From contig NC_092635.1 of the NCBI RefSeq assembly GCF_039555335.1, positions 50,054,052-50,118,051 on the forward strand: a stretch of 64,000 nt of DNA, in the 5' to 3' direction. Every line of letters starts with the position of its first letter. The first letter of the stretch is position 1. The notes beneath the pieces are model-generated. The model was not told where the DNA came from, made no database searches, and saw only the letters and a program-made list of their open reading frames with translations. This DNA is from Amphiura filiformis. Its lineage: Eukaryota; Echinodermata; Ophiuroidea; Amphilepidida; Amphiuridae. Made by a program: the position numbers and the translations under genes. Positions 1 to 64,000 of this stretch are shown here, piece by piece.

Positions 1-141
1 AGCGGTCAGCCACGAGCCAACCCTGGAGTAACACCGAAGTCAGCTCCGTGTACAACCACAGCCACAAGCGGGTCATTGACCGGCAGCGGTAAACAACTCG
101 CCAAGCGCGTAATCGGTCGGCGTACTAGTGCGCGTGCCTAG
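1..141 (+). CDS. Possible 3' end of a plus-strand gene (partial, unrecognised)
   Basis: The first 140 bases are clearly richer in G and C than the AT-rich DNA that follows. Two plus-strand frames are open from the edge: one from base 3 to a TAA at 90-92, ending with residues KRVIDRQR, and one from base 1 to a TAG at 139-141, rich in S, T, P and G. The base-3 frame has the more protein-like composition. Too short to assign a family. It could instead be the edge of a GC-rich promoter or of a repeat. Confidence 0.25.
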   Translation, partial: SGQPRANPGVTPKSAPCTTTATSGSLTGSGKQLAKRVIGRRTSARA

Positions 142-654
142 CTATTTTTAGCAAAGTTTAACGTTTGTTGTTTTGATTAATTGATTGACCACGTTTGCAT
201 AGGGCGTCATGACGGAGCAAGAATCACTTGCCGATGTCACGGAGATATTTTGTTTCTCTTTAGTGGTTGTTTCGTTTGTAGAAACTTGTTCTTTTGTTTA
301 ACGACAGTAGACCTACCAGTACGACTTCTTCTCAATTTGTTTTTAAAATCATTTTCAATCATTATTTAATTTTGTGTTTCTTGTTATGTTTTTAGTTTTG
401 CTAACTTGAGATGCTTGTGCGACGTTGTTTTCCTGTGTGCATACTGCGCTTCGCAGTTCCACTTTTCCATGTTGTTTGTTTATTTACCGTAGGCCCTACC
501 TGGGTTTATTATTACAGTTAAAATTTACTCATAATTTATACTTCTTCAATTTCTTGTTTTCCTAACATTTTGCACCGCATTACTTTACTGTTGCAAGGCG
601 TGGGCCTAGGCCTATAATACACCTTCTTGCAATACAGTTTGGTTTTGATTCGTT
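142..654. other. AT-rich stretch without a recognised gene
   Basis: T-rich plus strand with scattered TAGGCCTA-type motifs near 490 and 600-670. If the GC-rich start is a last exon, this could be its 3' untranslated region. No open frame resembles a known protein. Confidence 0.4.
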
Positions 655-1216
655 TGGCTAGGCCTTAGGCCTACTAGTCTTTCATCTTTCATTGATGTTA
701 TTCATTCACAGTTTTCATATTTTTTTACTTGGTTGTTATTCTTCTTTTAATCTGACTTACCTGTTTGATATGTGTTTTTTCGTTTGTTTGAGTAGGCCAT
801 ATTTTGTTTGTTTTTTAAACATTTTTTCTTTGCTTATTATACTTGAATGATTGGTCACTTATTTATTAAAAAGTAAATATTTAAATAAGTTACTAAACAA
901 TTAAAAAGTAAATAAGTAAAAATATAATACGTAAATAAATAATAAATATAAAACTAATAATAAATTTAATAAAAGCGTAAAAAATAAATGAATAAAAGTG
1001 GGGTCCTAAAATAAATATTAGCTATAAAATGACCAATCATTCAAGTATAATATGCAAAGAAAAATGCTTAAAAACATACAAATGCAGGCCTACTCAAACA
1101 AATGAAAAAACATGTAAGCAAACAGGTAATCAAATAAAAAAGCTAAAGAACAACCAAGTTAATGATAATTATTAGCATTCTATTATTGATTATTTTACAT
1201 AGGCCTAGGCCTACAG
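655..1216. repeat. Foldback (inverted-repeat) element with TAGGCCTA ends
   Basis: Bases 836-857 (attatacttgaatgattggt and two more) are repeated in reverse complement at 1029-1051. Weaker pairing continues outward (left arm to about 655, right arm to about 1216), both ending in taggcctac-like sequence. The loop is very AT-rich. No coding sequence is visible, so this looks like a non-autonomous DNA element or other foldback. Confidence 0.6.
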
Positions 1217-1740
1217 TACTATTCATTTTGTTTTATTTAGGCCTAATACACATGTTTACTTATTTACTTTCTTGTGTAGTTTTTACTTGTTAATTTAATT
1301 AGGCCTACATATTATTTTATTTACTTGTTTATTCATTTATAAATTTATTTAGTCAGTTATTTACTTCATTAATTTTACTCGCTTATTTCTGAACTTGTTT
1401 ATGTATTTTGTAGGCCTATTTACTTGTTTACTATTTTCTATTATTAATTTATTATACTATTAACATATATTTGAAAAATAATAATAAAAGAAAGAAAGAA
1501 AGAACAAAATCCCTAATATATCCTAATAAAAGCATACAATAAAGCTAAATTGAGATAATAGCATTAAATCTGGCAACAGATCATCACACATTTTTTTAGT
1601 CTGTCTCTACGGGAGGTACACCGTGGAAAACCGGATAGGAGTAGTCCACGGATTTTTGACTCAGCGTTACGGTACACCGCTACAGAGTAGCCCTGGGGGT
1701 AATCCGGAGTAGCTCCAGAGTACATCCAGTGAGAAATTGG

Positions 1741-2186
1741 ATGCTTAAAGTGTATGTAGGTTGGATGAAAAGCTGACGATCAATTGAAAATTTTGACCTT
1801 TCGTATTGAAGATATGGATTTTTTTCCCCAAAACACCAAAAAAAAATTAGGTCTTTTTGGGGAAAAATCCATATCTTCAATATGAAAAGTAAAAATTTTC
1901 AATTGATCGTTGGCTTTTCCTCCCAGCTACATACACTTTAAGAATATGTCATTAGATTTATAAAATTTACTTTGAGCACTGTTATATATCAAAAATGTGA
2001 ATAATGTCAGCTTCTAATAATTTGTCATAAAATTTGTATTATATCGTGAATTTAAAAAATGAAAACTATTTGATATCAGAAAGACATTCATCGTACTTAG
2101 AATGCAATTTGATATGCCCGATGTGCTCTCATGTCCAACAGAAAATACTGTCGAAACGCTCAAAACGCTCATTCCAGATCCCTTAA
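1741..2186. repeat. TTAA-type foldback element, left part missing
   Basis: Two halves around 1,835 are inverted copies (the gatcaattgaaaattttgac region against its reverse complement near 1,905). The right end reads into CCCTTAA at 2,180-2,186. It belongs to the same family as the full copy at 39,203-39,860, with the outer left arm lost. Confidence 0.65.
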
Positions 2187-3768
2187 GACACAATTTCATG
2201 CCTGATTTTAACACCAGGATTTTTTTTTTCAAAAGGTACATTCAAGCATTATGGTCTTATTTGACATTACTGCAAAAATACAATTATAGTTTTATATTTG
2301 ACTGAGAAAATGAATTTTTAAAGTAAAAAGGTGTGCCTCACAATAATTGTACTGATTTCAACACGTTTTGATTAATTTCCAGCACAGCTATGTATAACAA
2401 TAGAGGGTGTTCTTGGAATTTACATTTATTATTTGTAAACCTGCAAGAAGCCGCAAATTACCATGCCAAATATCACATAAATCAGTGCGAAAGCCTTATA
2501 ATAGGCAACTTACTTGGAAATCGAAAAAAATCATGTTTATTTTGAAACAGTTTTAAAAGGTTCTTGACATAATGAAGAAATATTAGATAAAACAAAGCAA
2601 GATTTGCTCAGAAATACTCTTTGAACCATCTGGACTGGTTTTCAGCAGCACTGCATGGTATGCCACTTGAACCAATTCGGCCTATCTAGTAAGACCTGTG
2701 ATCATATATGGTCTTGTGTCACAACCTGGGGTACCTTTGTGTTACATAGTAAAAAAATGAAATAGTTCAAACATTTTACCTACACGTCTCATTTGAAGTG
2801 GTTCATCTTCCTGAGCATTTTGACACCTTTTTTTATTGAAATCGGTTAAAAAAATGAGAGAGTGCGGGCAAAAACAATCACAAAGTAGGTGGGACTTAAC
2901 CCCACCTCTTTTTTCTACATTTACAATCATTCTGAGCAAGTATTATTCTTTTAAATGACCTTCTGTATTTATTTACTTGGTTTAGATGTCTGGGAGTTCA
3001 TTTAGACATTTTTTTACTGGATTCAAATTTTTAATGGGGGTTTTAGATCATATTTACGATACAAATCCCTCCCCCTAATCCTCAGCCACCCTTGGCATAT
3101 TTCATGCCAAACGTCATAAGAAAATAATTAAAAATTATTTTAAAACAGGTTAAAAACATGAGTAATATAGAATAAATTAGCCTCAATTTAAGACCTAATT
3201 GAATCTTCTAAGTAAAGGAATACTCAAGAGACAGTGTTTTGAAATCCAAGCTGCACATCAAAATGTAACAAAGCCACCTTTTTAAGTACCCCAGTATATG
3301 ACGCAGGATCATATACTGTCTCTCATCTCAAGTTGAGAGTGTGTTGTCAGTGTGTTTTCCCAGTTGCATCACCAGCATGTGGACAAGACGCCTTCTTCAT
3401 GGGACAATATGCCTTTTGCCCTGTGTATACGCCTCATGGGAATAGGTTAGCGCACACAATTTTTTAATTGAAATGATCAAACATACCATAAAATATTATA
3501 ATTATGAGCCTTTTTTTAAAGCCTATACTAAATGCTTAAACTTTTACCAAAACTTTGTGACTACAATTGTAAGAAAACATGCAAAATTACATGTTTTGGC
3601 CCATTTTCCCATAAATAATTGCAAATATATTAAAATTTGCCTGTTAGAACTAACAAAAGGATTTCGATATGTTTCATTTGGCAAAACAAGATAGTATTTT
3701 TTGAATTCCAAAAGATTAGTGCTGTATTTTTCTGGAATCAGGAGTAGCTAGCACATGTTTTTTAACCC
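2187..3768. other. Non-coding stretch, nothing recognised
   Basis: AT-rich, with only short open frames and no recognisable motif. If the cadherin gene continues past its exon at 3,985, a missing terminal exon could lie here, but I see no convincing acceptor, frame and stop together. Confidence 0.4.
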
Positions 3769-3769
3769 C

Positions 3770-3977
3770 ATGAGAACTACCTGCCGATTGGCCAAAACAA
3801 AGTTTTCAATATCAATTGGCCAATCAGCAACATTGTTAGAATAATTTCACCACACAAAAAAATTGGGGTGAATTATTTGCAAAGCTCCATTCTGATTGGT
3901 GATTAAAGTGAAAATATCATGTAATTGACCAATCAGAGGCAATGTTAGATCGGCAGGTAGTGCTCAGTGGGTTAAAA
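3770..3977. repeat. Small inverted-repeat element next to the last placed exon
   Basis: TTTTAACCC and cctgccgat at the left end match the reverse complement at the right end (atcggcagg to gggttaaaa). About 208 bp with no coding capacity. It ends 7 bp before the exon at 3,985, so it supplies the sequence downstream of that exon's splice donor. Confidence 0.7.
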
Positions 3978-3984
3978 TACCAAC

Positions 3985-4099
3985 CTGTGATTCTGTTTCC
4001 CATAACATGATTTTAGCTTTCTCAACACTTCCTGTAGAATGTACACTCAATCTAGGCTGCAAGATTGAAGCTGGTCTGGACGCCAACCACACATCCGCT
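3985..4099 (-). CDS. Cadherin-23-like gene, second cytoplasmic exon (last exon placed)
   Basis: Minus strand CCAG|exon|GTTGGT, 115 bp. Its first base completes a Thr codon begun in the exon at 5,933, then 38 codons stay open, beginning ADVWLASRPASILQP and ending with WETESQ. It follows the membrane helix by one exon, so it should be cytoplasmic. The donor GTTGGT is weak. If it is not used, the frame reads VGILTH and stops at 3,964-3,966, inside the adjacent inverted-repeat element. Confidence 0.65.
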
Positions 4100-5932
4100 C
4101 TGGAAAGGAAAAGAAACCAAGAAAAAAAAAATCAAAAATCAGATATTCTGTAAAAAATATTTTGCCTAACTGCCGCATCAAATTATCAACATGTACGAAT
4201 ACAGCAATTAAAGCACAATAATTTTGGAGCCTCATGGCGTCATGCCATGTGCTTCAGCAACCAAATATGTGGGTCGTAAACATGAAAAGAGAACACCTGG
4301 GGCCGGAGTCTTGGGCACTAAAAATTGAAAGAAACAAGGCAGTGAAAATGCCACTCCCTATCAGACATTCTGCTTTGGCAAAAACAATTTGGGGGTCAAC
4401 ATTTTCACAAATTCTATATGCCAGCTGAAAATATGAAGGGTCTGTGTGTTCATGATACCCACAGACCCGAGTTGGCACTTGGCAGTCCTGTATCAAGAGC
4501 TTAAAGACCCATTCAGTGATCCTAGCGAAAGTGTAAAAAAATTAAACTTGTTTATAAATTACTTAAAAGTGAAGGATAAGTCATTCAAATTGTCATTTGG
4601 TATTTTTTTTAATGAAAAATTTGGCAAAAACAAAGAAAACAGCAGTATTGACAAAGTTGAAGTCCCATTCAAATGCATGTAGCTAATTTATATACTGTCA
4701 GTATAAATTACAAATTTGTGTAAAATGCCTTATTTTATCCGAAATATACAGCTTTTGGCTGAATTTTGATGATTTTTACGATCATCCGGATGAGCAAATC
4801 ACTGAATGGGGCCTTTAACAAAGCGAATGAAGTGCCCAAAGAATTCAGGGATGGGATTCTTTCACTAATTTGAGGAATTCCTCCTAACTTTTTTCTTCCC
4901 TGTACAAATGTATAGGAAATTCATTAATTTTTTGCCTTATTTATTAATCCTCCATCTCATGTCAATGAGATGAATATCTTCCTGCAGGTATCCAGGAGCT
5001 AGCGTTTGTAACCGCATTCAAACTGTGGAGGTGCATATCTTGTTTTACCACATACCAACTGTGGAGCCTGCTTGCAACCGTGGAGCTCCACAGTTGCAAT
5101 GGGGCCTTTGAGCCATAGAAGGGGTTGATTTTTGATTTGATGGCCTCCACAGTAGGGTGGTTGCTTTCAGATTTGTATGAAAAAATCTCCCCAATTTGAA
5201 TGTGGGTGCGTAAATCCCTCCAGTTGGAATACACACAAACCTCCACACTTGGCAGCATTTACAAGAGTGTGTGGTCGTGCACACAATTGAATACATGAAT
5301 TCAAAACCCACCCAAGTCCATGGGAAGTGATTTTGAGAAAAAAAGCCTGTGTATCATTTTAATTCCTTCAGTTAGATTTACCTGGTCAATATGGTAAGTT
5401 TTACGTGCAAATGAGTGGGTTAAACTGTATTATGTATGATGATTAGCATTTCAGGGCCTTCGTGGGGTTCATTTTAAATGCTGGACTTGGTTTTTTGAAT
5501 CATATACAAAGACAACAATGTTGGAATGAGATTACCACTGGTAAGATAATACAAAATAAAGCACACAGGTATGTATAATGTTGATAAGCATTCTGCCATG
5601 TAATATAAACCACACACTTTCCTTGATTAAACCCATTTTTTCCAAAAGTCACTCTCCAGCAATGAATGTGTTACAAGTGGACTTTTATACTGGATTTCAA
5701 TCAATGTGTTACAAGACTCAAATCATGGACTTGGGTGGTTCTTTCATACAAGCTATTTTTCACATGCTCAATAGACACAGAGGATGAATTTGAGTTGTTC
5801 TTTTGTATATGACATGCCTATGTATAGCAACAATTTCCCATGCTTAACTCAATTTGGCCCAAGTATGGACTTGGGTGGGTTTTGTATTCATATATTCAAT
5901 TAAATAAATATGGTTTAGGCCTATATACTTAC
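4100..5932 (-). other. Intron between the two cytoplasmic exons
   Basis: 1.8 kb. It contains a cluster of CTGTGGAG/CTCCACAG words at 5,020-5,160 and the terminal-inverted-repeat element at 5,284-5,901. No exon that keeps phase is needed here, since the flanking exons join directly. Confidence 0.6.
5284..5901. repeat. Terminal-inverted-repeat element (about 620 bp)
   Basis: The left end runs from AATTGAATACATG through aaaacccacccaagtcca. The right end is its reverse complement, tggacttgggtgggtttt through TATTCAATT. The interior has no transposase I can recognise. Confidence 0.55.
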
Positions 5933-6004
5933 GTTGATTCTGCTTCGTAAGCTAGATTCACTTTTCCTGTCTGCAGTGCCAGTCTTGCTTTATCAGCTTG
6001 CATT
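5933..6004 (-). CDS. Cadherin-23-like gene, first cytoplasmic exon
   Basis: Minus strand CAG|exon|GTAAGTA, 72 bp, in phase with the membrane-helix exon (AG+A) and with the exon at 3,985 (AC+A). It encodes MQADKARLALQTGKV then NLAYEAEST, a charged, probably helical segment directly behind the membrane helix. No catenin-binding motif is visible. Confidence 0.8.
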
Positions 6005-6284
6005 CTGAAAAGTCAATTTACCATATGACAACGTTAATCTCAATTTATAGAAAGTGTAGAAAATGCAGAGACAATAGAGGCCGTCAGCGTGACGTCATAT
6101 GACGCCATCTTGTGGGTACACGCTGCGATATTCGTTCGATCTCCATGCGTGATGCATGATAACAGCTGCGTGGCAAGCTGCGCCCTGCGCGTAGTGTCCG
6201 ACGCATGAACACACATATCATTTGTACCCACAAGATGGCGAAAGGCCGACAGCCTTTATTGCCAAATATCACATTTGAAATCAA

Positions 6285-6466
6285 TTCAATCCACACACCC
6301 CCTATGGAAGACACACCCCCTAATCTCCCACGCAGGGGGTGTAAATTTCAAATGGGGTTACCTGAATGGGCGATTCCAGTTGAAATCTACACCCACTGTG
6401 TGGAAGATTACGGTCATGTCTTCCATGATAGGTGTATGGATATCAATTGTAATAACCCATTTATAG
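6285..6466. repeat. Copy of the GGGCTATTCC-type element
   Basis: Shares the tccacacacccc / ctatggaagac / ctcccacg blocks and the gcgattccagttgaaatc segment with the clean copy at 15,684-15,963. The ends are degraded. Confidence 0.5.
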
Positions 6467-6549
6467 CATGAAATGTGAAGGTTAAAAATTTGAGAGAATG
6501 GAAAAAGAAGTTTGTCAAAAGTATGTTGGGATACTTTGAGTAGGAAATG

Positions 6550-6785
6550 CAAACAAGCTCCCCCTCCCATTCCCTGTCCAATCAATGAGACTTACCTATC
6601 CCATGATAAGAAGAGTGCAAACGAGCTCCCCCTCCCATTCCCTGTCCAATGAGACTTACCTATCCCATGATAAGAAGAGTGCAAACATACAAAGGAGACC
6701 AGACATAGCAATAAGTCCAGCCACAGCGAGTAGGGAATGCAAACGAGCTCCCCCTCCCATTCCCTGTCCAATCAATGAGACTTAC
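6550..6785 (-). repeat. Tandem partial copies of the membrane-helix exon end with splice donors
   Basis: The 3' end of the exon at 6,786-6,965 and its donor (minus strand ATAG|GTAAGT) recur with donors at 6,594-6,595 and 6,658-6,659, separated by a linker containing gagctccccctcccattccc. The copy at 6,660-6,735 includes most of the membrane-helix coding sequence; the copy at 6,596-6,620 only its last few codons. Confidence 0.8.
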
Positions 6786-6965
6786 CTATCCCATGATAAG
6801 AAGAGTGCAAACATACAAAGGAGACCAGACATGGCAATAAGTCCAGCCACAGCGAGTAGGGCAAAGCCTGCATAAGAGACTTCTGTATAATAGATGTTAC
6901 TGGGTCGTCTGATATTTAGGTAGTCTGGTATACACAATATCCAGCCAGGAGTTGCATCTAAGGCA
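6786..6965 (-). CDS. Cadherin-23-like gene, transmembrane exon
   Basis: Minus strand CAG|exon|GTAAGT, 180 bp. It begins ALDATPGWILCIPDYLNIRR, then a short juxtamembrane stretch, then a hydrophobic helix of about 25 residues (GFALLAVAGLIAMSGLLC and onward) and ends LFLSWDR, a charged stop-transfer. The phase fits the exons on both sides (AG+T, AG+A). This anchors the receptor as a single-pass membrane protein with an extracellular N-terminus. Confidence 0.9.
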
Positions 6966-8319
6966 CTGTATGATAAAGAAAAAAACATCTGATGATAATA
7001 AGGAGCAAATAATGTGCAATATCTTCATTAGGCCAACAAGACAAGTTTTATTGCAGAAGGCAATGCACATACCAGGGGGGCACTCACATGCAGGCGGCGA
7101 GTGGCATGATAGAGCCGGCAACTTGTCAAACCGCCCGGCCGTATGGCATTTTCCATATACTCGGTTAGTTTTGTGGGGTTCATTATCGAACCCCAACGGT
7201 TTTAGCTTGTATTATATATTATTTATTAACATAGGCCTATTTGTTTGTGATATTTCAAGTGTTTTAAAATTTCAAAATAATCCCATTCAATTACATGGTT
7301 GACGATGGAAATTTACTGAATTTAGAGAATGCACGGCGCATACCACCTGCTCACATGTAAAGGTGGTACGGCTATGTGGGGTGGTCAAAGGTCCATTTTG
7401 CAGGCTCTCCTTGGAAAATGTTGAATTTTTTAGCTCCACAACCTATAATATGGCCCCAAAATGTTTCAATTTCAGTTCATCAAGCCTCTATTTTCCCTGC
7501 AAATCAGTTCTTAGTTTCCGAAGTTCGGCACTCTGCAGCGCACACCCCTACCAAACTGTTAGTGGAGTGCTCCCAAATGTGCGCATAGCTTTTAAAAATC
7601 ATGGGTACAACCTCCTAACATATATGCATAATTTCGTGACTCCTTACATGGAGGTAGCACCAAATCATGGATTTTGTGCAGTACTTGAGTCATGTCCTTT
7701 TTTTACCTTATATGGTTTTTTATGTTATCAGCATAATTAGGGAAGCCTGCAGGATAGAAGCATTTTCTGATGTGGGGTGCTGGAAATTATGGACCTTTCT
7801 CAGAAAAAAAAAACTTGGCTCATTAAATGTGAAGCCCTTGTGAATTCCACATGATCCCTTAAATTAACTGGAAATGGTTTCAAGGTCTAAAAAGAGCAAG
7901 TCATCAACTAAGTGTTATTCCTCTACCATTGTTCCATACTTTATATCATCATCAGTTTATTTAAGCAATTAATTATGTGCAAAGAAAACTCTCTATTGTG
8001 GGAACAATTTGACGGTCACAACCCCCCATACCATACACAGGGGTGTAGTCAAATCATCAAAAGCTGGGAGAAAAATTGTTGTGTTACCGAGAAAACTGGT
8101 GGGGAGGGGTACTGACATATAAAAGGAAAACAGGGGTGTGCCGCTCTTGAGGGTTGCTTTTTTGGGCCCCAGATTTGAAAAAAAGGTCAAAAACTGTCAA
8201 ATCAGCCATTTTTTATGTATAGAAAGGTTCAATCACCACTAATTATCTATTACACGGGTTTCAATGGGAAAATTGCTAATTTCGGTGGAATTTTGTCATA
8301 GTCAGAACTCTCACAGGAG

Positions 8320-8622
8320 TATTTCGTGATCCTAGCATCCTCTTTTTATGACATTTTTCAGTAGATATCCACGAAAAAAACTTATTCCCAAAATCTCAGT
8401 TGAATCTGGTTTTGCGTTTGCTAGCTATGCATGATTATGTGTATTACACTGCTCCATAGACAATGTGTTGTAATTTCAAATTTCACGATATCTTTGCTAA
8501 ACGAATTAATCTGCAAGAAATGTTTTGTACATAAACATTATGTAGCCAGAGGTTTCCAGTGATATAAAAATCTCAACTTTTTTTGAGAAAAGTGGGGGGA
8601 TGATGCTGTGGATCATGAAATG
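8320..8622. repeat. Interspersed element, TIR TTCGTGATCC-AGCATC
   Basis: Ends ttcgtgatcctagcatc and gatgctgtggatcatgaa are imperfect inverted repeats. A second long copy lies at 23,309-23,616 with the same interior (cagtagatatccac, gcatgattatgtgta, attatgtagccagaggtt). Non-coding. Confidence 0.75.
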
Positions 8623-9305
8623 CCCTTTTAAATGCCACTAATATCAGGTAAAACTATATGATTTAGATGCCAAATGATCAAAAACTTAACATAGGTTGAC
8701 CTGGTACTTTTCTTGTTTTAACACACTGAACCGTAAACACCTTAAAATGGCAGTGCACCCTCGAAGCTGAAAGTTATATGGTAGGGCGAATATTAACTAA
8801 GTAAAAACCGGTGCCGTGCGTATGAATTTTGGTAATATTACAACAAAAATGTCATACCATGAGAGAAAATAGACCATTTTGAAGCATCAAACCCTAAAAT
8901 GTACTTTTGTGGCTATATAACTTGGTCAATTTCAGCAATTTTAATGCAGTCTTTTCAGATGCCATGCAAACAAATAGTTACTCATCATATTTCCATGCAT
9001 CGCCCAGGCCTATTAGTGGTGTATAACCTTTGCATGGGTCCTAATTTGATAAAAACTGTCAATCAGCCACTTTTTTTGGCAAAGAAAATCACTAAACATG
9101 GATGGGGGTTTCAGAGTTCAAGTGGCACACGCCTGTCCAAATGTAATTCGAGTACCCCCCTCCCCGGGGCCAGATAGGCTAATTATGCAGATTTTATATG
9201 AGATTGGTGCCTCCTCTCTGTCAATGGTATCAATTATATTTTGACCACTTCAACTCTAGATGACTGCTCACCAGGGTCTTAGCTAGAAATTGAGGGTGGC
9301 CCGTC

Positions 9306-9496
9306 AATTGAATAATTTTGCCCATTCCATTGCCCGCTATGGAAGACATGACCTTAATCTCCCAAACAAGGGGGGGGGGGTGTAGATTTAAAATGGAATC
9401 ACCCATTTAGGCAACTCCACTTAAATTCACATCCCATATGTAGAATAAAGTCATGTTTCCATTGTGGGGATGCATGTATTTCAACTAGAATAGCCC
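9306..9496. repeat. Degraded GGGCTATTCC-type element
   Basis: Contains ctatggaagacatgacc, ctcccaaacaagggg, tttaaaatggaatcaccc and ends tagaatagccca, matching the family of 15,684-15,963. Confidence 0.5.
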
Positions 9497-9721
9497 ATTG
9501 ACCTTATATTTCAGCCATAGAAACCTGGGCTCTGAATTTTACTATAAAAATTCACTGTATTCCAATTTGTATAGCTTGCGAGCCACTCAATTATTCTATA
9601 CTGGTTTACAATTTAAGAAATATTTATAAACTTATATTAACCCTAACCGCCTAAGGGCTTTTTGGCGACGGGAAGGGAAAGAAGGAAGGAATAAAGAGAG
9701 AAAAGAAGGAAAGAAGTTGTT

Positions 9722-9830
9722 TGCTCTGGGTGGGATTCGAACCCGAGACCCCTCGCATGCCAGGCACTGGGTTGGCGACACTTTGCCACGGGTCTCGGGC
9801 TTCGCTGGCCAGCGAAACCGTGCCATTATA
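9722..9830 (-). repeat. tRNA-like (SINE or tRNA pseudogene) sequence
   Basis: Minus strand holds GGGTTCGAATCCCACC, a pol III B-box, preceded by GTGGCAAAGTG-like A-box material. The cloverleaf cannot be completed by eye, so a tRNA-derived repeat is more likely than a working tRNA. Confidence 0.45.
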
Positions 9831-10856
9831 TCACTTAGGGTGATTGCGACATCACACCACGTGGGATGCATGCACGAACAGCGCATATATCAAGTAGTAT
9901 TTTGTAGTATACCGTCCTGTTAGGGTTAAGGAAGGGTAATGCAGTACCCAAATAATATAATAAACGTAAATTATGGGTGAGCTGCATTCATTTCTATTCA
10001 ATTACCACAAAATAGTGCAATTTAGAAACTATCAATTTTTTATTTATTTCAAAACACTGCTGTATTGTCAATATTGAATAAAATTGGACAAAAGGGGTAT
10101 CAAAATGCGCAAAAATAAATCATCCTTCTTTTTATGTTGAAATATTGTGAAAACAATAATTAGTTCTGAATCTATAGGCATATTTATAACAGCTGAGTTA
10201 CTTTTTGTGCAGACTTTATATCTAATTTGATTGACACAGTCGTGTACAGCATCTGGTAAACTCTAGTTTGAAACCACATTTGCTGCCAACAGCTTTAACT
10301 TGACAATAATAATAATAATAATAATAATCTATAATAAATTACTGAGTTTGGCGACTTGGTAAGGCTAAAAACTTCTACGTTTTACATTATTTCGGAAAAC
10401 GGATTTTTGCGTTGCGTAGAGTAAAGTTGTCCGCACCCCAATAAAAACGTCCAATTTTGTTTTTGTTGACGTTAAGGGTGTCAAATTATCTTAATTAGTT
10501 TCAAAGCCACTACCAGAGCACCTGCATGCTAAATAATGTTGACATAGCCTGAATTAGACCTTCTATCCTGTCATCGGTGTGAGGATATTATGCCTGTAGT
10601 CTCAACTAATGACACAGTAGAAGTATGCCTGTAGTCTCAACTATTACATGACACAGTAGAAACTCAATTAACATATATTGTTTATTCAACTAATTTATCA
10701 ACATTAGCATGTATTCTGTGTTTTTATGGAGAACCTATAGTCAACAGTAGAGTGTTTGTTTATTGAATTAGTTTGTAAGTGAAACTTTTGAAGGACAAAT
10801 TAATCAGGGTTGTAACTTTATATGAAATAGAGTGTAAGGAAATGTGAATAAAATTG

Positions 10857-11290
10857 TTTCAGCTGCACAGTGTCAGTGGTGTAGCCAGGACTTTTCAGAG
10901 AGAGAGAGAGAGGGGGGGCAGCAAGGCAAATTTCATGGGGGGGGTTGATTGTCACAAATGGGCTAAAGAGTACGACAAATTTATCCAAAATGGGCTAACA
11001 AATAAAAAGTACAACAAAGAAATCTAAAATATCAGATCAGCCAGCAGGCCACAGGGGGTCATGTGAATAAAACTGTGTTCATCTGCTCAGTGGTGTAGCC
11101 AGGACTTTTGCAGGAGGCGGGGGCAGCAAGGTACATTTCAAGGTGGGGGACAAACTTGGATGAAAATGATAAAAAATTAGCTAAAAGGTACAACAAATTT
11201 GTCCAAAATGGGCTAAAAAGTACTGTAGAAACAAATGCATAAAAATCTTAAATATCAGAGCGGCCAGCATCCCACAGGGGCAAGACTTCT
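10857..11290. repeat. Direct duplication of a GTGGTGTAGCCAGGAC repeat
   Basis: Two diverged copies about 220 bp apart share cagtggtgtagccaggactttt, a G-rich stretch, aatgggctaa/aaagtac and cagc-ccacaggggg. Non-coding interspersed repeat. Confidence 0.6.
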
Positions 11291-12404
11291 CACGGTGGAT
11301 ATGATATGGTGGCAAGAAGACTTGCTTCGATCAATGATCTAATTTCAAGCCATTGATTTACATGGAAAAGATACTAAATATTAATATACTTCTAAGTTCT
11401 AAATGATAATCTCCTCTCATACCATTAATCACATTAAATAAAACATTTACATGTACACAAAATATACATAATTTACCAACCGCGAAAGACCCTGATCGCG
11501 AAAGACGGGTGACCGCTAGTAATAATAATAATGGAGGGTTCTAAGTAGGCGCACAATCTTCAAAAGAACTCAAGGCACACAACAATAAAGACAAACAAAT
11601 CAGATCTGTGAATCTGGAAAAGCATTAAGAAAAAGATTAGTTTTAAGTTGCTTTTTGAACTGAGTAAGCATCATGCCCAAGTATACAGCAATAAAAGCAA
11701 TGTAACATTGTAACAATACATGCATTTCAAATTAACAATTGAATAAACCGGGCACTTAGGGTAGTCGATAGCTGCGGAAAAGCGAGCTTGGCCATGCCTT
11801 GAATTCCAACAGCATGATCGTTTTAATCAAATCATTTGCAACTTTTGAAAATGCACCAAATTTTTTTCAGATTTATGACAGGTTATGAAAGTAAGTGGGG
11901 AGTTTCTTTTTGTGTGGTGTTTAGAATATAGGCTATAATATGGTTTATACCTTTCTATACAATACAATACACAAATTTATTTATTGATAATAAAAATGCA
12001 ATTTCTATCAAGCATAGACTATGAAAACGTAATTTATCATAAATACTTTTTACTCATCTTTGTCATAAATTTAAAAGTTAAAAAGTATGAAACTACTGTG
12101 AAATATATAAAATTTGTCCACCAATCCTTGGATGGGTTTAAACTATATTGTATGTCTGTACTTTGGCATTACTGTGGAAGATTTTATAATTTGTAAATGG
12201 GGGAGGGTGGATATAAGGCCAAAATTAATAGACTGGTACTTTGGTCAAACACACCAAAATTATTATTGGGGTTGTTGTCCCCAGTTCTGGAGCTATACCG
12301 TTCATTATTAGCATGATGATCAGAAATGCTTCCCTCTTCGTTAACTAAATCATGTCATGACATATCCCAAATTTATTTGCTGAAAGTTGCATTGCATGAC
12401 CTTG

Positions 12405-12480
12405 ATAATGTGACACAATCTGGTCCATGGAGGCCAAAGGTGGGCAGATGGTGTCCCGTATGATCACACACAAGAAAAAG
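12405..12480. repeat. Fragment of a TGTGACA-type element end
   Basis: aatgtgacacaatctggtcc followed by atggaggccaaag matches the left end of the element at 16,555-16,801. The rest is missing. Confidence 0.45.
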
Positions 12481-12726
12481 CAAATGTAGAGGATTGTGTG
12501 AAAATGTCTCATAAATTGCAGTTATAAATAGCTTTTATGACTTGGCAGATTTATACATAGAATATTACATCATCTCTATTTTTAGCATCATGATTATGCC
12601 TCACAATATTCTTAATATTTCAAAATTTGTTATAAGACGACAATTACCAATCCATCACAGCATGAAGCTACACAAAAACTTTATTCTGATGATAACACAG
12701 AAATTGCCATGTACGTATATTATATA

Positions 12727-13378
12727 AACGCATCCCAAAAAGAGAAGTATCCAGTTTGATTTTGGTCCATAAGTCAAAGATGTTGTCTTAAATCAAGACC
12801 TACTAAAAGTATGTTACAGATGAATTTATTCCGCACAGTTTGATACCTCATTTGTCCAAATCGATGCAGAATTATTGACACAGTGATCTTTTAAATGTAG
12901 TCACTTCAATTTTTTAAGTTGCAGTAATTCCTATTGATGTTGATTTCCTGCTTCTCAAGATTATTCACAAAGGTACACAACAACAGAGACGGTCTAAGGC
13001 TGTTTGACTCCACTTCATGTGTTTTATTCAATACAAATACTCTTTTACTCCTTCCTCAATGTTTTCCCGTTCACTCTTCACAGTCCATATCTGGTATGTC
13101 CTCCTGCTGCATCAATGATTGCCAGACATCTGCGGCCCATGCTCTCAGCGAGACTTCTGATGCGCCCTGGCCTTGAATTTACTGCAACTTTTGAAATTGA
13201 GGTGATTGCATTCAAAAGGCCATTGTGTCATCAATTCTGCATCGATTTGGACAAATGGGGTATCAAACTCTGTGGAATAAATTGATCTGTGACATACTTT
13301 TGGTAGGTCTTGATTTAAGACCACATCTTTGACTTATGGACCAAAATCAAACTGGATACTTTCTTTTTGGGATGCGTT
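12727..13378. mobile_element. Tc1/mariner-like element with long inverted repeats
   Basis: Left end AACGCATCCCAAAAAGA and right end TCTTTTTGGGATGCGTT, flanked by TA on both sides, begin inverted repeats of about 160 bp. The interior carries the end of a transposase frame on the minus strand. TA target and DDE-type tail both point to the Tc1/mariner group. About 652 bp, so it is deleted and non-autonomous. Confidence 0.75.
13078..13200 (-). pseudogene. C-terminal remnant of a Tc1-type (DDE) transposase
   Basis: Minus strand reads SRPGRIRSLAESMGRRCLAI then IDAAGGHTRYGL and a TGA at 13,078-13,080. The SM.RR..A.I.A.GGHTRY pattern is the typical end of Tc1-like transposases. The catalytic core is absent, so it cannot be active. 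Confidence 0.7.
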
Positions 13379-13739
13379 TACTTGAATAACAAGCCAATAA
13401 TATAAAAATAGTTTTATTTATTTCAATAAAATAATCTCAGCAGACTAGCTGGCTAGTTTTAAAAATTTTGTTTACTAGTGTACGCCTTTCATTCAATACA
13501 TGCTTTTCTTTTATGACGATGCTTTGAAGAATTTTACCTTTGATAGAATTTAGGTTAGCGCTTTGGACTCAAACCAGACTCTATACAGGGTAATAAAATG
13601 GTTGCATAATTTCATTAAATTTACCCCATTCACCAGCTGCTTGATAGAGTTTATACATTCCATTACACAAGGACTTACTGTATTTTGCAAAACAAATAAA
13701 ATCTTGATAAACAATTCGCAATTAATTTTTGTGGAAATT

Positions 13740-14420
13740 TCAATAAAGCTGCCCTTTGGGGTTATACGTTTATATTTCAAGGAGAACTTGCACACAAAAG
13801 AGAATGTGATGCCTCCTTCCCTTCTCCAGTTATGAAACCGTTTCGCAAAAAAAGAAAGAAAAAGGAATTTAGTCAAGCAGATTTGGATCTAAAATGCACA
13901 CCTTTTGGTAGAAGCACAAAAATGTCAGAAAGAGATTTATTGCAGCTTCAAGAAAGTTGAACTTTGGAGGTTAGGCTATGTTTATTTTCAAGGAGAAATC
14001 ACATACACAAAAGAAGAACGTCCTACCTCCTTCCTTTCTCCAGTTATAAATCCGTTTTGCAAAATACAAAAAAAAATAGATTTATTACGCCTGTATTACG
14101 GCTCCAATAAAGCTGTCCTTTAGAGGTTATAAGTTTATTTTTTCACAGAGAACTTGCACACAAAAGAACATCATACCACTTTTCCTTCTCCAGTTATTAA
14201 TCCGTTTTGCAAAATACCAAAACGTAAAAAACAGATTTCATTGAAGCTATAATATAGGTGTAATAAATCAGTTTTGCATTTTGGCATTTTGCAAAATGGA
14301 TTTATAACATTCTTATTTTGTGTGTGAGTTCTCCTTGAAAAATAAACATATTTCCTCCAAAGGGCAGCTTTATTGGAGCTGTAATAGATCTGTTTCTGAA
14401 ATGTGCGTGCTTCTACCAAA
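13740..14420. repeat. Three direct repeats followed by an inverted copy
   Basis: Blocks at about 13,740-13,850, 13,950-14,070 and 14,105-14,220 share ctttgg-ggttat, ttcaaggagaa, cacacaaaag, ccttctccagttat and atccgttttgcaaaa. A fourth copy in opposite orientation lies at about 14,285-14,417. Non-coding foldback cluster. Confidence 0.65.
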
Positions 14421-14952
14421 ACTTGTGCATTTCAGATCAAACAAAATCTGTCGGTTAATCGGTAACCTATGCATAAAAATAATCGGTAGCCAATCAATTT
14501 TTATGTTTACTGCAAAGCCTGATTCTTCCAAATAAAGCAAAAGACCCTCTTCATAATGAATAATTTTATGACATTTTGAAATATTTATCTAGCAATTGGG
14601 CCATAAAAAAGTTTTGTCACATGTCCCTCGAGCGATTACAAATCCAATGTGGTATGCATTTTTTTGTTTTTTATTTCATCAATAAATCAGGTTTTCAGGG
14701 GGTATCTTGAAAAATCACCGTTTTTGGCCCATTATGTTTTGCCATTGGCAATTTGTCTTCATATTTTGAAAATAAAAATAAAAATTGCGAAATAAAATTT
14801 TATATTTGAACGTTTTTACCATCAGAAATCCAATGCACGCAGGGGAGCATGAGACAAACCTATTTTTTTGCCTTAGGATTGTATATTGAAATTTTTGATG
14901 TGACAGTCTTGCCCAGAACCACTGTAAAGTGACAGGTACCAATCATTTTGAT

Positions 14953-15260
14953 ATAGACGAATCCAATTTCACACATTCCTACTCCTCAATGGCAGCCATA
15001 GCCGCGACGGGGACCCAGCTATCTCACCTAAAATGTGAAATGATGCAGCCTTGAAGGGTATTTTAAACTGCATTCTATCACCCGTGTTATACATAGACAA
15101 AAGAATGATGACAGTTTACAACACAAAAGAATCTAACATCGAATTTTAAGCGGGTTTAATCCACCCAATTGGGCACTCACAACACCTGTTTGGTGCATGC
15201 GGGGAACCAAATATGGCCGACCAAATCCTGACCATGACTTGGCTCGTTGGATTCGTCTAT
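14953..15260. repeat. Inverted-repeat element, ends TAGACGAATCCAA
   Basis: tagacgaatccaa at the left and ttggattcgtcta at the right, each next to TA. About 308 bp with no coding sequence; resembles a TA-target miniature element. Confidence 0.55.
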
Positions 15261-15409
15261 AGGCTGTATAATATATGCATTATACTTTATGAGTTGTACA
15301 AATCTGAGTTTGTGGCTACTTTCATTGCAAATTAAGAATAAAAAAACAGGGTTTGAACCCTGGCTGTGCCTAGTACGCTCTTGTGGAAAAAATTAGTTAG
15401 CTTGAAATT

Positions 15410-15680
15410 GTCACAACATTTTAAGAAGCAAATACTTTAAAACTAAAATAGTCCATACACCTTTTAAAAAACAAGGACATGTTGATACAATTGTACTCAC
15501 TTCTTGGATTCCCAGAATTTGGCAAATTCTTTGGGATATAACTGCACTTACAAGCCGTCTAGGGGGCACTCTTAATTCATCATCCAATTTACAATGTCAC
15601 AACATCTTAAGAAGCAAATATTCATTTTAAGAAGCAAATAGTGCATAAGCCTTTTAAAAAATCAAACAAATGTTGATACT
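15410..15680 (-). repeat. Duplicated exon end and flanking intron
   Basis: About 120 bp ending with an exon-like piece at 15,501-15,534 (minus strand KEFAKFWES-type codons and donor AA|GTGAGTAC) matches the DNA before and into the real exon at 15,975. Upstream of this piece the frame meets a stop, so it is not a usable duplicate exon by itself. Confidence 0.7.
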
Positions 15681-15683
15681 ATT

Positions 15684-15963
15684 GGGCTATTCCAGTTTAA
15701 ATCCACACTACCCACTGTGGAAGATTTTGGAAATATCTTCCACAGGGGGAGTATGTTTTTCAAATATAATTGGTCAGAGTTTATCATTTTGAAACCTATA
15801 CTCCCCCTGTATTATGGTGTTACCTATATCTTCCACAACTGGAGTAAGTATTTCAAATGGAAGTTACCCAATTGTGTATTATATTCAAAATTGATACTCC
15901 CTCTGTGGAAGACTTTAGCTGAATCTTCCACAGGGGTAGTGTGGATTTTAAATGGAATAGCCC
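15684..15963. repeat. GGGCTATTCC miniature element with 3-bp target duplication
   Basis: Ends GGGCTATTCC and GGAATAGCCC, flanked by ATT on both sides. The neighbouring duplicate at about 15,485-15,495 (gatacaattgtactcac) shows the same site without the element, so the borders are exact. Internal ctgtggaaga and cttccacag words form further hairpins. No coding capacity; a 3-bp duplication would suit the Harbinger group. Confidence 0.8.
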
Positions 15964-15974
15964 ATTGTACTCAC

Positions 15975-16043
15975 CTCTTGAATTCCCAGAATTTAGCAAA
16001 TTCTTTGGTTTTAACATTAACAGCATAAAACCATACATCCGTC
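15975..16043 (-). CDS. Cadherin-23-like gene, third membrane-adjacent-domain exon
   Basis: Minus strand CTCAG|exon|GTGAGT, 69 bp. It encodes TDVWFYAVNVKTKEFAKFWE, resembling the beta strand plus helix of the CDH23 membrane-adjacent domain (pattern hydrophobic-xx-VN-x-T). In phase with 18,321 (TG+G) and 6,965 (AG+T). Confidence 0.8.
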
Positions 16044-16275
16044 CTGAGAACATAAAACAAACAATGATTTATATTTATTAAAATGCACTTTATGCTTTAT
16101 TTAGATATTTTACAAACCGGAAAGCTTTTTTTTACTTCAGTACTTCAGTAAAATCAAGATTGGAAAGAGACCACAAGTCAAGACATATCTAGTAATATTT
16201 TGTCAAACTCTATGCATCTCCTATAGGTTTTTGAATAATGTAGTATCATTTAATAATGAAGTATTGACTACAGTT

Positions 16276-16525
16276 TGATCAGCTCGTAATCGGCGGGAAT
16301 TGTTAGGCTTTTATCACTACGCCGAAAAGTAGACCCACATTAAAAGTGTCATAGTTGACCCGAATGGTCTCTATTGTGCTTGTTAAAGAAAAATAAACAA
16401 CATATCAGATGTGAATGGATAATTTGACATGCTCCTGGCAAGATGTCACAAGAAAATCCTCAAAATAAAATATATAGATATTAATCCGCGATGCTATAAG
16501 GCCCGCCGATTACGAGCTGATCAAA
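16276..16525. repeat. Inverted-repeat element, ends TTTGATCAGCTCGTAATCGG
   Basis: tttgatcagctcgtaatcgg at the left and ccgattacgagctgatcaaa at the right, with cggg/cccg continuing inward. 250 bp, non-coding. Confidence 0.75.
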
Positions 16526-16554
16526 GTATAAAAGTATATAAAAGAAAGATAATA

Positions 16555-16801
16555 TGTGACACGATCTGGTCCATGGGGCCAAAGGAGACATTTTGAAAAT
16601 TTAGTGATATAATCATTACTTTCTTCAAACATTAGGCTATCATTTACTGAAAACACCAAAGGTCTAGCATACTTGGTTCTAAAGTTATGAAGCTTTGTGA
16701 TGTCTATTTTCTTCTGTATTTTATTGTTTTTTTAGTCCATATTTTTGCCTTTAACTCAATTTCAAATTTGAAGCCTTTGGCCCCCATCAGATTGTGTCAC
16801 A
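16555..16801. repeat. TA-flanked TGTGACA miniature element
   Basis: Left TGTGACACGATCTGGTCC and right ggcccccatcagattgtgtcaca are inverted repeats with TA outside each end. A partial copy of its right half is at 23,880-24,019. Confidence 0.75.
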
Positions 16802-17103
16802 TATATCTTTCTAAGACTAGTGGCACATAAGAACAAAGTTTTTCACCATAGATAGAGGTACTGGAGCAGATTGAGGGGGCACATGACAGGATATTTTTTG
16901 TATTTTTTTCTATTGCATTTGTCAAATCGCAAATCTGAGTAGAGGCATATGTCGCCCGGTGCCTCTATATATCGAGAATTTTGAAATACTCGATATATAC
17001 GATCGTTATTGGATCGCATACAGCTGTTGGCAGCTGTGTTCATTCAAATGAAATTTTACAATAATAGCTACCCTCTTTAAAGATGTCTTACATATAAGGC
17101 TTG

Positions 17104-17470
17104 TTAAGGGATCTGGAATGAGCGTTTCGATTTTTTCTCCAAAAAGACCTAATTTTTTTTGGTGTTTTGGGAAAAAAATCCATATTTTCAATCTGAAAGG
17201 TCAAAATTTTCAATTGATCGTCGGCTTTTCATCCCACCTACATACACTTTAAGTATAAATCATCAGATTTATAAAGTTTACTTCAAGTACTGTTAAATAT
17301 CAATTTTTAATCATTTGCCATAAAATGTGTATTACATTGCAATTTCAAAAAATCAAAATTATTTGATATCAGAAGGACATTCTTCGTATTCAGAATGCAA
17401 TTCGATATGTCTGATGTGCTCTAATGTCCCACAATAAATACTGTCCAAACGTTCATACCCCACCCCTTAA
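17104..17470. repeat. TTAA-type foldback element, internally deleted
   Basis: Starts ttaagggatctggaatgagc and ends caccccttaa. The interior matches the right arm of the full copy at 39,203-39,860 but most of the left arm is lost. TTAA at both ends suggests a piggyBac-like target. Confidence 0.7.
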
Positions 17471-17833
17471 AGGGGGGTAACCCTATTGGTTTTGGATATG
17501 GATTGTCTTTAAAATTACATAATAATATCAAATATCGCCCCTTTATGCTGCTTTGTGAAAAAAGCGAGAGCATTTTCAGCGTAAATGTGAATAAATAGCC
17601 AAATTTGCAATCCAATACCTTGGTATCGTGAATTGCATTCTGGGCAGGCAAGCAACAACAACAATTGGCGTTCAGATGTAATGACGTACAATGCCCGCCC
17701 GTATTGAACGGAAAATATTTGGGGTTTTTTTCGTACTGTTTCAGAAAAAAAGGAAACAAAATATATTTCCCCTTGCAATATGTACATTTCAAATGAATAT
17801 AAAAAGTTTGGGTTAAAAATGGAGAGAAAAAAA

Positions 17834-17911
17834 CCTTCCGGTACCGGGTTTCGAACCGGGTACCTCTCGGGTAAGTACAAACGCGCTAATCAATTGAGCT
17901 AAATCGCCCAC
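17834..17911 (-). repeat. tRNA-like sequence (probable tRNA-derived repeat)
   Basis: Minus strand has TTTAGCTCAATTGATTAGCG (A-box and D arm) and ACCCGGTTCGAAACCCGG (B-box and T arm). A loop TTGTACT could present GTA. The two ends (GGGCGAT and CCGGAAGG) do not pair as an acceptor stem, so a working tRNA is doubtful. Confidence 0.5.
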
Positions 17912-18320
17912 TTCGTGAAGCATGGAAGTTTTATAATTAAATACGGCGTACAGTCTCCTCAGCAGTTAGTGTGGTTCGCTTTTTTTCACAGAATGTGTAT
18001 GACGCGAAACCAAAGTAGCTGTTGAGGAGACTGATGATCGTTCATAATTCCCTGCCCCAGAATTCCGGAGTAATTTTTAGTATTTACAAACTGGTAGCCT
18101 GTACAAACCGCTGTGTTTCATGATTTCTCCGGAAATACATCGACTTGGAGCGTCAAATTTCAGGATAGTAATGAGAAAAATAGTATCTATTATGTAATAC
18201 CAAAACCTCATCATCAATGAAAAAAATCGGGGGGATGATGCTGTCGATCGGGTTACGGACCTTTAAGCCGAGAGTGAAAAATTGAGTTCCTTGGAAACTC
18301 TGGATATAACCTTAACTTAC

Positions 18321-18422
18321 CACCTTGGTTGAATAAGTGATGAGTCTTGTGTTTCTCTCAATAAATATGCTCTCACATCTTCAACAAACAGCACATACTC
18401 GGGTATAATATCAGCAAGACAT
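18321..18422 (-). CDS. Cadherin-23-like gene, second membrane-adjacent-domain exon
   Basis: Minus strand CAG|exon|GTAAGTTAAG, 102 bp. Encodes CLADIIPEYVLFVEDVRAYL then LRETQDSSLIQPR and part of a Trp codon. In phase on both sides (AG+A, TG+G). Likely the helix that packs in the membrane-adjacent fold. Confidence 0.8.
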
Positions 18423-18811
18423 CTGAAAATGACAAAATTAAAATTCAATATTACTATGAATATATAGCAGAGGAAGGACGCACAAGGATCATGATATTAA
18501 GTACAATTTTTAAAAAGCTAAAAAAGGGTCAATTTTTTTTATAGTATTATAGGTTGAATATTGTATTATTTGTTGAAAATGAAGTTGGTCAAAATAATGC
18601 ATGTGTGTTGCGATATTGCGGAGCTTGTGCCTTTGACGCATCAACATCTCAGTGCAAGTGCATTATCTTGTCAAAATGGTAGCAAAGTCTGTAGTCTGAT
18701 CATTAATGACTTTATATTATAAAAAGAAAATGGAGCACTATTAAAGTTGAAATTTTCTCAATTACTTTTTTGCACTTTGCCAATTTTGAACTGTTTCACC
18801 TTATGTGTACA

Positions 18812-19380
18812 TCATATCAAAAGGATCCATTTGTCGGCTACTATATACATGCGTCTCTTTTTACATAATACCAGTAGCTAGGTATTATTAGTGGGGAGCA
18901 TAATTGGAAGGTTGCAGGGTTCGAGCCCCGGCGACGCCATCAGGTTGTGCCCTTGAATAAGGTACTTTATCTCGATTTCTCCTCCCCACTCAGTTGTATA
19001 AATGGGTTCCGGCATTCTTTAACGCTGGGAAGGAACTAGCTGTGGAGGAGGTGTAGCGATACCCCTACAGCAACATTACATGGAAGAGTCTAGCCCAATC
19101 GCCAATGAAAGAGAGACGGGCACTCCGTTCACTGTTTATATACAGGTTTGCCTCCTTTACCTTACCTTAGCTAGGTATTTACCAGACTCATCTCAAGTGG
19201 AAGTCACTTCAAGTTCAAATCATCCCCAAGTCACATGGTTAGGATACAGAGAACATTCCTAAACCATGTGACATGGGGATGACCTCCGCTTGAGATAAGT
19301 CTGGTATTTTATTCCTAGCTATTATGAAAAAAGAGATGCATGTAGCAGCCAGCAAGTGCATTCTTTTGATTTGGATGTAC
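18812..19380. repeat. Foldback element interrupted by a SINE
   Basis: Left arm 18,812-18,886 (atcaaaaggatcc, atacatgcgtctctttt, ctaggtatta) pairs with right arm 19,301-19,380 (ggtattttattcctagct, aaaagagatgcatgtagcag). An inner pair, 19,181-19,230 against 19,262-19,302, contains accatgtgacatggggatga. One arm was split by the SINE at 18,887-19,167. Confidence 0.7.
18887..19167 (+). mobile_element. tRNA-derived SINE with 12-bp target duplication
   Basis: The 281-bp insert is flanked by tagctaggtatt at 18,875-18,886 and 19,168-19,179. It has a B-box (GGTTCGAGCCCC), a central part with cttgaataaggtacttta and gtataaatgggttccggc, and a 3' tail of cctttacctta. This layout is typical of tRNA-derived SINEs moved by a LINE. 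Confidence 0.8.
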
Positions 19381-19594
19381 ACATATTTTTAAATTTGCAA
19401 TACTAAGTTTCTTACATTATACAATACACAAAAGAAATATATTTGAATTTTAAAATAGTGGCAAAGTCTGCAGTCTCACAAAGTATAAAACTCAAAAAGT
19501 ATAAATATATTTGTGCATTGAATCATTTTTTTAACGGTAGCTGCGTAGAGCATAAAATTAAATGCAGTGCAAAAAGTTCTAGCTTTACAGTATA

Positions 19595-19846
19595 TGTGAC
19601 ATGATCAAGGGAAATGAGTCGGATGTCGCTAATATTGTTTATGAGATATTGGGAAAACAGTGTTCAAATTCTTTTGTTTATATTGTTTTTAGCCATTGAT
19701 AAATTGCTCATAACTTGGTAAATAGATGTCCGATTTTGATGGGGTTTGCATCAAAATGTAGCATTTGTGAACTGTCAGAAAATGATGTAAAAAACTTCTA
19801 ATTGAAAATTGCCAACATGTGACTCATTCCCCTTGATCATGTCACA
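19595..19846. repeat. TA-flanked TGTGACATGATCAAGG miniature element
   Basis: Left tgtgacatgatcaaggg and right ccttgatcatgtcaca are inverted repeats; TA duplicated outside. 252 bp, non-coding. Related by its end sequence to the elements at 16,555 and 22,759. It ends 51 bp before the exon at 19,898. Confidence 0.8.
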
Positions 19847-19897
19847 TATAAACAGATTGAAAAACTAACACAGAAACTACGGAATTTGACAATGTAC

Positions 19898-19986
19898 CTT
19901 ACAATTCCTGCTACCACCATTTTCACTTGGTCTGGTGGTTCATCCAGAGATATTATAATGTGCTCATAAACTAATAGGACCTTAAT
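19898..19986 (-). CDS. Cadherin-23-like gene, first membrane-adjacent-domain exon
   Basis: Minus strand CAG|exon|GTACAT, 89 bp. Encodes IKVLLVYEHIIISLDEPPDQ then VKMVVAGIVR. The pattern strand, then L-D-E-P-P-D-Q-V, then helix matches the start of the CDH23 membrane-adjacent domain. An earlier GT in the sequence (ATT|GTAAGG) breaks the frame with the next exon, which decides for the GTACAT donor. Confidence 0.8.
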
Positions 19987-20029
19987 CTGAAACAAATAAA
20001 AAACATACAAATAGGTGTAATAGTCTAAG

Positions 20030-20110
20030 ATTGGAATATTCCAGTTGAAATCCATACATTACCCCTATAGGATTACCCGAATGAGCAACTCCATTTGAAT
20101 CCATACTTTT
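20030..20110. repeat. Fragment of GGGCTATTCC-type element
   Basis: ggaatattccagttgaaatcc and ttacccgaatgagcaactcc match the family of 15,684-15,963 and 6,285-6,466. Confidence 0.4.
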
Positions 20111-20389
20111 TGCACTTTGATCAAAGCTCACAGAAAAATGTGACAACTCTCATTCTTTCTCCCTCACATCACATCAACATCGGATAAATAAACAGCCCCT
20201 TGAAGTTTTACTGAAGTCCATTCATAACTTAAAATTAAAAATGGATGAAAAAAACCTCACATTTTATCATCTAAACCAGAGCCATTTGACCACAAGGTTT
20301 TTTATGACATCTGTGCATCCATAAGTTGTGCCACGCATGTAGGTAAGCGTTGCATAGACGTAGTGATCTGTGCATTAAAAAATTGTGTG

Positions 20390-20800
20390 ATTACGCAATT
20401 GTTGGGGGTGTGTACACCGCTGGTTCATCAAAAATTTTCTTTCCTTTCAAATTGCGAACAAAAATCCCTAACAAATGCAGCTGGGGTTTACACATCAGGG
20501 TTACATCGTAAATATGGGTTGTATTTTCAGCCTTTTGGCATATCAATGAAGCCTTTTTTTAGGCCAATTTTGGTACATGGATGGGTAATTTTTTCACAAT
20601 TTTCCTTAAAAAATACTTGAATTTTGCCTAACAAGTTTTCAGAATTTGCCAAAATTTTTTGAAAATTTTGTAACAAATTTGACCAAAAATTTTGACTTTT
20701 GGAATAGCAATGGGTCCAAATTTCTTTAAAAAATGGTATACGGATGGGTCCCCTTTCATATTCACAGTGGCACATCCCTAACCAAACCAAACTTGAGTGC
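20390..20800. repeat. Interspersed repeat with ACCCATCC-TATACCA words
   Basis: Minus strand contains ggacccatccgtatacca, acccatccatgtaccaaaat and cattgatatgccaaaaggc. A second copy, plus strand, is at 37,060-37,215. Unclassified, non-coding. Confidence 0.5.
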
Positions 20801-20824
20801 CCCCAGGTAATATAAACCACATAC

Positions 20825-21076
20825 CTTGGCATCAATTTGTGTAGACTGGTCCTCATCTGCTGCTTCATCAGTCACAGTGACATCATAATCACACACAGCT
20901 TGTTCTTCATCAAATTGAGCTTGTGGTCTATCCAGATGTGTGTACAAGGAATCCTTCACCAACAGGTCACCGCTATCATCAATGGAGTACTCTGGACTTC
21001 CATAGCATTCACTTGGCTGGTCAGCTTTAGGGGCAATGGAGAACATCAAGGTACTGTTCAGATCTTCATCACTGGC
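20825..21076 (-). CDS. Cadherin-23-like gene, last EC-repeat exon
   Basis: Minus strand CCAG|exon|GTATGT, 252 bp (84 codons, phase 0 at both ends). Encodes ASDEDLNSTLMFSIAPKADQ, a middle with SIDDSGDLLVKDSLYTHLDR and an end AVCDYDVTVTDEAADEDQST. ASDED matches the calcium-binding DxD region and HLDRPQ stands in for LDRE. Two Cys (SECYG, AVCDY) could pair. Confidence 0.85.
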
Positions 21077-21119
21077 CTGGAATTCAGAAAAAATAAAGAT
21101 CTGAGTCAGTAGGATCACA

Positions 21120-21480
21120 AATAAAACTTGACTACAAACATAAGGGGCTGTGCAATAATTATTCCCGGGGGATGGTAAAATTGGGGGGGGGGGGGCCAAG
21201 CGATTTTTGGCACGCATTCATGGGGCGCATTTTAAACAAATTGCTCTAAAAAATCTCTAAAAAACAGTACGGAAATGCTTTTAATATGCAAATTTTCTTG
21301 CTGCGCTTCGCCATAACATTATATCTAGACCATTTAAGGTTTGCAAATTGGGATCCCAAAAATTTGGCATGTGTAAGGGGGCAAAGATTTTTGGCGGGCC
21401 GAGGGGGGCAAGCAATTTTGGCCAGGCCAAAAGGGGGGGCAAGCGATTTGTGGCGGGCCATTCGAAAAAAACAGTCATAC
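21120..21480. repeat. G-rich interspersed repeat
   Basis: Repeated ggggcaagcgatttttggc / gcgggcc words at 21,190-21,215, 21,390-21,420 and 21,435-21,460. No coding support. Confidence 0.5.
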
Positions 21481-21755
21481 AGCTATTAATAATAATAATG
21501 AGGAAAATACCACAAGATATACATTAGCATCAATCAACTTTGCGGGTAGAACCTTGTTTTTGAGATGACCCGTGAATTATGATTTCTGACACTAGTGCTA
21601 ATTTTAATGTGTACACCAGTCTGTAGGATCACAAATAAAGCTTGACTATAAAAAAAAGCTTGACTATAAACATAACAAGAGTACTAACAGTCATACAGCC
21701 ATTAATAATAATAATGAGAAAAATACCACAAGATATACATTAGCAACAATCAACA
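21475..21755. repeat. Direct duplication of intron sequence
   Basis: cagtcatacagctattaata...taccacaagatatacatt at 21,474-21,528 recurs at 21,688-21,745, and gtaggatcacaaataaa-cttgactac at 21,110-21,132 recurs at 21,622-21,650. Confidence 0.6.
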
Positions 21756-21779
21756 TGTCAAATCATGTGTGGAAGACTA

Positions 21780-22756
21780 TATCTATCCGCTACTATTTCT
21801 ATGTAATATTTATTACCAAGTGCACACAAATGTGAGGGTATGCATGTAGGTTATGTGTAAAGGGATGTCCTACCTGTATATAATGTGAAAACATAAACCT
21901 TGAATATGATATAATGTATGGAAAACACTGGCACCATATAGAGCATTGTCTGCTATTCCTATGTAATTAATATTTATTACGAAGTACATTCAGGAGGGTG
22001 TGTGTGTATGCAGAGGGTGGGTGGTGGGGGTGTGTGTAAAGGGACACCTTCTATGTATATTACCTGTATGTGGATACTGGTACCATACAGAGCATCATCA
22101 GCTAATCCTATGTAATATTTATTAGCAAGTGCACCCAAGTGGGGTGTGTGTTAAGGGATACCCTCTATGTATATAAACATATATGTGGAAAAACACTGAC
22201 ACCATATAGAGCATCTTCAGATATGTAGTATTCATTACCAAGTGGGTGTGTGTGTTAAGGGACACCCACATGTATACCTGTATGTTAAAGACGCTGGTAC
22301 CATACTGGGTATCATCAGCTATTCCTATGTAGTATTTATTACCAAGTGCACCCAAGTGGGGTGTGTGCATGTGTAGTGGTGTGTGTTAAGGGACATCCAC
22401 ATGTATATTACCTGTATGTTAAAGACGCTGGTACCATACTGGGCATCATCAGCTATTCCTATGTAGTATTTATTACCAAGTGCACCCAAGTGGGGTGTGT
22501 GTTACGGGATACCCTCTATGTATATAAACATATATGTGGAAAAACACTGACACCATATAGAGCATCTTCAGATATGTAGTATTCATTACCAAGTGGGTGT
22601 GTGTGTTAAGGGACACCCACATGTATACCTGTATGTTAAAGATGCTGGTACCATACTGGGCATCATCAGCTATTCCTATGTAGTATTTATTACCAAGTGC
22701 ACCCAAGTGGGGTGTGTGCATGTGTAGTGGTGTGTGTTAAGGGACATCCACATGTA
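21780..22756 (-). repeat. Array of partial copies of the exon at 23,003-23,166, with donors
   Basis: The 3' half of that exon and its donor (plus strand ac|ctgtatgtt-aagac-ctggtaccatac) recur near 22,062, 22,277, 22,410 and 22,626, and in decayed form near 21,870. Copies are joined by gtgtgtgttaagggaca spacers. Two stretches (22,122-22,370 and 22,473-22,721) repeat at 351 bp as a higher-order unit. Confidence 0.8.
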
Positions 22757-22758
22757 TA

Positions 22759-22996
22759 TGTGACCGTACATTGAATGAGCCGTAAATGTCCTCAATTGTA
22801 TTCGAGTTACAGTGTAAAATGGGCATGAAGGTCATATTCATAGGTATTTCAATTTGGTGCTACGTGTATCTCATTAAATGAGGTACACGTAGCACCAAAT
22901 TGAGGTACCTATGAATACGACCTTCATGCCCATTTTACACTGTAACTCAGAATACAATTGAGGACATTTACGGCTCATTCGTGGTGTACGGTCACA
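22759..22996. repeat. Near-perfect TA-flanked hairpin element beside a splice donor
   Basis: About 115-bp arms (left tgtgaccgtac..., right ...gtacggtcaca) around a short loop at 22,875-22,882. TA is duplicated outside. The empty site catgtatattacctg survives at 22,401-22,415 in the neighbouring duplicate. In gene orientation the element starts at intron position +7 after the exon at 23,003. Confidence 0.85.
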
Positions 22997-23002
22997 TATT
23001 AC

Positions 23003-23166
23003 CTGTATGTTGAAGACACTGGTACCATACTGGGCATCATCAGCTATTCCTATGTAGTATTTATTACCAAGTGCACCCAAGTAGTCATCAAATTGAAACT
23101 CTGGTACCTGATCATTCACATCACCTACTACAACCTCAAGTATAGCTTGGTTTGATTGGATGGATA
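23003..23166 (-). CDS. Cadherin-23-like gene, EC-repeat junction exon
   Basis: Minus strand GAGCAG|exon|GTAATA, 164 bp. Ends one EC repeat with VEVVVGDVNDQ-type linker (observed LEVVVGDVNDQVPEF) and begins the next with YLGALGNKYYIGIADDAQYG. DVND is the calcium linker motif. In phase with 24,088 (G+TA) and 21,076 (phase 0). Confidence 0.85.
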
Positions 23167-23308
23167 CTGCTCAAAAAAGAAAACAAAAGAGAGAAAATAA
23201 GTTTTTCATTCTGCACAAAATAATTTACTAAGCTGTTCAAATGCCCAATGCATACAAGTAGATATCTGTCAATGCATGGGCACACCACATTGAACATTTA
23301 AAGGAGGA

Positions 23309-23616
23309 TTTTGTGATCCTAGCATCCTCTTTTTATGACATTATCAGTAGATATCCACTAAAAAAGCTTATTCCCAAAATTTCAGCTGATTCCAATTTTG
23401 CGTTTCTGAGTTATGCATGATTATGTGTATGACACTGCTCCATAGGCCACTGTTGTAATTTTGTTCTGGTACACCAGAACAAAATTTAAATTTGATGATA
23501 TTTTTGCTATACTGAATTAATCTGCAAGAAATATTTGGTACATAAACATTATGTAGCCAGAGGTTTCCAGTGATATAAAAATCTCAACTTTGGGGATGAG
23601 GCTGTGGATCACGAAA
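23309..23616. repeat. Second copy of the element at 8,320-8,622
   Basis: Shares gatcctagcatcctcttttt, cagtagatatccac, the central catgattatgtgta and the end gctgtggatcacgaaatgcc. Contains a short extra ttctggtacaccagaa hairpin. Confidence 0.75.
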
Positions 23617-23879
23617 TGCCCTTTTAAATATGTATATTTCTGTGTACCTACAAAGTAATAGAAGTATTAAATGCTGTGGAGCAACTTTTAGGTGGCGTTT
23701 GATCGCAACCCCAAGCTATAATTACTTAATCCGAACCCTTATCCAACTGTAATTCTCATCTCATGGGATGGTAGAACTTCAACTATTGTGATTTCTGATA
23801 CTAGTGCTAACATCAATGTGTGCACCAGTCAAATTAAGTCAAAATTACTCAAATGTGACTGGTTTTTAACATTCTATTA

Positions 23880-24019
23880 CTTCCCTGTCCATTCTAAAAT
23901 TATGAGGTTTTGTGATGTGTAGTTTCTATGTATTTTATTGTTTTTTTACTCCATATTTGTGCCTTTATCTCAGTTTCAAATTTTGCTTTGGCCCCCCCAT
24001 GGACCAGATCATGTCACAT
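23880..24019. repeat. Right half of a TGTGACA-type element
   Basis: attttattgtttttttactc and ccatggaccagatcatgtca match the right half of 16,555-16,801; the left end is missing. Confidence 0.6.
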
Positions 24020-24087
24020 ATGTGATGCATGTGATCCAATCATACTTTATTATTTGTAAAAAATGGATGTCATTAATCAATGTTTAC

Positions 24088-24246
24088 CTTCAGTGCCAGG
24101 TTCAGGGTTAAGTCCAACAGAACATCCAAGCTTGGCACTAGAAAATGCTTGAATCATCACTGAATATCCCTCTACATCCTCGCGATCAAGTGCTCTATTT
24201 GTGCATAGTTGAGGATCATTGCCAAGACACCGCAGTCTAAAGTTAC
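24088..24246 (-). CDS. Cadherin-23-like gene, EC-repeat exon with LDRE
   Basis: Minus strand ACAG|exon|GTAAAC, 159 bp. Encodes NFRLRCLGNDPQLCTNRALD then REDVEGYSVMIQAFSSAKLG and CSVGLNPEPGTE. ALDREDVEGY is the canonical cadherin LDRE element. Three Cys are present. Phase fits G+GT and G+TA. Confidence 0.88.
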
Positions 24247-24759
24247 CTGTAAAGTATGAAATTTTAAAATAAATAAAATATCGTCAAGTCGAAAGCAATA
24301 GACTAGAAGACAACTTTATTGCTGTCAATAGCTGCAATTGTGAAAACATTATAGTATGAGTGTTTGATACTGGGACTGCTGGTATGCCCTTTCGGGTCTT
24401 GGGTCTGAAGTAAGAATGGAAGAGGGTAGGATCTTAAAAATAGTGCTAAATGTTTACGAGGAGGGGGCACCACAATGCGCTGGGTTTACTGTGGTTCCTT
24501 CCCATTGTTTGAGGTACATAGGATATTTTGCAAAAAATATAGACTACCCAGAGCAAAATGCACACATTTGCGTCATGTACATACTTCACAGAAGCTCAGA
24601 CATGCTTCCTGGATACCACATCGCATCATGTGGTTGGTTAATTACACAGATTAGTCATGTGTAGATGACTGCCTTATACACTTACAGAATGCACAGGTTG
24701 TATTCTAATGTAGATGTCTATATTTATACAAGTTGTAATATAAGATGTAGCTTTTAAGT

Positions 24760-24815
24760 CTTGATCTCTTTGGATAAGGCGCTTCATAAATGTCATCTAA
24801 TAATAATAATACAGA
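24760..24815 (+). repeat. Possible non-LTR (L2/CR1-like) 3' tail
   Basis: ggataaggcgcttcataaat followed by (taa)n resembles the 3' ends of L2/CR1-type elements. No reverse transcriptase is present; upstream 24,370-24,760 is unrecognised. Confidence 0.35.
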
Positions 24816-24856
24816 CAGTATTATGATTTGAACATTTAATCAACTATTTCATGTAC

Positions 24857-24957
24857 CTGTACTACTGACGATCTCATATAACACACCAAGAGTGGTATTG
24901 AACAGAGGAAGTTTAATGTAAGCACAGGCTTCAGGGTCACCTTCAATAAGCTCTAAC
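24857..24957 (-). CDS. Cadherin-23-like gene, EC-repeat exon
   Basis: Minus strand CAG|exon|GTACAT, 101 bp. Encodes LELIEGDPEACAYIKLPLFN then TTLGVLYEIVSST, the first strands of an EC repeat. In phase (AG+G; G+GT). Confidence 0.82.
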
Positions 24958-25018
24958 CTGAAATAAAAAGAAAGAAACCAAATTGAAAAATTAATATCAG
25001 TTGTACAACAACAACAAT

Positions 25019-25097
25019 AAAATTGGCGGAATTAAAACCAGCTACCTTCGTACTACTAGCATGATGCTCTAACCAACTGAGCCACAGAGGCATGCTG
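25019..25097 (-). repeat. tRNA-like sequence, minus strand
   Basis: GTGGCTCAGTTGGTTAGAGC A-box and arm, then a degenerate B-box (GGTTTTAATTCC). Faces the plus-strand copy at 25,141. Confidence 0.45.
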
Positions 25098-25140
25098 GAG
25101 AAGAGCGGAAGATATAAATCTATAGGTATTAAGTTCAAAT

Positions 25141-25190
25141 GCAGCTCTGTTGGTTAGAGCGTCATGCTAGTATTACGACCAGATGTACTG
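25141..25190 (+). repeat. tRNA-like fragment, plus strand
   Basis: cagctctgttggttagagcg tcatgctagta matches the 5' half of the minus-strand copy at 25,019-25,097, in opposite orientation. The 3' half is lost. Confidence 0.4.
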
Positions 25191-27180
25191 GGTTTTTTTT
25201 CTTCAACATTTAAATGTGCTCTGGGAAAAAATTGAAATTTGTTCATCCTATCAACCCAGAGAACTAAATATAGTAACTTTTAACAACAATAAAAATTTAT
25301 AAAGCGCCAATATACAAAAAGTTAATTGTTCAAAGGTGCTGAAAGGCAAACACAAGAAATTAAATCTGATAGGCTTGTTGGAACAGATGGCATTTTGGCA
25401 GCTTTTTGAAAATGCCAACAGTCTGAGCATTTCTAATATGGATGGGAAGTTTGTTCCATTCTTATGGTCTAAAGCATGAGAAAGATCTGTCTGCGAATGA
25501 CACACTATGGGTTTTGAGTTTAAGAAACTGATGAGATGATAAGCATATCAATGACTGTGTGTCCACTTGTGCTGCCACATGAATGATTATATCTAGAATT
25601 AAATTTCTTGATCTGTGCTTTAGAAGAGGTAGAAATAGGATTCTAACAAAATGTCCAGCGTTACTTGCATAGTTTATATGACATCATAAATTGCAAGTTG
25701 TTTATGAAATGTAGATCTCATAATAGCTTTTGCATATGCTTCTTGCTTGTATTTCTGGTTTGAAATGGTTTGTGGTGTGTTAATGGCTTTATATTTTTGT
25801 TTTACTGTTTGATTGAAACATTTTCCTTAGGCCTGGGTTTCTGCATTCAAGTCTCTCTTGGCCTTTTGAGTACCCTTCATTGAATTGTTTGTTGCTGTTG
25901 ATCTTTGTATGTTTTATAATTGAATGCAATAAAGTTAAATCAAATTTCATTTCATTTTTGGTTCCATTGTTGTCTATGCCCCCTATACTTCCCACAAGGG
26001 GTCGAAGGTCAGAATGGGCCAAATAAAAGAACACGGGGGAGGGGGAGAGGGTGGTTATTCCTAATAGTTATTTGGGTATTTTTAAAAATTCAACATTTTG
26101 AGTTCCTGGTGGTGCCATGCCACTCCCTGTATTTGAGTATTGTTCAGAAGTACCGCCGCATAACAGGTGGTCACAAAGGCAGGCGAGACTTGTGGTCTTT
26201 TTCCGTCACAAATAGTGAACCATTTTGACAATTGCACATTGTGTGTTTATCGCAACATAGTGGTAACTACCCCCTCTATTGATTGAAAGGCTGGCAAATA
26301 CTTCAGATTAAGTCAATGGTCTATGGATTGTACAGGGAAAAAAGTTCATTTTGCCATTTGCGAGGGCAGTCAAGCAATTCTACTAAGGCCTGCTAGGGCA
26401 CCAAGGCTAAATACATCCAAAGTTACACATTTTGAGGGGCACAAAAGCAAAGGCTTGGGGGCACCCAAGGCAATTGCCTTAGGTGCCTAGGCAGCCCTAG
26501 GCACAATATTAACAATAACAAAACTAACATTCAATCTTTTATTAGGAAGACAAGGACTTTCAGTTTAATAAAAATGGTTCATCAATAATTTGAACAAAAC
26601 TTAGTCTCAGCAAGCACAAAAATATTTTAAACGTTATAAACATGTCATAAACGTATTTTGGTTTGGTCAAAACATTTTAATAACATTTTAATGTTGGGTT
26701 AAATGAAGGTCATGTTTATAAAAAAATATTTTGTCAACATTTCAATAACATGTGTTTGCTGGGGTTTCATTAACAAAGTTTATTTTTTCAATATCTTTAT
26801 GTCAATTTGTATTTAGTTATATGAAATATGGATATGGTCACAAAAGCTGTGTAGACTTAGCTAACATACCTCATGTCACAAAATGATATATCCACAGCTC
26901 ATGATGATGTCCAAATAAGTACAACAAAATGGCAGGAATGGTGGTAATGATGAAGATGATACTGAATGATGATATGAAAAACAAAAGTATGAGAGTTGTA
27001 GCTGATATTAAACAAATACTCAAACAGGTGCATAACATATACTCAAGAACAATGGTATTGGGCTATGAAACAATGTTGCATTACATAAAGATTCTTGATT
27101 GTCTCACAAAGTGGCCTCCCAAGTTAAAATGCAGTATTCATATTCCTTTTTACATATTTTTTGATTTTTAAAGTCATTTG

Positions 27181-27265
27181 CCAAAAAAAAAAAAGGCTGA
27201 CCAACCAACACTACTTGAAAGGTCTGTTCACCCATAGAACAGGTTTTTTTTTTATCGCCTAATAG
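27181..27265. repeat. Solo right end of the module MITE
   Basis: ggctgaccaaccaacac, cttgaaaggtctgttcaccc and catagaacaggtttttt...atcgcct match the right end of the element found in every module copy (for example 46,430-46,510). Confidence 0.65.
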
Positions 27266-27404
27266 TTTTTACTGGTTCCAAAGTAAAACAGAGTATCTGC
27301 ATGTTAGTGATTAGTTAATTAAAAACTGCTTTTTGACTTGGGAGGTTTAAATCAGTTTGTCAAAAGTAAGTAACACAGCAAATAATGCCTTCTTACCACT
27401 CCCA

Positions 27405-27650
27405 AAGTTAACAAAATTATCTGCTTAAGCGCATGGATAGCAACGTTTTCAAATATTTTTGTGGGACCTGAGAGCACATCAGTCATATTGAATTGCATGT
27501 TGAATTCGAGGAATGTCATTCTGATATCAAATAATTTGTATTTTTTGAAATTTTCGATGTAATACACATTTTATGGCAAATGATTAAAAATTTATATTTT
27601 TGAAATTTAACAGTCCTCAAAGTAAATTGTATTAATCTAATGATATGTAC
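27405..27650. repeat. Left-arm fragment of the TTAA-type foldback
   Basis: gggacctgagagcacatcag, ctgatatcaaataattt and taacagtcctcaaagtaaat match the left arm of 39,203-39,860. The fragment ends at about 27,650 in unrelated GC-richer DNA. Confidence 0.65.
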
Positions 27651-27935
27651 CACAGAATTAGAGAAGGAGAACCGGGACTCCCTATACCGCCATGTACAAT
27701 CGCGCCGTCAGCTATGGGGAGAAAATTGGGGGTATTCGGGTCCTTGCCGACGGTTGCGCGGAGGCAAACGAAAACAATTCTGCATCTCATCTGCAGCGTC
27801 TTGGTACTCGCGTGAAGGTCGCAGCAATTAGTGCGTCTCTCAAATGCGCCCTTCATCCATGTCACGCTTGCATGACAACGAATGCCTCAAGTGCATTCCG
27901 AGGGAAACCAAATTATACCCCCAATTTTTATGTCT
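27650..27935. other. GC-richer block of unknown nature inside the intron
   Basis: Differs in composition from the surrounding intron, with CpG-rich words (cgcgccgtcagc, cgacggttgcgcgg). Open on both strands for 60-110 codons, but neither product resembles a known family. Could be a repeat or a regulatory island. Confidence 0.3.
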
Positions 27936-27938
27936 CAC

Positions 27939-28054
27939 CTTTGGCTTCTATCCTCTGGTTTGAAGTATGGATCTTTCAGGTTGCCTACCATAACTTGGAC
28001 AACTGCATCATCCTCGTTACTAGGTGAACCTTTATCAAAAGCTTGCACATTGAT
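27939..28054 (-). CDS. Cadherin-23-like gene, EC-repeat end exon
   Basis: Minus strand ACAG|exon|GTGAGA, 116 bp. Encodes INVQAFDKGSPSNEDDAVVQ then VMVGNLKDPYFKPEDRSQ. AFDKGSP is the usual ADxGxP turn. The linker reads NLKD where DxND is normal, so calcium binding at this junction may be reduced. Confidence 0.85.
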
Positions 28055-30163
28055 CTGTCAATGTAAAGATATAGTAAGGCCATCTAAATTAAATCTTGAG
28101 TCTCAAAGCTGCCATGTACGTTATTAAAATTGTGTGTGTAGTCCTCTTTGAAATTAAGAAATTCAGAGTGTTTTTTTGTCTTTTTTTAACAAAGAGGCCA
28201 ATTTTAAACTCAAAACTTCAATTTGATATCAAGTTTTCAACAAGTTTTCAATTCAGAGAAGAATTATTTTGTAGCAGTGATTTTATGTGTCTACTATTCT
28301 AACAACAGACATTGGATACTTTCTGCACAAAACGCTTGTACTGACACATAAAAAACAATAATTTAAAAAAATGAATATAAAAAAACACATTCCACATTAG
28401 GTTTTCAATTTCTCACAGGCTTTGAGACTCATGATTCAATTAAGATGGCCTAAGTAATTATACAGATATGGTATTATCATTAGGTCACCCAAATTCTTGG
28501 GATTCAGCATGCTTATCAGAACTCATCGCTTTGCAGTGCTTCAAATCAATGCCCATAAGCATTAATTTTGTCACTGAAGTCAGAAAGAGAGATTCAGTGC
28601 TGACTTCAACATGTACCCTTCCAGTTATCTGTAGTTGACTTGCAAGTCTGAATTCTTATAAAGAGTCACAAAATGTGGATCAGTGTTATATTCATATTCA
28701 AATCTAAAAAGAGAAAATTGATGAGGGCCTGTACATTTCAAGCCCATGTGGCCCTTGAAGATTTTGACATTTCAAGCCCATGTGGCCCTTGAAGATTTTG
28801 ACTTATTTCAAGCACTGATTATATAACTACTTGAAACATTTTCAATTATATTAAGTTTTCCCATCTCACTTTAGGGTACCGGTCAAGTTAGTTCAATTGG
28901 TAACAATAAAATTTGAGTCTCCTACACGGCACACCGATATCGCCTGGCTAATAATTACTTTGTCAGCAGAGATACTAAAATAAATACCCGGGATCGATAC
29001 ACATGAATTTGCTATGCACGAGTTTTATATGAGAAGAAAATCTTTGGATACCGGTGTAGAAAATGATGAATATCTCCCGTAAATGATTTCGTATAAAGAA
29101 ACCAGATGTGGTTCCTTGCACATGAATATATATTTTGAACAGATATGATAGTCGTTAGCTTGCGTCTTGAGACAGTAGCTTGCGTCTTGAGTCAAAAACT
29201 GACAATAATTCCTCAATAATTCTGATTTATATGTGCCGAATTATATAGCGCAGTGTATAGGCCAATCGTGAAGGTAGTCTAAAAGAATATGACCACAGCG
29301 AGGTCAGTCACCGAGCTAATCGGGGCTATTGTCAGTAGCCTTAGTCAGATGTCCTTCGGCCTATATTGCGACTCAAACCTATTAAACAGGTCGATACATA
29401 ATGGCCATCCATGGCTGTGGATTCAATCTACCATGGCGATTTCTGCCATGAAAATATCGGGGCGATGACACTGTGCACGGTCATCATAAAACCAATCTCC
29501 TGGTAGCTGGAAATTATTCATCGGGTGCATTACATAGTGACGGATGTCAAACCCAGGGTGTATTACAAAGTGACAGATGTTGATCGCAATTTACCAAAAA
29601 TGGGCATCAGGAAACGTTGAGTAGGTAAATTGTATTGGGCATAGATTATAAGCTTGCCATTATAATGTTCAGCAATTCATGTGTCTAATATAAAAGTAGA
29701 ATATCGTACATCTCAGATATGTAATAGATTGCCAAAATTATCTGTCACTATGGCTTGCGCAATTATTGTTGAGAGCTCAACATTCGTCACTATGGATTTT
29801 ACCGTAAAGTGCGGATCCGTCACTATGCAATGCACCCAACATATTCTTGACAAAAAAAAAAAAAACATGCCAAATTGTCCTGGTTTACCCATATAAAACT
29901 CTGGACGCTGATTCTGGCTGTGATGGTTAATGTAGATGTAGGCTAATTAGGATACTGCATCAGTATAGAGATGTTCCTGACTGATGCTAAAGACTATATG
30001 TTTTGGGTCACTGTGCTCAGCAGCTTTCTATAAGTTCTTTGACTAGGCATGTCTTACAGAATTCCAAGCTACATCGCCAATGTGGTCAGAGACTTTTGGT
30101 AAAGTGCAATAGTCATACATAATTGCCTCATATAAATCAGTGTTATTTTGTGTCAATACATAC
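28055..30163 (-). other. 2.1-kb intron
   Basis: Contains a 37-bp direct repeat (tttcaagcccatgtggccct) at 28,735-28,800, a 20-bp direct repeat at 29,157-29,195, and the inverted-repeat element at 29,523-29,837. The rest is unrecognised. Confidence 0.6.
29523..29837. repeat. Inverted-repeat element, ends GGGTGCATT
   Basis: gggtgcattacatagtgacg against cgtcactatgcaatgcaccc. Extra internal copies of the gtcacta word at 29,570 and 29,745-29,795. 315 bp, non-coding. Confidence 0.7.
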
Positions 30164-30304
30164 CAAATATTCACTTGGTTCTTCTGGGAACTCTGCCTTT
30201 CTTGTGTATATATCTCCTGTGTTTTTATCAATTCTGAAGTATTCAAAGATGATTTCATTTTCCTGGTTATCATCAAACAGGTAGAATACATCTCCATTCA
30301 TATC
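30164..30304 (-). CDS. Cadherin-23-like gene, EC-repeat middle exon
   Basis: Minus strand TTCAG|exon|GTATGT, 141 bp, phase 0 at both ends. Encodes DMNGDVFYLFDDNQENEIIF then EYFRIDKNTGDIYTRKAEFP. FRIDKNTGDIYT is the typical EC F-x-I-D-x-x-T-G-x-I pattern. LDRE is replaced by AEFPEE. Confidence 0.87.
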
Positions 30305-31670
30305 CTGAATAAAACAAATATACGATTTGATACAAAAATAACCAAATTCTTTTTATTTGTTAATGTTTAAATTAAAATATTGTGTTTCAGGGTAAGTTTA
30401 GGTTAGTATTATTAAAGTCATAATGTACGATCTTATAATATGAATTTGGTTAATTTTTTTCAAACCTGATTTTTTGGCATATTTGTAATGTTTACACATG
30501 TCACAACTTGCACCCAAATGGAATCAGCCATATTTGTTGTGTTTGTAGGTAAACAGAGCAAAGTTAGACATAAAGTCATAATTCAAGAAATTATGACTTT
30601 ATGTCCGCCCATAGAACTGCGCGTGTTAAACGGCCAAAATAACAAGCAGTGTTTCTTCCACTTTACCTTGTTATTTCAGCTAAAAATGGACAGAAACCAT
30701 TCCCGATAATTATTACTAGTATTATTTCAGCATTTTGAGTATATAATGACAAATTTAAAATTTGAAGGAAATCATACATTAAGCCTTTAATATCAACATT
30801 TGACCTCTATTTCTTTAAAACTTTCATTTCCACAAATACCTGCTAAATCCATACATATTTTGCTCCATCACACTGCTCTATAAGAGCATTGAGAATATTG
30901 TTTCAGATCCAATTGTTTTGGAATGGATTTTTGGCTGCACATTTAGCAATTCCTTATTTTTAGTTTTATTTAAAATCAGACCCTCTGTTTATTCCAAACT
31001 AATTCCTTAAGTTCACTGCATCAAATCAGATCCTCCAGAACATATGTTATAAACTTTTGCACCACACATCCCTATCAAAATAAGAGGCACATTCCCCCAG
31101 GCATTATGTTATGATGATTGCACACATAGTGTAACTTCAAATAAAGCAATTCTGAAACACTCAACACTCTCGCAATTCAACAACTCTTCCTATACCTTTA
31201 TACAGGAGCCAAACGTTAATCTGTGATGAATCCACACTCTTCCAGTCACGCGTGACGCGAACACAAGTTAATGGAAGCGTGCATATGCGTTACGTGTGAG
31301 CGCATAAATTCGTCATGCCTGGAACTTGGTTTACATGTTGGAGAGATAGCGACTAAACATTGCCGTTTTATTTTGTAGTTTCATTGCTCAGTGATATCAA
31401 CAGAGAAATCACCAATCTTCTTGTAGGCTTAAGGTTGAATGACTATCTGACATTCCTCATGAAATAATCATGTGAATTAGACGCCCTTTAACTTGTTTTC
31501 ATTGTTGAAAGGGATTCAATCATGTTTCACCGTTGTTCATCACTGTTTAACAAAGCTGCCCTCGCGAAGTAAACCATGCAGATGGTGCAGACGCATCGTT
31601 GTTAAATGGTGATGAACAACAGTGAAACATGATTGAATCCCGAAATATTGACCTAAACAGAAGCACTAAC
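30305..31670 (-). other. Intron with two hairpins
   Basis: A perfect 16-bp hairpin at 30,568-30,604 (acataaagtcataatt / aattatgactttatgt) and the inverted-repeat element at 31,511-31,641. Nothing else recognised. Confidence 0.6.
31511..31641. repeat. Short inverted-repeat element (131 bp)
   Basis: gggattcaatcatgtttcac against gtgaaacatgattgaatccc, with pairing continuing through gttcatcac to about 40 bp. It lies 29 bp from the donor of the exon at 31,671. Confidence 0.75.
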
Positions 31671-31954
31671 CTTGTCGGCATCTGTTGCTGTCACTGTAGT
31701 AATGTACTGATCAGCCTCAAGGAATTCAATAGACTCAACATATTTATCTGGGTCAAACACAGGGCTATTATCGTTCAAATCCTCTATCTGTACCGTAACC
31801 TGCACAATGTCAGTTTGATCAGGATTTTTATCTGCATTCTCTGCAATAACATTGAATACGGCAGGCCCATCCTTGTATTCGGTGTCGCGATCAATACAGC
31901 TTATTGCTCTTATCTCACCTGTATCTGCATCAATCTGAAAATTCTGGACTTTAC
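31671..31954 (-). CDS. Cadherin-23-like gene, large EC-repeat exon
   Basis: Minus strand CTCAG|exon|GTTAGT, 284 bp. Encodes GKVQNFQIDADTGEIRAISC then IDRDTEYKDG..., a linker VTVQIEDLNDNSPVFDPDKY and the start of the next repeat ending VTATDADK. DLNDN and DADTG are standard EC motifs; IDRD replaces LDRE. In phase with 33,905 (G+GT) and 30,304 (phase 0). The 5' third is amplified in the adjacent upstream intron. Confidence 0.9.
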
Positions 31955-32990
31955 CTGAGTAGACAATGAACAATACATTTTATCATTATATTTCTATCTG
32001 CATTCTCAGCAATAACATTGAATCGGCAGGTCCATCCTTGTATTCGATTGTCGCGATCAATACAGCTTATTGCTCTTATCTCACCTGTATCTGCATCAAT
32101 CTGAAAATTCTGGACTTTACCTGAGTAGACAATGAACAATACATTTTATCATTATATTTCTATCTGCATTCTCAGCAATGACATTGAATATGGCAGGTCC
32201 ATCCTTGTATTCGGTGTCGCGATCAATACAGCTTATTGCTCTTATCTCACCTGTATCTGCATCAATCTGAAAATTCTGGACTTTACCTGAGTAGACAATG
32301 AACAATACATTTTATCATTATATTTCTATCTGCATTCTCAGCAATAACATTGAATACGGCAGGTCCATCCTTGTATTCGGTGTCGCGATCAATACAGCTT
32401 ATTGCTCTTATCTCACCTGTATCTGCATCAATCTGAAAATTCTGGACTTTACCTGAGTAGACAATGAACAATACATTTTATCATTATATTTCTATCTGCA
32501 TTCTCAGCAATGACATTGAATATGGCAGGTCCATCCTTGTATTCGATTGTCGCGATCAATACAGCTTATTGCTCTTATCTCACCTGTATCTGCATCAATC
32601 TGAAAATTCTGGACTTTACCTGAGTAGACAATGAACAATACATTTTATCATTATATTTCTATCTGCATTCTCAGCAATAACATTGAATACGGCAGGTCCA
32701 TCCTTGTATTCGGTGTCGCGATCAATACAGCTTATTGCTCTTATCTCACCTGTATCTGCATCAATCTGAAAATTCTGGACTTTACCTGAGTAGACAATGA
32801 ACAATACATTTTATCATTATATTTCTATCTGTATTCTCAGCAATAACATTGAATACGGCAGGTCCATCCTTGTATTCGGTGTCGCGATCAATGCAGCTTA
32901 TTGCTCTTATGTCACCTGTATCTGCATCAATCTGAAAATTCTGGACTTTACCTGAGTACACAATGAACAATACATTTTATCATTATCAGT
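31955..32990 (-). repeat. 166-bp tandem array of exon 5' ends with splice acceptors
   Basis: Six copies of the first about 110 bp of the exon at 31,671-31,954, each preceded by the same acceptor (minus strand CTACTCAG|GTAAAGTCC). Acceptors lie at about 32,121, 32,287, 32,453, 32,619, 32,786 and 32,952; spacing is 166 bp, once 167. Two copies (near 32,040 and 32,545) carry gattgtcg in place of ggtgtcg, shifting the frame. No clear donor follows each piece. Confidence 0.9.
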
Positions 32991-33016
32991 GTCTTACATT
33001 TGACTTCATTTTGTAG

Positions 33017-33675
33017 AGTATTAACTCTCCACGCGGGTGTCGACTGCAGACGGCAAGTTTCAAATTTGGTTTTAAGAATTCAAATATTTCATAAATATAA
33101 ATTTTCATGACCATATTTTGAAACAGCATAAAATATGCATTAAAATGAGTACAAACAAGCCTAGTTCTTTTGTGTTTTTACCTTTTTAGTGGTTCCTAAG
33201 TCTTTTTAGCACACTTTACTTGTTTTCTGCCTGCATGTGGCCACTTTTTTTTAATAACTAAAAAAAGGCCTGTAAAAAAGGCCTGGCACATACGGCTATG
33301 CGCTAGGATGGCTTTCACATACTTATGCGAGTGGATTCAGATGTAAACCTTTTTTTGTCCTTAGGAATCTACCAAATGAATCATGAAATCAAAAAAATAT
33401 GTTTCATCTTCTCTTTCATTAAAACATTATGCTTCACCCTAGCATTAATCATGGAACAATTTATTCAATGTTTAATATGTTCAAGTACATGATGCATGTT
33501 TCTTCCTCCACTTATCTTAACTCTCTCCACGCGGGTGTCGAATGCAGATGACAAGTTAAAAAAAAATTCAAATTCAAAAATTTCAGAATCGTAAATTGTC
33601 ATGACCATATTTGGAACATGGAAAATGCACTAAAATGAGTACAAACAAGCCTAGTATTGGTTCAGTGGTTCTTAA
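33017..33675. repeat. Direct repeat pair in the intron
   Basis: ctccacgcgggtgtcga-tgcaga at 33,027 and 33,525, tcatgaccatatttt-gaac at 33,105 and 33,598, and aaaatgagtacaaacaagcc at 33,143 and 33,632. Two copies about 500 bp apart. Confidence 0.7.
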
Positions 33676-33904
33676 GATAGCTCTTGTTATTTTCAGAAAA
33701 TATTTCAAATCTTGAATTTTTTATGTTGAAGCGCATGGCTAGCACGCAGAGCATTAATTTACAAATGAGCAAAAGTATTAAAGCATGAGAATCTGTTCAT
33801 ATTCTACTTGCCAAAAAACAATTCAAGTAAGTTTAAGCTAAGTATTAGATTTAAATCTAAAATGCCTAGATTAAGATTAAGTTATCAGAAAATCCTAGAC
33901 ATAC

Positions 33905-34034
33905 CATCTAGTTCGTATCTAATATCAGCATAATCTGGTTCAGTGTCCACGTCTGTTGCATGCACACGACCAACAAACTGTGGTGGGCATGGCGAATTGG
34001 CTGCATTTTCCTCAATTGTAAAGGTATAGGAATC
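33905..34034 (-). CDS. Older module copy 5, exon m4
   Basis: Minus strand ACAG|exon|GTATGT, 130 bp. Encodes DSYTFTIEENAANSPCPPQF then VGRVHATDVDTEPDYADIRY, the start of an EC repeat (EEN and DxD calcium motifs). Clearly related to module m4 (45,299-45,434) but diverged. Confidence 0.88.
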
Positions 34035-34179
34035 CTGTCAAATGAAGCAAGATAAAAATTATGAAACAATTCCAACAACTACATATACATATTATTATTT
34101 CTGTATTTATAGTCTGATTTCTGTATCTAAAAAGTAACCACTAATTCCCCAATTATTGATATTATTAACCCCTAATAGG

Positions 34180-34272
34180 CTTGTTCAGATGGACTTAGAG
34201 TTAAGTTTGTGTTAGGCTAACACAAGGCTACCTGTGAGGTAGCTTAGAGGTAGTGCCAGTCTGAACAAGTAT
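34180..34272. repeat. Small inverted repeat
   Basis: cttgttcagatggacttaga against gccagtctgaacaag, with inner hairpins tgtgttaggctaacaca and ctacctgtgaggtag. Confidence 0.5.
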
Positions 34273-34613
34273 TGTGTTAACAAACAGGAAGCTTATCACA
34301 AAGAATTTACCACAGAGAAATCTCTGTGATTGCGAGCTAACACTAAGCGACCATTCGGTGTTACCTCTAGCAATGCTATTTTAACATGGTATACTTGGTG
34401 TTAAGCTCAGTGGGAAGGGACAAATCGGTCATTTTGCCAAAAGGTGGGGTGGTGACACGTTCCCCCTTTTGCTTTGTTTTTTGGGCGCTTCGTTCTAAAT
34501 GTAGCAGTGCTATATAAATATTTAAAATGTATGTTAAAATGTATGTACTGTGTGAACAAGTATCTGTGTTAAAGGATGACCTTGCACTACCTCCATATTA
34601 CACTAACACAGAG

Positions 34614-36351
34614 GGGTCAGTCCATGTCGAAACAGATTGAGTGTACACCCACCCTCTTGGATTTTGCTCTCCTTTGGCTCAGGGTACCTTTCATGGATCC
34701 CTAGGTGAGGTCACAAGAAAAAATTCAAATTCCATTTCGATTTTGAATGGCGGGCAATCAAAGTTTGGCGACCTCGACCAAAATTGTGAATTTAAGGGTC
34801 CAAATGACAAAGTGCTCTCTTTGAGGGCACTTTCTTCTTAATTGAATCAGTTGGGATCCTCTTTTGAATGTGGTCACTCACTGGCTGTGTCTGAAATACC
34901 TAATGCCAAAAAGATAGATTTGAATTTCGTTGGGATTTCAGAGGGGGTCAAAATCAGCACGCCGTACTGTTCAATCAAATTATCTTGATTTTGAAGGACC
35001 CATGATAATGTCACAGTGCACTTATAGGTCCTAATTATGTTCAGAATGGATTAACCATATGCCAATGTCTATGAGCAATTAAAAAAAAAGAGAAATTTCT
35101 AGACCCCTACAGAATTTTAGGCCACCCCTAAAGTGGTTCAGCCACAAATGGCCCTTAAAGTCGGCAAATTTTGACCCCTAATAACTTTAGGTGTACACCA
35201 GATATGAATTTCTAGTCTTTTGCATCTGAAAGAATGTAGTTTAATGTTACTAGGAACATAAGATTTGTTTTGTATTTTTTGTGTTTTAGTATTAAGTTGG
35301 CGCTTTCAAAAATAGTCATTTTTGCCTAACATACCATGCATACAGGATACGGTACAAAATGCCAATTTTAGTATGATATTTTTTTATATTTTTGATCACT
35401 TTATAGCCATTTGTATTATTTATCCTGATATTTCAAGTTGCTCTTGAGTCAAGTAATAAGAAAAAACTACCTTCTAATCCTCTGTATGGATTTTTAAGGG
35501 GGTCAAAAATGCACTTCCTGGCAACGATGCACATGCAAAGTACAGGTTATGGGGGTCAAATTTTCAGAATGCTCCCAATTATGTCAAGTAATATATCAAA
35601 TTACTCGTATGGTCATGAGGATTCCAAAAATGTATAGTTTGTTATGTGTCAGACCTTTCAGACCTTTCTGAAAGTATCAAAACACAAAAAATACAAAACA
35701 AATCTTATGTTCCTAGTAACATAAGACTACATTCTTTCAGATGCAAAAGACTAGAAATTCATATCTGGTGTACACCTAAAGTTATTAGGTGTTAAAATTT
35801 GCCGATTTTAAGCGCCATTTGTGGCTGAACCACTTTAGGGGGCCTAAAATTCTGTAGGGGTCTAGAAATTTCTCTTTTTGAATTGCTCATAGACATTGGC
35901 ACATGGTTAATCCATTCTGAACATAATTAGGACCTATAAGTGCACTGTGGCATTATCATGGGTCCTTCAAAATCAAAGATAATTTGATTGAACAGTATGA
36001 AGTGCTGATTTTGACCCCTCTGAAATCCCAATGAAATTCAAATCAATCTTTTTTGGCATTAGGCATTTCAGACACAGCCAGTGAGTGACCACATTCAAAA
36101 GAGGGTCACAACTGATTTAATTAAGAAGAAAATGCCTCTCAAAGAGAGCGCTTTGTCATTTGGACACCTTAAATTCCCAATTTTGGTCAAGGTCGCCAAA
36201 CTTAGATGGCCCGCCATTAGGAAGCGAAATTGAATTTGAATTTTTTCTTGTGACCTCACCTAGGGGTCCATGAAAGGTACCCCTGAGCCAAAGGAGAGCA
36301 TAATCCAAGAGGGTGGGTGTACACTCAGTCTGTTTTGACATGGACTGACCC
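34614..36351. repeat. Giant foldback element, 1.74 kb
   Basis: Arms of about 690 bp (34,614-35,305 and 35,668-36,351) are inverted copies over their whole length, starting gggtcagtccatgtcgaaac and ending ttttgacatggactgaccc; the loop is about 360 bp. AGAG flanks both ends. Neither arm encodes a recognisable protein. It lies in the intron between exons 33,905 and 36,900. Confidence 0.85.
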
Positions 36352-36554
36352 AGAGGTAGACACCTGTGTGATCATGGCTTTAGTCAGTTTCCCTGCAGGG
36401 TAGACCATAATCAAATCTCTGTGAAAGATAAACTGTCAACAGTGCTTCAAATGACAGCAGGAATGTGCTAATGCTATGGGGTACATTAAAAGACATGGTG
36501 CAGCCAAAGTGTGACAAGGGGAAAGGGGAAGGGTACTACTGGGGAAATATTTTT

Positions 36555-36591
36555 GTGTTGATTCAAGGGGGTTGCCCCCTTGAATCAACAC
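36555..36591. repeat. Perfect hairpin, 17-bp stem
   Basis: gtgttgattcaaggggg, loop ttg, then ccccttgaatcaacac (one G/C shared at the loop). Not part of a longer repeat that I can see. Confidence 0.7.
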
Positions 36592-36899
36592 ATCTAAGTG
36601 GTCAACACACCTAGAAAAGATACCAACAATTAAATTATACTTTAACTTTAAACTAGAGTATGATAAATATTTAATTAAATTGTGTGACTATACTATTTTT
36701 CATCCAAATGTGGCAGTGATATCAACATGTTGAGGTAGGTGTTTCATGCATGTTTCTATGTACGTCTTTAAGCGTGTATGTTTGTACACTAGCTCTTTTA
36801 GTGAACGCTGGCAATTGGAAGCTGCGCCCAAATAAAATGCACACCAACATCACTGCCACATCAGGGTAACAAATGGTATAATAATAAATCAGTAATTAC

Positions 36900-36995
36900 C
36901 AAGTCAAATTGTGGTGGGTTATCATTGATGTCATTCACATTGACTGTCACATATTTGTAAGTGATCCCACCTACATTGCTTGCAGCAACTAAAAG
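36900..36995 (-). CDS. Older module copy 5, exon m3
   Basis: Minus strand CACAG|exon|GTAATT, 96 bp, phase 0. Encodes LLVAASNVGGITYKYVTVNV then NDINDNPPQFDL, the end of an EC repeat with the NDINDN linker. Close to m3 of the other copies. Confidence 0.9.
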
Positions 36996-37059
36996 CTGTG
37001 TGAAGAAAACAAGAAAAAGAAATCATGTATTAAGAAATTTGATCCCATCGATATACCAA

Positions 37060-37215
37060 AACTATTAATTGTCAGCCAAATTTGGAAAAAAGGACCCATC
37101 CATATACCAAAATTGGCTTAGAAAAAGATGTCATTGATATACCAAAAGGCCGTAAATGCTACCCATGTTTGCGGCACGACCCCGTATGGCCATTTGTACA
37201 ACAGAGTACCCCAAC
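37060..37215. repeat. Interspersed repeat, second copy of 20,390-20,800 family
   Basis: ggacccatccatataccaaa, cattgataccaaaaggc-like words and acccatgtttgcggcacgac. Opposite orientation to the first copy. Confidence 0.5.
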
Positions 37216-37656
37216 CCCGGAGCCACCCCAAGATATTAGGATTAGGAGTAAGGTTGGGGTTAGGGTTAGTATTAAGAGATTGGGGTAGAGCTACCAAACT
37301 TCTAGAACACTTTTCTATCTCTTGGCACTTTTAAGCTTAATACTGCAAAAAAAGCCCAAATATATATGCCAAGTGTGAACTGTACTCATTAAAAGAAGAA
37401 GAATCCAGCTCAGCCCTACTGGGCAATCTAAGACCACATATATGATTGGCTCAATATATGAGTTGATAATCTTTGTAACCAATCAAAATAGTTCTTAGAT
37501 GACAATAATATGACAGGTAGTGTCCATGAGGTTAAGAATGAGTCCTGCTGTGGATGGAGAACACAAAGTCTGAGATTTGTTAAGTGCCTGTATTTAATAA
37601 TAACACACATATTTAAACCAATTATTGCTAGACCAGAGAAATGTGTGAATACATAC

Positions 37657-37821
37657 CACATATTGATGCTGTTCTTCATAGTCCAATACAGCAGTTGTTG
37701 TTATCTCTCCAGTTGTAGTATCAATGGTGAAAAATACTGCATCAATCAACTCAAAAGTTATTTCAATTCCCAACTCTGATGTAGCCTGGACCTGGCAAAT
37801 GTATTCCGAGGCTGGTGATCC
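37657..37821 (-). CDS. Older module copy 5, exon m2
   Basis: Minus strand GATAG|exon|GTATGT, 165 bp, phase 0. Encodes GSPASEYICQVQATSELGIE, FTIDTTTGEITTTAVLDYEE and HQYV. The T-I-D-T-x-T-G-E-I and LDYE motifs mark the EC core. One codon longer than m2 of copies 1-4 (DTTTGE against DTTGQ). Confidence 0.9.
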
Positions 37822-38791
37822 CTATCAAATTAATGTGAAAAACTGGTTACCCTTGTTGATTTGAAGGGGGGTAGTATTTGAATAATCTGTTAATAGGGTG
37901 GCTGCCCAAGCTTCAGTACCCTACCGCATTTAAAAGGGTAATATATCTATACTTTAAATTTTTGGAAAATTTACCGATTTTGGCTTGTTTTTTTAAACAT
38001 GGACCCATGTCTAGGGATTATCTGTGAAAAACCAACCCCCATGGCTATATATTTGTTATAAAAATATACCCATTTGGGCAACATGCAACATTGGGAAGTA
38101 TGTTCCAGGGATACTGAAAACCACAATTTTGTCCAATGTGTGTGGGTGAATGAATATGGAAAGGTTTTGATTGGATAATTAAACCAGATAAGTAATATTA
38201 TTAGCACCTTATAAGTATTTTAATATCATTGCAACATTCAGGTTAGAAAGAAAGTCATTTTCAATTTCAAGAATGTAGTAACCTACTCAAACTGCATACA
38301 TTGTCAAGAGAAGTTGCAAAGATGTCAAATTACAAAACCATGCACAACATACATATTCACAAAATCCAAACGGACATTTGACCCAACATCAGTCTGGTCA
38401 TGTGCACCTTGAGTTTGCATAGCTAATTAGCATCTGACATTACCCCAAAAGACCGTTTGCTTACAATTTGTGATGATTGAAATTTTAGAAGATGGTGAAA
38501 AAGAGAGTACCTCATGGTTAGTTTTGCATCTTCAAACATACAAACCATCTCAAAAGTTAGTATTTAGTAAGAAAACTTTCTTTGCAGAAGGTCCATGTCA
38601 ACAATACCTAGAAAATGTGGTTTTTGCCTTGTAATTGTGCAGACATTGTCCTCCAAGTTTTACCATTCCTTTTTTCTGATAAAGCACCAGAAACATCACA
38701 TTTTTAAAAGTCATCCTGGAAAAAAAGAATCCTGTACTGGTGTCAAGTGTCCCCCCAAACAAAAAAAAACTAATGAGAGTGAAAAATTTAC
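37822..38791 (-). other. Intron, nothing recognised
   Basis: 970 bp of AT-rich DNA between two module exons. No repeat or open frame that I can assign. Confidence 0.5.
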
Positions 38792-39006
38792 CTCATCAAC
38801 ACTGATATCCTCACAATCATCAGGACCAAAGATTGGAGGATTACCTCCAGTATCTGGTAGCTCGATATGAATTTGTACCAGTGCATCATCAGACAATGGT
38901 GGCACACCTTTATCAGCAACATTGACATTTATCTTGACTGTATAAGCTTCAGTGACTTCTATCAATGGTCTGACCAGAAGGACTTCACCAATTATTGTCA
39001 CTTCAA
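38792..39006 (-). CDS. Older module copy 5, exon m1
   Basis: Minus strand TTACAG|exon|GTAAAT, 215 bp. Encodes EVTIIGEVLLVRPLIEVTEA, VADKGVPPLSDDALVQIHIE, LPDTGGNPPIFGPDDCEDIS and VDE. ADKGVPPLSDD is the standard EC turn. Its 5' two bases complete a Phe codon from m10 of copy 4. Protein nearly identical to m1 of the other copies. Confidence 0.92.
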
Positions 39007-39202
39007 CTGTAAGGTGATAGAATACAAATAAGAATGAGTTATAAAATACTTACAATATCATCGGCCTAGAGTCATTACAGCTGCAGAAGCTCACTGGCAA
39101 TATTATACAAAGTAAGGTTTCAGCAAGTCTAAAAATGGATGCAAGACCCATGACACCTCTCATTTGTGTCATAATTCTATCTCAGAATTTTTGGCATCAG
39201 CT

Positions 39203-39860
39203 TTAAGGGATCTAAAATGAGCGTTTATTGCGTTTCGACAGTATTTTTTGTAGGACATGAGAGCACCTCAGACCTATCGAATTGCATTCTGAATGAAGCA
39301 TGTCTTTCTGATATCAAATAATTTTCATTTTTGAAAATCACAATATAATACAAATTTTATGACAAATTATAAAAATTTGATATTTTTCAAATTTTGATAT
39401 ATAACAGTCCTCAAAGTAAATTATATGAATCTAATGATATATTCTTAAAGTGTATGTAGCAGGGAGGAAAAGCCGACGGTCAATTGAAAATTTTGACCTT
39501 TCATATTGAAGATATCGATTTTTTCCCAAAAGACCTATTTTTTTGGTGTTTTGGGAAAAAATCCATATCTTCAATACGAAAGGTCAAAATTTTCAATTGA
39601 TCGTCGCTTTTCATCCCACCTACATACACTTTAAGTATAAATCATCAGATTTATAAAGTTTACTTCAAGTACTGTTAAATATCAAAAATATCAATTTTAA
39701 TGATTTGCCATAAAATGTGTATTAAATTGCGAATTTCAAAAATGAAAATTAGTTGATATCTGAATGACATTCTTCGTATTCAGAATGCAATTTGATATGT
39801 CTGATGTGCTCTGATGTCCCAAAATAAATACTGTCCAAACGTTCATACCCCACCCCTTAA
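39203..39860. repeat. TTAA-flanked foldback element, full copy
   Basis: ttaagggatctaaaatgagc at the left, accccaccccttaa at the right, and both arms are imperfect inverted copies across about 300 bp with the centre at about 39,535 (cccaaaagacctatttttttggtgttttggg). TTAA at each end fits a piggyBac-type target. Non-coding. Confidence 0.8.
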
Positions 39861-40862
39861 AAGCATGTGAATTTTACCTTATTTATCTCACCATGAACTT
39901 CTTATATTTGTAAAAGATTTTAGATTTTGAGGATTTGGGTCCAGAATTTGAAACTTAAATATCCTTGGTGCCCACATTTGTTACTGTCCCTACCCTGAAG
40001 ATGTTTAGTTTCGAAAGGTGGCCCTCTCTGTGTTGGTTTCCCACAAATGCTATACCTTAATTGCTCTTTCTTTCTAGTTTTTGGCATATTCAAGATATCC
40101 TCTTGCATTATTTTTATTGATCATTAATGTGTGTGCCTTCCTCCATAAAATTAATTTTTACCTACTTTATATGATAACTTAACTGGTAAACGAAATACAG
40201 TTTTTACTGACTTAAACAATCTTTCTTGTTATTAATTCTACTAATTAAGGTTAAATACAATTGATTTTCAAGGCTTGATTCCAGAGGGGCGTAAGTTAAT
40301 AATGGAAACAGCCTTGCAGAAAAGAATGAACTCACGCGTACAATAGTGTATCAATCTGAACTAGGGCCACGGACAAACCGCGGCTTGTGAGTCATCCTAT
40401 ATGTTGCAGGGATAGGGAAGGGGCGACCATGATAGGACCATATGGGCTGATGGGGGGGTGTGATTGTGGGCAGCCGTTTTCAGCAATTTTCCTTTGGATT
40501 TTCTAAATTTTCAATTTTTAAAATTATCCTGGATGATATCTGTCGTGAAATAAATCAATGCTTCTATATGCTATAATAGGCCTGGTATGCCTATTTATAC
40601 CCTGATTATGCAATATATAGGCCTACAACAATAACTACAACAACAGTATACAAAACCAACAACCAATATTTTGTTAATCTAATTTGAAAAAATATATTCA
40701 TAGGCCGCGCCTATTAGACTAGTAGGCCTATAGCCTAAAAAATTCCTGAATTATATAATGAAAAAAAAAAGCGGGCAAAAACAATCAATCGCTGCAGTCA
40801 GAAAGAAAGAAGCGAACAAGAAAAAAGTGAGAGAAAAATAAAATAAAATAGATGAAATGGAC

Positions 40863-40966
40863 CACATAGGGACTCGAACACGTACCAAAGTTTTCCAGCT
40901 CAAAACTATAGTATTATATAGTCGAGCGTGAGTCCAGCGCTAACCGATTGAGCTACTGAGTGATCT
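40863..40966 (-). repeat. tRNA-like sequence with extended middle
   Basis: Minus strand GTAGCTCAATCGGTTAGCGC (A-box), then about 50 bp extra, then GTGTTCGAGTCCC (B-box). Spacing is too long for a plain tRNA; a tRNA-derived repeat or an intron-bearing pseudo-tRNA. Confidence 0.45.
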
Positions 40967-41679
40967 GTGAAATCGATTGATCTCAAACTGACTATTATGG
41001 AATAGTGCATACCAGGCTCTTATGATAAACAATCTCATCACCGCTGTAAATGTCGGAGGTATCGATGGCGAAAAACCTTGATTTTTGCAAAAGTAGCTTA
41101 AATTTGGAGTGAAATTCAAATGGTAAAGGAATCGACATACTTTCGAGAAATAATGTAGGCAGTTAGAAATCAAAATTAATGTTCCACAATCCAGATATCG
41201 ATAATGTAACATAACAGTGTTTTGTGGTACAAGATTCTCGAAAATTGTTCCCAAAAACGGGCTAATAAAATTTAATCGGTACTGTTTTTGGTTCTTCCCC
41301 ATGGCAACATTATTTCTTTGGTCGATTTGTAAAAAAAAAAAAAAAAGGAGAAAACAATCACTCGGCGTAGTTTTATACGGAGCGAATATTTGAAAAAAAC
41401 TGCATGGAGCGTGTTTTTGATCTTGTGAACATGGTGCGTAAAAATGATTTAAGCGAAGGATTTTCAAGCGGATTCTAAAAATGTGTATAAACACACAAAA
41501 AAAATGTTAAGATACATCCATGCACCAACATTTGACTCACTGCGATATTTGATTGCTGAGAAAATGCGGTTTTAGAGAACAACTTTATACGTCTTTTATA
41601 CGTTTTTTATACGTTTCTTCGTGTAACCTTAACAAAATGTATTCTATAACATCTTTTAACCGCCTGATTTGTCACTTAC

Positions 41680-41884
41680 AGAGTCCATCATCTGGGTCAG
41701 TAGCTACTTGTGTGAAGATTAATTCTCCATTGCCTATGCTACCATCATCAACATCAGTCACTCTCTTTGCCAGATCAAGTAATTCTATAGGTGTGGTATA
41801 TTGAGGTGCAATAAGTGTCACGTCGTAGACTGGTTGATCAAACTCTGGTGGGTTGTTTGTATCAGATACAATGGTAATTTCAAC
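41680..41884 (-). CDS. Module copy 4, exon m10
   Basis: 205 bp, minus strand CCAAAG|exon|GTAAGT. Encodes VEITIVSDTNNPPEFDQPVY, then DVTLIAPQYTTPIELLDLAK, then RVTDVDDGSIGNGELIFTQV and ATDPDDGL. DTNNPPEF is an EC linker and TDVDDG the DxD motif of the next repeat. Last base T joins TT of the next m1. Confidence 0.92.
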
Positions 41885-42484
41885 CTTTGGTCAAAAAGAG
41901 ATGAATTAGGCATTAGTATACAAGTCTAGACATAGTGTTTGAGGTTCAAGTTAAGCTTACCTAAATTTTATTTTAGTTTTCTGGATCCAATATATGGTAA
42001 ATCACAAAAACAATAGGCTTTTGTATAGAGGGAAATTTGTGCAAGGTTTTTATTAGGTTCTTATTTTTGGCTGTTTGTGGTTAATTTCGGAGCTGCAAAA
42101 ATATTTGTTACCCATAGGCTTTAATGTGTAACTGTTTGTAATCACCATAAACAAACAGATTGGAATTTCCATGCATGTGCCCTCTAAGCATACTCGAATT
42201 CAGCAGACGCTGGTACAGCGTTCAGACCTGGCGACATCTCTCATCATACGTGTGAAGTTTCTTTGTGTACGCTCACGCTTTTTGCACTATTTTTTAGTTT
42301 GCTCACTCGACACCTGACTTAGTGTCGATCCCCACAGGCAACATGCCATGATTCCGCAGTATGGTAATCGAGAAACAGCAAAAGTTAATAATACTGCAAA
42401 AATATCATGCTTTATTCTCATCATCCAGGTACATAAACATTCAAATTGATACAGTAATTAAAATCTAGTCAACTTGACTTACTA

Positions 42485-42575
42485 TTTTTAACTGGCGACG
42501 TTTCATCGCCGCCGAGAAATCAGACGGCTTGAGGAAGCATCCAGGAAAAGATGTGAAACGTCGCCAGTTAAAAAT
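42485..42575. repeat. Hairpin in the copy-4-specific intron
   Basis: tttttaactggcgacgtttc at the left and gaaacgtcgccagttaaaaa at the right around a 50-bp loop. Absent from the same intron in copies 1-3. Confidence 0.75.
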
Positions 42576-42648
42576 ATTAAGTCCAGATGACTAGATTTTT
42601 TAATTATCACTTTGATCGTGCTTTACAGTAATACAAAGTTGAGCTTAC

Positions 42649-42812
42649 CTGCACTTCATCTTTAGAGTTTTCTGGATCAGATGTATGGTATGCAATCACT
42701 CTCATGATATGTGCTCCAATAGCAGGAGTATTAGTCATAGAAAATATTTGACCACTTGCACTGTCAATTCTGAAATCAGCTGATGGCAGGAACGGGTCAC
42801 CAGCACCAGGAT
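42649..42812 (-). CDS. Module copy 4, exon m9 (type I)
   Basis: 164 bp, minus strand TTTCAG|exon|GTAAGC. Encodes PGAGDPFLPSADFRIDSASG, QIFSMTNTPAIGAHIMRVIA and YHTSDPENSKDEVQ. FRIDSASGQI is the EC core; the usual LDRE position is NTPAIG. Confidence 0.92.
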
Positions 42813-43451
42813 CTGAAAATATTAGCCAGACAGAATAAATAAAATGAGAATACAAGGAGCTCAAAACTCAAAAGCTAGGCTTGCAAGAAATTCAATTCTA
42901 AATAAGGTTGGAAACTCATGCCCTATTCTGTTTCTCTCTTACACATATGCACACCTCCACCTACAATCACAATTGATAAAATAGGCATTTATACAATTTA
43001 TTCATTCAATTACAAAATTCTCTTTCAGAGATTACACTTGTATTTCTATTACTCTGGGTTTTCTGCAGTTTCAGGAAAAATTGAATTCCATGACTTATTA
43101 ATGCAGTTTCATTCCCAATTCATAACATTTCTTAACTTTTTTAATAGATCATTTTGCAAAATCCCAAGTTTTTCTCAATTTTAACCTAAATACATCACAC
43201 CGATGCGCACAATGTTACTGCACACTTCAATGTGTGCAGTGATGATCTTCGCATCCAGGACCATGTCTTTATAAGCGATGCTTGCATCAATGTGCATATA
43301 GTTAGGCTAAATTCACAAAGGATTATTTTTATGTATATTTCAGGCATTTTTATTTTTTAATCACAGAATTTTACAGTCCAGATAACTGATCATGAAATAT
43401 TTAATTTTTCCAGGTTTAATATTCCTGCAGGAATCTTATTATTTAACTTAC

Positions 43452-43748
43452 TTGGAGACAGTTCTTGGTTGTTTATTTCAAAAACTGGGTCATCACTACA
43501 TGTACTTGTTGCATCAACATCAATCACTGGTATACCTGTAGTCACATCACTCTGTTTATGTCTCACAATAAATTCTCCAGGTATGATGTCTACAAAACAG
43601 GCCGTGTCTGTTACAAATACCCTGACTTCTATGCTACTGTCATCTATAATCAGATCTGGTTTGTCAGGATTGTAGGCTGTTATGTTTAGTATGTGTGGTT
43701 CTGCTTGGAATTCAAGACGTTGGGCAGCAATTAATGAACATGTTACAC
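43452..43748 (-). CDS. Module copy 4, exon m8
   Basis: 297 bp, minus strand TTCAG|exon|GTAAGT. Spans the end of one EC repeat (ILNITAYNPDKPDLIIDDSS, VRVFVTDTACFVDII) and the start of the next (EFIVRHKQSDVTTGIPVIDV, then DATSTCSDDPVFEI). DVDATSTCSDDP carries the calcium-type acidic residues. Differs from other copies at SDVTTGI. Confidence 0.92.
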
Positions 43749-43936
43749 CTGAAACACAAAAGAAAACTTTATCAACATAATCTCTTCATTTCTTTGACAA
43801 ATTTTGTCTTATCAGATTGCTTTCACATTTGCCGTTGTCTACTTCATAAAAAGTGTAAAAATCCCTTCATGTTGATTAATAAGATTCAAAATTTTTAATT
43901 TCTGGGAAGTGTGGACATGCATATTTTGATTCTTAC

Positions 43937-44033
43937 CATCTGATGACACTAAAAACTTATCAGAACCAGACAGTCTGCACATAATGATGTCATTGGGATA
44001 AATATCATCATCCTCTGGTGTTACTGCTGTTAC
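43937..44033 (-). CDS. Module copy 4, exon m7
   Basis: 97 bp, minus strand CTAG|exon|GTAAGA. Encodes VTAVTPEDDDIYPNDIIMCR then LSGSDKFLVSSD and one extra base. EDDD supplies the calcium-type cluster. Confidence 0.92.
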
Positions 44034-44215
44034 CTAGAAAAAGAAAACAACACATTTTGCTAGTTTGAGAATGAAACATCACTTAACAAAATATTTTCAT
44101 AGTGAAGTATAATATTCTTAAAACTACACGATTAAGCACCTATAATAGAAAAAACTTCAAAAATTACTGTCAAATATCTCATGACATAGCTTCCATAAGG
44201 TCCAGCATTACTTAC

Positions 44216-44359
44216 TTGTACACCAGGGTCAACAGGTGCATAATAGATAACTCTTACTGGTGGAATTGTGAATACTGGTAGCACATCATTGATGTCTCCA
44301 ACATCAATCTCTATATCCAATGGAGGAGTGCTGAGAATAGGGTTGCCATTATCCTTGGC
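44216..44359 (-). CDS. Module copy 4, exon m6
   Basis: 144 bp, minus strand GACAG|exon|GTAAGT, phase 0. Encodes AKDNGNPILSTPPLDIEIDV, GDINDVLPVFTIPPVRVIYY and APVDPGVQ. AKDNGNP turn and DINDV linker are classic EC features. Confidence 0.93.
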
Positions 44360-44789
44360 CTGTCAAATTAAAGGTTAAAAAAAATTGACATTTGTAACAG
44401 CTAGCTCTTGTGATATAATACGTACAGCCTGTATGTGTGTAGTTGAGATGTGATGTTGCAAGAAACCTCTATCAGTGTTTTTTTATGTAATTCAAATATG
44501 CCCTACTTATGTGGTAAATGAGTACATGTAAACTCGGTAATCATGAATGTCAACATGCAACCATCCATATTGAGTTTTTAATATTCAATTGCAGACACAC
44601 ATTTCCTTTTTTTCTCCTTACAGTGGAAGTTGTCACCAACCAAGTGCAAGCAATGGCTATAATGTATTCTTTTACTGTTTTAGATATAGAAACACCATAG
44701 ATATCAAAGGTTCCTGTGGTGTGTATGCAGTTAAAGAGATTTATTGTGTTCTCTTTTGCCAATGTTTACAACTGTGCATGCACCACTAC

Positions 44790-44838
44790 CAACCACACCC
44801 CCCACACCCTACCTCCCTCTACCCCCCCCCCCACAAGA
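44790..44838. repeat. C-rich variable tract, copy 4
   Basis: Poly-C/CA tract just downstream of the m5 donor in gene orientation. Copies 1-3 have the same tract with different lengths of C and (CA)n (61,150-61,203; 55,813-55,859; 50,479-50,520). Confidence 0.8.
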
Positions 44839-44868
44839 AAAACCAGCAATACATGATACTCTACTTAC

Positions 44869-44972
44869 CAGCACAGTTAAGGTGTATGAATCTTGGAATT
44901 CTCTATCCAGTGACCAGTTGAGGTATATATAGCCATAACCAGGTGCACCATCCTTGCGAATCTCAAACTTGT
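44869..44972 (-). CDS. Module copy 4, exon m5
   Basis: 104 bp, minus strand TTTAG|exon|GTAAGT. Encodes DKFEIRKDGAPGYGYIYLNW then SLDREFQDSYTLTVL. SLDREFQDSY is the canonical LDRE motif. Confidence 0.94.
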
Positions 44973-45298
44973 CTAAATCAATAATATTGTAATAATATAA
45001 TTTCTTTAAATATGTTTAAGTTATATTGTTGAAACTTTAACCAAGCATGGTATAAACCCCAAAACCCCATAATGAGCCTATTATTAGTCTCGTTATTGTT
45101 GTTATTATTATCTTATACAACCATGACAATACATTCTAATTTTGTTCATTTGCATACTTTTAGTTTTTAAGACCAAGAGGACCTAGCTAGTATTCAACCT
45201 TTGCAAAATGTATGGCTACTCGAAAGAGATCAATTCTAGAAATACTACCATTTATAGATCAGAATTAAACTTACTCCCTTTTGTGAATTAAAAAGTAC

Positions 45299-45434
45299 CT
45301 TTGTTGTCTCCACTTAATTCATATGTGATCCTGGAGTTATCAGTGCCTGGATAATCCATATCTACTGCTAGGACACGGCAAACATAGGTTTCTAAGACAG
45401 CATTCTCTGGTAAGATTACATTCCCACATTCATT
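45299..45434 (-). CDS. Module copy 4, exon m4
   Basis: 136 bp, minus strand AACAG|exon|GTACTT. Encodes NECGNVILPENAVLETYVCR, VLAVDMDYPGTDNSRITYEL and SGDNK. PENA and AVDMD are the EC calcium motifs. Two Cys flank strands A and B. Confidence 0.93.
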
Positions 45435-45880
45435 CTGTTGAGAATCAAACAAAATATATGATTTGATACTGACAAAATAACAAAAGGCACCAAATTATTG
45501 AAGATCCATTTTTACTTTAATACTAAACTCCTCTTTCCAGTTCGAAATACAGCTTTGAATAACTTTTCTCTACAAAACCAATATAAGTAGCAGTAAATAG
45601 ACATATCTTTAAATATTTTCCCAGTTGTTGCTTCCTAAATCCCTGGTTAGGCATATTATATAAACTTACTTCTGGACTTTTGATCACCATATAGAACCTG
45701 CTTCATTTAGTTCTTGTTTCACAAAATATAATAAGCTAAATTTGCACCAAACATATTTTACAAGAATATTTTCAGTATTGTCTGCAGCTCATACATCTTA
45801 AGTTTGTGGATGTATATTTATGTTTGTTGATGTATCGCTGATGAGCAACTGTGTATTATATTAATGATACTTTTAATTAC

Positions 45881-45976
45881 CGATTCAAATTGTGGTGAAT
45901 TGTCATTGATGTCATTCACATTGACTGTCACAGGTTTATAAGTGGTTCCATCTATGTTGCTGGCAGAGACTAAAAG
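45881..45976 (-). CDS. Module copy 4, exon m3
   Basis: 96 bp, minus strand TGCAG|exon|GTAATT, phase 0. Encodes LLVSASNIDGTTYKPVTVNV then NDINDNSPQFES, the full NDINDN linker. Confidence 0.94.
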
Positions 45977-46242
45977 CTGCATAAGAAAAGACAAAGATAA
46001 AATCAGTTACACTATTACTATGTTGCAAAATATATTGACATTCACTGTAGCTAACACAACATAGACAATCTTTGTATTCCATTTACAATTGTGATGTGCC
46101 CTCAGTAAGAAAAGGCAAAGATAAAATCAGTTACACTATTACTATGTTGCAAAATATGCTGACATTCACTGTAGCTAACACACTTTCATTCCTGGTGAAG
46201 AAAAACTTTGGTCTGTCGCAATCAAATTCTTCACATTTGCTA

Positions 46243-46510
46243 AAGCGAAGAAAAAAAAAACGCTGTTCTACGGGCCCGACCAACCCAGAGTTTGAACAAA
46301 TTGGGAAAAAATTTTTTCCTGTATATATGAATGCCGACCCAAATTTAAGAAATTTCAGGAACAATATTTTTGTATTTTCTCAAATTGCTAATTATTTACA
46401 GATTTTGGTGATTTTTTGGGTCATTTCAAAAAAAAAAAGCTGACCGACTGACCCTAGTTGAAAGGTCCGTCCGCCCGTAGAACAGGGTTTCTTTTTTTAA
46501 ATCGCCTGAG
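46243..46510. repeat. Module MITE, copy 4
   Basis: Ends carry aaaacgctgttctacgggc and gcccgtagaacagggtttc as inverted repeats with an AT-rich interior. Found at the same place in the m2-m3 intron of all four copies, so it inserted before the amplification. A separate 126-bp tandem duplication lies just left of it (45,978-46,183). Confidence 0.8.
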
Positions 46511-46579
46511 CGTAAAATATACCATTTGTAAGGTTGAGGAATAATTAATTATTGACCAGATAAAGGTGTGAATACATAC

Positions 46580-46741
46580 CACATATTGCGGTTGTTCTTC
46601 ATAGTCCAACACAACAGTCGATGTAATTTGTCCAGTAGTATCAATGGCAAAGAATCCTGCATCAATCAACTCATAGGTTATCTCAGTTCCTAAATCTGAT
46701 GTAGCCTGAACCTGACAGATATATGCTGGGGCTGATAACTC
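46580..46741 (-). CDS. Module copy 4, exon m2
   Basis: 162 bp, minus strand AACAG|exon|GTATGT, phase 0. Encodes ELSAPAYICQVQATSDLGTE, ITYELIDAGFFAIDTTGQIT and STVVLDYEEQPQYV. FAIDTTGQI and LDYE mark the EC core. Confidence 0.94.
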
Positions 46742-47069
46742 CTGTTAAAATAATATAAAAACTGATTACTTAAAACCTGACATCTTAATTATGCAACATA
46801 TTTTGTGTGGGGGTGTGTGTACATCATGGGAGACATGTGGGTATGTTCATGTGGAGGAACATTTTGTCCAATTAGTGAAGGTTTATAAATAAATCAATTT
46901 CAAAATCAAAATCAAATCAAAATATGGAAGAGCGTTTGAACAAAACAATTCCATTGACTGTGTTTAATTTCAATTAAATGCTGCCTGTAAAAATAAGCAA
47001 ATTTTAAAATAATTATTTATTGCTTAATATCAACAAATGATTAAACAAAGTAATTACTTTAAAGCTTAC

Positions 47070-47284
47070 CTCATCCACATTGATATCCTGGCAATCATCA
47101 GGACCAAAGATTGGGGGATAAATTCCAGTATCTGGTAGCTCGATATGAATTTGTACCAGTGCATCATCAGACAATGGTGGTACACCTTTATCAGCAACAT
47201 TGACATTTATCTTGACTGTATAAGCTTCAGTGACTTCTATCAATGGTCTGACCAAAAGGACTTCACCAATTATTGTCACTTCAA
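47070..47284 (-). CDS. Module copy 4, exon m1
   Basis: 215 bp, minus strand TTACAG|exon|GTAAGC. As in copy 5 but with GIYPPIFGPDDCQDINVDE in place of GGNPPIFGPDDCEDISVDE. First two bases complete a Phe codon from copy 3 m10. Confidence 0.94.
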
Positions 47285-47892
47285 CTGTAAGGTGATAGAA
47301 TTAAATGCAAATTAATAAAAATGAGCTATAAACTATTATAAATACTATGGGTTCAGAACCATAACAGCTGCAGAAGGTCAACAGCATTATACAAAGTAAG
47401 GTTTGGGCAAGTTAAAAAAATGGACCAGGGCCCATGACACCCATCTCTCGTTTTCCCTATCATGGACTTCTTGTGATATTTATACACAGATTCTGAGTGT
47501 GTGAGGTTCAGAATTTTTGGCATTTGAAACTTAACTATCATCTGTACACACATTTGTTACTTCCTCTACCCTGAATGACAATGAGCTTGTTTAGTTTCAA
47601 AAGAAGAGGTGTTCCGCTTTGTGTTGATTCCCCACATAAAATGGTGTATCTTGCTCTTTCTTTCAAGTTCTTTGCACATTCAAGGTATCCTATTGTATCC
47701 TCCACTGGATTCATTCTTACCCACTTAACCTAACCAGTGAAAGAAATGGGATTTTTACCTGCTTAAACCTTCTTTCTTGTTATCAATTGCGGTTATAAAA
47801 GCCACTCTACTAATTAGCAAATGTATTATAGAAGATCTTTACAAACAATTGTTTTATTTATATAGCTCATAACCTTCTGATTTGTCACTTAC

Positions 47893-48098
47893 AGAGTCCA
47901 TCATCTGGGTCAGTAGCTACTTGTGTAAAGATTAATTCTCCATTGCCTATGTTACCATCATCAACATCAGTCACTCTCTTTGCCAGATCAAGTAATTCTA
48001 TAGGTGTGGTATATTGAGGTGCAATAAGTGTCACGTCGTGAGACTGGTTGATCAAACTCTGGTGGGTTGTTTGTATCAGATACAATGGTAATTTCAAC
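47893..48098 (-). CDS. Module copy 3, exon m10, frameshifted
   Basis: 206 bp against 205 elsewhere. An extra G at about 48,040 (plus strand cgtcgtgagac against cgtcgtagac) shifts the frame after FDQPV. It is not in a long homopolymer. If real, splicing this exon gives a truncated product or forces a skip. Confidence 0.88.
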
Positions 48099-48331
48099 CT
48101 TTGGAAGGACAAAAAATAGATTTGGCTATATTAAGTCTACTCAAGTACTTATGAACAATTATGAACAATCTTTGGGCTATCGAATCCATTCAAGTATGTC
48201 AAGAAAGCAGAGGGTGTGAGATTCAAGTTAGACTTATGTAAACTGTATCTGATACATGATAGGAAAATTGGATGTAACATTAGCAGAGGATCATTTGGTT
48301 TGCTTATTCACACAAATTGTTACACATTTAC

Positions 48332-48495
48332 CTGGACTTCATCTTTAGAGTTTTCTGGATCAGATGTATGGTATGCAATCACTCTCATGATATGTGCTCC
48401 AATAGCAGGAGTATTAGTCATAGAAAATATTTGACCACTTGCACTGTCAATTCTGAAATCAGCTGATGGCAGGAACGGGTCACCAGCACCAGGAT
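48332..48495 (-). CDS. Module copy 3, exon m9 (type I)
   Basis: 164 bp, same type I sequence as copy 4 (SADFRIDSASGQIF). Confidence 0.92.
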
Positions 48496-49136
48496 CTGAA
48501 AATATTATCCAGACAGAATAATAAAATGAGAATACAAGGAGCTCAAAACTCAAAAGCTAGGCTTGCAAGAAATTCAATTCTAAATAAGGTTGGAAACTCA
48601 TGCCCTATTCTGTTTCACTCTTACACATATGCACACCTCCACCTACAATCACAATTGATAAAATAGGCATTTATACAATTTATTCATTCAATTACAAAAT
48701 TATCTTTCAGAGATTACACTTGTATTTCTATTACTCTGGGTTTTCTGCAGTTTCAGGAAAAATTGAATTCCATGACTTATTAATGCAGTTTCATTCCCAA
48801 TTCATAACATTTCTTACCTTTTTTAATAGATCATTTTGCAAAATCCCAAAAGCTTTTCTCAATTTTAACCTAAATACATCACACCGATGCGGACAATGTT
48901 ACTGCACACTTCAATGTGTGCAGTGATGATCTTCGCATCCAGGACCATAGGCGCATAAACGATGCTTGCATCAATGTGCGCATAGTTAGGGCTAAATTCA
49001 CAAAGGATTATTTTTATGTATATTTCAGGCATTTTTATTTTTTAATCACAGAATTTTACAGTCCAGATAACTGATCATGAAATATTTAATTTTTCCAGGT
49101 TTAATATTCCAGCAGGAATCTTATTATTTAACTTAC

Positions 49137-49433
49137 TTGGAGACAGTTCTTGGTTGTTTATTTCAAAAACTGGGTCATCACTACATGTACTTGTTGCATC
49201 AACATCAATCACTGGTACACCTGCACTTACATCACCCTGTTTATATCTCACAATAAACTCTCCAGGTGTGATGTCTACAAAACAGGCAGTGTCTGTTACA
49301 AATACCCTGACTTCTATGCTACTGTCATCTATAATCAGATCTGGTTTGTCAGGATTGTAGGCTGTTATGTTTAGTATATGTGGTTCTGCTTGGAATTCAA
49401 GACGTTGGGCAGCAATTAATGAACATGTTACAC
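49137..49433 (-). CDS. Module copy 3, exon m8
   Basis: 297 bp, open. Reads YKQGDVSAGVPVIDVDATST then CSDD: intermediate between copy 4 and copies 1-2. Confidence 0.92.
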
Positions 49434-49620
49434 CTGAAACACAAAAGAAAACTTTATCAACATAATCTCTTCATTTCTTTGACAAATTTTGTCTTATCAG
49501 ATTGCTTTCACATTTGCCGTTGTCTACTTCATAAATAGTGTAAAAATCCTTCATGTTGATTAATAAGATTCAAAATTTTTAATTTCTGGGAAGTGTGGAC
49601 ATGCATATTTTGATTCTTAC

Positions 49621-49717
49621 CATCTGACGACACTAAAAACTTATCAGAACCAGACAGTCTGCACATAATGATGTCATTGGGATAAATATCATCATCCTCT
49701 GGTGTTACTGCTGTTAC
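49621..49717 (-). CDS. Module copy 3, exon m7
   Basis: 97 bp, open; same protein as copy 4 m7. Confidence 0.92.
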
Positions 49718-49896
49718 CTAGAAAAGAAAACAACACATTTTGCTAGTTTGAGAATGAAACATCACTTAACAAAATATTTTCATAGTGAAGTATAATATTC
49801 TTAAAACTACGATTAAGCACCTATAATAGAAGAAACTTCAAAAATTACTGTCAAATATCTCATGACATAGCTTCCATAAGGTCCAGCATTACTTAC

Positions 49897-50040
49897 TTGT
49901 ACACCAGGGTCAACAGGTGCATAATAGATAACTCTTACTGGTGGAATTGTGAATACTGGTAGCACATCATTGATGTCTCCAACATCAATCTCTATATCCA
50001 ATGGAGGAGTGCTGAGAATAGGGTTGCCATTATCCTTGGC
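49897..50040 (-). CDS. Module copy 3, exon m6
   Basis: 144 bp, open; same protein as copy 4 m6. Confidence 0.93.
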
Positions 50041-50551
50041 CTGTCAAATTAAAGGTTAAAAAAAATTGACATTTGTAACAGCTAGCTCTTGTGAAATAAT
50101 ACGTACAGCCTGTATGTGTGTAGTTGAGATGTGATGTTGCAAGAAACCTCTATCAGTGTTTTTTATGTAATTCAAATATGCCCTACTTATGTGGTAAATG
50201 AGTACATATAAACTTCGGTAATCATGAATGTCAACATGCAACCATCCATATTGAGTTTTTAATATTCAATTGCAGACACACATTTCCCTTTTTTCTCCTT
50301 ACAGTGGAAGTTGTCACCAACCAAGTGCAAGCAATGGCTATAATGTATTCTTTTACTGTTTTAGATATAGAAACACCATAGATATCAAAGGTTCCTGTGG
50401 TGTGTATGCAGTTACAGAGATTTATTGTGTTCTCTTTTGCCAATGTTTACAACTGTGCATGCACCACTACCAACCACACCCCCCCACACCCTACCCACCC
50501 CCCCCACACACACACACAAGAAAAACCAGCAATACATGATACTCTACTTAC

Positions 50552-50655
50552 CAGCACAGTTAAGGTGTATGAATCTTGGAATTCTCTATCCAGTGACCAG
50601 TTGAGGTATATATAGCCATAACCAGGTGCACCATCCTTGCGAATCTCAAACTTGT
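50552..50655 (-). CDS. Module copy 3, exon m5
   Basis: 104 bp, open; SLDREFQDSY kept. Confidence 0.93.
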
Positions 50656-50981
50656 CTAAATCAATAATATTGTAATAATATAATTTCTTTAAATATGTTT
50701 AAGTTATATTGTTGAAACTTTAACCAAGCATGGTATAAACCCCAAAACCCCATAATGAGCCTATTATTAGTCTCGTTATTGTTGTTATTATTATCTTATA
50801 CAACCATGACAATACATTCTAATTTTGTTCATTTGCATACTTTTAGTTTTTAAGACCAAGAGGACCTAGCTAGTATTCAACCTTTGCAAAATGTATGGCT
50901 ACTCGAAAGAGATCAATTCCAGAAATACTACAATTTATAGATCAGAATTAAACTTACTCCCTTTTGTGAATTAAAAAGTAC

Positions 50982-51117
50982 CTTTGTTGTCTCCACTTAA
51001 TTCATATGTGATCCTGGAGTTATCAGTGCCTGGATAATCCATATCTACTGCTAGGACACGGCAAACATAGGTTTCTAAGACAGCATTCTCTGGTAAGATT
51101 ACATTCCCACATTCATT
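50982..51117 (-). CDS. Module copy 3, exon m4
   Basis: 136 bp, open; same protein as copy 4 m4. Confidence 0.93.
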
Positions 51118-51563
51118 CTGTTGAGAATCAAAAGAAATATATGGTTTGATACTGACAAAATAACAAAAGGCACCAAATTATTGAAGATCCATTTTTACTT
51201 TAATACTAAACTCCTCTTTCCAGTTCGAAATACAGCTTTGAATAACTTTTCTCTACAAAACCAATATAAGTAGCAGTAAATAGACATATCTTTAAATATT
51301 TTCCCAGTTGTTGCTTCCTAAATCCCTGGTTAGGCATATTATATAAACTTACTTCTGGACTTTTGATCACCATATAGAACCTGCTTCATTTAGTTCTTGT
51401 TTCACAAAATATAATAAGCTAAATTTGCACCAAACATATTTTACAAGAATATTTTCAGTATTGTCTGCAGCTCATACATCTTAAGTTTGTGGATGTATAT
51501 TTATGTTTGTTGATGTATCGCTGATGAGCAACTGTGTATTATATTAATGATACTTTTAATTAC

Positions 51564-51659
51564 TGATTCAAATTGTGGTGAATTGTCATTGATGTCATTC
51601 ACATTGACTGTCACAGGTTTATAAGTGGTTCCATCTATGTTGCTGGCAGAGACTAAAAG
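51564..51659 (-). CDS. Module copy 3, exon m3
   Basis: 96 bp, open; last base differs (TCA|GTAATT against TCG|GTAATT), silent. Confidence 0.93.
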
Positions 51660-51924
51660 CTGCATAAGAAAAGACAAAGATAAAATCAGTTACACTATTA
51701 CTATGTTGCAAAATATATTGACATTCACTGTAGCTAACACAACATAGACAATCTTTGTATTCCATTTACAATTGTGATGTGCCCTCAGTAAGAAAAGGCA
51801 AAGATAAAATCAGTTACACTATTACTATGTTGCAAAATATGCTGACATTCACTGTAGCTAACACACTTTCATTCCTGGTGAAGAAAAACTTTGGTCTATC
51901 GCAATCAAATTCTTCACATTTGAT

Positions 51925-52195
51925 AAGGCGAAAAAAAAAGAAAACGCTGTTCTACGGGCCCGACCGACCCAGAGTTTGAACAAATTGGGAAAAAAAATTT
52001 TCCTGTATATATGAATGCCGACCCAAATTTAAGAAATTTCAGGAACAATATTTTTGTATTTTCTCAAATTGCTAATTATTTACAGATTTTGGTGATTTTT
52101 GGGTCATTTCCAAAAAAAAAAAAGCTGACCGACTGACCCTAGTTGAAAGGTCCGGTCCGCCCGTAGAACAGGGTTTCTTTTTTCGTCGCCTGAGC
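51925..52195. repeat. Module MITE, copy 3
   Basis: Same element and position as in copy 4, with both AGGCGA / TCGCCT ends preserved. Confidence 0.8.
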
Positions 52196-52263
52196 GTAAA
52201 ATATACCATTTGTAAGGTTGAGGAATAATTAATTATTGACCAGATAAAGGTGTGAATACATAC

Positions 52264-52425
52264 CACATATTGCGGTTGTTCTTCATAGTCCAACACAACA
52301 GTCGATGTAATTTGTCCAGTAGTATCAATGGCAAAGAATCCTGCATCAATCAACTCATAGGTTATCTCAGTTCCTAAATCTGATGTAGCCTGAACCTGAC
52401 AGATATATGCTGGGGCTGATAACTC
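52264..52425 (-). CDS. Module copy 3, exon m2
   Basis: 162 bp, open; same protein as copy 4 m2. Confidence 0.93.
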
Positions 52426-52752
52426 CTGTTAAAATAATATAAAAACTGATTACTTAAAACCTGACATCTTAATTATGCAACATATTTTGTGTGGGGTGTG
52501 TGTACATCATGGGAGACATGTGGGTATGTTCATGTGGAGGAACATTTTGTCCAATTAGTGAAGGTTTATAAATAAATCAATTTCAAAATCAAAATCAAAT
52601 CAAAATATGGAAGAGCGTTTGAACAAAACAATTCCATTGACTGTGTTTAATTTCAATTAAATGCTGCCTGTAAAAATAAGCAAATTTTAAAATAATTATT
52701 TATTGCTTAATATCAACAAATGATTAAACAAAGTAATTAGTTTAAAGCTTAC

Positions 52753-52967
52753 CTCATCCACATTGATATCCTGGCAATCATCAGGACCAAAGATAGGGGG
52801 ATAAATTCCAGTATCTGGTAGCTCGATATGAATTTGTACCAGTGCATCATCAGACAATGGTGGTACACCTTTATCAGCAACATTGACATTTATCTTGACT
52901 GTATAAGCTTCAGTGACTTCTATCAATGGTCTGACCAAAAGGACTTCACCAATTATTGTCACTTCAA
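52753..52967 (-). CDS. Module copy 3, exon m1
   Basis: 215 bp, open; GIYPPIFGPDDCQDINVDE. Confidence 0.93.
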
Positions 52968-53574
52968 CTGTAAGGTGATAGAATTAAATGCAAATTAATA
53001 AAAATGAGCTATAAACTATTATAAATACTATGGGTTCAGAACCATAACAGCTGCAGAAGGTCAACAGCATTATACAAAGTAAGGTTTGGGCAAGTTAAAA
53101 AAATGGACCAGGGCCCATGACACCCATCTCTCGTTTTCCCTATCATGGACTTCTTGTGATATTTATACACAGATTCTGAGTGTGTGAGGTTCAGAATTTT
53201 TGGCATTTGAAACTTAACTATCATCTGTACACACATTTGTTACTTCCTCTACCCTGAATGACAATGAGCTTGTTTAGTTTCAAAAGAAGAGGTGTTCCTC
53301 TTTGTGTTGATTCCCACATAAAATGGTGTATCTTGCTCTTTCTTTCAAGTTCTTTGCACATTCAAGGTATCCTATTGTATCCTCCACTGGATTCATTCTT
53401 ACCCACTTAACCTAACCAGTGAAAGAAATGGGATTTTTACCTGCTTAAACCTTCTTTCTTGTTATCAATTACGGTTATAAAAGCCACTCTACTAATTAGC
53501 AAATGTATTATAGAAGATCTTTACAAACAATTGTTTTATTTATATAGCTCATAACCTTCTGATTTGTCACTTAC

Positions 53575-53779
53575 AGAGTCCATCATCTGGGTCAGTAGCT
53601 ACTTGTGTAAAGATTAATTCTCCATTGCCTATGTTACCATCATCAACATCAGTCACTCTCTTTGCCAGATCAAGTAATTCTATAGGTGTCGTATATTGAG
53701 GTGCAACAAGTGTCACATCGTAGACTGGTTGATCAAACTCTGGTGGGTTGTTTGTATCAGATACAATGGTAATTTCAAC
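53575..53779 (-). CDS. Module copy 2, exon m10
   Basis: 205 bp, open. Plus-strand differences from other copies (gcaacaag, cacatcgtag) give VTLVAPQ-type change only. Confidence 0.92.
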
Positions 53780-54012
53780 CTTTGGAAGGACAAAAAATAG
53801 ATTTGGCTATATTAAGTCTACTCAAGTACTTATGAACAATTATGAACAATCTTTGGGCTATCGAATCCATTCAAGTATGTCAAGAAAGCAGAGGGTGTGA
53901 GATTCAAGTTAGGCTTATGTAAACTGTATCTGATACATGATATGAAAATTGGATGTAACATTAGCAGAGGATCATTTGGTTTGCTTATTCACACAAATTG
54001 TTACACATTTAC

Positions 54013-54170
54013 CTGGACTTCATCTTTAGAGTTTTCTGGATCAGATGTATGGTATGCAATCACACTCATGGTATGTGCTCCAATAGTAGGAGTATCGGAT
54101 ATAGAAGATATTTCACCAGTTGCACTATCAATTGTGAAATCAGTTGATGGCATGAATGGGTCACCAGGAT
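54013..54170 (-). CDS. Module copy 2, exon m9 (type II)
   Basis: 158 bp, two codons shorter than type I. Encodes PGDPFMPSTDFTIDSATGEI, SSISDTPTIGAHTMSVIAYH and TSDPENSKDEVQ. The acceptor is TTTAG rather than TTTCAG. Confidence 0.92.
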
Positions 54171-54468
54171 CTAAAATGTAAGAAGCAAAATTAACAATTT
54201 CTGTCTCCTAGAATGTTCTGATCTGTCTCTATCATCACACATATCCACACAACCACTGCTACTTGTATTCATTATTAATCAAGGATATCTATGCCCCCTT
54301 GATTTTACAACTCAAATCGAGGAAACACACATTTGAAACTTCAAACTTAATCATTACTATTTTACACCAATTTCCAATTGGTTTATGCTGTACTTGCATT
54401 TTATCCTTGATTCTTTTAAAATATGGTTTAATTGGTTTTAGTTTGCTTATCAAGTGTAAATAACTTAC

Positions 54469-54765
54469 TTGGAGACAGTTCTTGGTTGTTTATTTCAAAC
54501 ACTGGGTCATCACCACAGGTACTTGTTGCATCAACATCAATCACTGGTACACCTGCACTTACATCACCCTGTTTATGTCTCACAATGAAATCTCCAGGTA
54601 TGATGTCTACAAAACAGGCAGTGTCTGTTACAAATACCCTGACTTCTATGCTGCTGTCATCTATAATCAAATCTGGTTTATCAGGATTGTAGGCTGTTAT
54701 GTTTAGTATGTGTGGTTCTGCTTGGAATTCAAGACGTTGGGCAGCAATTAATGAACATGTTACAC
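54469..54765 (-). CDS. Module copy 2, exon m8
   Basis: 297 bp, open. GDFIVRHKQGDVSAGVPVID then VDATSTCGDDP. Confidence 0.92.
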
Positions 54766-54952
54766 CTGAAACACAAAAGAAAACTTTATCAACATAATCT
54801 CTTCATTTCTTTGACAAATTTTGTCTTATCAGATTGCTTTCACATTTGCCGTTGTCTACTTCATAAATAGTGTAAAAATCCTTCATGTTGATTAATAAGA
54901 TTCAAAATTTTTAATTTCTGGGAAGTGTGGACATGCATATTTTGATTCTTAC

Positions 54953-55049
54953 CATCTGACGACACTAAAAACTTATCAGAACCAGACAGTCTGCACATAA
55001 TGATGTCATTGGGATAAATATCATCATCCTCTGGTGTTACTGCTGTTAC
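54953..55049 (-). CDS. Module copy 2, exon m7
   Basis: 97 bp, open; same protein as copies 3 and 4. Confidence 0.92.
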
Positions 55050-55231
55050 CTAGAAAAAGAAAACAACACATTTTGCTAGTTTGAGAATGAAACATCACTT
55101 AACAAAATATTTTCATAGTGAAGTATAATATTCTTAAAACTACACAATTAAGCACCTATAATAGAAGAAACTTCAAAAATTACTGTCAAATATCTCATGA
55201 CATAGCTTCCATAAGGTCCAGCATTACTTAC

Positions 55232-55375
55232 TTGTACACCAGGGTCAACAGGTGCATAATAGATAACTCTTACTGGTGGAATTGTGAATACTGGTAGCAC
55301 ATCATTGATGTCTCCAACATCAATCTCTATATCCAATGGAGGAGTGCTGAGAATAGGGTTGCCATTATCCTTGGC
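55232..55375 (-). CDS. Module copy 2, exon m6
   Basis: 144 bp, open; same protein as copy 4 m6. Confidence 0.93.
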
Positions 55376-55889
55376 CTGTCAAATTAAAGGTTAAAAAAAA
55401 TTGACATTTGTAACAGCTAGCTCTTGTGAAATAATACGTACAGCCTGTATGTGTGTAGTTGAGATGTGATGTTGCAAGATACCTCTATCAGTGTTTTTTT
55501 ATGTAATTCAAATATGCCCTACTTATGTGGTAAATGAGTACATGTAAACTCGGTAATCATGAATGTCAACATGCAACCATCCATATTGAGTTTTTAATAT
55601 TCAATTGCAGACACACATTTCCCTTTTTTCTCCTTACAGTGGAAGTTGTCACCAACCAAGTGCAAGCAATGGCTATAATGTATTCTTTTACTGTTTTAGA
55701 TATAGAAACACCATAGATATCAAAGGTTCCTGTGGTGTGTATGCAGTTACAGAGATTTATTGTGTTCTCTTTTGCCAATGTTTACAACTGTGCATGCACC
55801 ACTACCAACCACACCCCCCACACCCTACCTCCCCTCCCCCCCCACACACACACACAAGAAAAACCAGCAATACATGATACTCTACTTAC

Positions 55890-55993
55890 CAGCACAGTTA
55901 AGGTGTATGAATCTTGGAATTCTCTATCCAGTGACCAGTTGAGGTATATATAGCCATAACCAGGTGCACCATCCTTGCGAATCTCAAACTTGT
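55890..55993 (-). CDS. Module copy 2, exon m5
   Basis: 104 bp, open; LDRE motif kept. Confidence 0.93.
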
Positions 55994-56319
55994 CTAAATC
56001 AATAATATTGTAATAATATAATTTCTTTAAATATGTTTAAGTTATATTGTTGAAACTTTAACCAAGCATGGTATAAACCCCAAAACCCCATAATGAGCCT
56101 ATTATTAGTCTCGTTATTGTTGTTATTATTATCTTATACAACCATGACAATACATTCTAATTTTGTTCATTTGCATACTTTTAGGTTTTAAGACCAAGAG
56201 GACCTAGCTAGTATTCAACCTTTGCAAAATGTATGGCTACTCGAAAGAGATCAATTCTAGAAATACTACCATTTATAGATCAGAATTAAACTTACTCCCT
56301 TTTGTGAATTAAAAAGTAC

Positions 56320-56455
56320 CTTTGTTGTCTCCACTTAATTCATATGTGATCCTGGAGTTATCAGTGCCTGGATAATCCATATCTACTGCTAGGACACGGC
56401 AAACATAGGTTTCTAAGACAGCATTCTCTGGTAAGATTACATTCCCACATTCATT
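56320..56455 (-). CDS. Module copy 2, exon m4
   Basis: 136 bp, open; same protein as copy 4 m4. Confidence 0.93.
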
Positions 56456-56901
56456 CTGTTGAGAATCAAAAGAAATATATGGTTTGATACTGACAAAATA
56501 ACAAAAGGCACCAAATTATTGAAGATCCATTTTTACTTTAATACTAAACTCCTCTTTCCAGTTCGAAATACAGCTTTGAATAACTTTTCTCTACAAAACC
56601 AATATAAGTAGCAGTAAATAGACATATCTTTAAATATTTTCCCAGTTGTTGCTTCCTAAATCCTGGTTAGGCATATTATATAAACTTACTTCTGGACTTT
56701 TGATCACCATATAGAACCTGCTTCATTTAGTTCTTGTTTCACAAAATATAATAAGCTAAATTTGCACCAAACATATTTTACAAGAATATTTTCAGTATTG
56801 TCTGCAGCTCATACATCTTAAGTTTGTGGATGTATATTTATGTTTGTTGATGTATACGCTGATGAGCAACTGTGTATTATATTAATGATACTTTTAATTA
56901 C

Positions 56902-56997
56902 CGATTCAAATTGTGGTGAATTGTCATTGATGTCATTCACATTGACTGTCACAGGTTTATAAGTGGTTCCATCTATGTTGCTGGCAGAGACTAAAAG
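56902..56997 (-). CDS. Module copy 2, exon m3
   Basis: 96 bp, open; NDINDN linker kept. Confidence 0.93.
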
Positions 56998-57261
56998 CTG
57001 CATAAGAAAAGACAAAGATAAAATCAGTTACACTATTACTATGTTGCAAAATATATTGACATTCACTGTAGCTAACACAACATAGACAATCTTTGTATTC
57101 CATTTACAATTGTGATGTGCCCTCAGTAAGAAAAGGCAAAGATAAAATCAGTTACACTATTACTATGTTGCAAAATATGCTGACATTCACTGTAGCTAAC
57201 ACACTTTCATTCCTGGTGAAGAAAAACTTTGGTCTGTCGCAATCAAATTCTTCACATTTGC

Positions 57262-57531
57262 AAAAAAGAAGAAAAAAGAAAACGCTGTTCTACGGGCCCG
57301 ACCGACCCAGAGTTTGAACAAATTGGGAAAAAAAATTTTCCTGTATATATGAATGCCGATCCAAATTTAAGAAATTTCAGGAACAATATTTTTGTATTTT
57401 CTCAAATTGCTAATTATTTACAGATTTTGGTGATTTTTGGGTCATTTCCAAAAAAAAAGCTGACCGACTGACCCTAGTTGAAAGGTCCGTCCGCCCGTAG
57501 AACAGGGTTTCTTTTTTTTTTCTTTTTTGCG
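57262..57531. repeat. Module MITE, copy 2
   Basis: Same element; its outer AGGCGA/TCGCCT ends are eroded to A- and T-rich runs in this copy. Confidence 0.78.
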
Positions 57532-57598
57532 TAAAATATACCATTTGTAAGGTTGAGGAATAATTAATTATTGACCAGATAAAGGTGTGAATACATAC

Positions 57599-57760
57599 CA
57601 CATATTGCGGTTGTTCTTCATAGTCCAACACAACAGTCGATGTAATTTGTCCAGTAGTATCAATGGCAAAGAATCCTGCATCAATCAACTCATAGGTTAT
57701 CTCAGTTCCTAAATCTGATGTAGCCTGAACCTGACAGATATATGCTGGGGCTGATAACTC
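57599..57760 (-). CDS. Module copy 2, exon m2
   Basis: 162 bp, open; same protein as copy 4 m2. Confidence 0.93.
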
Positions 57761-58089
57761 CTGTTAAAATAATATAAAAACTGATTACTTAAAACCTGAC
57801 ATCTTAATTATGCAACATATTTTGTGTGGGGGGTGTGTGTACATCATGGGAGACATGTGGGTATGTTCATGTGGAGGAACATTTTGTCCAATTAGTGAAG
57901 GTTTATAAATAAATCAATTTCAAAATCAAAATCAAATCAAAATATGGAAGAGCGTTTGAACAAAACAATTCCATTGACTGTGTTTAATTTCAATTAAATG
58001 CTGCCTGTAAAAATAAGCAAATTTTAAAATAATTATTTATTGCTTAATATCAACAAATGATTAAACAAAGTAATTAGTTTAAAGCTTAC

Positions 58090-58304
58090 CTCATCCACAT
58101 TGATATCCTGGCAATCATCAGGACCAAAGATCGGGGGATAAATTCCAGTATCTGGTAGCTCGATATGAATTTGTACCAGTGCATCATCAGACAATGGTGG
58201 TACACCTTTATCAGCAACATTGACATTTATCTTGACTGTATAAGCTTCAGTGACTTCTATCAATGGTCTGACCAAAAGGACTTCACCAATTATTGTCACT
58301 TCAA
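58090..58304 (-). CDS. Module copy 2, exon m1
   Basis: 215 bp, open; same protein as copies 3 and 4. Confidence 0.93.
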
Positions 58305-58912
58305 CTGTAAGGTGATAGAATTAAATGCAAATTAATAAAAATGAGCTATAAACTATTATAAATACTATGGGTTCAGAACCATAACAGCTGCAGAAGGTCA
58401 ACAGCATTATACAAAGTAAGGTTTGGGCAAGTTAAAAAAATGGACCAGGGCCCATGACACCCATCTCTCGTTTTCCCTATCATGGACTTCTTGTGATATT
58501 TATACACAGATTCTGAGTGTGTGAGGTTCAGAATTTTTGGCATTTGAAACTTAACTATCATCTGTACACACATTTGTTACTTCCTCTACCCTGAATGACA
58601 ATGAGCTTGTTTAGTTTCAAAAGAAGAGGTGTTCCTCTTTGTGTTGATTACCCACATAAAATGGTGTATCTTGCTCTTTCTTTCAAGTTCTTTGCACATT
58701 CAAGGTATCCTATTGTATCCTCCACTGGATTCATTCTTACCCACTTAACCTAACCAGTGAAAGAAATGGGATTTTTACCTGCTTAAACCTTCTTTCTTGT
58801 TATCAATTACGGTTATAAAAGCCACTCTACTAATTAGCAAATGTATTATAGAAGATCTTTACAAACAATTGTTTTATTTATATAGCTCATAACCTTCTGA
58901 TTTGTCACTTAC

Positions 58913-59117
58913 AGAGTCCATCATCTGGGTCAGTAGCTACTTGTGTAAAGATTAATTCTCCATTGCCTATGTTACCATCATCAACATCAGTCACTCTCTT
59001 TGCCAGATCAAGTAATTCTATAGGTGTGGTATATTGAGGTGCAATAAGTGTCACGTCGTAGACTGGTTGATCAAACTCTGGTGGGTTGTTTGTATCAGAT
59101 ACAATGGTAATTTCAAC
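58913..59117 (-). CDS. Module copy 1, exon m10
   Basis: 205 bp, open; protein as copy 4 except DDGNIGN. Confidence 0.92.
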
Positions 59118-59350
59118 CTTTGGAAGGACAAAAAATAGATTTGGCTATATTAAGTCTACTCAAGTACTTATGAACAATTATGAACAATCTTTGGGCTATC
59201 GAATCCATTCAAGTATGTCAAGAAAGCAGAGGGTGTGAGATTCAAGTTAGGTTTATGTAAACTGTATCTGATACATGATATGAAAATTGGATGTAACATT
59301 AGCAGAGGATCATTTGGTTTGCTTATTCACACAAATTGTTACACATTTAC

Positions 59351-59508
59351 CTGGACTTCATCTTTAGAGTTTTCTGGATCAGATGTATGGTATGCAATCA
59401 CACTCATGGTATGTGCTCCAATAGTAGGAGTATCGGATATAGAAGATATTTCACCAGTTGCACTATCAATTGTGAAATCAGTTGATGGCATGAATGGGTC
59501 ACCAGGAT
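59351..59508 (-). CDS. Module copy 1, exon m9 (type II)
   Basis: 158 bp, identical by eye to copy 2 m9. Confidence 0.92.
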
Positions 59509-59806
59509 CTAAAATGTAAGAAGCAAAATTAACAATTTCTGTCTCCTAGAATGTTCTGATCTGTCTCTATCATCACACATATCCACACAACCACTGCTAC
59601 TTGTATTCATTATTAATCAAGGATATCTATGCCCCCTTGATTTTACAACTCAAATCGAGGAAACACACATTTGAAACTTCAAACTTAATCATTACTATTT
59701 TACACCAATTTCCAATTGGTTTATGCTGTACTTGCATTTTATCCTTGATTCTTTTAAAATATGGTTTAATTGGTTTTAGTTTGCTTATCAAGTGTAAATA
59801 ACTTAC

Positions 59807-60103
59807 TTGGAGACAGTTCTTGGTTGTTTATTTCAAACACTGGGTCATCACCACAGGTACTTGTTGCATCAACATCAATCACTGGTACACCTGCACTTAC
59901 ATCACCCTGTTTATGTCTCACAATGAAATCTCCAGGTATGATGTCTACAAAACAGGCAGTGTCTGTTACAAATACCCTGACTTCTATGCTGCTGTCATCT
60001 ATAATCAAATCTGGTTTATCAGGATTGTAGGCTGTTATGTTTAGTATGTGTGGTTCTGCTTGGAATTCAATACGTTGGGCAGCAATTAATGAACATGTTA
60101 CAC
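59807..60103 (-). CDS. Module copy 1, exon m8
   Basis: 297 bp, open; as copy 2 except AAQRIEF for AAQRLEF. Confidence 0.92.
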
Positions 60104-60291
60104 CTGAAACACAAAAGAAAACTTTATCAACATAATCTCTTCATTTCTTTGACAAATTTTGTCTTATCAGATTGCTTTCACATTTGCCGTTGTCTACTTC
60201 ATAAATAGTGTAAAAATCCCTTCATGTTGATTAATAAGATTCAAAATTTTTAATTTCTGGGAAGTGTGGACATGCATATTTTGATTCTTAC

Positions 60292-60387
60292 CATCTGGCG
60301 ACACTAAAACTTATCAGAACCAGACAGTCTGCACATAATGATGTCATTGGGATAAATATCATCATCCTCTGGTGTTACTGCTGTTAC
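60292..60387 (-). CDS. Module copy 1, exon m7, frameshifted
   Basis: 96 bp against 97. One A is missing from the run at 60,306-60,309 (actaaaactt against actaaaaactt), shifting the frame after SGSDK. The acceptor also differs (CTCAAG in place of TTCTAG) but keeps AG. Confidence 0.88.
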
Positions 60388-60569
60388 CTTGAGAAAGAAA
60401 ACAACACATTTTGCTAGTTTGAGAATGAAACATCACTTAACAAAATATTTTCATAGTGAAGTATAATATTCTTAAAACTACACGATTAAGCACCTATAAT
60501 AGAAGAAACTTCAAAAATTACTGTCAAATATCTCATGACATAGCTTCCATAAGGTCCAGCATTACTTAC

Positions 60570-60713
60570 TTGTACACCAGGGTCAACAGGTGCATAATAG
60601 ATAACTCTTACTGGTGGAATTGTGAATACTGGTAGCACATCATTGATGTCTCCAACATCAATCTCTATATCCAATGGAGGAGTGCTGAGAATAGGGTTGC
60701 CATTATCCTTGGC
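60570..60713 (-). CDS. Module copy 1, exon m6
   Basis: 144 bp, open; same protein as copy 4 m6. Confidence 0.93.
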
Positions 60714-61234
60714 CTGTCAAATTAAAGGTTCAAAAAAATTGACATTTGTAACAGCTAGCTCTTGTGAAATAATACGTACAGCCTGTATGTGTGTAGTTGA
60801 GATGTGATGTTGCAAGAAACCTCTATCAGTGTTTTTTTATGTAATTCAAATATGCCCTACTTATGTGGTAAATGAGTACATGTAAACTCGGTAATCATGA
60901 ATGTCAACATGCAACCATCCATATTGAGTTTTTAATATTCAATTGCAGACACACATTTCCCTTTTTTCTCCTTACAGTGGAAGTTGTCACCAACCAAGTG
61001 CAAGCAATGGCTATAATGTATTCTTTTACTGTTTTAGATATAGAAACACCATAGATATCAAAGGTTCCTGTGGTGTGTATGCAGTTACAGAGATTTATTG
61101 TGTTCTCTTTTGCCAATGTTTACAACTGTGCATGCACCACTACCAACCACACACCCCCCCACCCCTACCTCCCTCTACCCCCCCACACACACACACACAC
61201 AAGAAAAACCAGCAATACATGATACTCTACTTAC

Positions 61235-61338
61235 CAGCACAGTTAAGGTGTATGAATCTTGGAATTCTCTATCCAGTGACCAGTTGAGGTATATATAGCC
61301 ATAACCAGGTGCACCATCCTTGCGAATCTCAAACTTGT
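61235..61338 (-). CDS. Module copy 1, exon m5
   Basis: 104 bp, open; LDRE motif kept. Confidence 0.93.
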
Positions 61339-61661
61339 CTAAATCAATAATATTGTAATATAATTTCTTTAAATATGTTTAAGTTATATTGTTGAAACTT
61401 TAACCAAGCATGGTATAAACCCCAAAACCCCATAATGAGCCTATTATTAGTCTCGTTATTGTTGTTATTATTATCTTATACAACCATGACAATACATTCT
61501 AATTTTGTTCATTTGCATACTTTTAGTTTTTAAGACCAAGAGGACCTAGCTAGTATTCAACCTTTGCAAAATGTATGGCTACTCGAAAGAGATCAATTCT
61601 AGAAATACTACCATTTATAGATCAGAATTAAACTTACTCCCTTTTGTGAATTAAAAAGTAC

Positions 61662-61797
61662 CTTTGTTGTCTCCACTTAATTCATATGTGATCCTGGAGT
61701 TATCAGTGCCTGGATAATCCATATCTACTGCTAGGACACGGCAAACATAGGTTTCTAAGACAGCATTCTCTGGTAAGATTATATCAACACATTCATT
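61662..61797 (-). CDS. Module copy 1, exon m4
   Basis: 136 bp, open. Reads NECVDIILPENA instead of NECGNVILPENA, a cluster of changes at 61,781-61,790 found only here. Confidence 0.93.
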
Positions 61798-62243
61798 CTG
61801 TTGAGAATCAAAAGAAATATATGGTTTGATACTGACAAAATAACAAAAGGCACCAAATTATTGAAGATCCATGTTTACTTTAATACTAAACTCCTCTTTC
61901 CAGTTCGAAATACAGCTTTGAATAACTTTTCTCTACAAAACCAATATAAGTAGCAGTAAATAGACATATCTTTAAATATTTTCCCAGTTGTTGCTTCCTA
62001 AATCCTGGTTAGGCATATTATATAAACTTACTTCTGGACTTTTGATCACCATATAGAACCTGCTTCATTTAGTTCTTGTTTCACAAAATATAATAAGCTA
62101 AATTTGCACCAAACATATTTTACAAGAATATTTTCAGTATTGTCTGCAGCTCATACATCTTAAGTTTGTGGATGTTTATTTATGTTTGTTGATGTATACG
62201 CTGATGAGCAACTGTGTATTATATTAATGATACTTTTAATTAC

Positions 62244-62339
62244 CGATTCAAATTGTGGTGAATTGTCATTGATGTCATTCACATTGACTGTGACAGGTTT
62301 ATAAGTGGTTCCATCTATGTTGCTGGCAGAGACTAAAAG
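62244..62339 (-). CDS. Module copy 1, exon m3
   Basis: 96 bp, open; NDINDN linker kept. Confidence 0.93.
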
Positions 62340-62603
62340 CTGCATAAGAAAAGACAAAGATAAAATCAGTTACACTATTACTATGTTGCAAAATATATTG
62401 ACATTCACTGTAGCTAACACAACATAGACAATCTTTGTATTCCATTTACAATTGTGATGTGCCCTCAGTAAGAAAAGGCAAAGATAAAATCAGTTACACT
62501 ATTACTATGTTGCAAAATATGCTGACATTCACTGTAGCTAACACACTTTCATTCCTGGTGAAGAAAAACTTTGGTCTGTCGCAATCAAATTCTTCACATT
62601 TGC

Positions 62604-62876
62604 TAAGGCGAAGAAAAAAGAAAACGCTGTTCTTACGGGCCCGACCGACCCAGAGTTTGAACAAATTGGGAAAAAAAATTTTCCTGTATATATGAATGCC
62701 GATCCAAATTTAAGAAATTTCAGGAACAATATTTTTGTATTTTCTCAAATTGCTAATTATTTACAGATTTTGGTGATTTTTTGGGTCATTTCAAAAAAAA
62801 AAAAAGCTGACCGACTGACCCTAGTTGAAAGGTCCGTCCGCCCGTAGAACAGGGTTTCTTTTTTTCGTCGCCTGAG
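62604..62876. repeat. Module MITE, copy 1
   Basis: Same element, with AGGCGA and TCGCCT ends intact. Confidence 0.8.
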
Positions 62877-62945
62877 CGTAAAATATACCATTTGTAAGGT
62901 TGAGGAATAATTAATTATTGACCAGATAAAGGTGTGAATACATAC

Positions 62946-63107
62946 CACATATTGCGGTTGTTCTTCATAGTCCAACACAACAGTCGATGTAATTTGTCCA
63001 GTAGTATCAATGGCAAAGAATCCTGCATCAATCAACTCATAGGTTATCTCAGTTCCTAAATCTGATGTAGCCTGAACCTGACAGATATATGCTGGGGCTG
63101 ATAACTC
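62946..63107 (-). CDS. Module copy 1, exon m2
   Basis: 162 bp, open; same protein as copy 4 m2. Confidence 0.93.
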
Positions 63108-63435
63108 CTGTTAAAATAATATAAAAACTGATTACTTAAAACCTGACATCTTAATTATGCAACATATTTTGTGTGGGGGTGTGTGTACATCATGGGAGAC
63201 ATGTGGGTATGTTCATGTGGAGGAACATTTTGTCCAATTAGTGAAGGTTTATAAATAAATCAATTTCAAAATCAAAATCAAATCAAAATATGGAAGAGCG
63301 TTTGAACAAAACAATTCCATTGACTGTGTTTAATTTCAATTAAATGCTGCCTGTAAAAATAAGCAAATTTTAAAATAATTATTTATTGCTTAATATCAAC
63401 AAATGATTAAACAAAGTAATTAGTTTAAAGCTTAC

Positions 63436-63649
63436 CTCATCCACATTGATATCCTGGCAATCATCAGGACCAAAGATTGGGGATAAATTCCAGTATCTGG
63501 TAGCTCGATATGAATTTGTACCAGTGCATCATCAGACAATGGTGGTACACCTTTATCAGCAACATTGACATTTATCTTGACTGTATAAGCTTCAGTGACT
63601 TCTATCAATGGTCTGACCAAAAGGACTTCACCAATTATTGTCACTTCAA
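63436..63649 (-). CDS. Module copy 1, exon m1, frameshifted
   Basis: 214 bp against 215. One G is missing from the run at 63,479-63,482, changing YPPIFGPDDC to a shifted frame after GIYP. Confidence 0.88.
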
Positions 63650-64000
63650 CTGTAAGGTGATAGAATTAAATGCAAATTAATAAAAATGAGCTATAAACTA
63701 TTATAAATACTATGGGTTCAGAACCATAACAGCTGCAGAAGGTCAACAGCATTATACAAAGTAAGGTTTGGGCAAGTTAAAAAAAATGGACCAGGGCCCA
63801 TGACACCCATCTCTCGTTTTCCCTATCATGGACTTCTTGTGATATTTATACACAGATTCTGAGTGTGTGAGGTTCAGAATTTTGGCATTTGAAACTTAAC
63901 TATCATCTGTACACACATTTGTTACTTCCTCTACCCTGAATGACAATGAGCTTGTTTAGTTTCAAAAGAAGAGGTGTTCCTCTTTGTGTTGATTCCCCAC
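63650..64000 (-). other. Intron upstream of copy 1 m1, cut by the window edge
   Basis: Matches the m10-m1 intron of the other copies (for example 58,305-58,655) base for base apart from a few indels. The same intron in every other copy leads to another m10, so a further module very likely continues beyond the edge. Confidence 0.85.

What the first reader, a model, noticed from the sequence alone, without database searches (positions are those of the whole stretch)
41680..63649. Recent, frame-neutral amplification of a ten-exon, five-EC-repeat module in a CDH23-like gene
Seen: four copies of m1-m10 at 5.3-5.7 kb spacing, near-identical in exons and introns, each 1,620 or 1,614 coding bases and entering and leaving in the same splice phase. 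Known: cadherin genes usually grow by single EC repeats, and CDH23 is length-conserved in vertebrates. Inferred: unequal crossing-over is lengthening the extracellular stalk in steps of about 540 residues, so length may vary between individuals or be adjusted by skipping whole modules.
Basis: partly seen in the sequence, partly recalled or inferred. Interest (0 to 1): 0.88.

Follow-up and report, generated by a model that had tools for sequence, protein, structure and literature searches.

The report
Tandemly amplified five-domain cadherin exon module
A long animal cell-adhesion (cadherin) gene carries at least four near-identical head-to-tail copies of a ten-exon block that codes for about five protein domains, so the protein has probably been lengthened recently in large in-frame steps, although the sequence as given has small breaks in two copies that need checking.

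Summary
The array is real in this sequence. On the minus strand, four copies of a ten-exon cadherin module follow one another at about 5.3-5.7 kb spacing, 98.2-98.8% identical over kilobases. The array runs off the window's right edge, so four is a minimum. A unit of 1,614/1,620 bases keeps the frame and adds 538/540 residues (two clear cadherin domains, about three degenerate).

Three corrections. (1) Eight of ten introns are alike (98.7-99.2% overall), but the m9-m10 and m10-m1 introns each exist in two essentially unrelated versions; copy c2 switches type inside exon m10, a recombination scar. (2) Copies c4 and c1 carry three 1-base coding indels; two of four units are open. Error and real decay cannot be told apart here. 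(3) A fifth, older copy (m1-m4) lies downstream; its exon m1 is about 98-99% identical to the array while its next intron differs by 19% or more, suggesting exon-confined gene conversion.

Best reading: unequal crossing-over plus gene conversion lengthens a long transmembrane cadherin, like LPA KIV-2 repeats. Polymorphism, module skipping and CDH23 identity are untested. The protein database was off; all paper searches failed.

The parts
59118..64000 (-). Module copy c4, cut by the window end (m2-m10 inside; its m1 lies outside). Exons m2 63649-63436, m3 63107-62946, m4 62339-62244, m5 61797-61662, m6 61338-61235, m7 60713-60570, m8 60387-60292, m9 60103-59807, m10 59508-59351
   Evidence: two 1-base deletions (m2 near 63482, m8 near 60309)
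53780..59117 (-). Module copy c3: m1 59117-58913, m2 58304-58090, m3 57760-57599, m4 56997-56902, m5 56455-56320, m6 55993-55890, m7 55375-55232, m8 55049-54953, m9 54765-54469, m10 54170-54013; 1,614 bp, open
   Evidence: all GT-AG, no stop, 538 codons
48099..53779 (-). Module copy c2: m1 53779-53575, m2 52967-52753, m3 52425-52264, m4 51659-51564, m5 51117-50982, m6 50655-50552, m7 50040-49897, m8 49717-49621, m9 49433-49137, m10 48495-48332; 1,620 bp, open; recombinant (type A m9-m10, type B intron after m10)
41885..48098 (-). Module copy c1: m1 48098-47893 (1-base insertion near 48040), m2 47284-47070, m3 46741-46580, m4 45976-45881, m5 45434-45299, m6 44972-44869, m7 44359-44216, m8 44033-43937, m9 43748-43452, m10 42812-42649; followed by a 764-bp intron found only here
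   Evidence: this m1 appears as the 'm1n' of row c2
36900..41884 (-). Older diverged copy c0 with m1 41884-41680 (99.0% to c3), m2 39006-38792 (94.9%), m3 37821-37657 (81%), m4 36995-36900 (85%)
41657..41890 (-). Probable gene-conversion tract in c0: exon m1 plus 23 bp of the following and 6 bp of the preceding intron, 97.0-98.3% identical to the array, while alignable blocks of the next intron are 73-76% identical
   Evidence: 2 of 205 against 69 of 369 mismatches, Fisher p about 3e-12
48332..48383 (-). Stretch of c2 exon m10 in which the module switches from type A to type B
   Evidence: 17 of the 18 c1-c3 m10 differences lie in the first 107 bp of the 158-bp exon; c2 and c3 differ at 2 sites in the following intron
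41931..42006 (-). Possible decayed relic of an older m10 3' part and its intron inside the c1 m10-m1 intron (weak)
   Evidence: searches (35 bp, 83%, E 1.8e-4; 41 bp, 76-78%), colinear
18321..36899 (-). Modelled downstream single-copy exons of the same gene: 34034-33905, 31954-31671, 30304-30164, 28054-27939, 24957-24857, 24246-24088, 23169-23003, 21076-20825, 19986-19898, 18422-18321; about four further cadherin-like domains and a segment without Pfam match; phase-consistent, no stop
   Evidence: chosen by hand from 25 scored candidates below 42 kb
6786..6965 (-). Candidate transmembrane exon (hydrophobic stretch by eye; link to the gene inferred)
   Evidence: no Pfam match

Best explanation
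A long, probably single-pass transmembrane cadherin gene of an unidentified animal holds a young tandem array of a ten-exon, roughly five-domain module, with at least four copies in the window. Shown: head-to-tail order, whole-codon unit length in the open copies, canonical splice sites in every modelled exon, about 1% divergence over eight introns, a mosaic of two older module types with a switch inside exon m10, and an older fifth copy downstream. Inferred: copies arose by unequal crossing-over between misaligned modules and are kept alike by gene conversion, some of it confined to exons where introns no longer match; each event lengthens or shortens the extracellular stalk by about 540 residues without breaking the frame. 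Inferred: three of five domains per module lack LDRE-like and DxND(N) calcium motifs, so added modules may add bendable as well as stiff links. Inferred: the 1-base frameshifts are more likely residual sequence errors in a repeat that is hard to polish than true nulls.
For: Long 98-99% direct repeats. Four copies of each exon and GT-AG at all 39 modelled exons of the array. Units of 1,614 (c3) and 1,620 bp (c2), phase 0 to phase 0. In c1-c3, m2-m8 show 2-3 synonymous and no nonsynonymous differences per pair (734 nonsynonymous sites), and exons differ less than introns in those three, not independent, pairs (0.21-0.31% against 0.89-1.33%, p 0.002-0.03). A/B block and switch in m10. c0 m1 with 2 of 205 differences against 69 of 369 in the adjacent intron blocks. 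Downstream 14-exon chain from c0 m1 open and phase-consistent. Pfam cadherin matches above cut-off for two of five module domains, for two of four further downstream domains, and for the c0 exons m2-m4.
Against: As assembled, the reading from c4 m2 stops after 87 of 2,827 codons. The three pairs with c4 do not show the exon/intron contrast (exons 0.74-0.84%; p 0.2-1.0), and c4 has three nonsynonymous differences from c3 in m3-m7. m10 differs between types A and B with dN about equal to dS (0.109 against 0.09-0.125), so that part shows no constraint. No reads, depth, transcripts or second individual were available. Two of five module domains have no Pfam match and one is below cut-off. Exon-confined identity could also come from routes other than conversion.
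Confidence: 0.75

Rival explanations
1. The array is wholly or partly an assembly artefact: alleles or mis-resolved repeat copies were placed in tandem, and the true genome has fewer modules.
For: Copies differ by about 1%, within the range of allelic differences in many invertebrates (recalled). In the m9-m10 block the copies pair two and two, c1/c2 against c3/c4, as two stacked haplotypes of two modules each would. Single-base indels in coding exons point to imperfect sequence in this region.
Against: In the m1-m8 part no two-and-two pairing is seen, and the m10-m1 intron splits one against three. The switch point inside m10 is not easily made by stacking two alleles. False haplotype duplication usually gives two copies, not four (recalled).
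Confidence: 0.12
2. The frameshifts are real: copies c4 and c1 are decaying, and this haplotype or gene makes a truncated protein or none (compatible with a real array).
For: Three 1-base indels, one of them not in a homopolymer; c4 shows three nonsynonymous differences in m3-m7 and no exon/intron contrast. Loss-of-function variants inside repeat copies are known in LPA KIV-2 (PMC6314250 abstract).
Against: c1 m2-m8 has no nonsynonymous difference from c2 or c3. All modelled splice sites are canonical and the downstream chain is open. Two of three indels lie in C5 or T5 runs, typical error sites (recalled).
Confidence: 0.15
3. The near-identity reflects old duplicates held alike by long-lasting gene conversion rather than recent copying.
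For: Two introns are essentially unrelated between copies whose other introns are near-identical, so some module types are old; c0 m1 looks converted.
Against: Eight introns are alike across all four copies, 0.82-1.33% different overall; long-term conversion alone would rarely keep whole introns so uniform (judgement).
Confidence: 0.25

Closest known systems
LPA kringle IV type 2 (KIV-2) repeat
   Same: Head-to-tail, multi-exon domain module of almost the same period (5.6 kb), with sequence subtypes (KIV-2A, B, C), of which B also differs in introns, inside an extracellular repeat protein (PMC6314250: outline with abstract and start of introduction, sections 6 and 19 read).
   Different: KIV-2 has two exons (one kringle domain, recalled) per unit, 1 to >40 copies per allele, and known polymorphism. 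Here ten exons and about five domains per unit; polymorphism unknown; cadherin instead of kringle.
CR1 long homologous repeats; nebulin (NEB) and titin triplicate regions (recalled, no paper seen)
   Same: Several exons coding for several domains are amplified as one block in frame, with copies alike through exchange.
   Different: Different domain families; human size or copy variants documented there (recalled), nothing of the kind tested here.
CDH23 / PCDH15-type long cadherins (architecture recalled)
   Same: Many cadherin domains with some degenerate calcium sites, then a non-cadherin segment and a candidate transmembrane stretch; CDH23 and PCDH15 are among the PDB matches.
   Different: CELSR1, several protocadherins and PCDH15 score higher than CDH23; orthology not established; a near-identical five-domain block is not known to me in vertebrate CDH23 (recalled).

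Membership tests
Cadherin superfamily | Cadherin domain (PF00028) above curated cut-off | tested here: met
   Module domains b and c score 35.3 and 59.0 against a cut-off of 28.8; downstream D1 48.0 and D2 51.9, c0 m2-m4 47.4.
Cadherin superfamily | All five repeats of the module are cadherin domains | tested here: inconclusive
   Domain a 17.6 bits (below cut-off), d and e no Pfam match; d+e give one PDB match under 0.001, protocadherin gamma B4, E 7.9e-5 for the whole, with its two stretches weak on their own (0.11 and 7.2).
Cadherin superfamily | Calcium-binding motifs (DxNDN, LDRE-like, DxD; motif names recalled) | tested here: inconclusive
   By a loose pattern count, LDRE-like and DxND(N) occur in b and c; a, d and e lack both, though a and e keep a DxD-type motif.
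CDH23 orthologue | Closest sequence relative is CDH23 | tested here: inconclusive
   PDB searches rank CELSR1, several protocadherins and PCDH15 above CDH23 in both; FAT4 ranks above CDH23 only. PDB chains differ in length and coverage, and the protein database was off.
CDH23 orthologue | About 27 cadherin domains, membrane-adjacent domain, one transmembrane helix (recalled) | not testable with these tools
   Gene is cut at the right edge; a 63-residue segment after the last domain has no Pfam match, and a query of last domain plus this segment gave one PDB match, HPr at E 0.019, judged chance; the TM exon is a candidate only.
FAT/CELSR type | EGF and laminin-G domains before the membrane (recalled) | tested here: inconclusive
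   None found in the 20 minus-strand reading frames scanned between 2.7 and 18.3 kb (four weak matches to other families, all below cut-off); these are 20 of the 210 frames of 42 aa or more below 42 kb listed.
In-frame multi-exon repeat arrays (LPA KIV-2 type) | Head-to-tail multi-exon units of whole-codon length with near-identical introns | tested here: met
   near-identity met for 8 of 10 introns, whole-codon length for 2 of 4 units as given.
In-frame multi-exon repeat arrays (LPA KIV-2 type) | Copy number varies between individuals | not testable with these tools
   One sequence only.

The most novel reading that the evidence does not exclude
The cadherin stalk is a length-polymorphic ruler: module number differs between haplotypes of this animal in steps of five domains, each adding calcium-poor hinge domains, while exon-confined gene conversion keeps the protein uniform across modules whose introns have already become unrelated.
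Probability: 0.35. Interest if true: 0.7.

Novelty: new member of a known kind. Interest (0 to 1): 0.47.

Why it matters
If real and polymorphic, it would give a natural series of one adhesion or mechanosensory cadherin that differs in length by whole five-domain blocks, so that effects of stalk length and flexibility could be tested. It also gives a clear sequence record of exchange between modules and of conversion limited to exons. It warns that genome projects may mis-assemble or mis-annotate such genes.

Tried and rejected
Chance similarity: excluded by kilobase-long 98-99% matches. Plus-strand reading: of frames of 35 aa or more, three on the plus strand held a loose motif and none a DxNDN, against 35 frames on the minus strand, about 31 of them cadherin-like by eye. 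First guesses of the m6 start at 55988 and the m10 start at 54207 broke the phase; 55993 and 54170 keep it. My m10 ends for c2/c1 were one base short (163 bp); 164 is right. Rfam: no match at gathering score. Phages, near mode, DNA of c3: no match. Viral contigs: two pattern matches, no relative. C-terminal segment against PDB: one match (HPr, E 0.019), judged chance. Twenty reading frames left of 18.3 kb: four weak Pfam matches, none above cut-off. No tree of copies was built because the mosaic makes one tree misleading. No structure was predicted because spliced joins are not read letter for letter from the window.

The downstream exons come from my own splice and codon score, trained on 14 exons of this gene. 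It gave 25 non-overlapping candidates below 42 kb. I kept 14, moved the start of one (21131 to 21076), and dropped the other 11: four copies within the 166-bp array, six others judged not to belong, and the transmembrane candidate, kept apart.

The contrast 'three frameshifts in the array, none in the 2,222-bp downstream chain' was considered as proof of sequencing error and rejected: at the array's rate (3 in 6,262 bp) about one would be expected downstream.
Full report
OBSERVATION. Self-comparison shows a head-to-tail repeat from about 41.66 kb to the window's end, with matches of 98.2-98.8% identity over up to 9.6 kb. The gene lies on the minus strand, so gene order runs from high to low coordinates: c4, c3, c2, c1, then an older copy c0. 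Exon m2 starts are spaced 5,345, 5,337 and 5,683 bp; exon m1 starts 5,338, 5,681 and 6,214 bp, the last being longer because a 764-bp intron separates c1's m10 from the next m1. Homology continues to base 64000, so the array is open at that side and the number of copies is at least four.

GENE MODEL. In c3 the ten exons are 205, 215, 162, 96, 136, 104, 144, 97, 297 and 158 bp, sum 1,614, start and end in phase 0, with 538 codons and no stop. In c1 and c2, m10 is 164 bp. All 39 exons of the four copies and all 14 of the downstream chain have AG before and GT after them. As given, c3 (1,614) and c2 (1,620) are open. c1 has a 1-base insertion in m1 (total 1,621), and c4 has 1-base deletions in m2 (a C5 run shortened to C4) and m8 (T5 to T4). 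Read through in order, the frame from c4 m2 stops after 87 of 2,827 codons. I think sequencing or polishing error is more likely, but the data do not decide it.

MOSAIC. In the part before m9 (from inside the m1-m2 intron, of which c4 holds only about 350 bp), copies differ by 0.82-1.33% in introns (2,921-2,931 bp compared per pair) and 0.21-0.84% in exons (952-954 bp). The differences are uneven: the m3-m4 and m6-m7 introns have 6-19 per pair, the other six 0-5. For the three pairs among c1, c2 and c3 exons differ less than introns (p 0.002-0.03, pairs not independent); for the three pairs with c4 they do not (p 0.2-1.0). In c1-c3, m2-m8 have 2-3 synonymous and no nonsynonymous differences per pair. 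Beyond that the copies split. The m9-m10 intron is 639-641 bp in c1/c2 (type A, 96.9% alike) and 298 bp in c3/c4 (type B, identical), with no blastn match between A and B. m10 differs at 17-18 sites between types, 12 nonsynonymous against 3-4 synonymous among codons compared (dN 0.109, dS 0.09-0.125), so there is no sign of constraint on that difference. The m10-m1 intron is 233 bp and 98.7-99.6% alike in c2, c3 and c4, but 764 bp and nearly unrelated in c1 (one 41-bp match). So c2 is type A up to m10 and type B after it. 17 of 18 c1-c3 differences in m10 lie in its first 107 bp, and c2 differs from c3 at two sites in the following intron. The switch therefore lies in about the last 50 bp of m10. 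This is what a crossover, or the end of a conversion tract, inside shared exon sequence would leave.

OLDER LAYERS. c0 holds m1-m4 only, followed by other cadherin exons. Its m3 and m4 have dS 0.76 and 0.43 to c3 and m2 0.11-0.13 to the array, but m1 0.02 (c3) and 0.065 (c2). Exon m1 differs from c3 at 2 of 205 bases while alignable blocks of the next intron differ at 69 of 369 (p about 3e-12). The near-identical tract (41657-41890) ends 23 bp after and 6 bp before the exon. Gene conversion confined to the exon, where flanking introns no longer match, is the simplest explanation. Inside the c1 m10-m1 intron a weak relic of an m10 end and its intron is seen (42006-41931), consistent with an earlier lost unit.

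PROTEIN. Two of the five domains per module are clear cadherin domains (35.3 and 59.0 bits, cut-off 28.8), one is below cut-off (17.6), two give no Pfam match. The last two together give one weak match to protocadherin gamma B4 (E 7.9e-5; single stretches 0.11 and 7.2). A loose motif count finds LDRE-like and DxND(N) motifs in b and c but not in a, d or e. Downstream, ten modelled single-copy exons (34034 to 18321) continue in phase with no stop and code for four more cadherin-like domains (two above the Pfam cut-off: 48.0 and 51.9; two below: 15.3 and 17.2), then a segment without Pfam match. A hydrophobic candidate transmembrane exon lies at 6965-6786. No EGF or laminin-G domain was found in the 20 frames scanned between 2.7 and 18.3 kb. 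'Long cadherin' is supported, 'transmembrane' is likely; 'CDH23-like' is only a possibility, since PDB matches rank CELSR1, several protocadherins and PCDH15 above CDH23, and the protein database could not be queried.

MECHANISM. Shown: a tandem array with mosaic structure and, in its open copies, frame-neutral units. Inferred: misaligned modules exchange by unequal crossing-over, adding or removing about 540 residues per event, and gene conversion keeps exons alike. Modular length would be tolerated because each unit is a whole number of codons and of domain repeats. Whether protein length varies between individuals or by splicing was not tested.

COMPARISON. The nearest match in kind that I could read about is LPA KIV-2: 5.6-kb units with two exons, 1 to more than 40 copies per allele, more than 40 isoforms, and a subtype B that also differs in introns (PMC6314250, outline with abstract and start of introduction, sections 6 and 19). 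[quoted passage not shown] CR1, nebulin and titin arrays are recalled. I make no claim that cadherin arrays of this kind are unreported: all seven paper searches failed.

VERDICT.

Noticed in passing
31824-32986: Seven tandem copies of a 166-bp unit (97% matches) that holds the acceptor site and first part of the modelled coding exon 31954-31671; two copies carry a frame change, and only the last leads into the full exon. Units abut as AG|GT, so the same site could serve as acceptor or donor.
   Followed up: partly
22029-23082: Several partial tandem copies of a piece of the modelled exon 23169-23003 (LGALGNKYYIGIADD...), periods 351 and 134 bp; another case of repeated partial exons in the same gene.
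   Followed up: no
6548-6861: 64- and 126-bp tandem repeats at the end of the candidate transmembrane exon, which duplicate its donor side.
   Followed up: no
39231-39841; also 1744-2186, 17127-17471, 27442-27650: Self-complementary (83%) element of about 610 bp with related pieces elsewhere in the window; looks like a foldback or MITE-type mobile element. A smaller palindromic stretch (42441-42615) sits in the c1-only intron.
   Followed up: no
34614-36351: Inverted repeat of about 680 bp, 93.5% alike, arms 34614-35287 and 35679-36351.
   Followed up: no
61662-61797: c4 exon m5 has four substitutions unique to that copy, giving three neighbouring amino-acid changes; perhaps a patch from a copy outside the window, or poor sequence.
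   Followed up: partly
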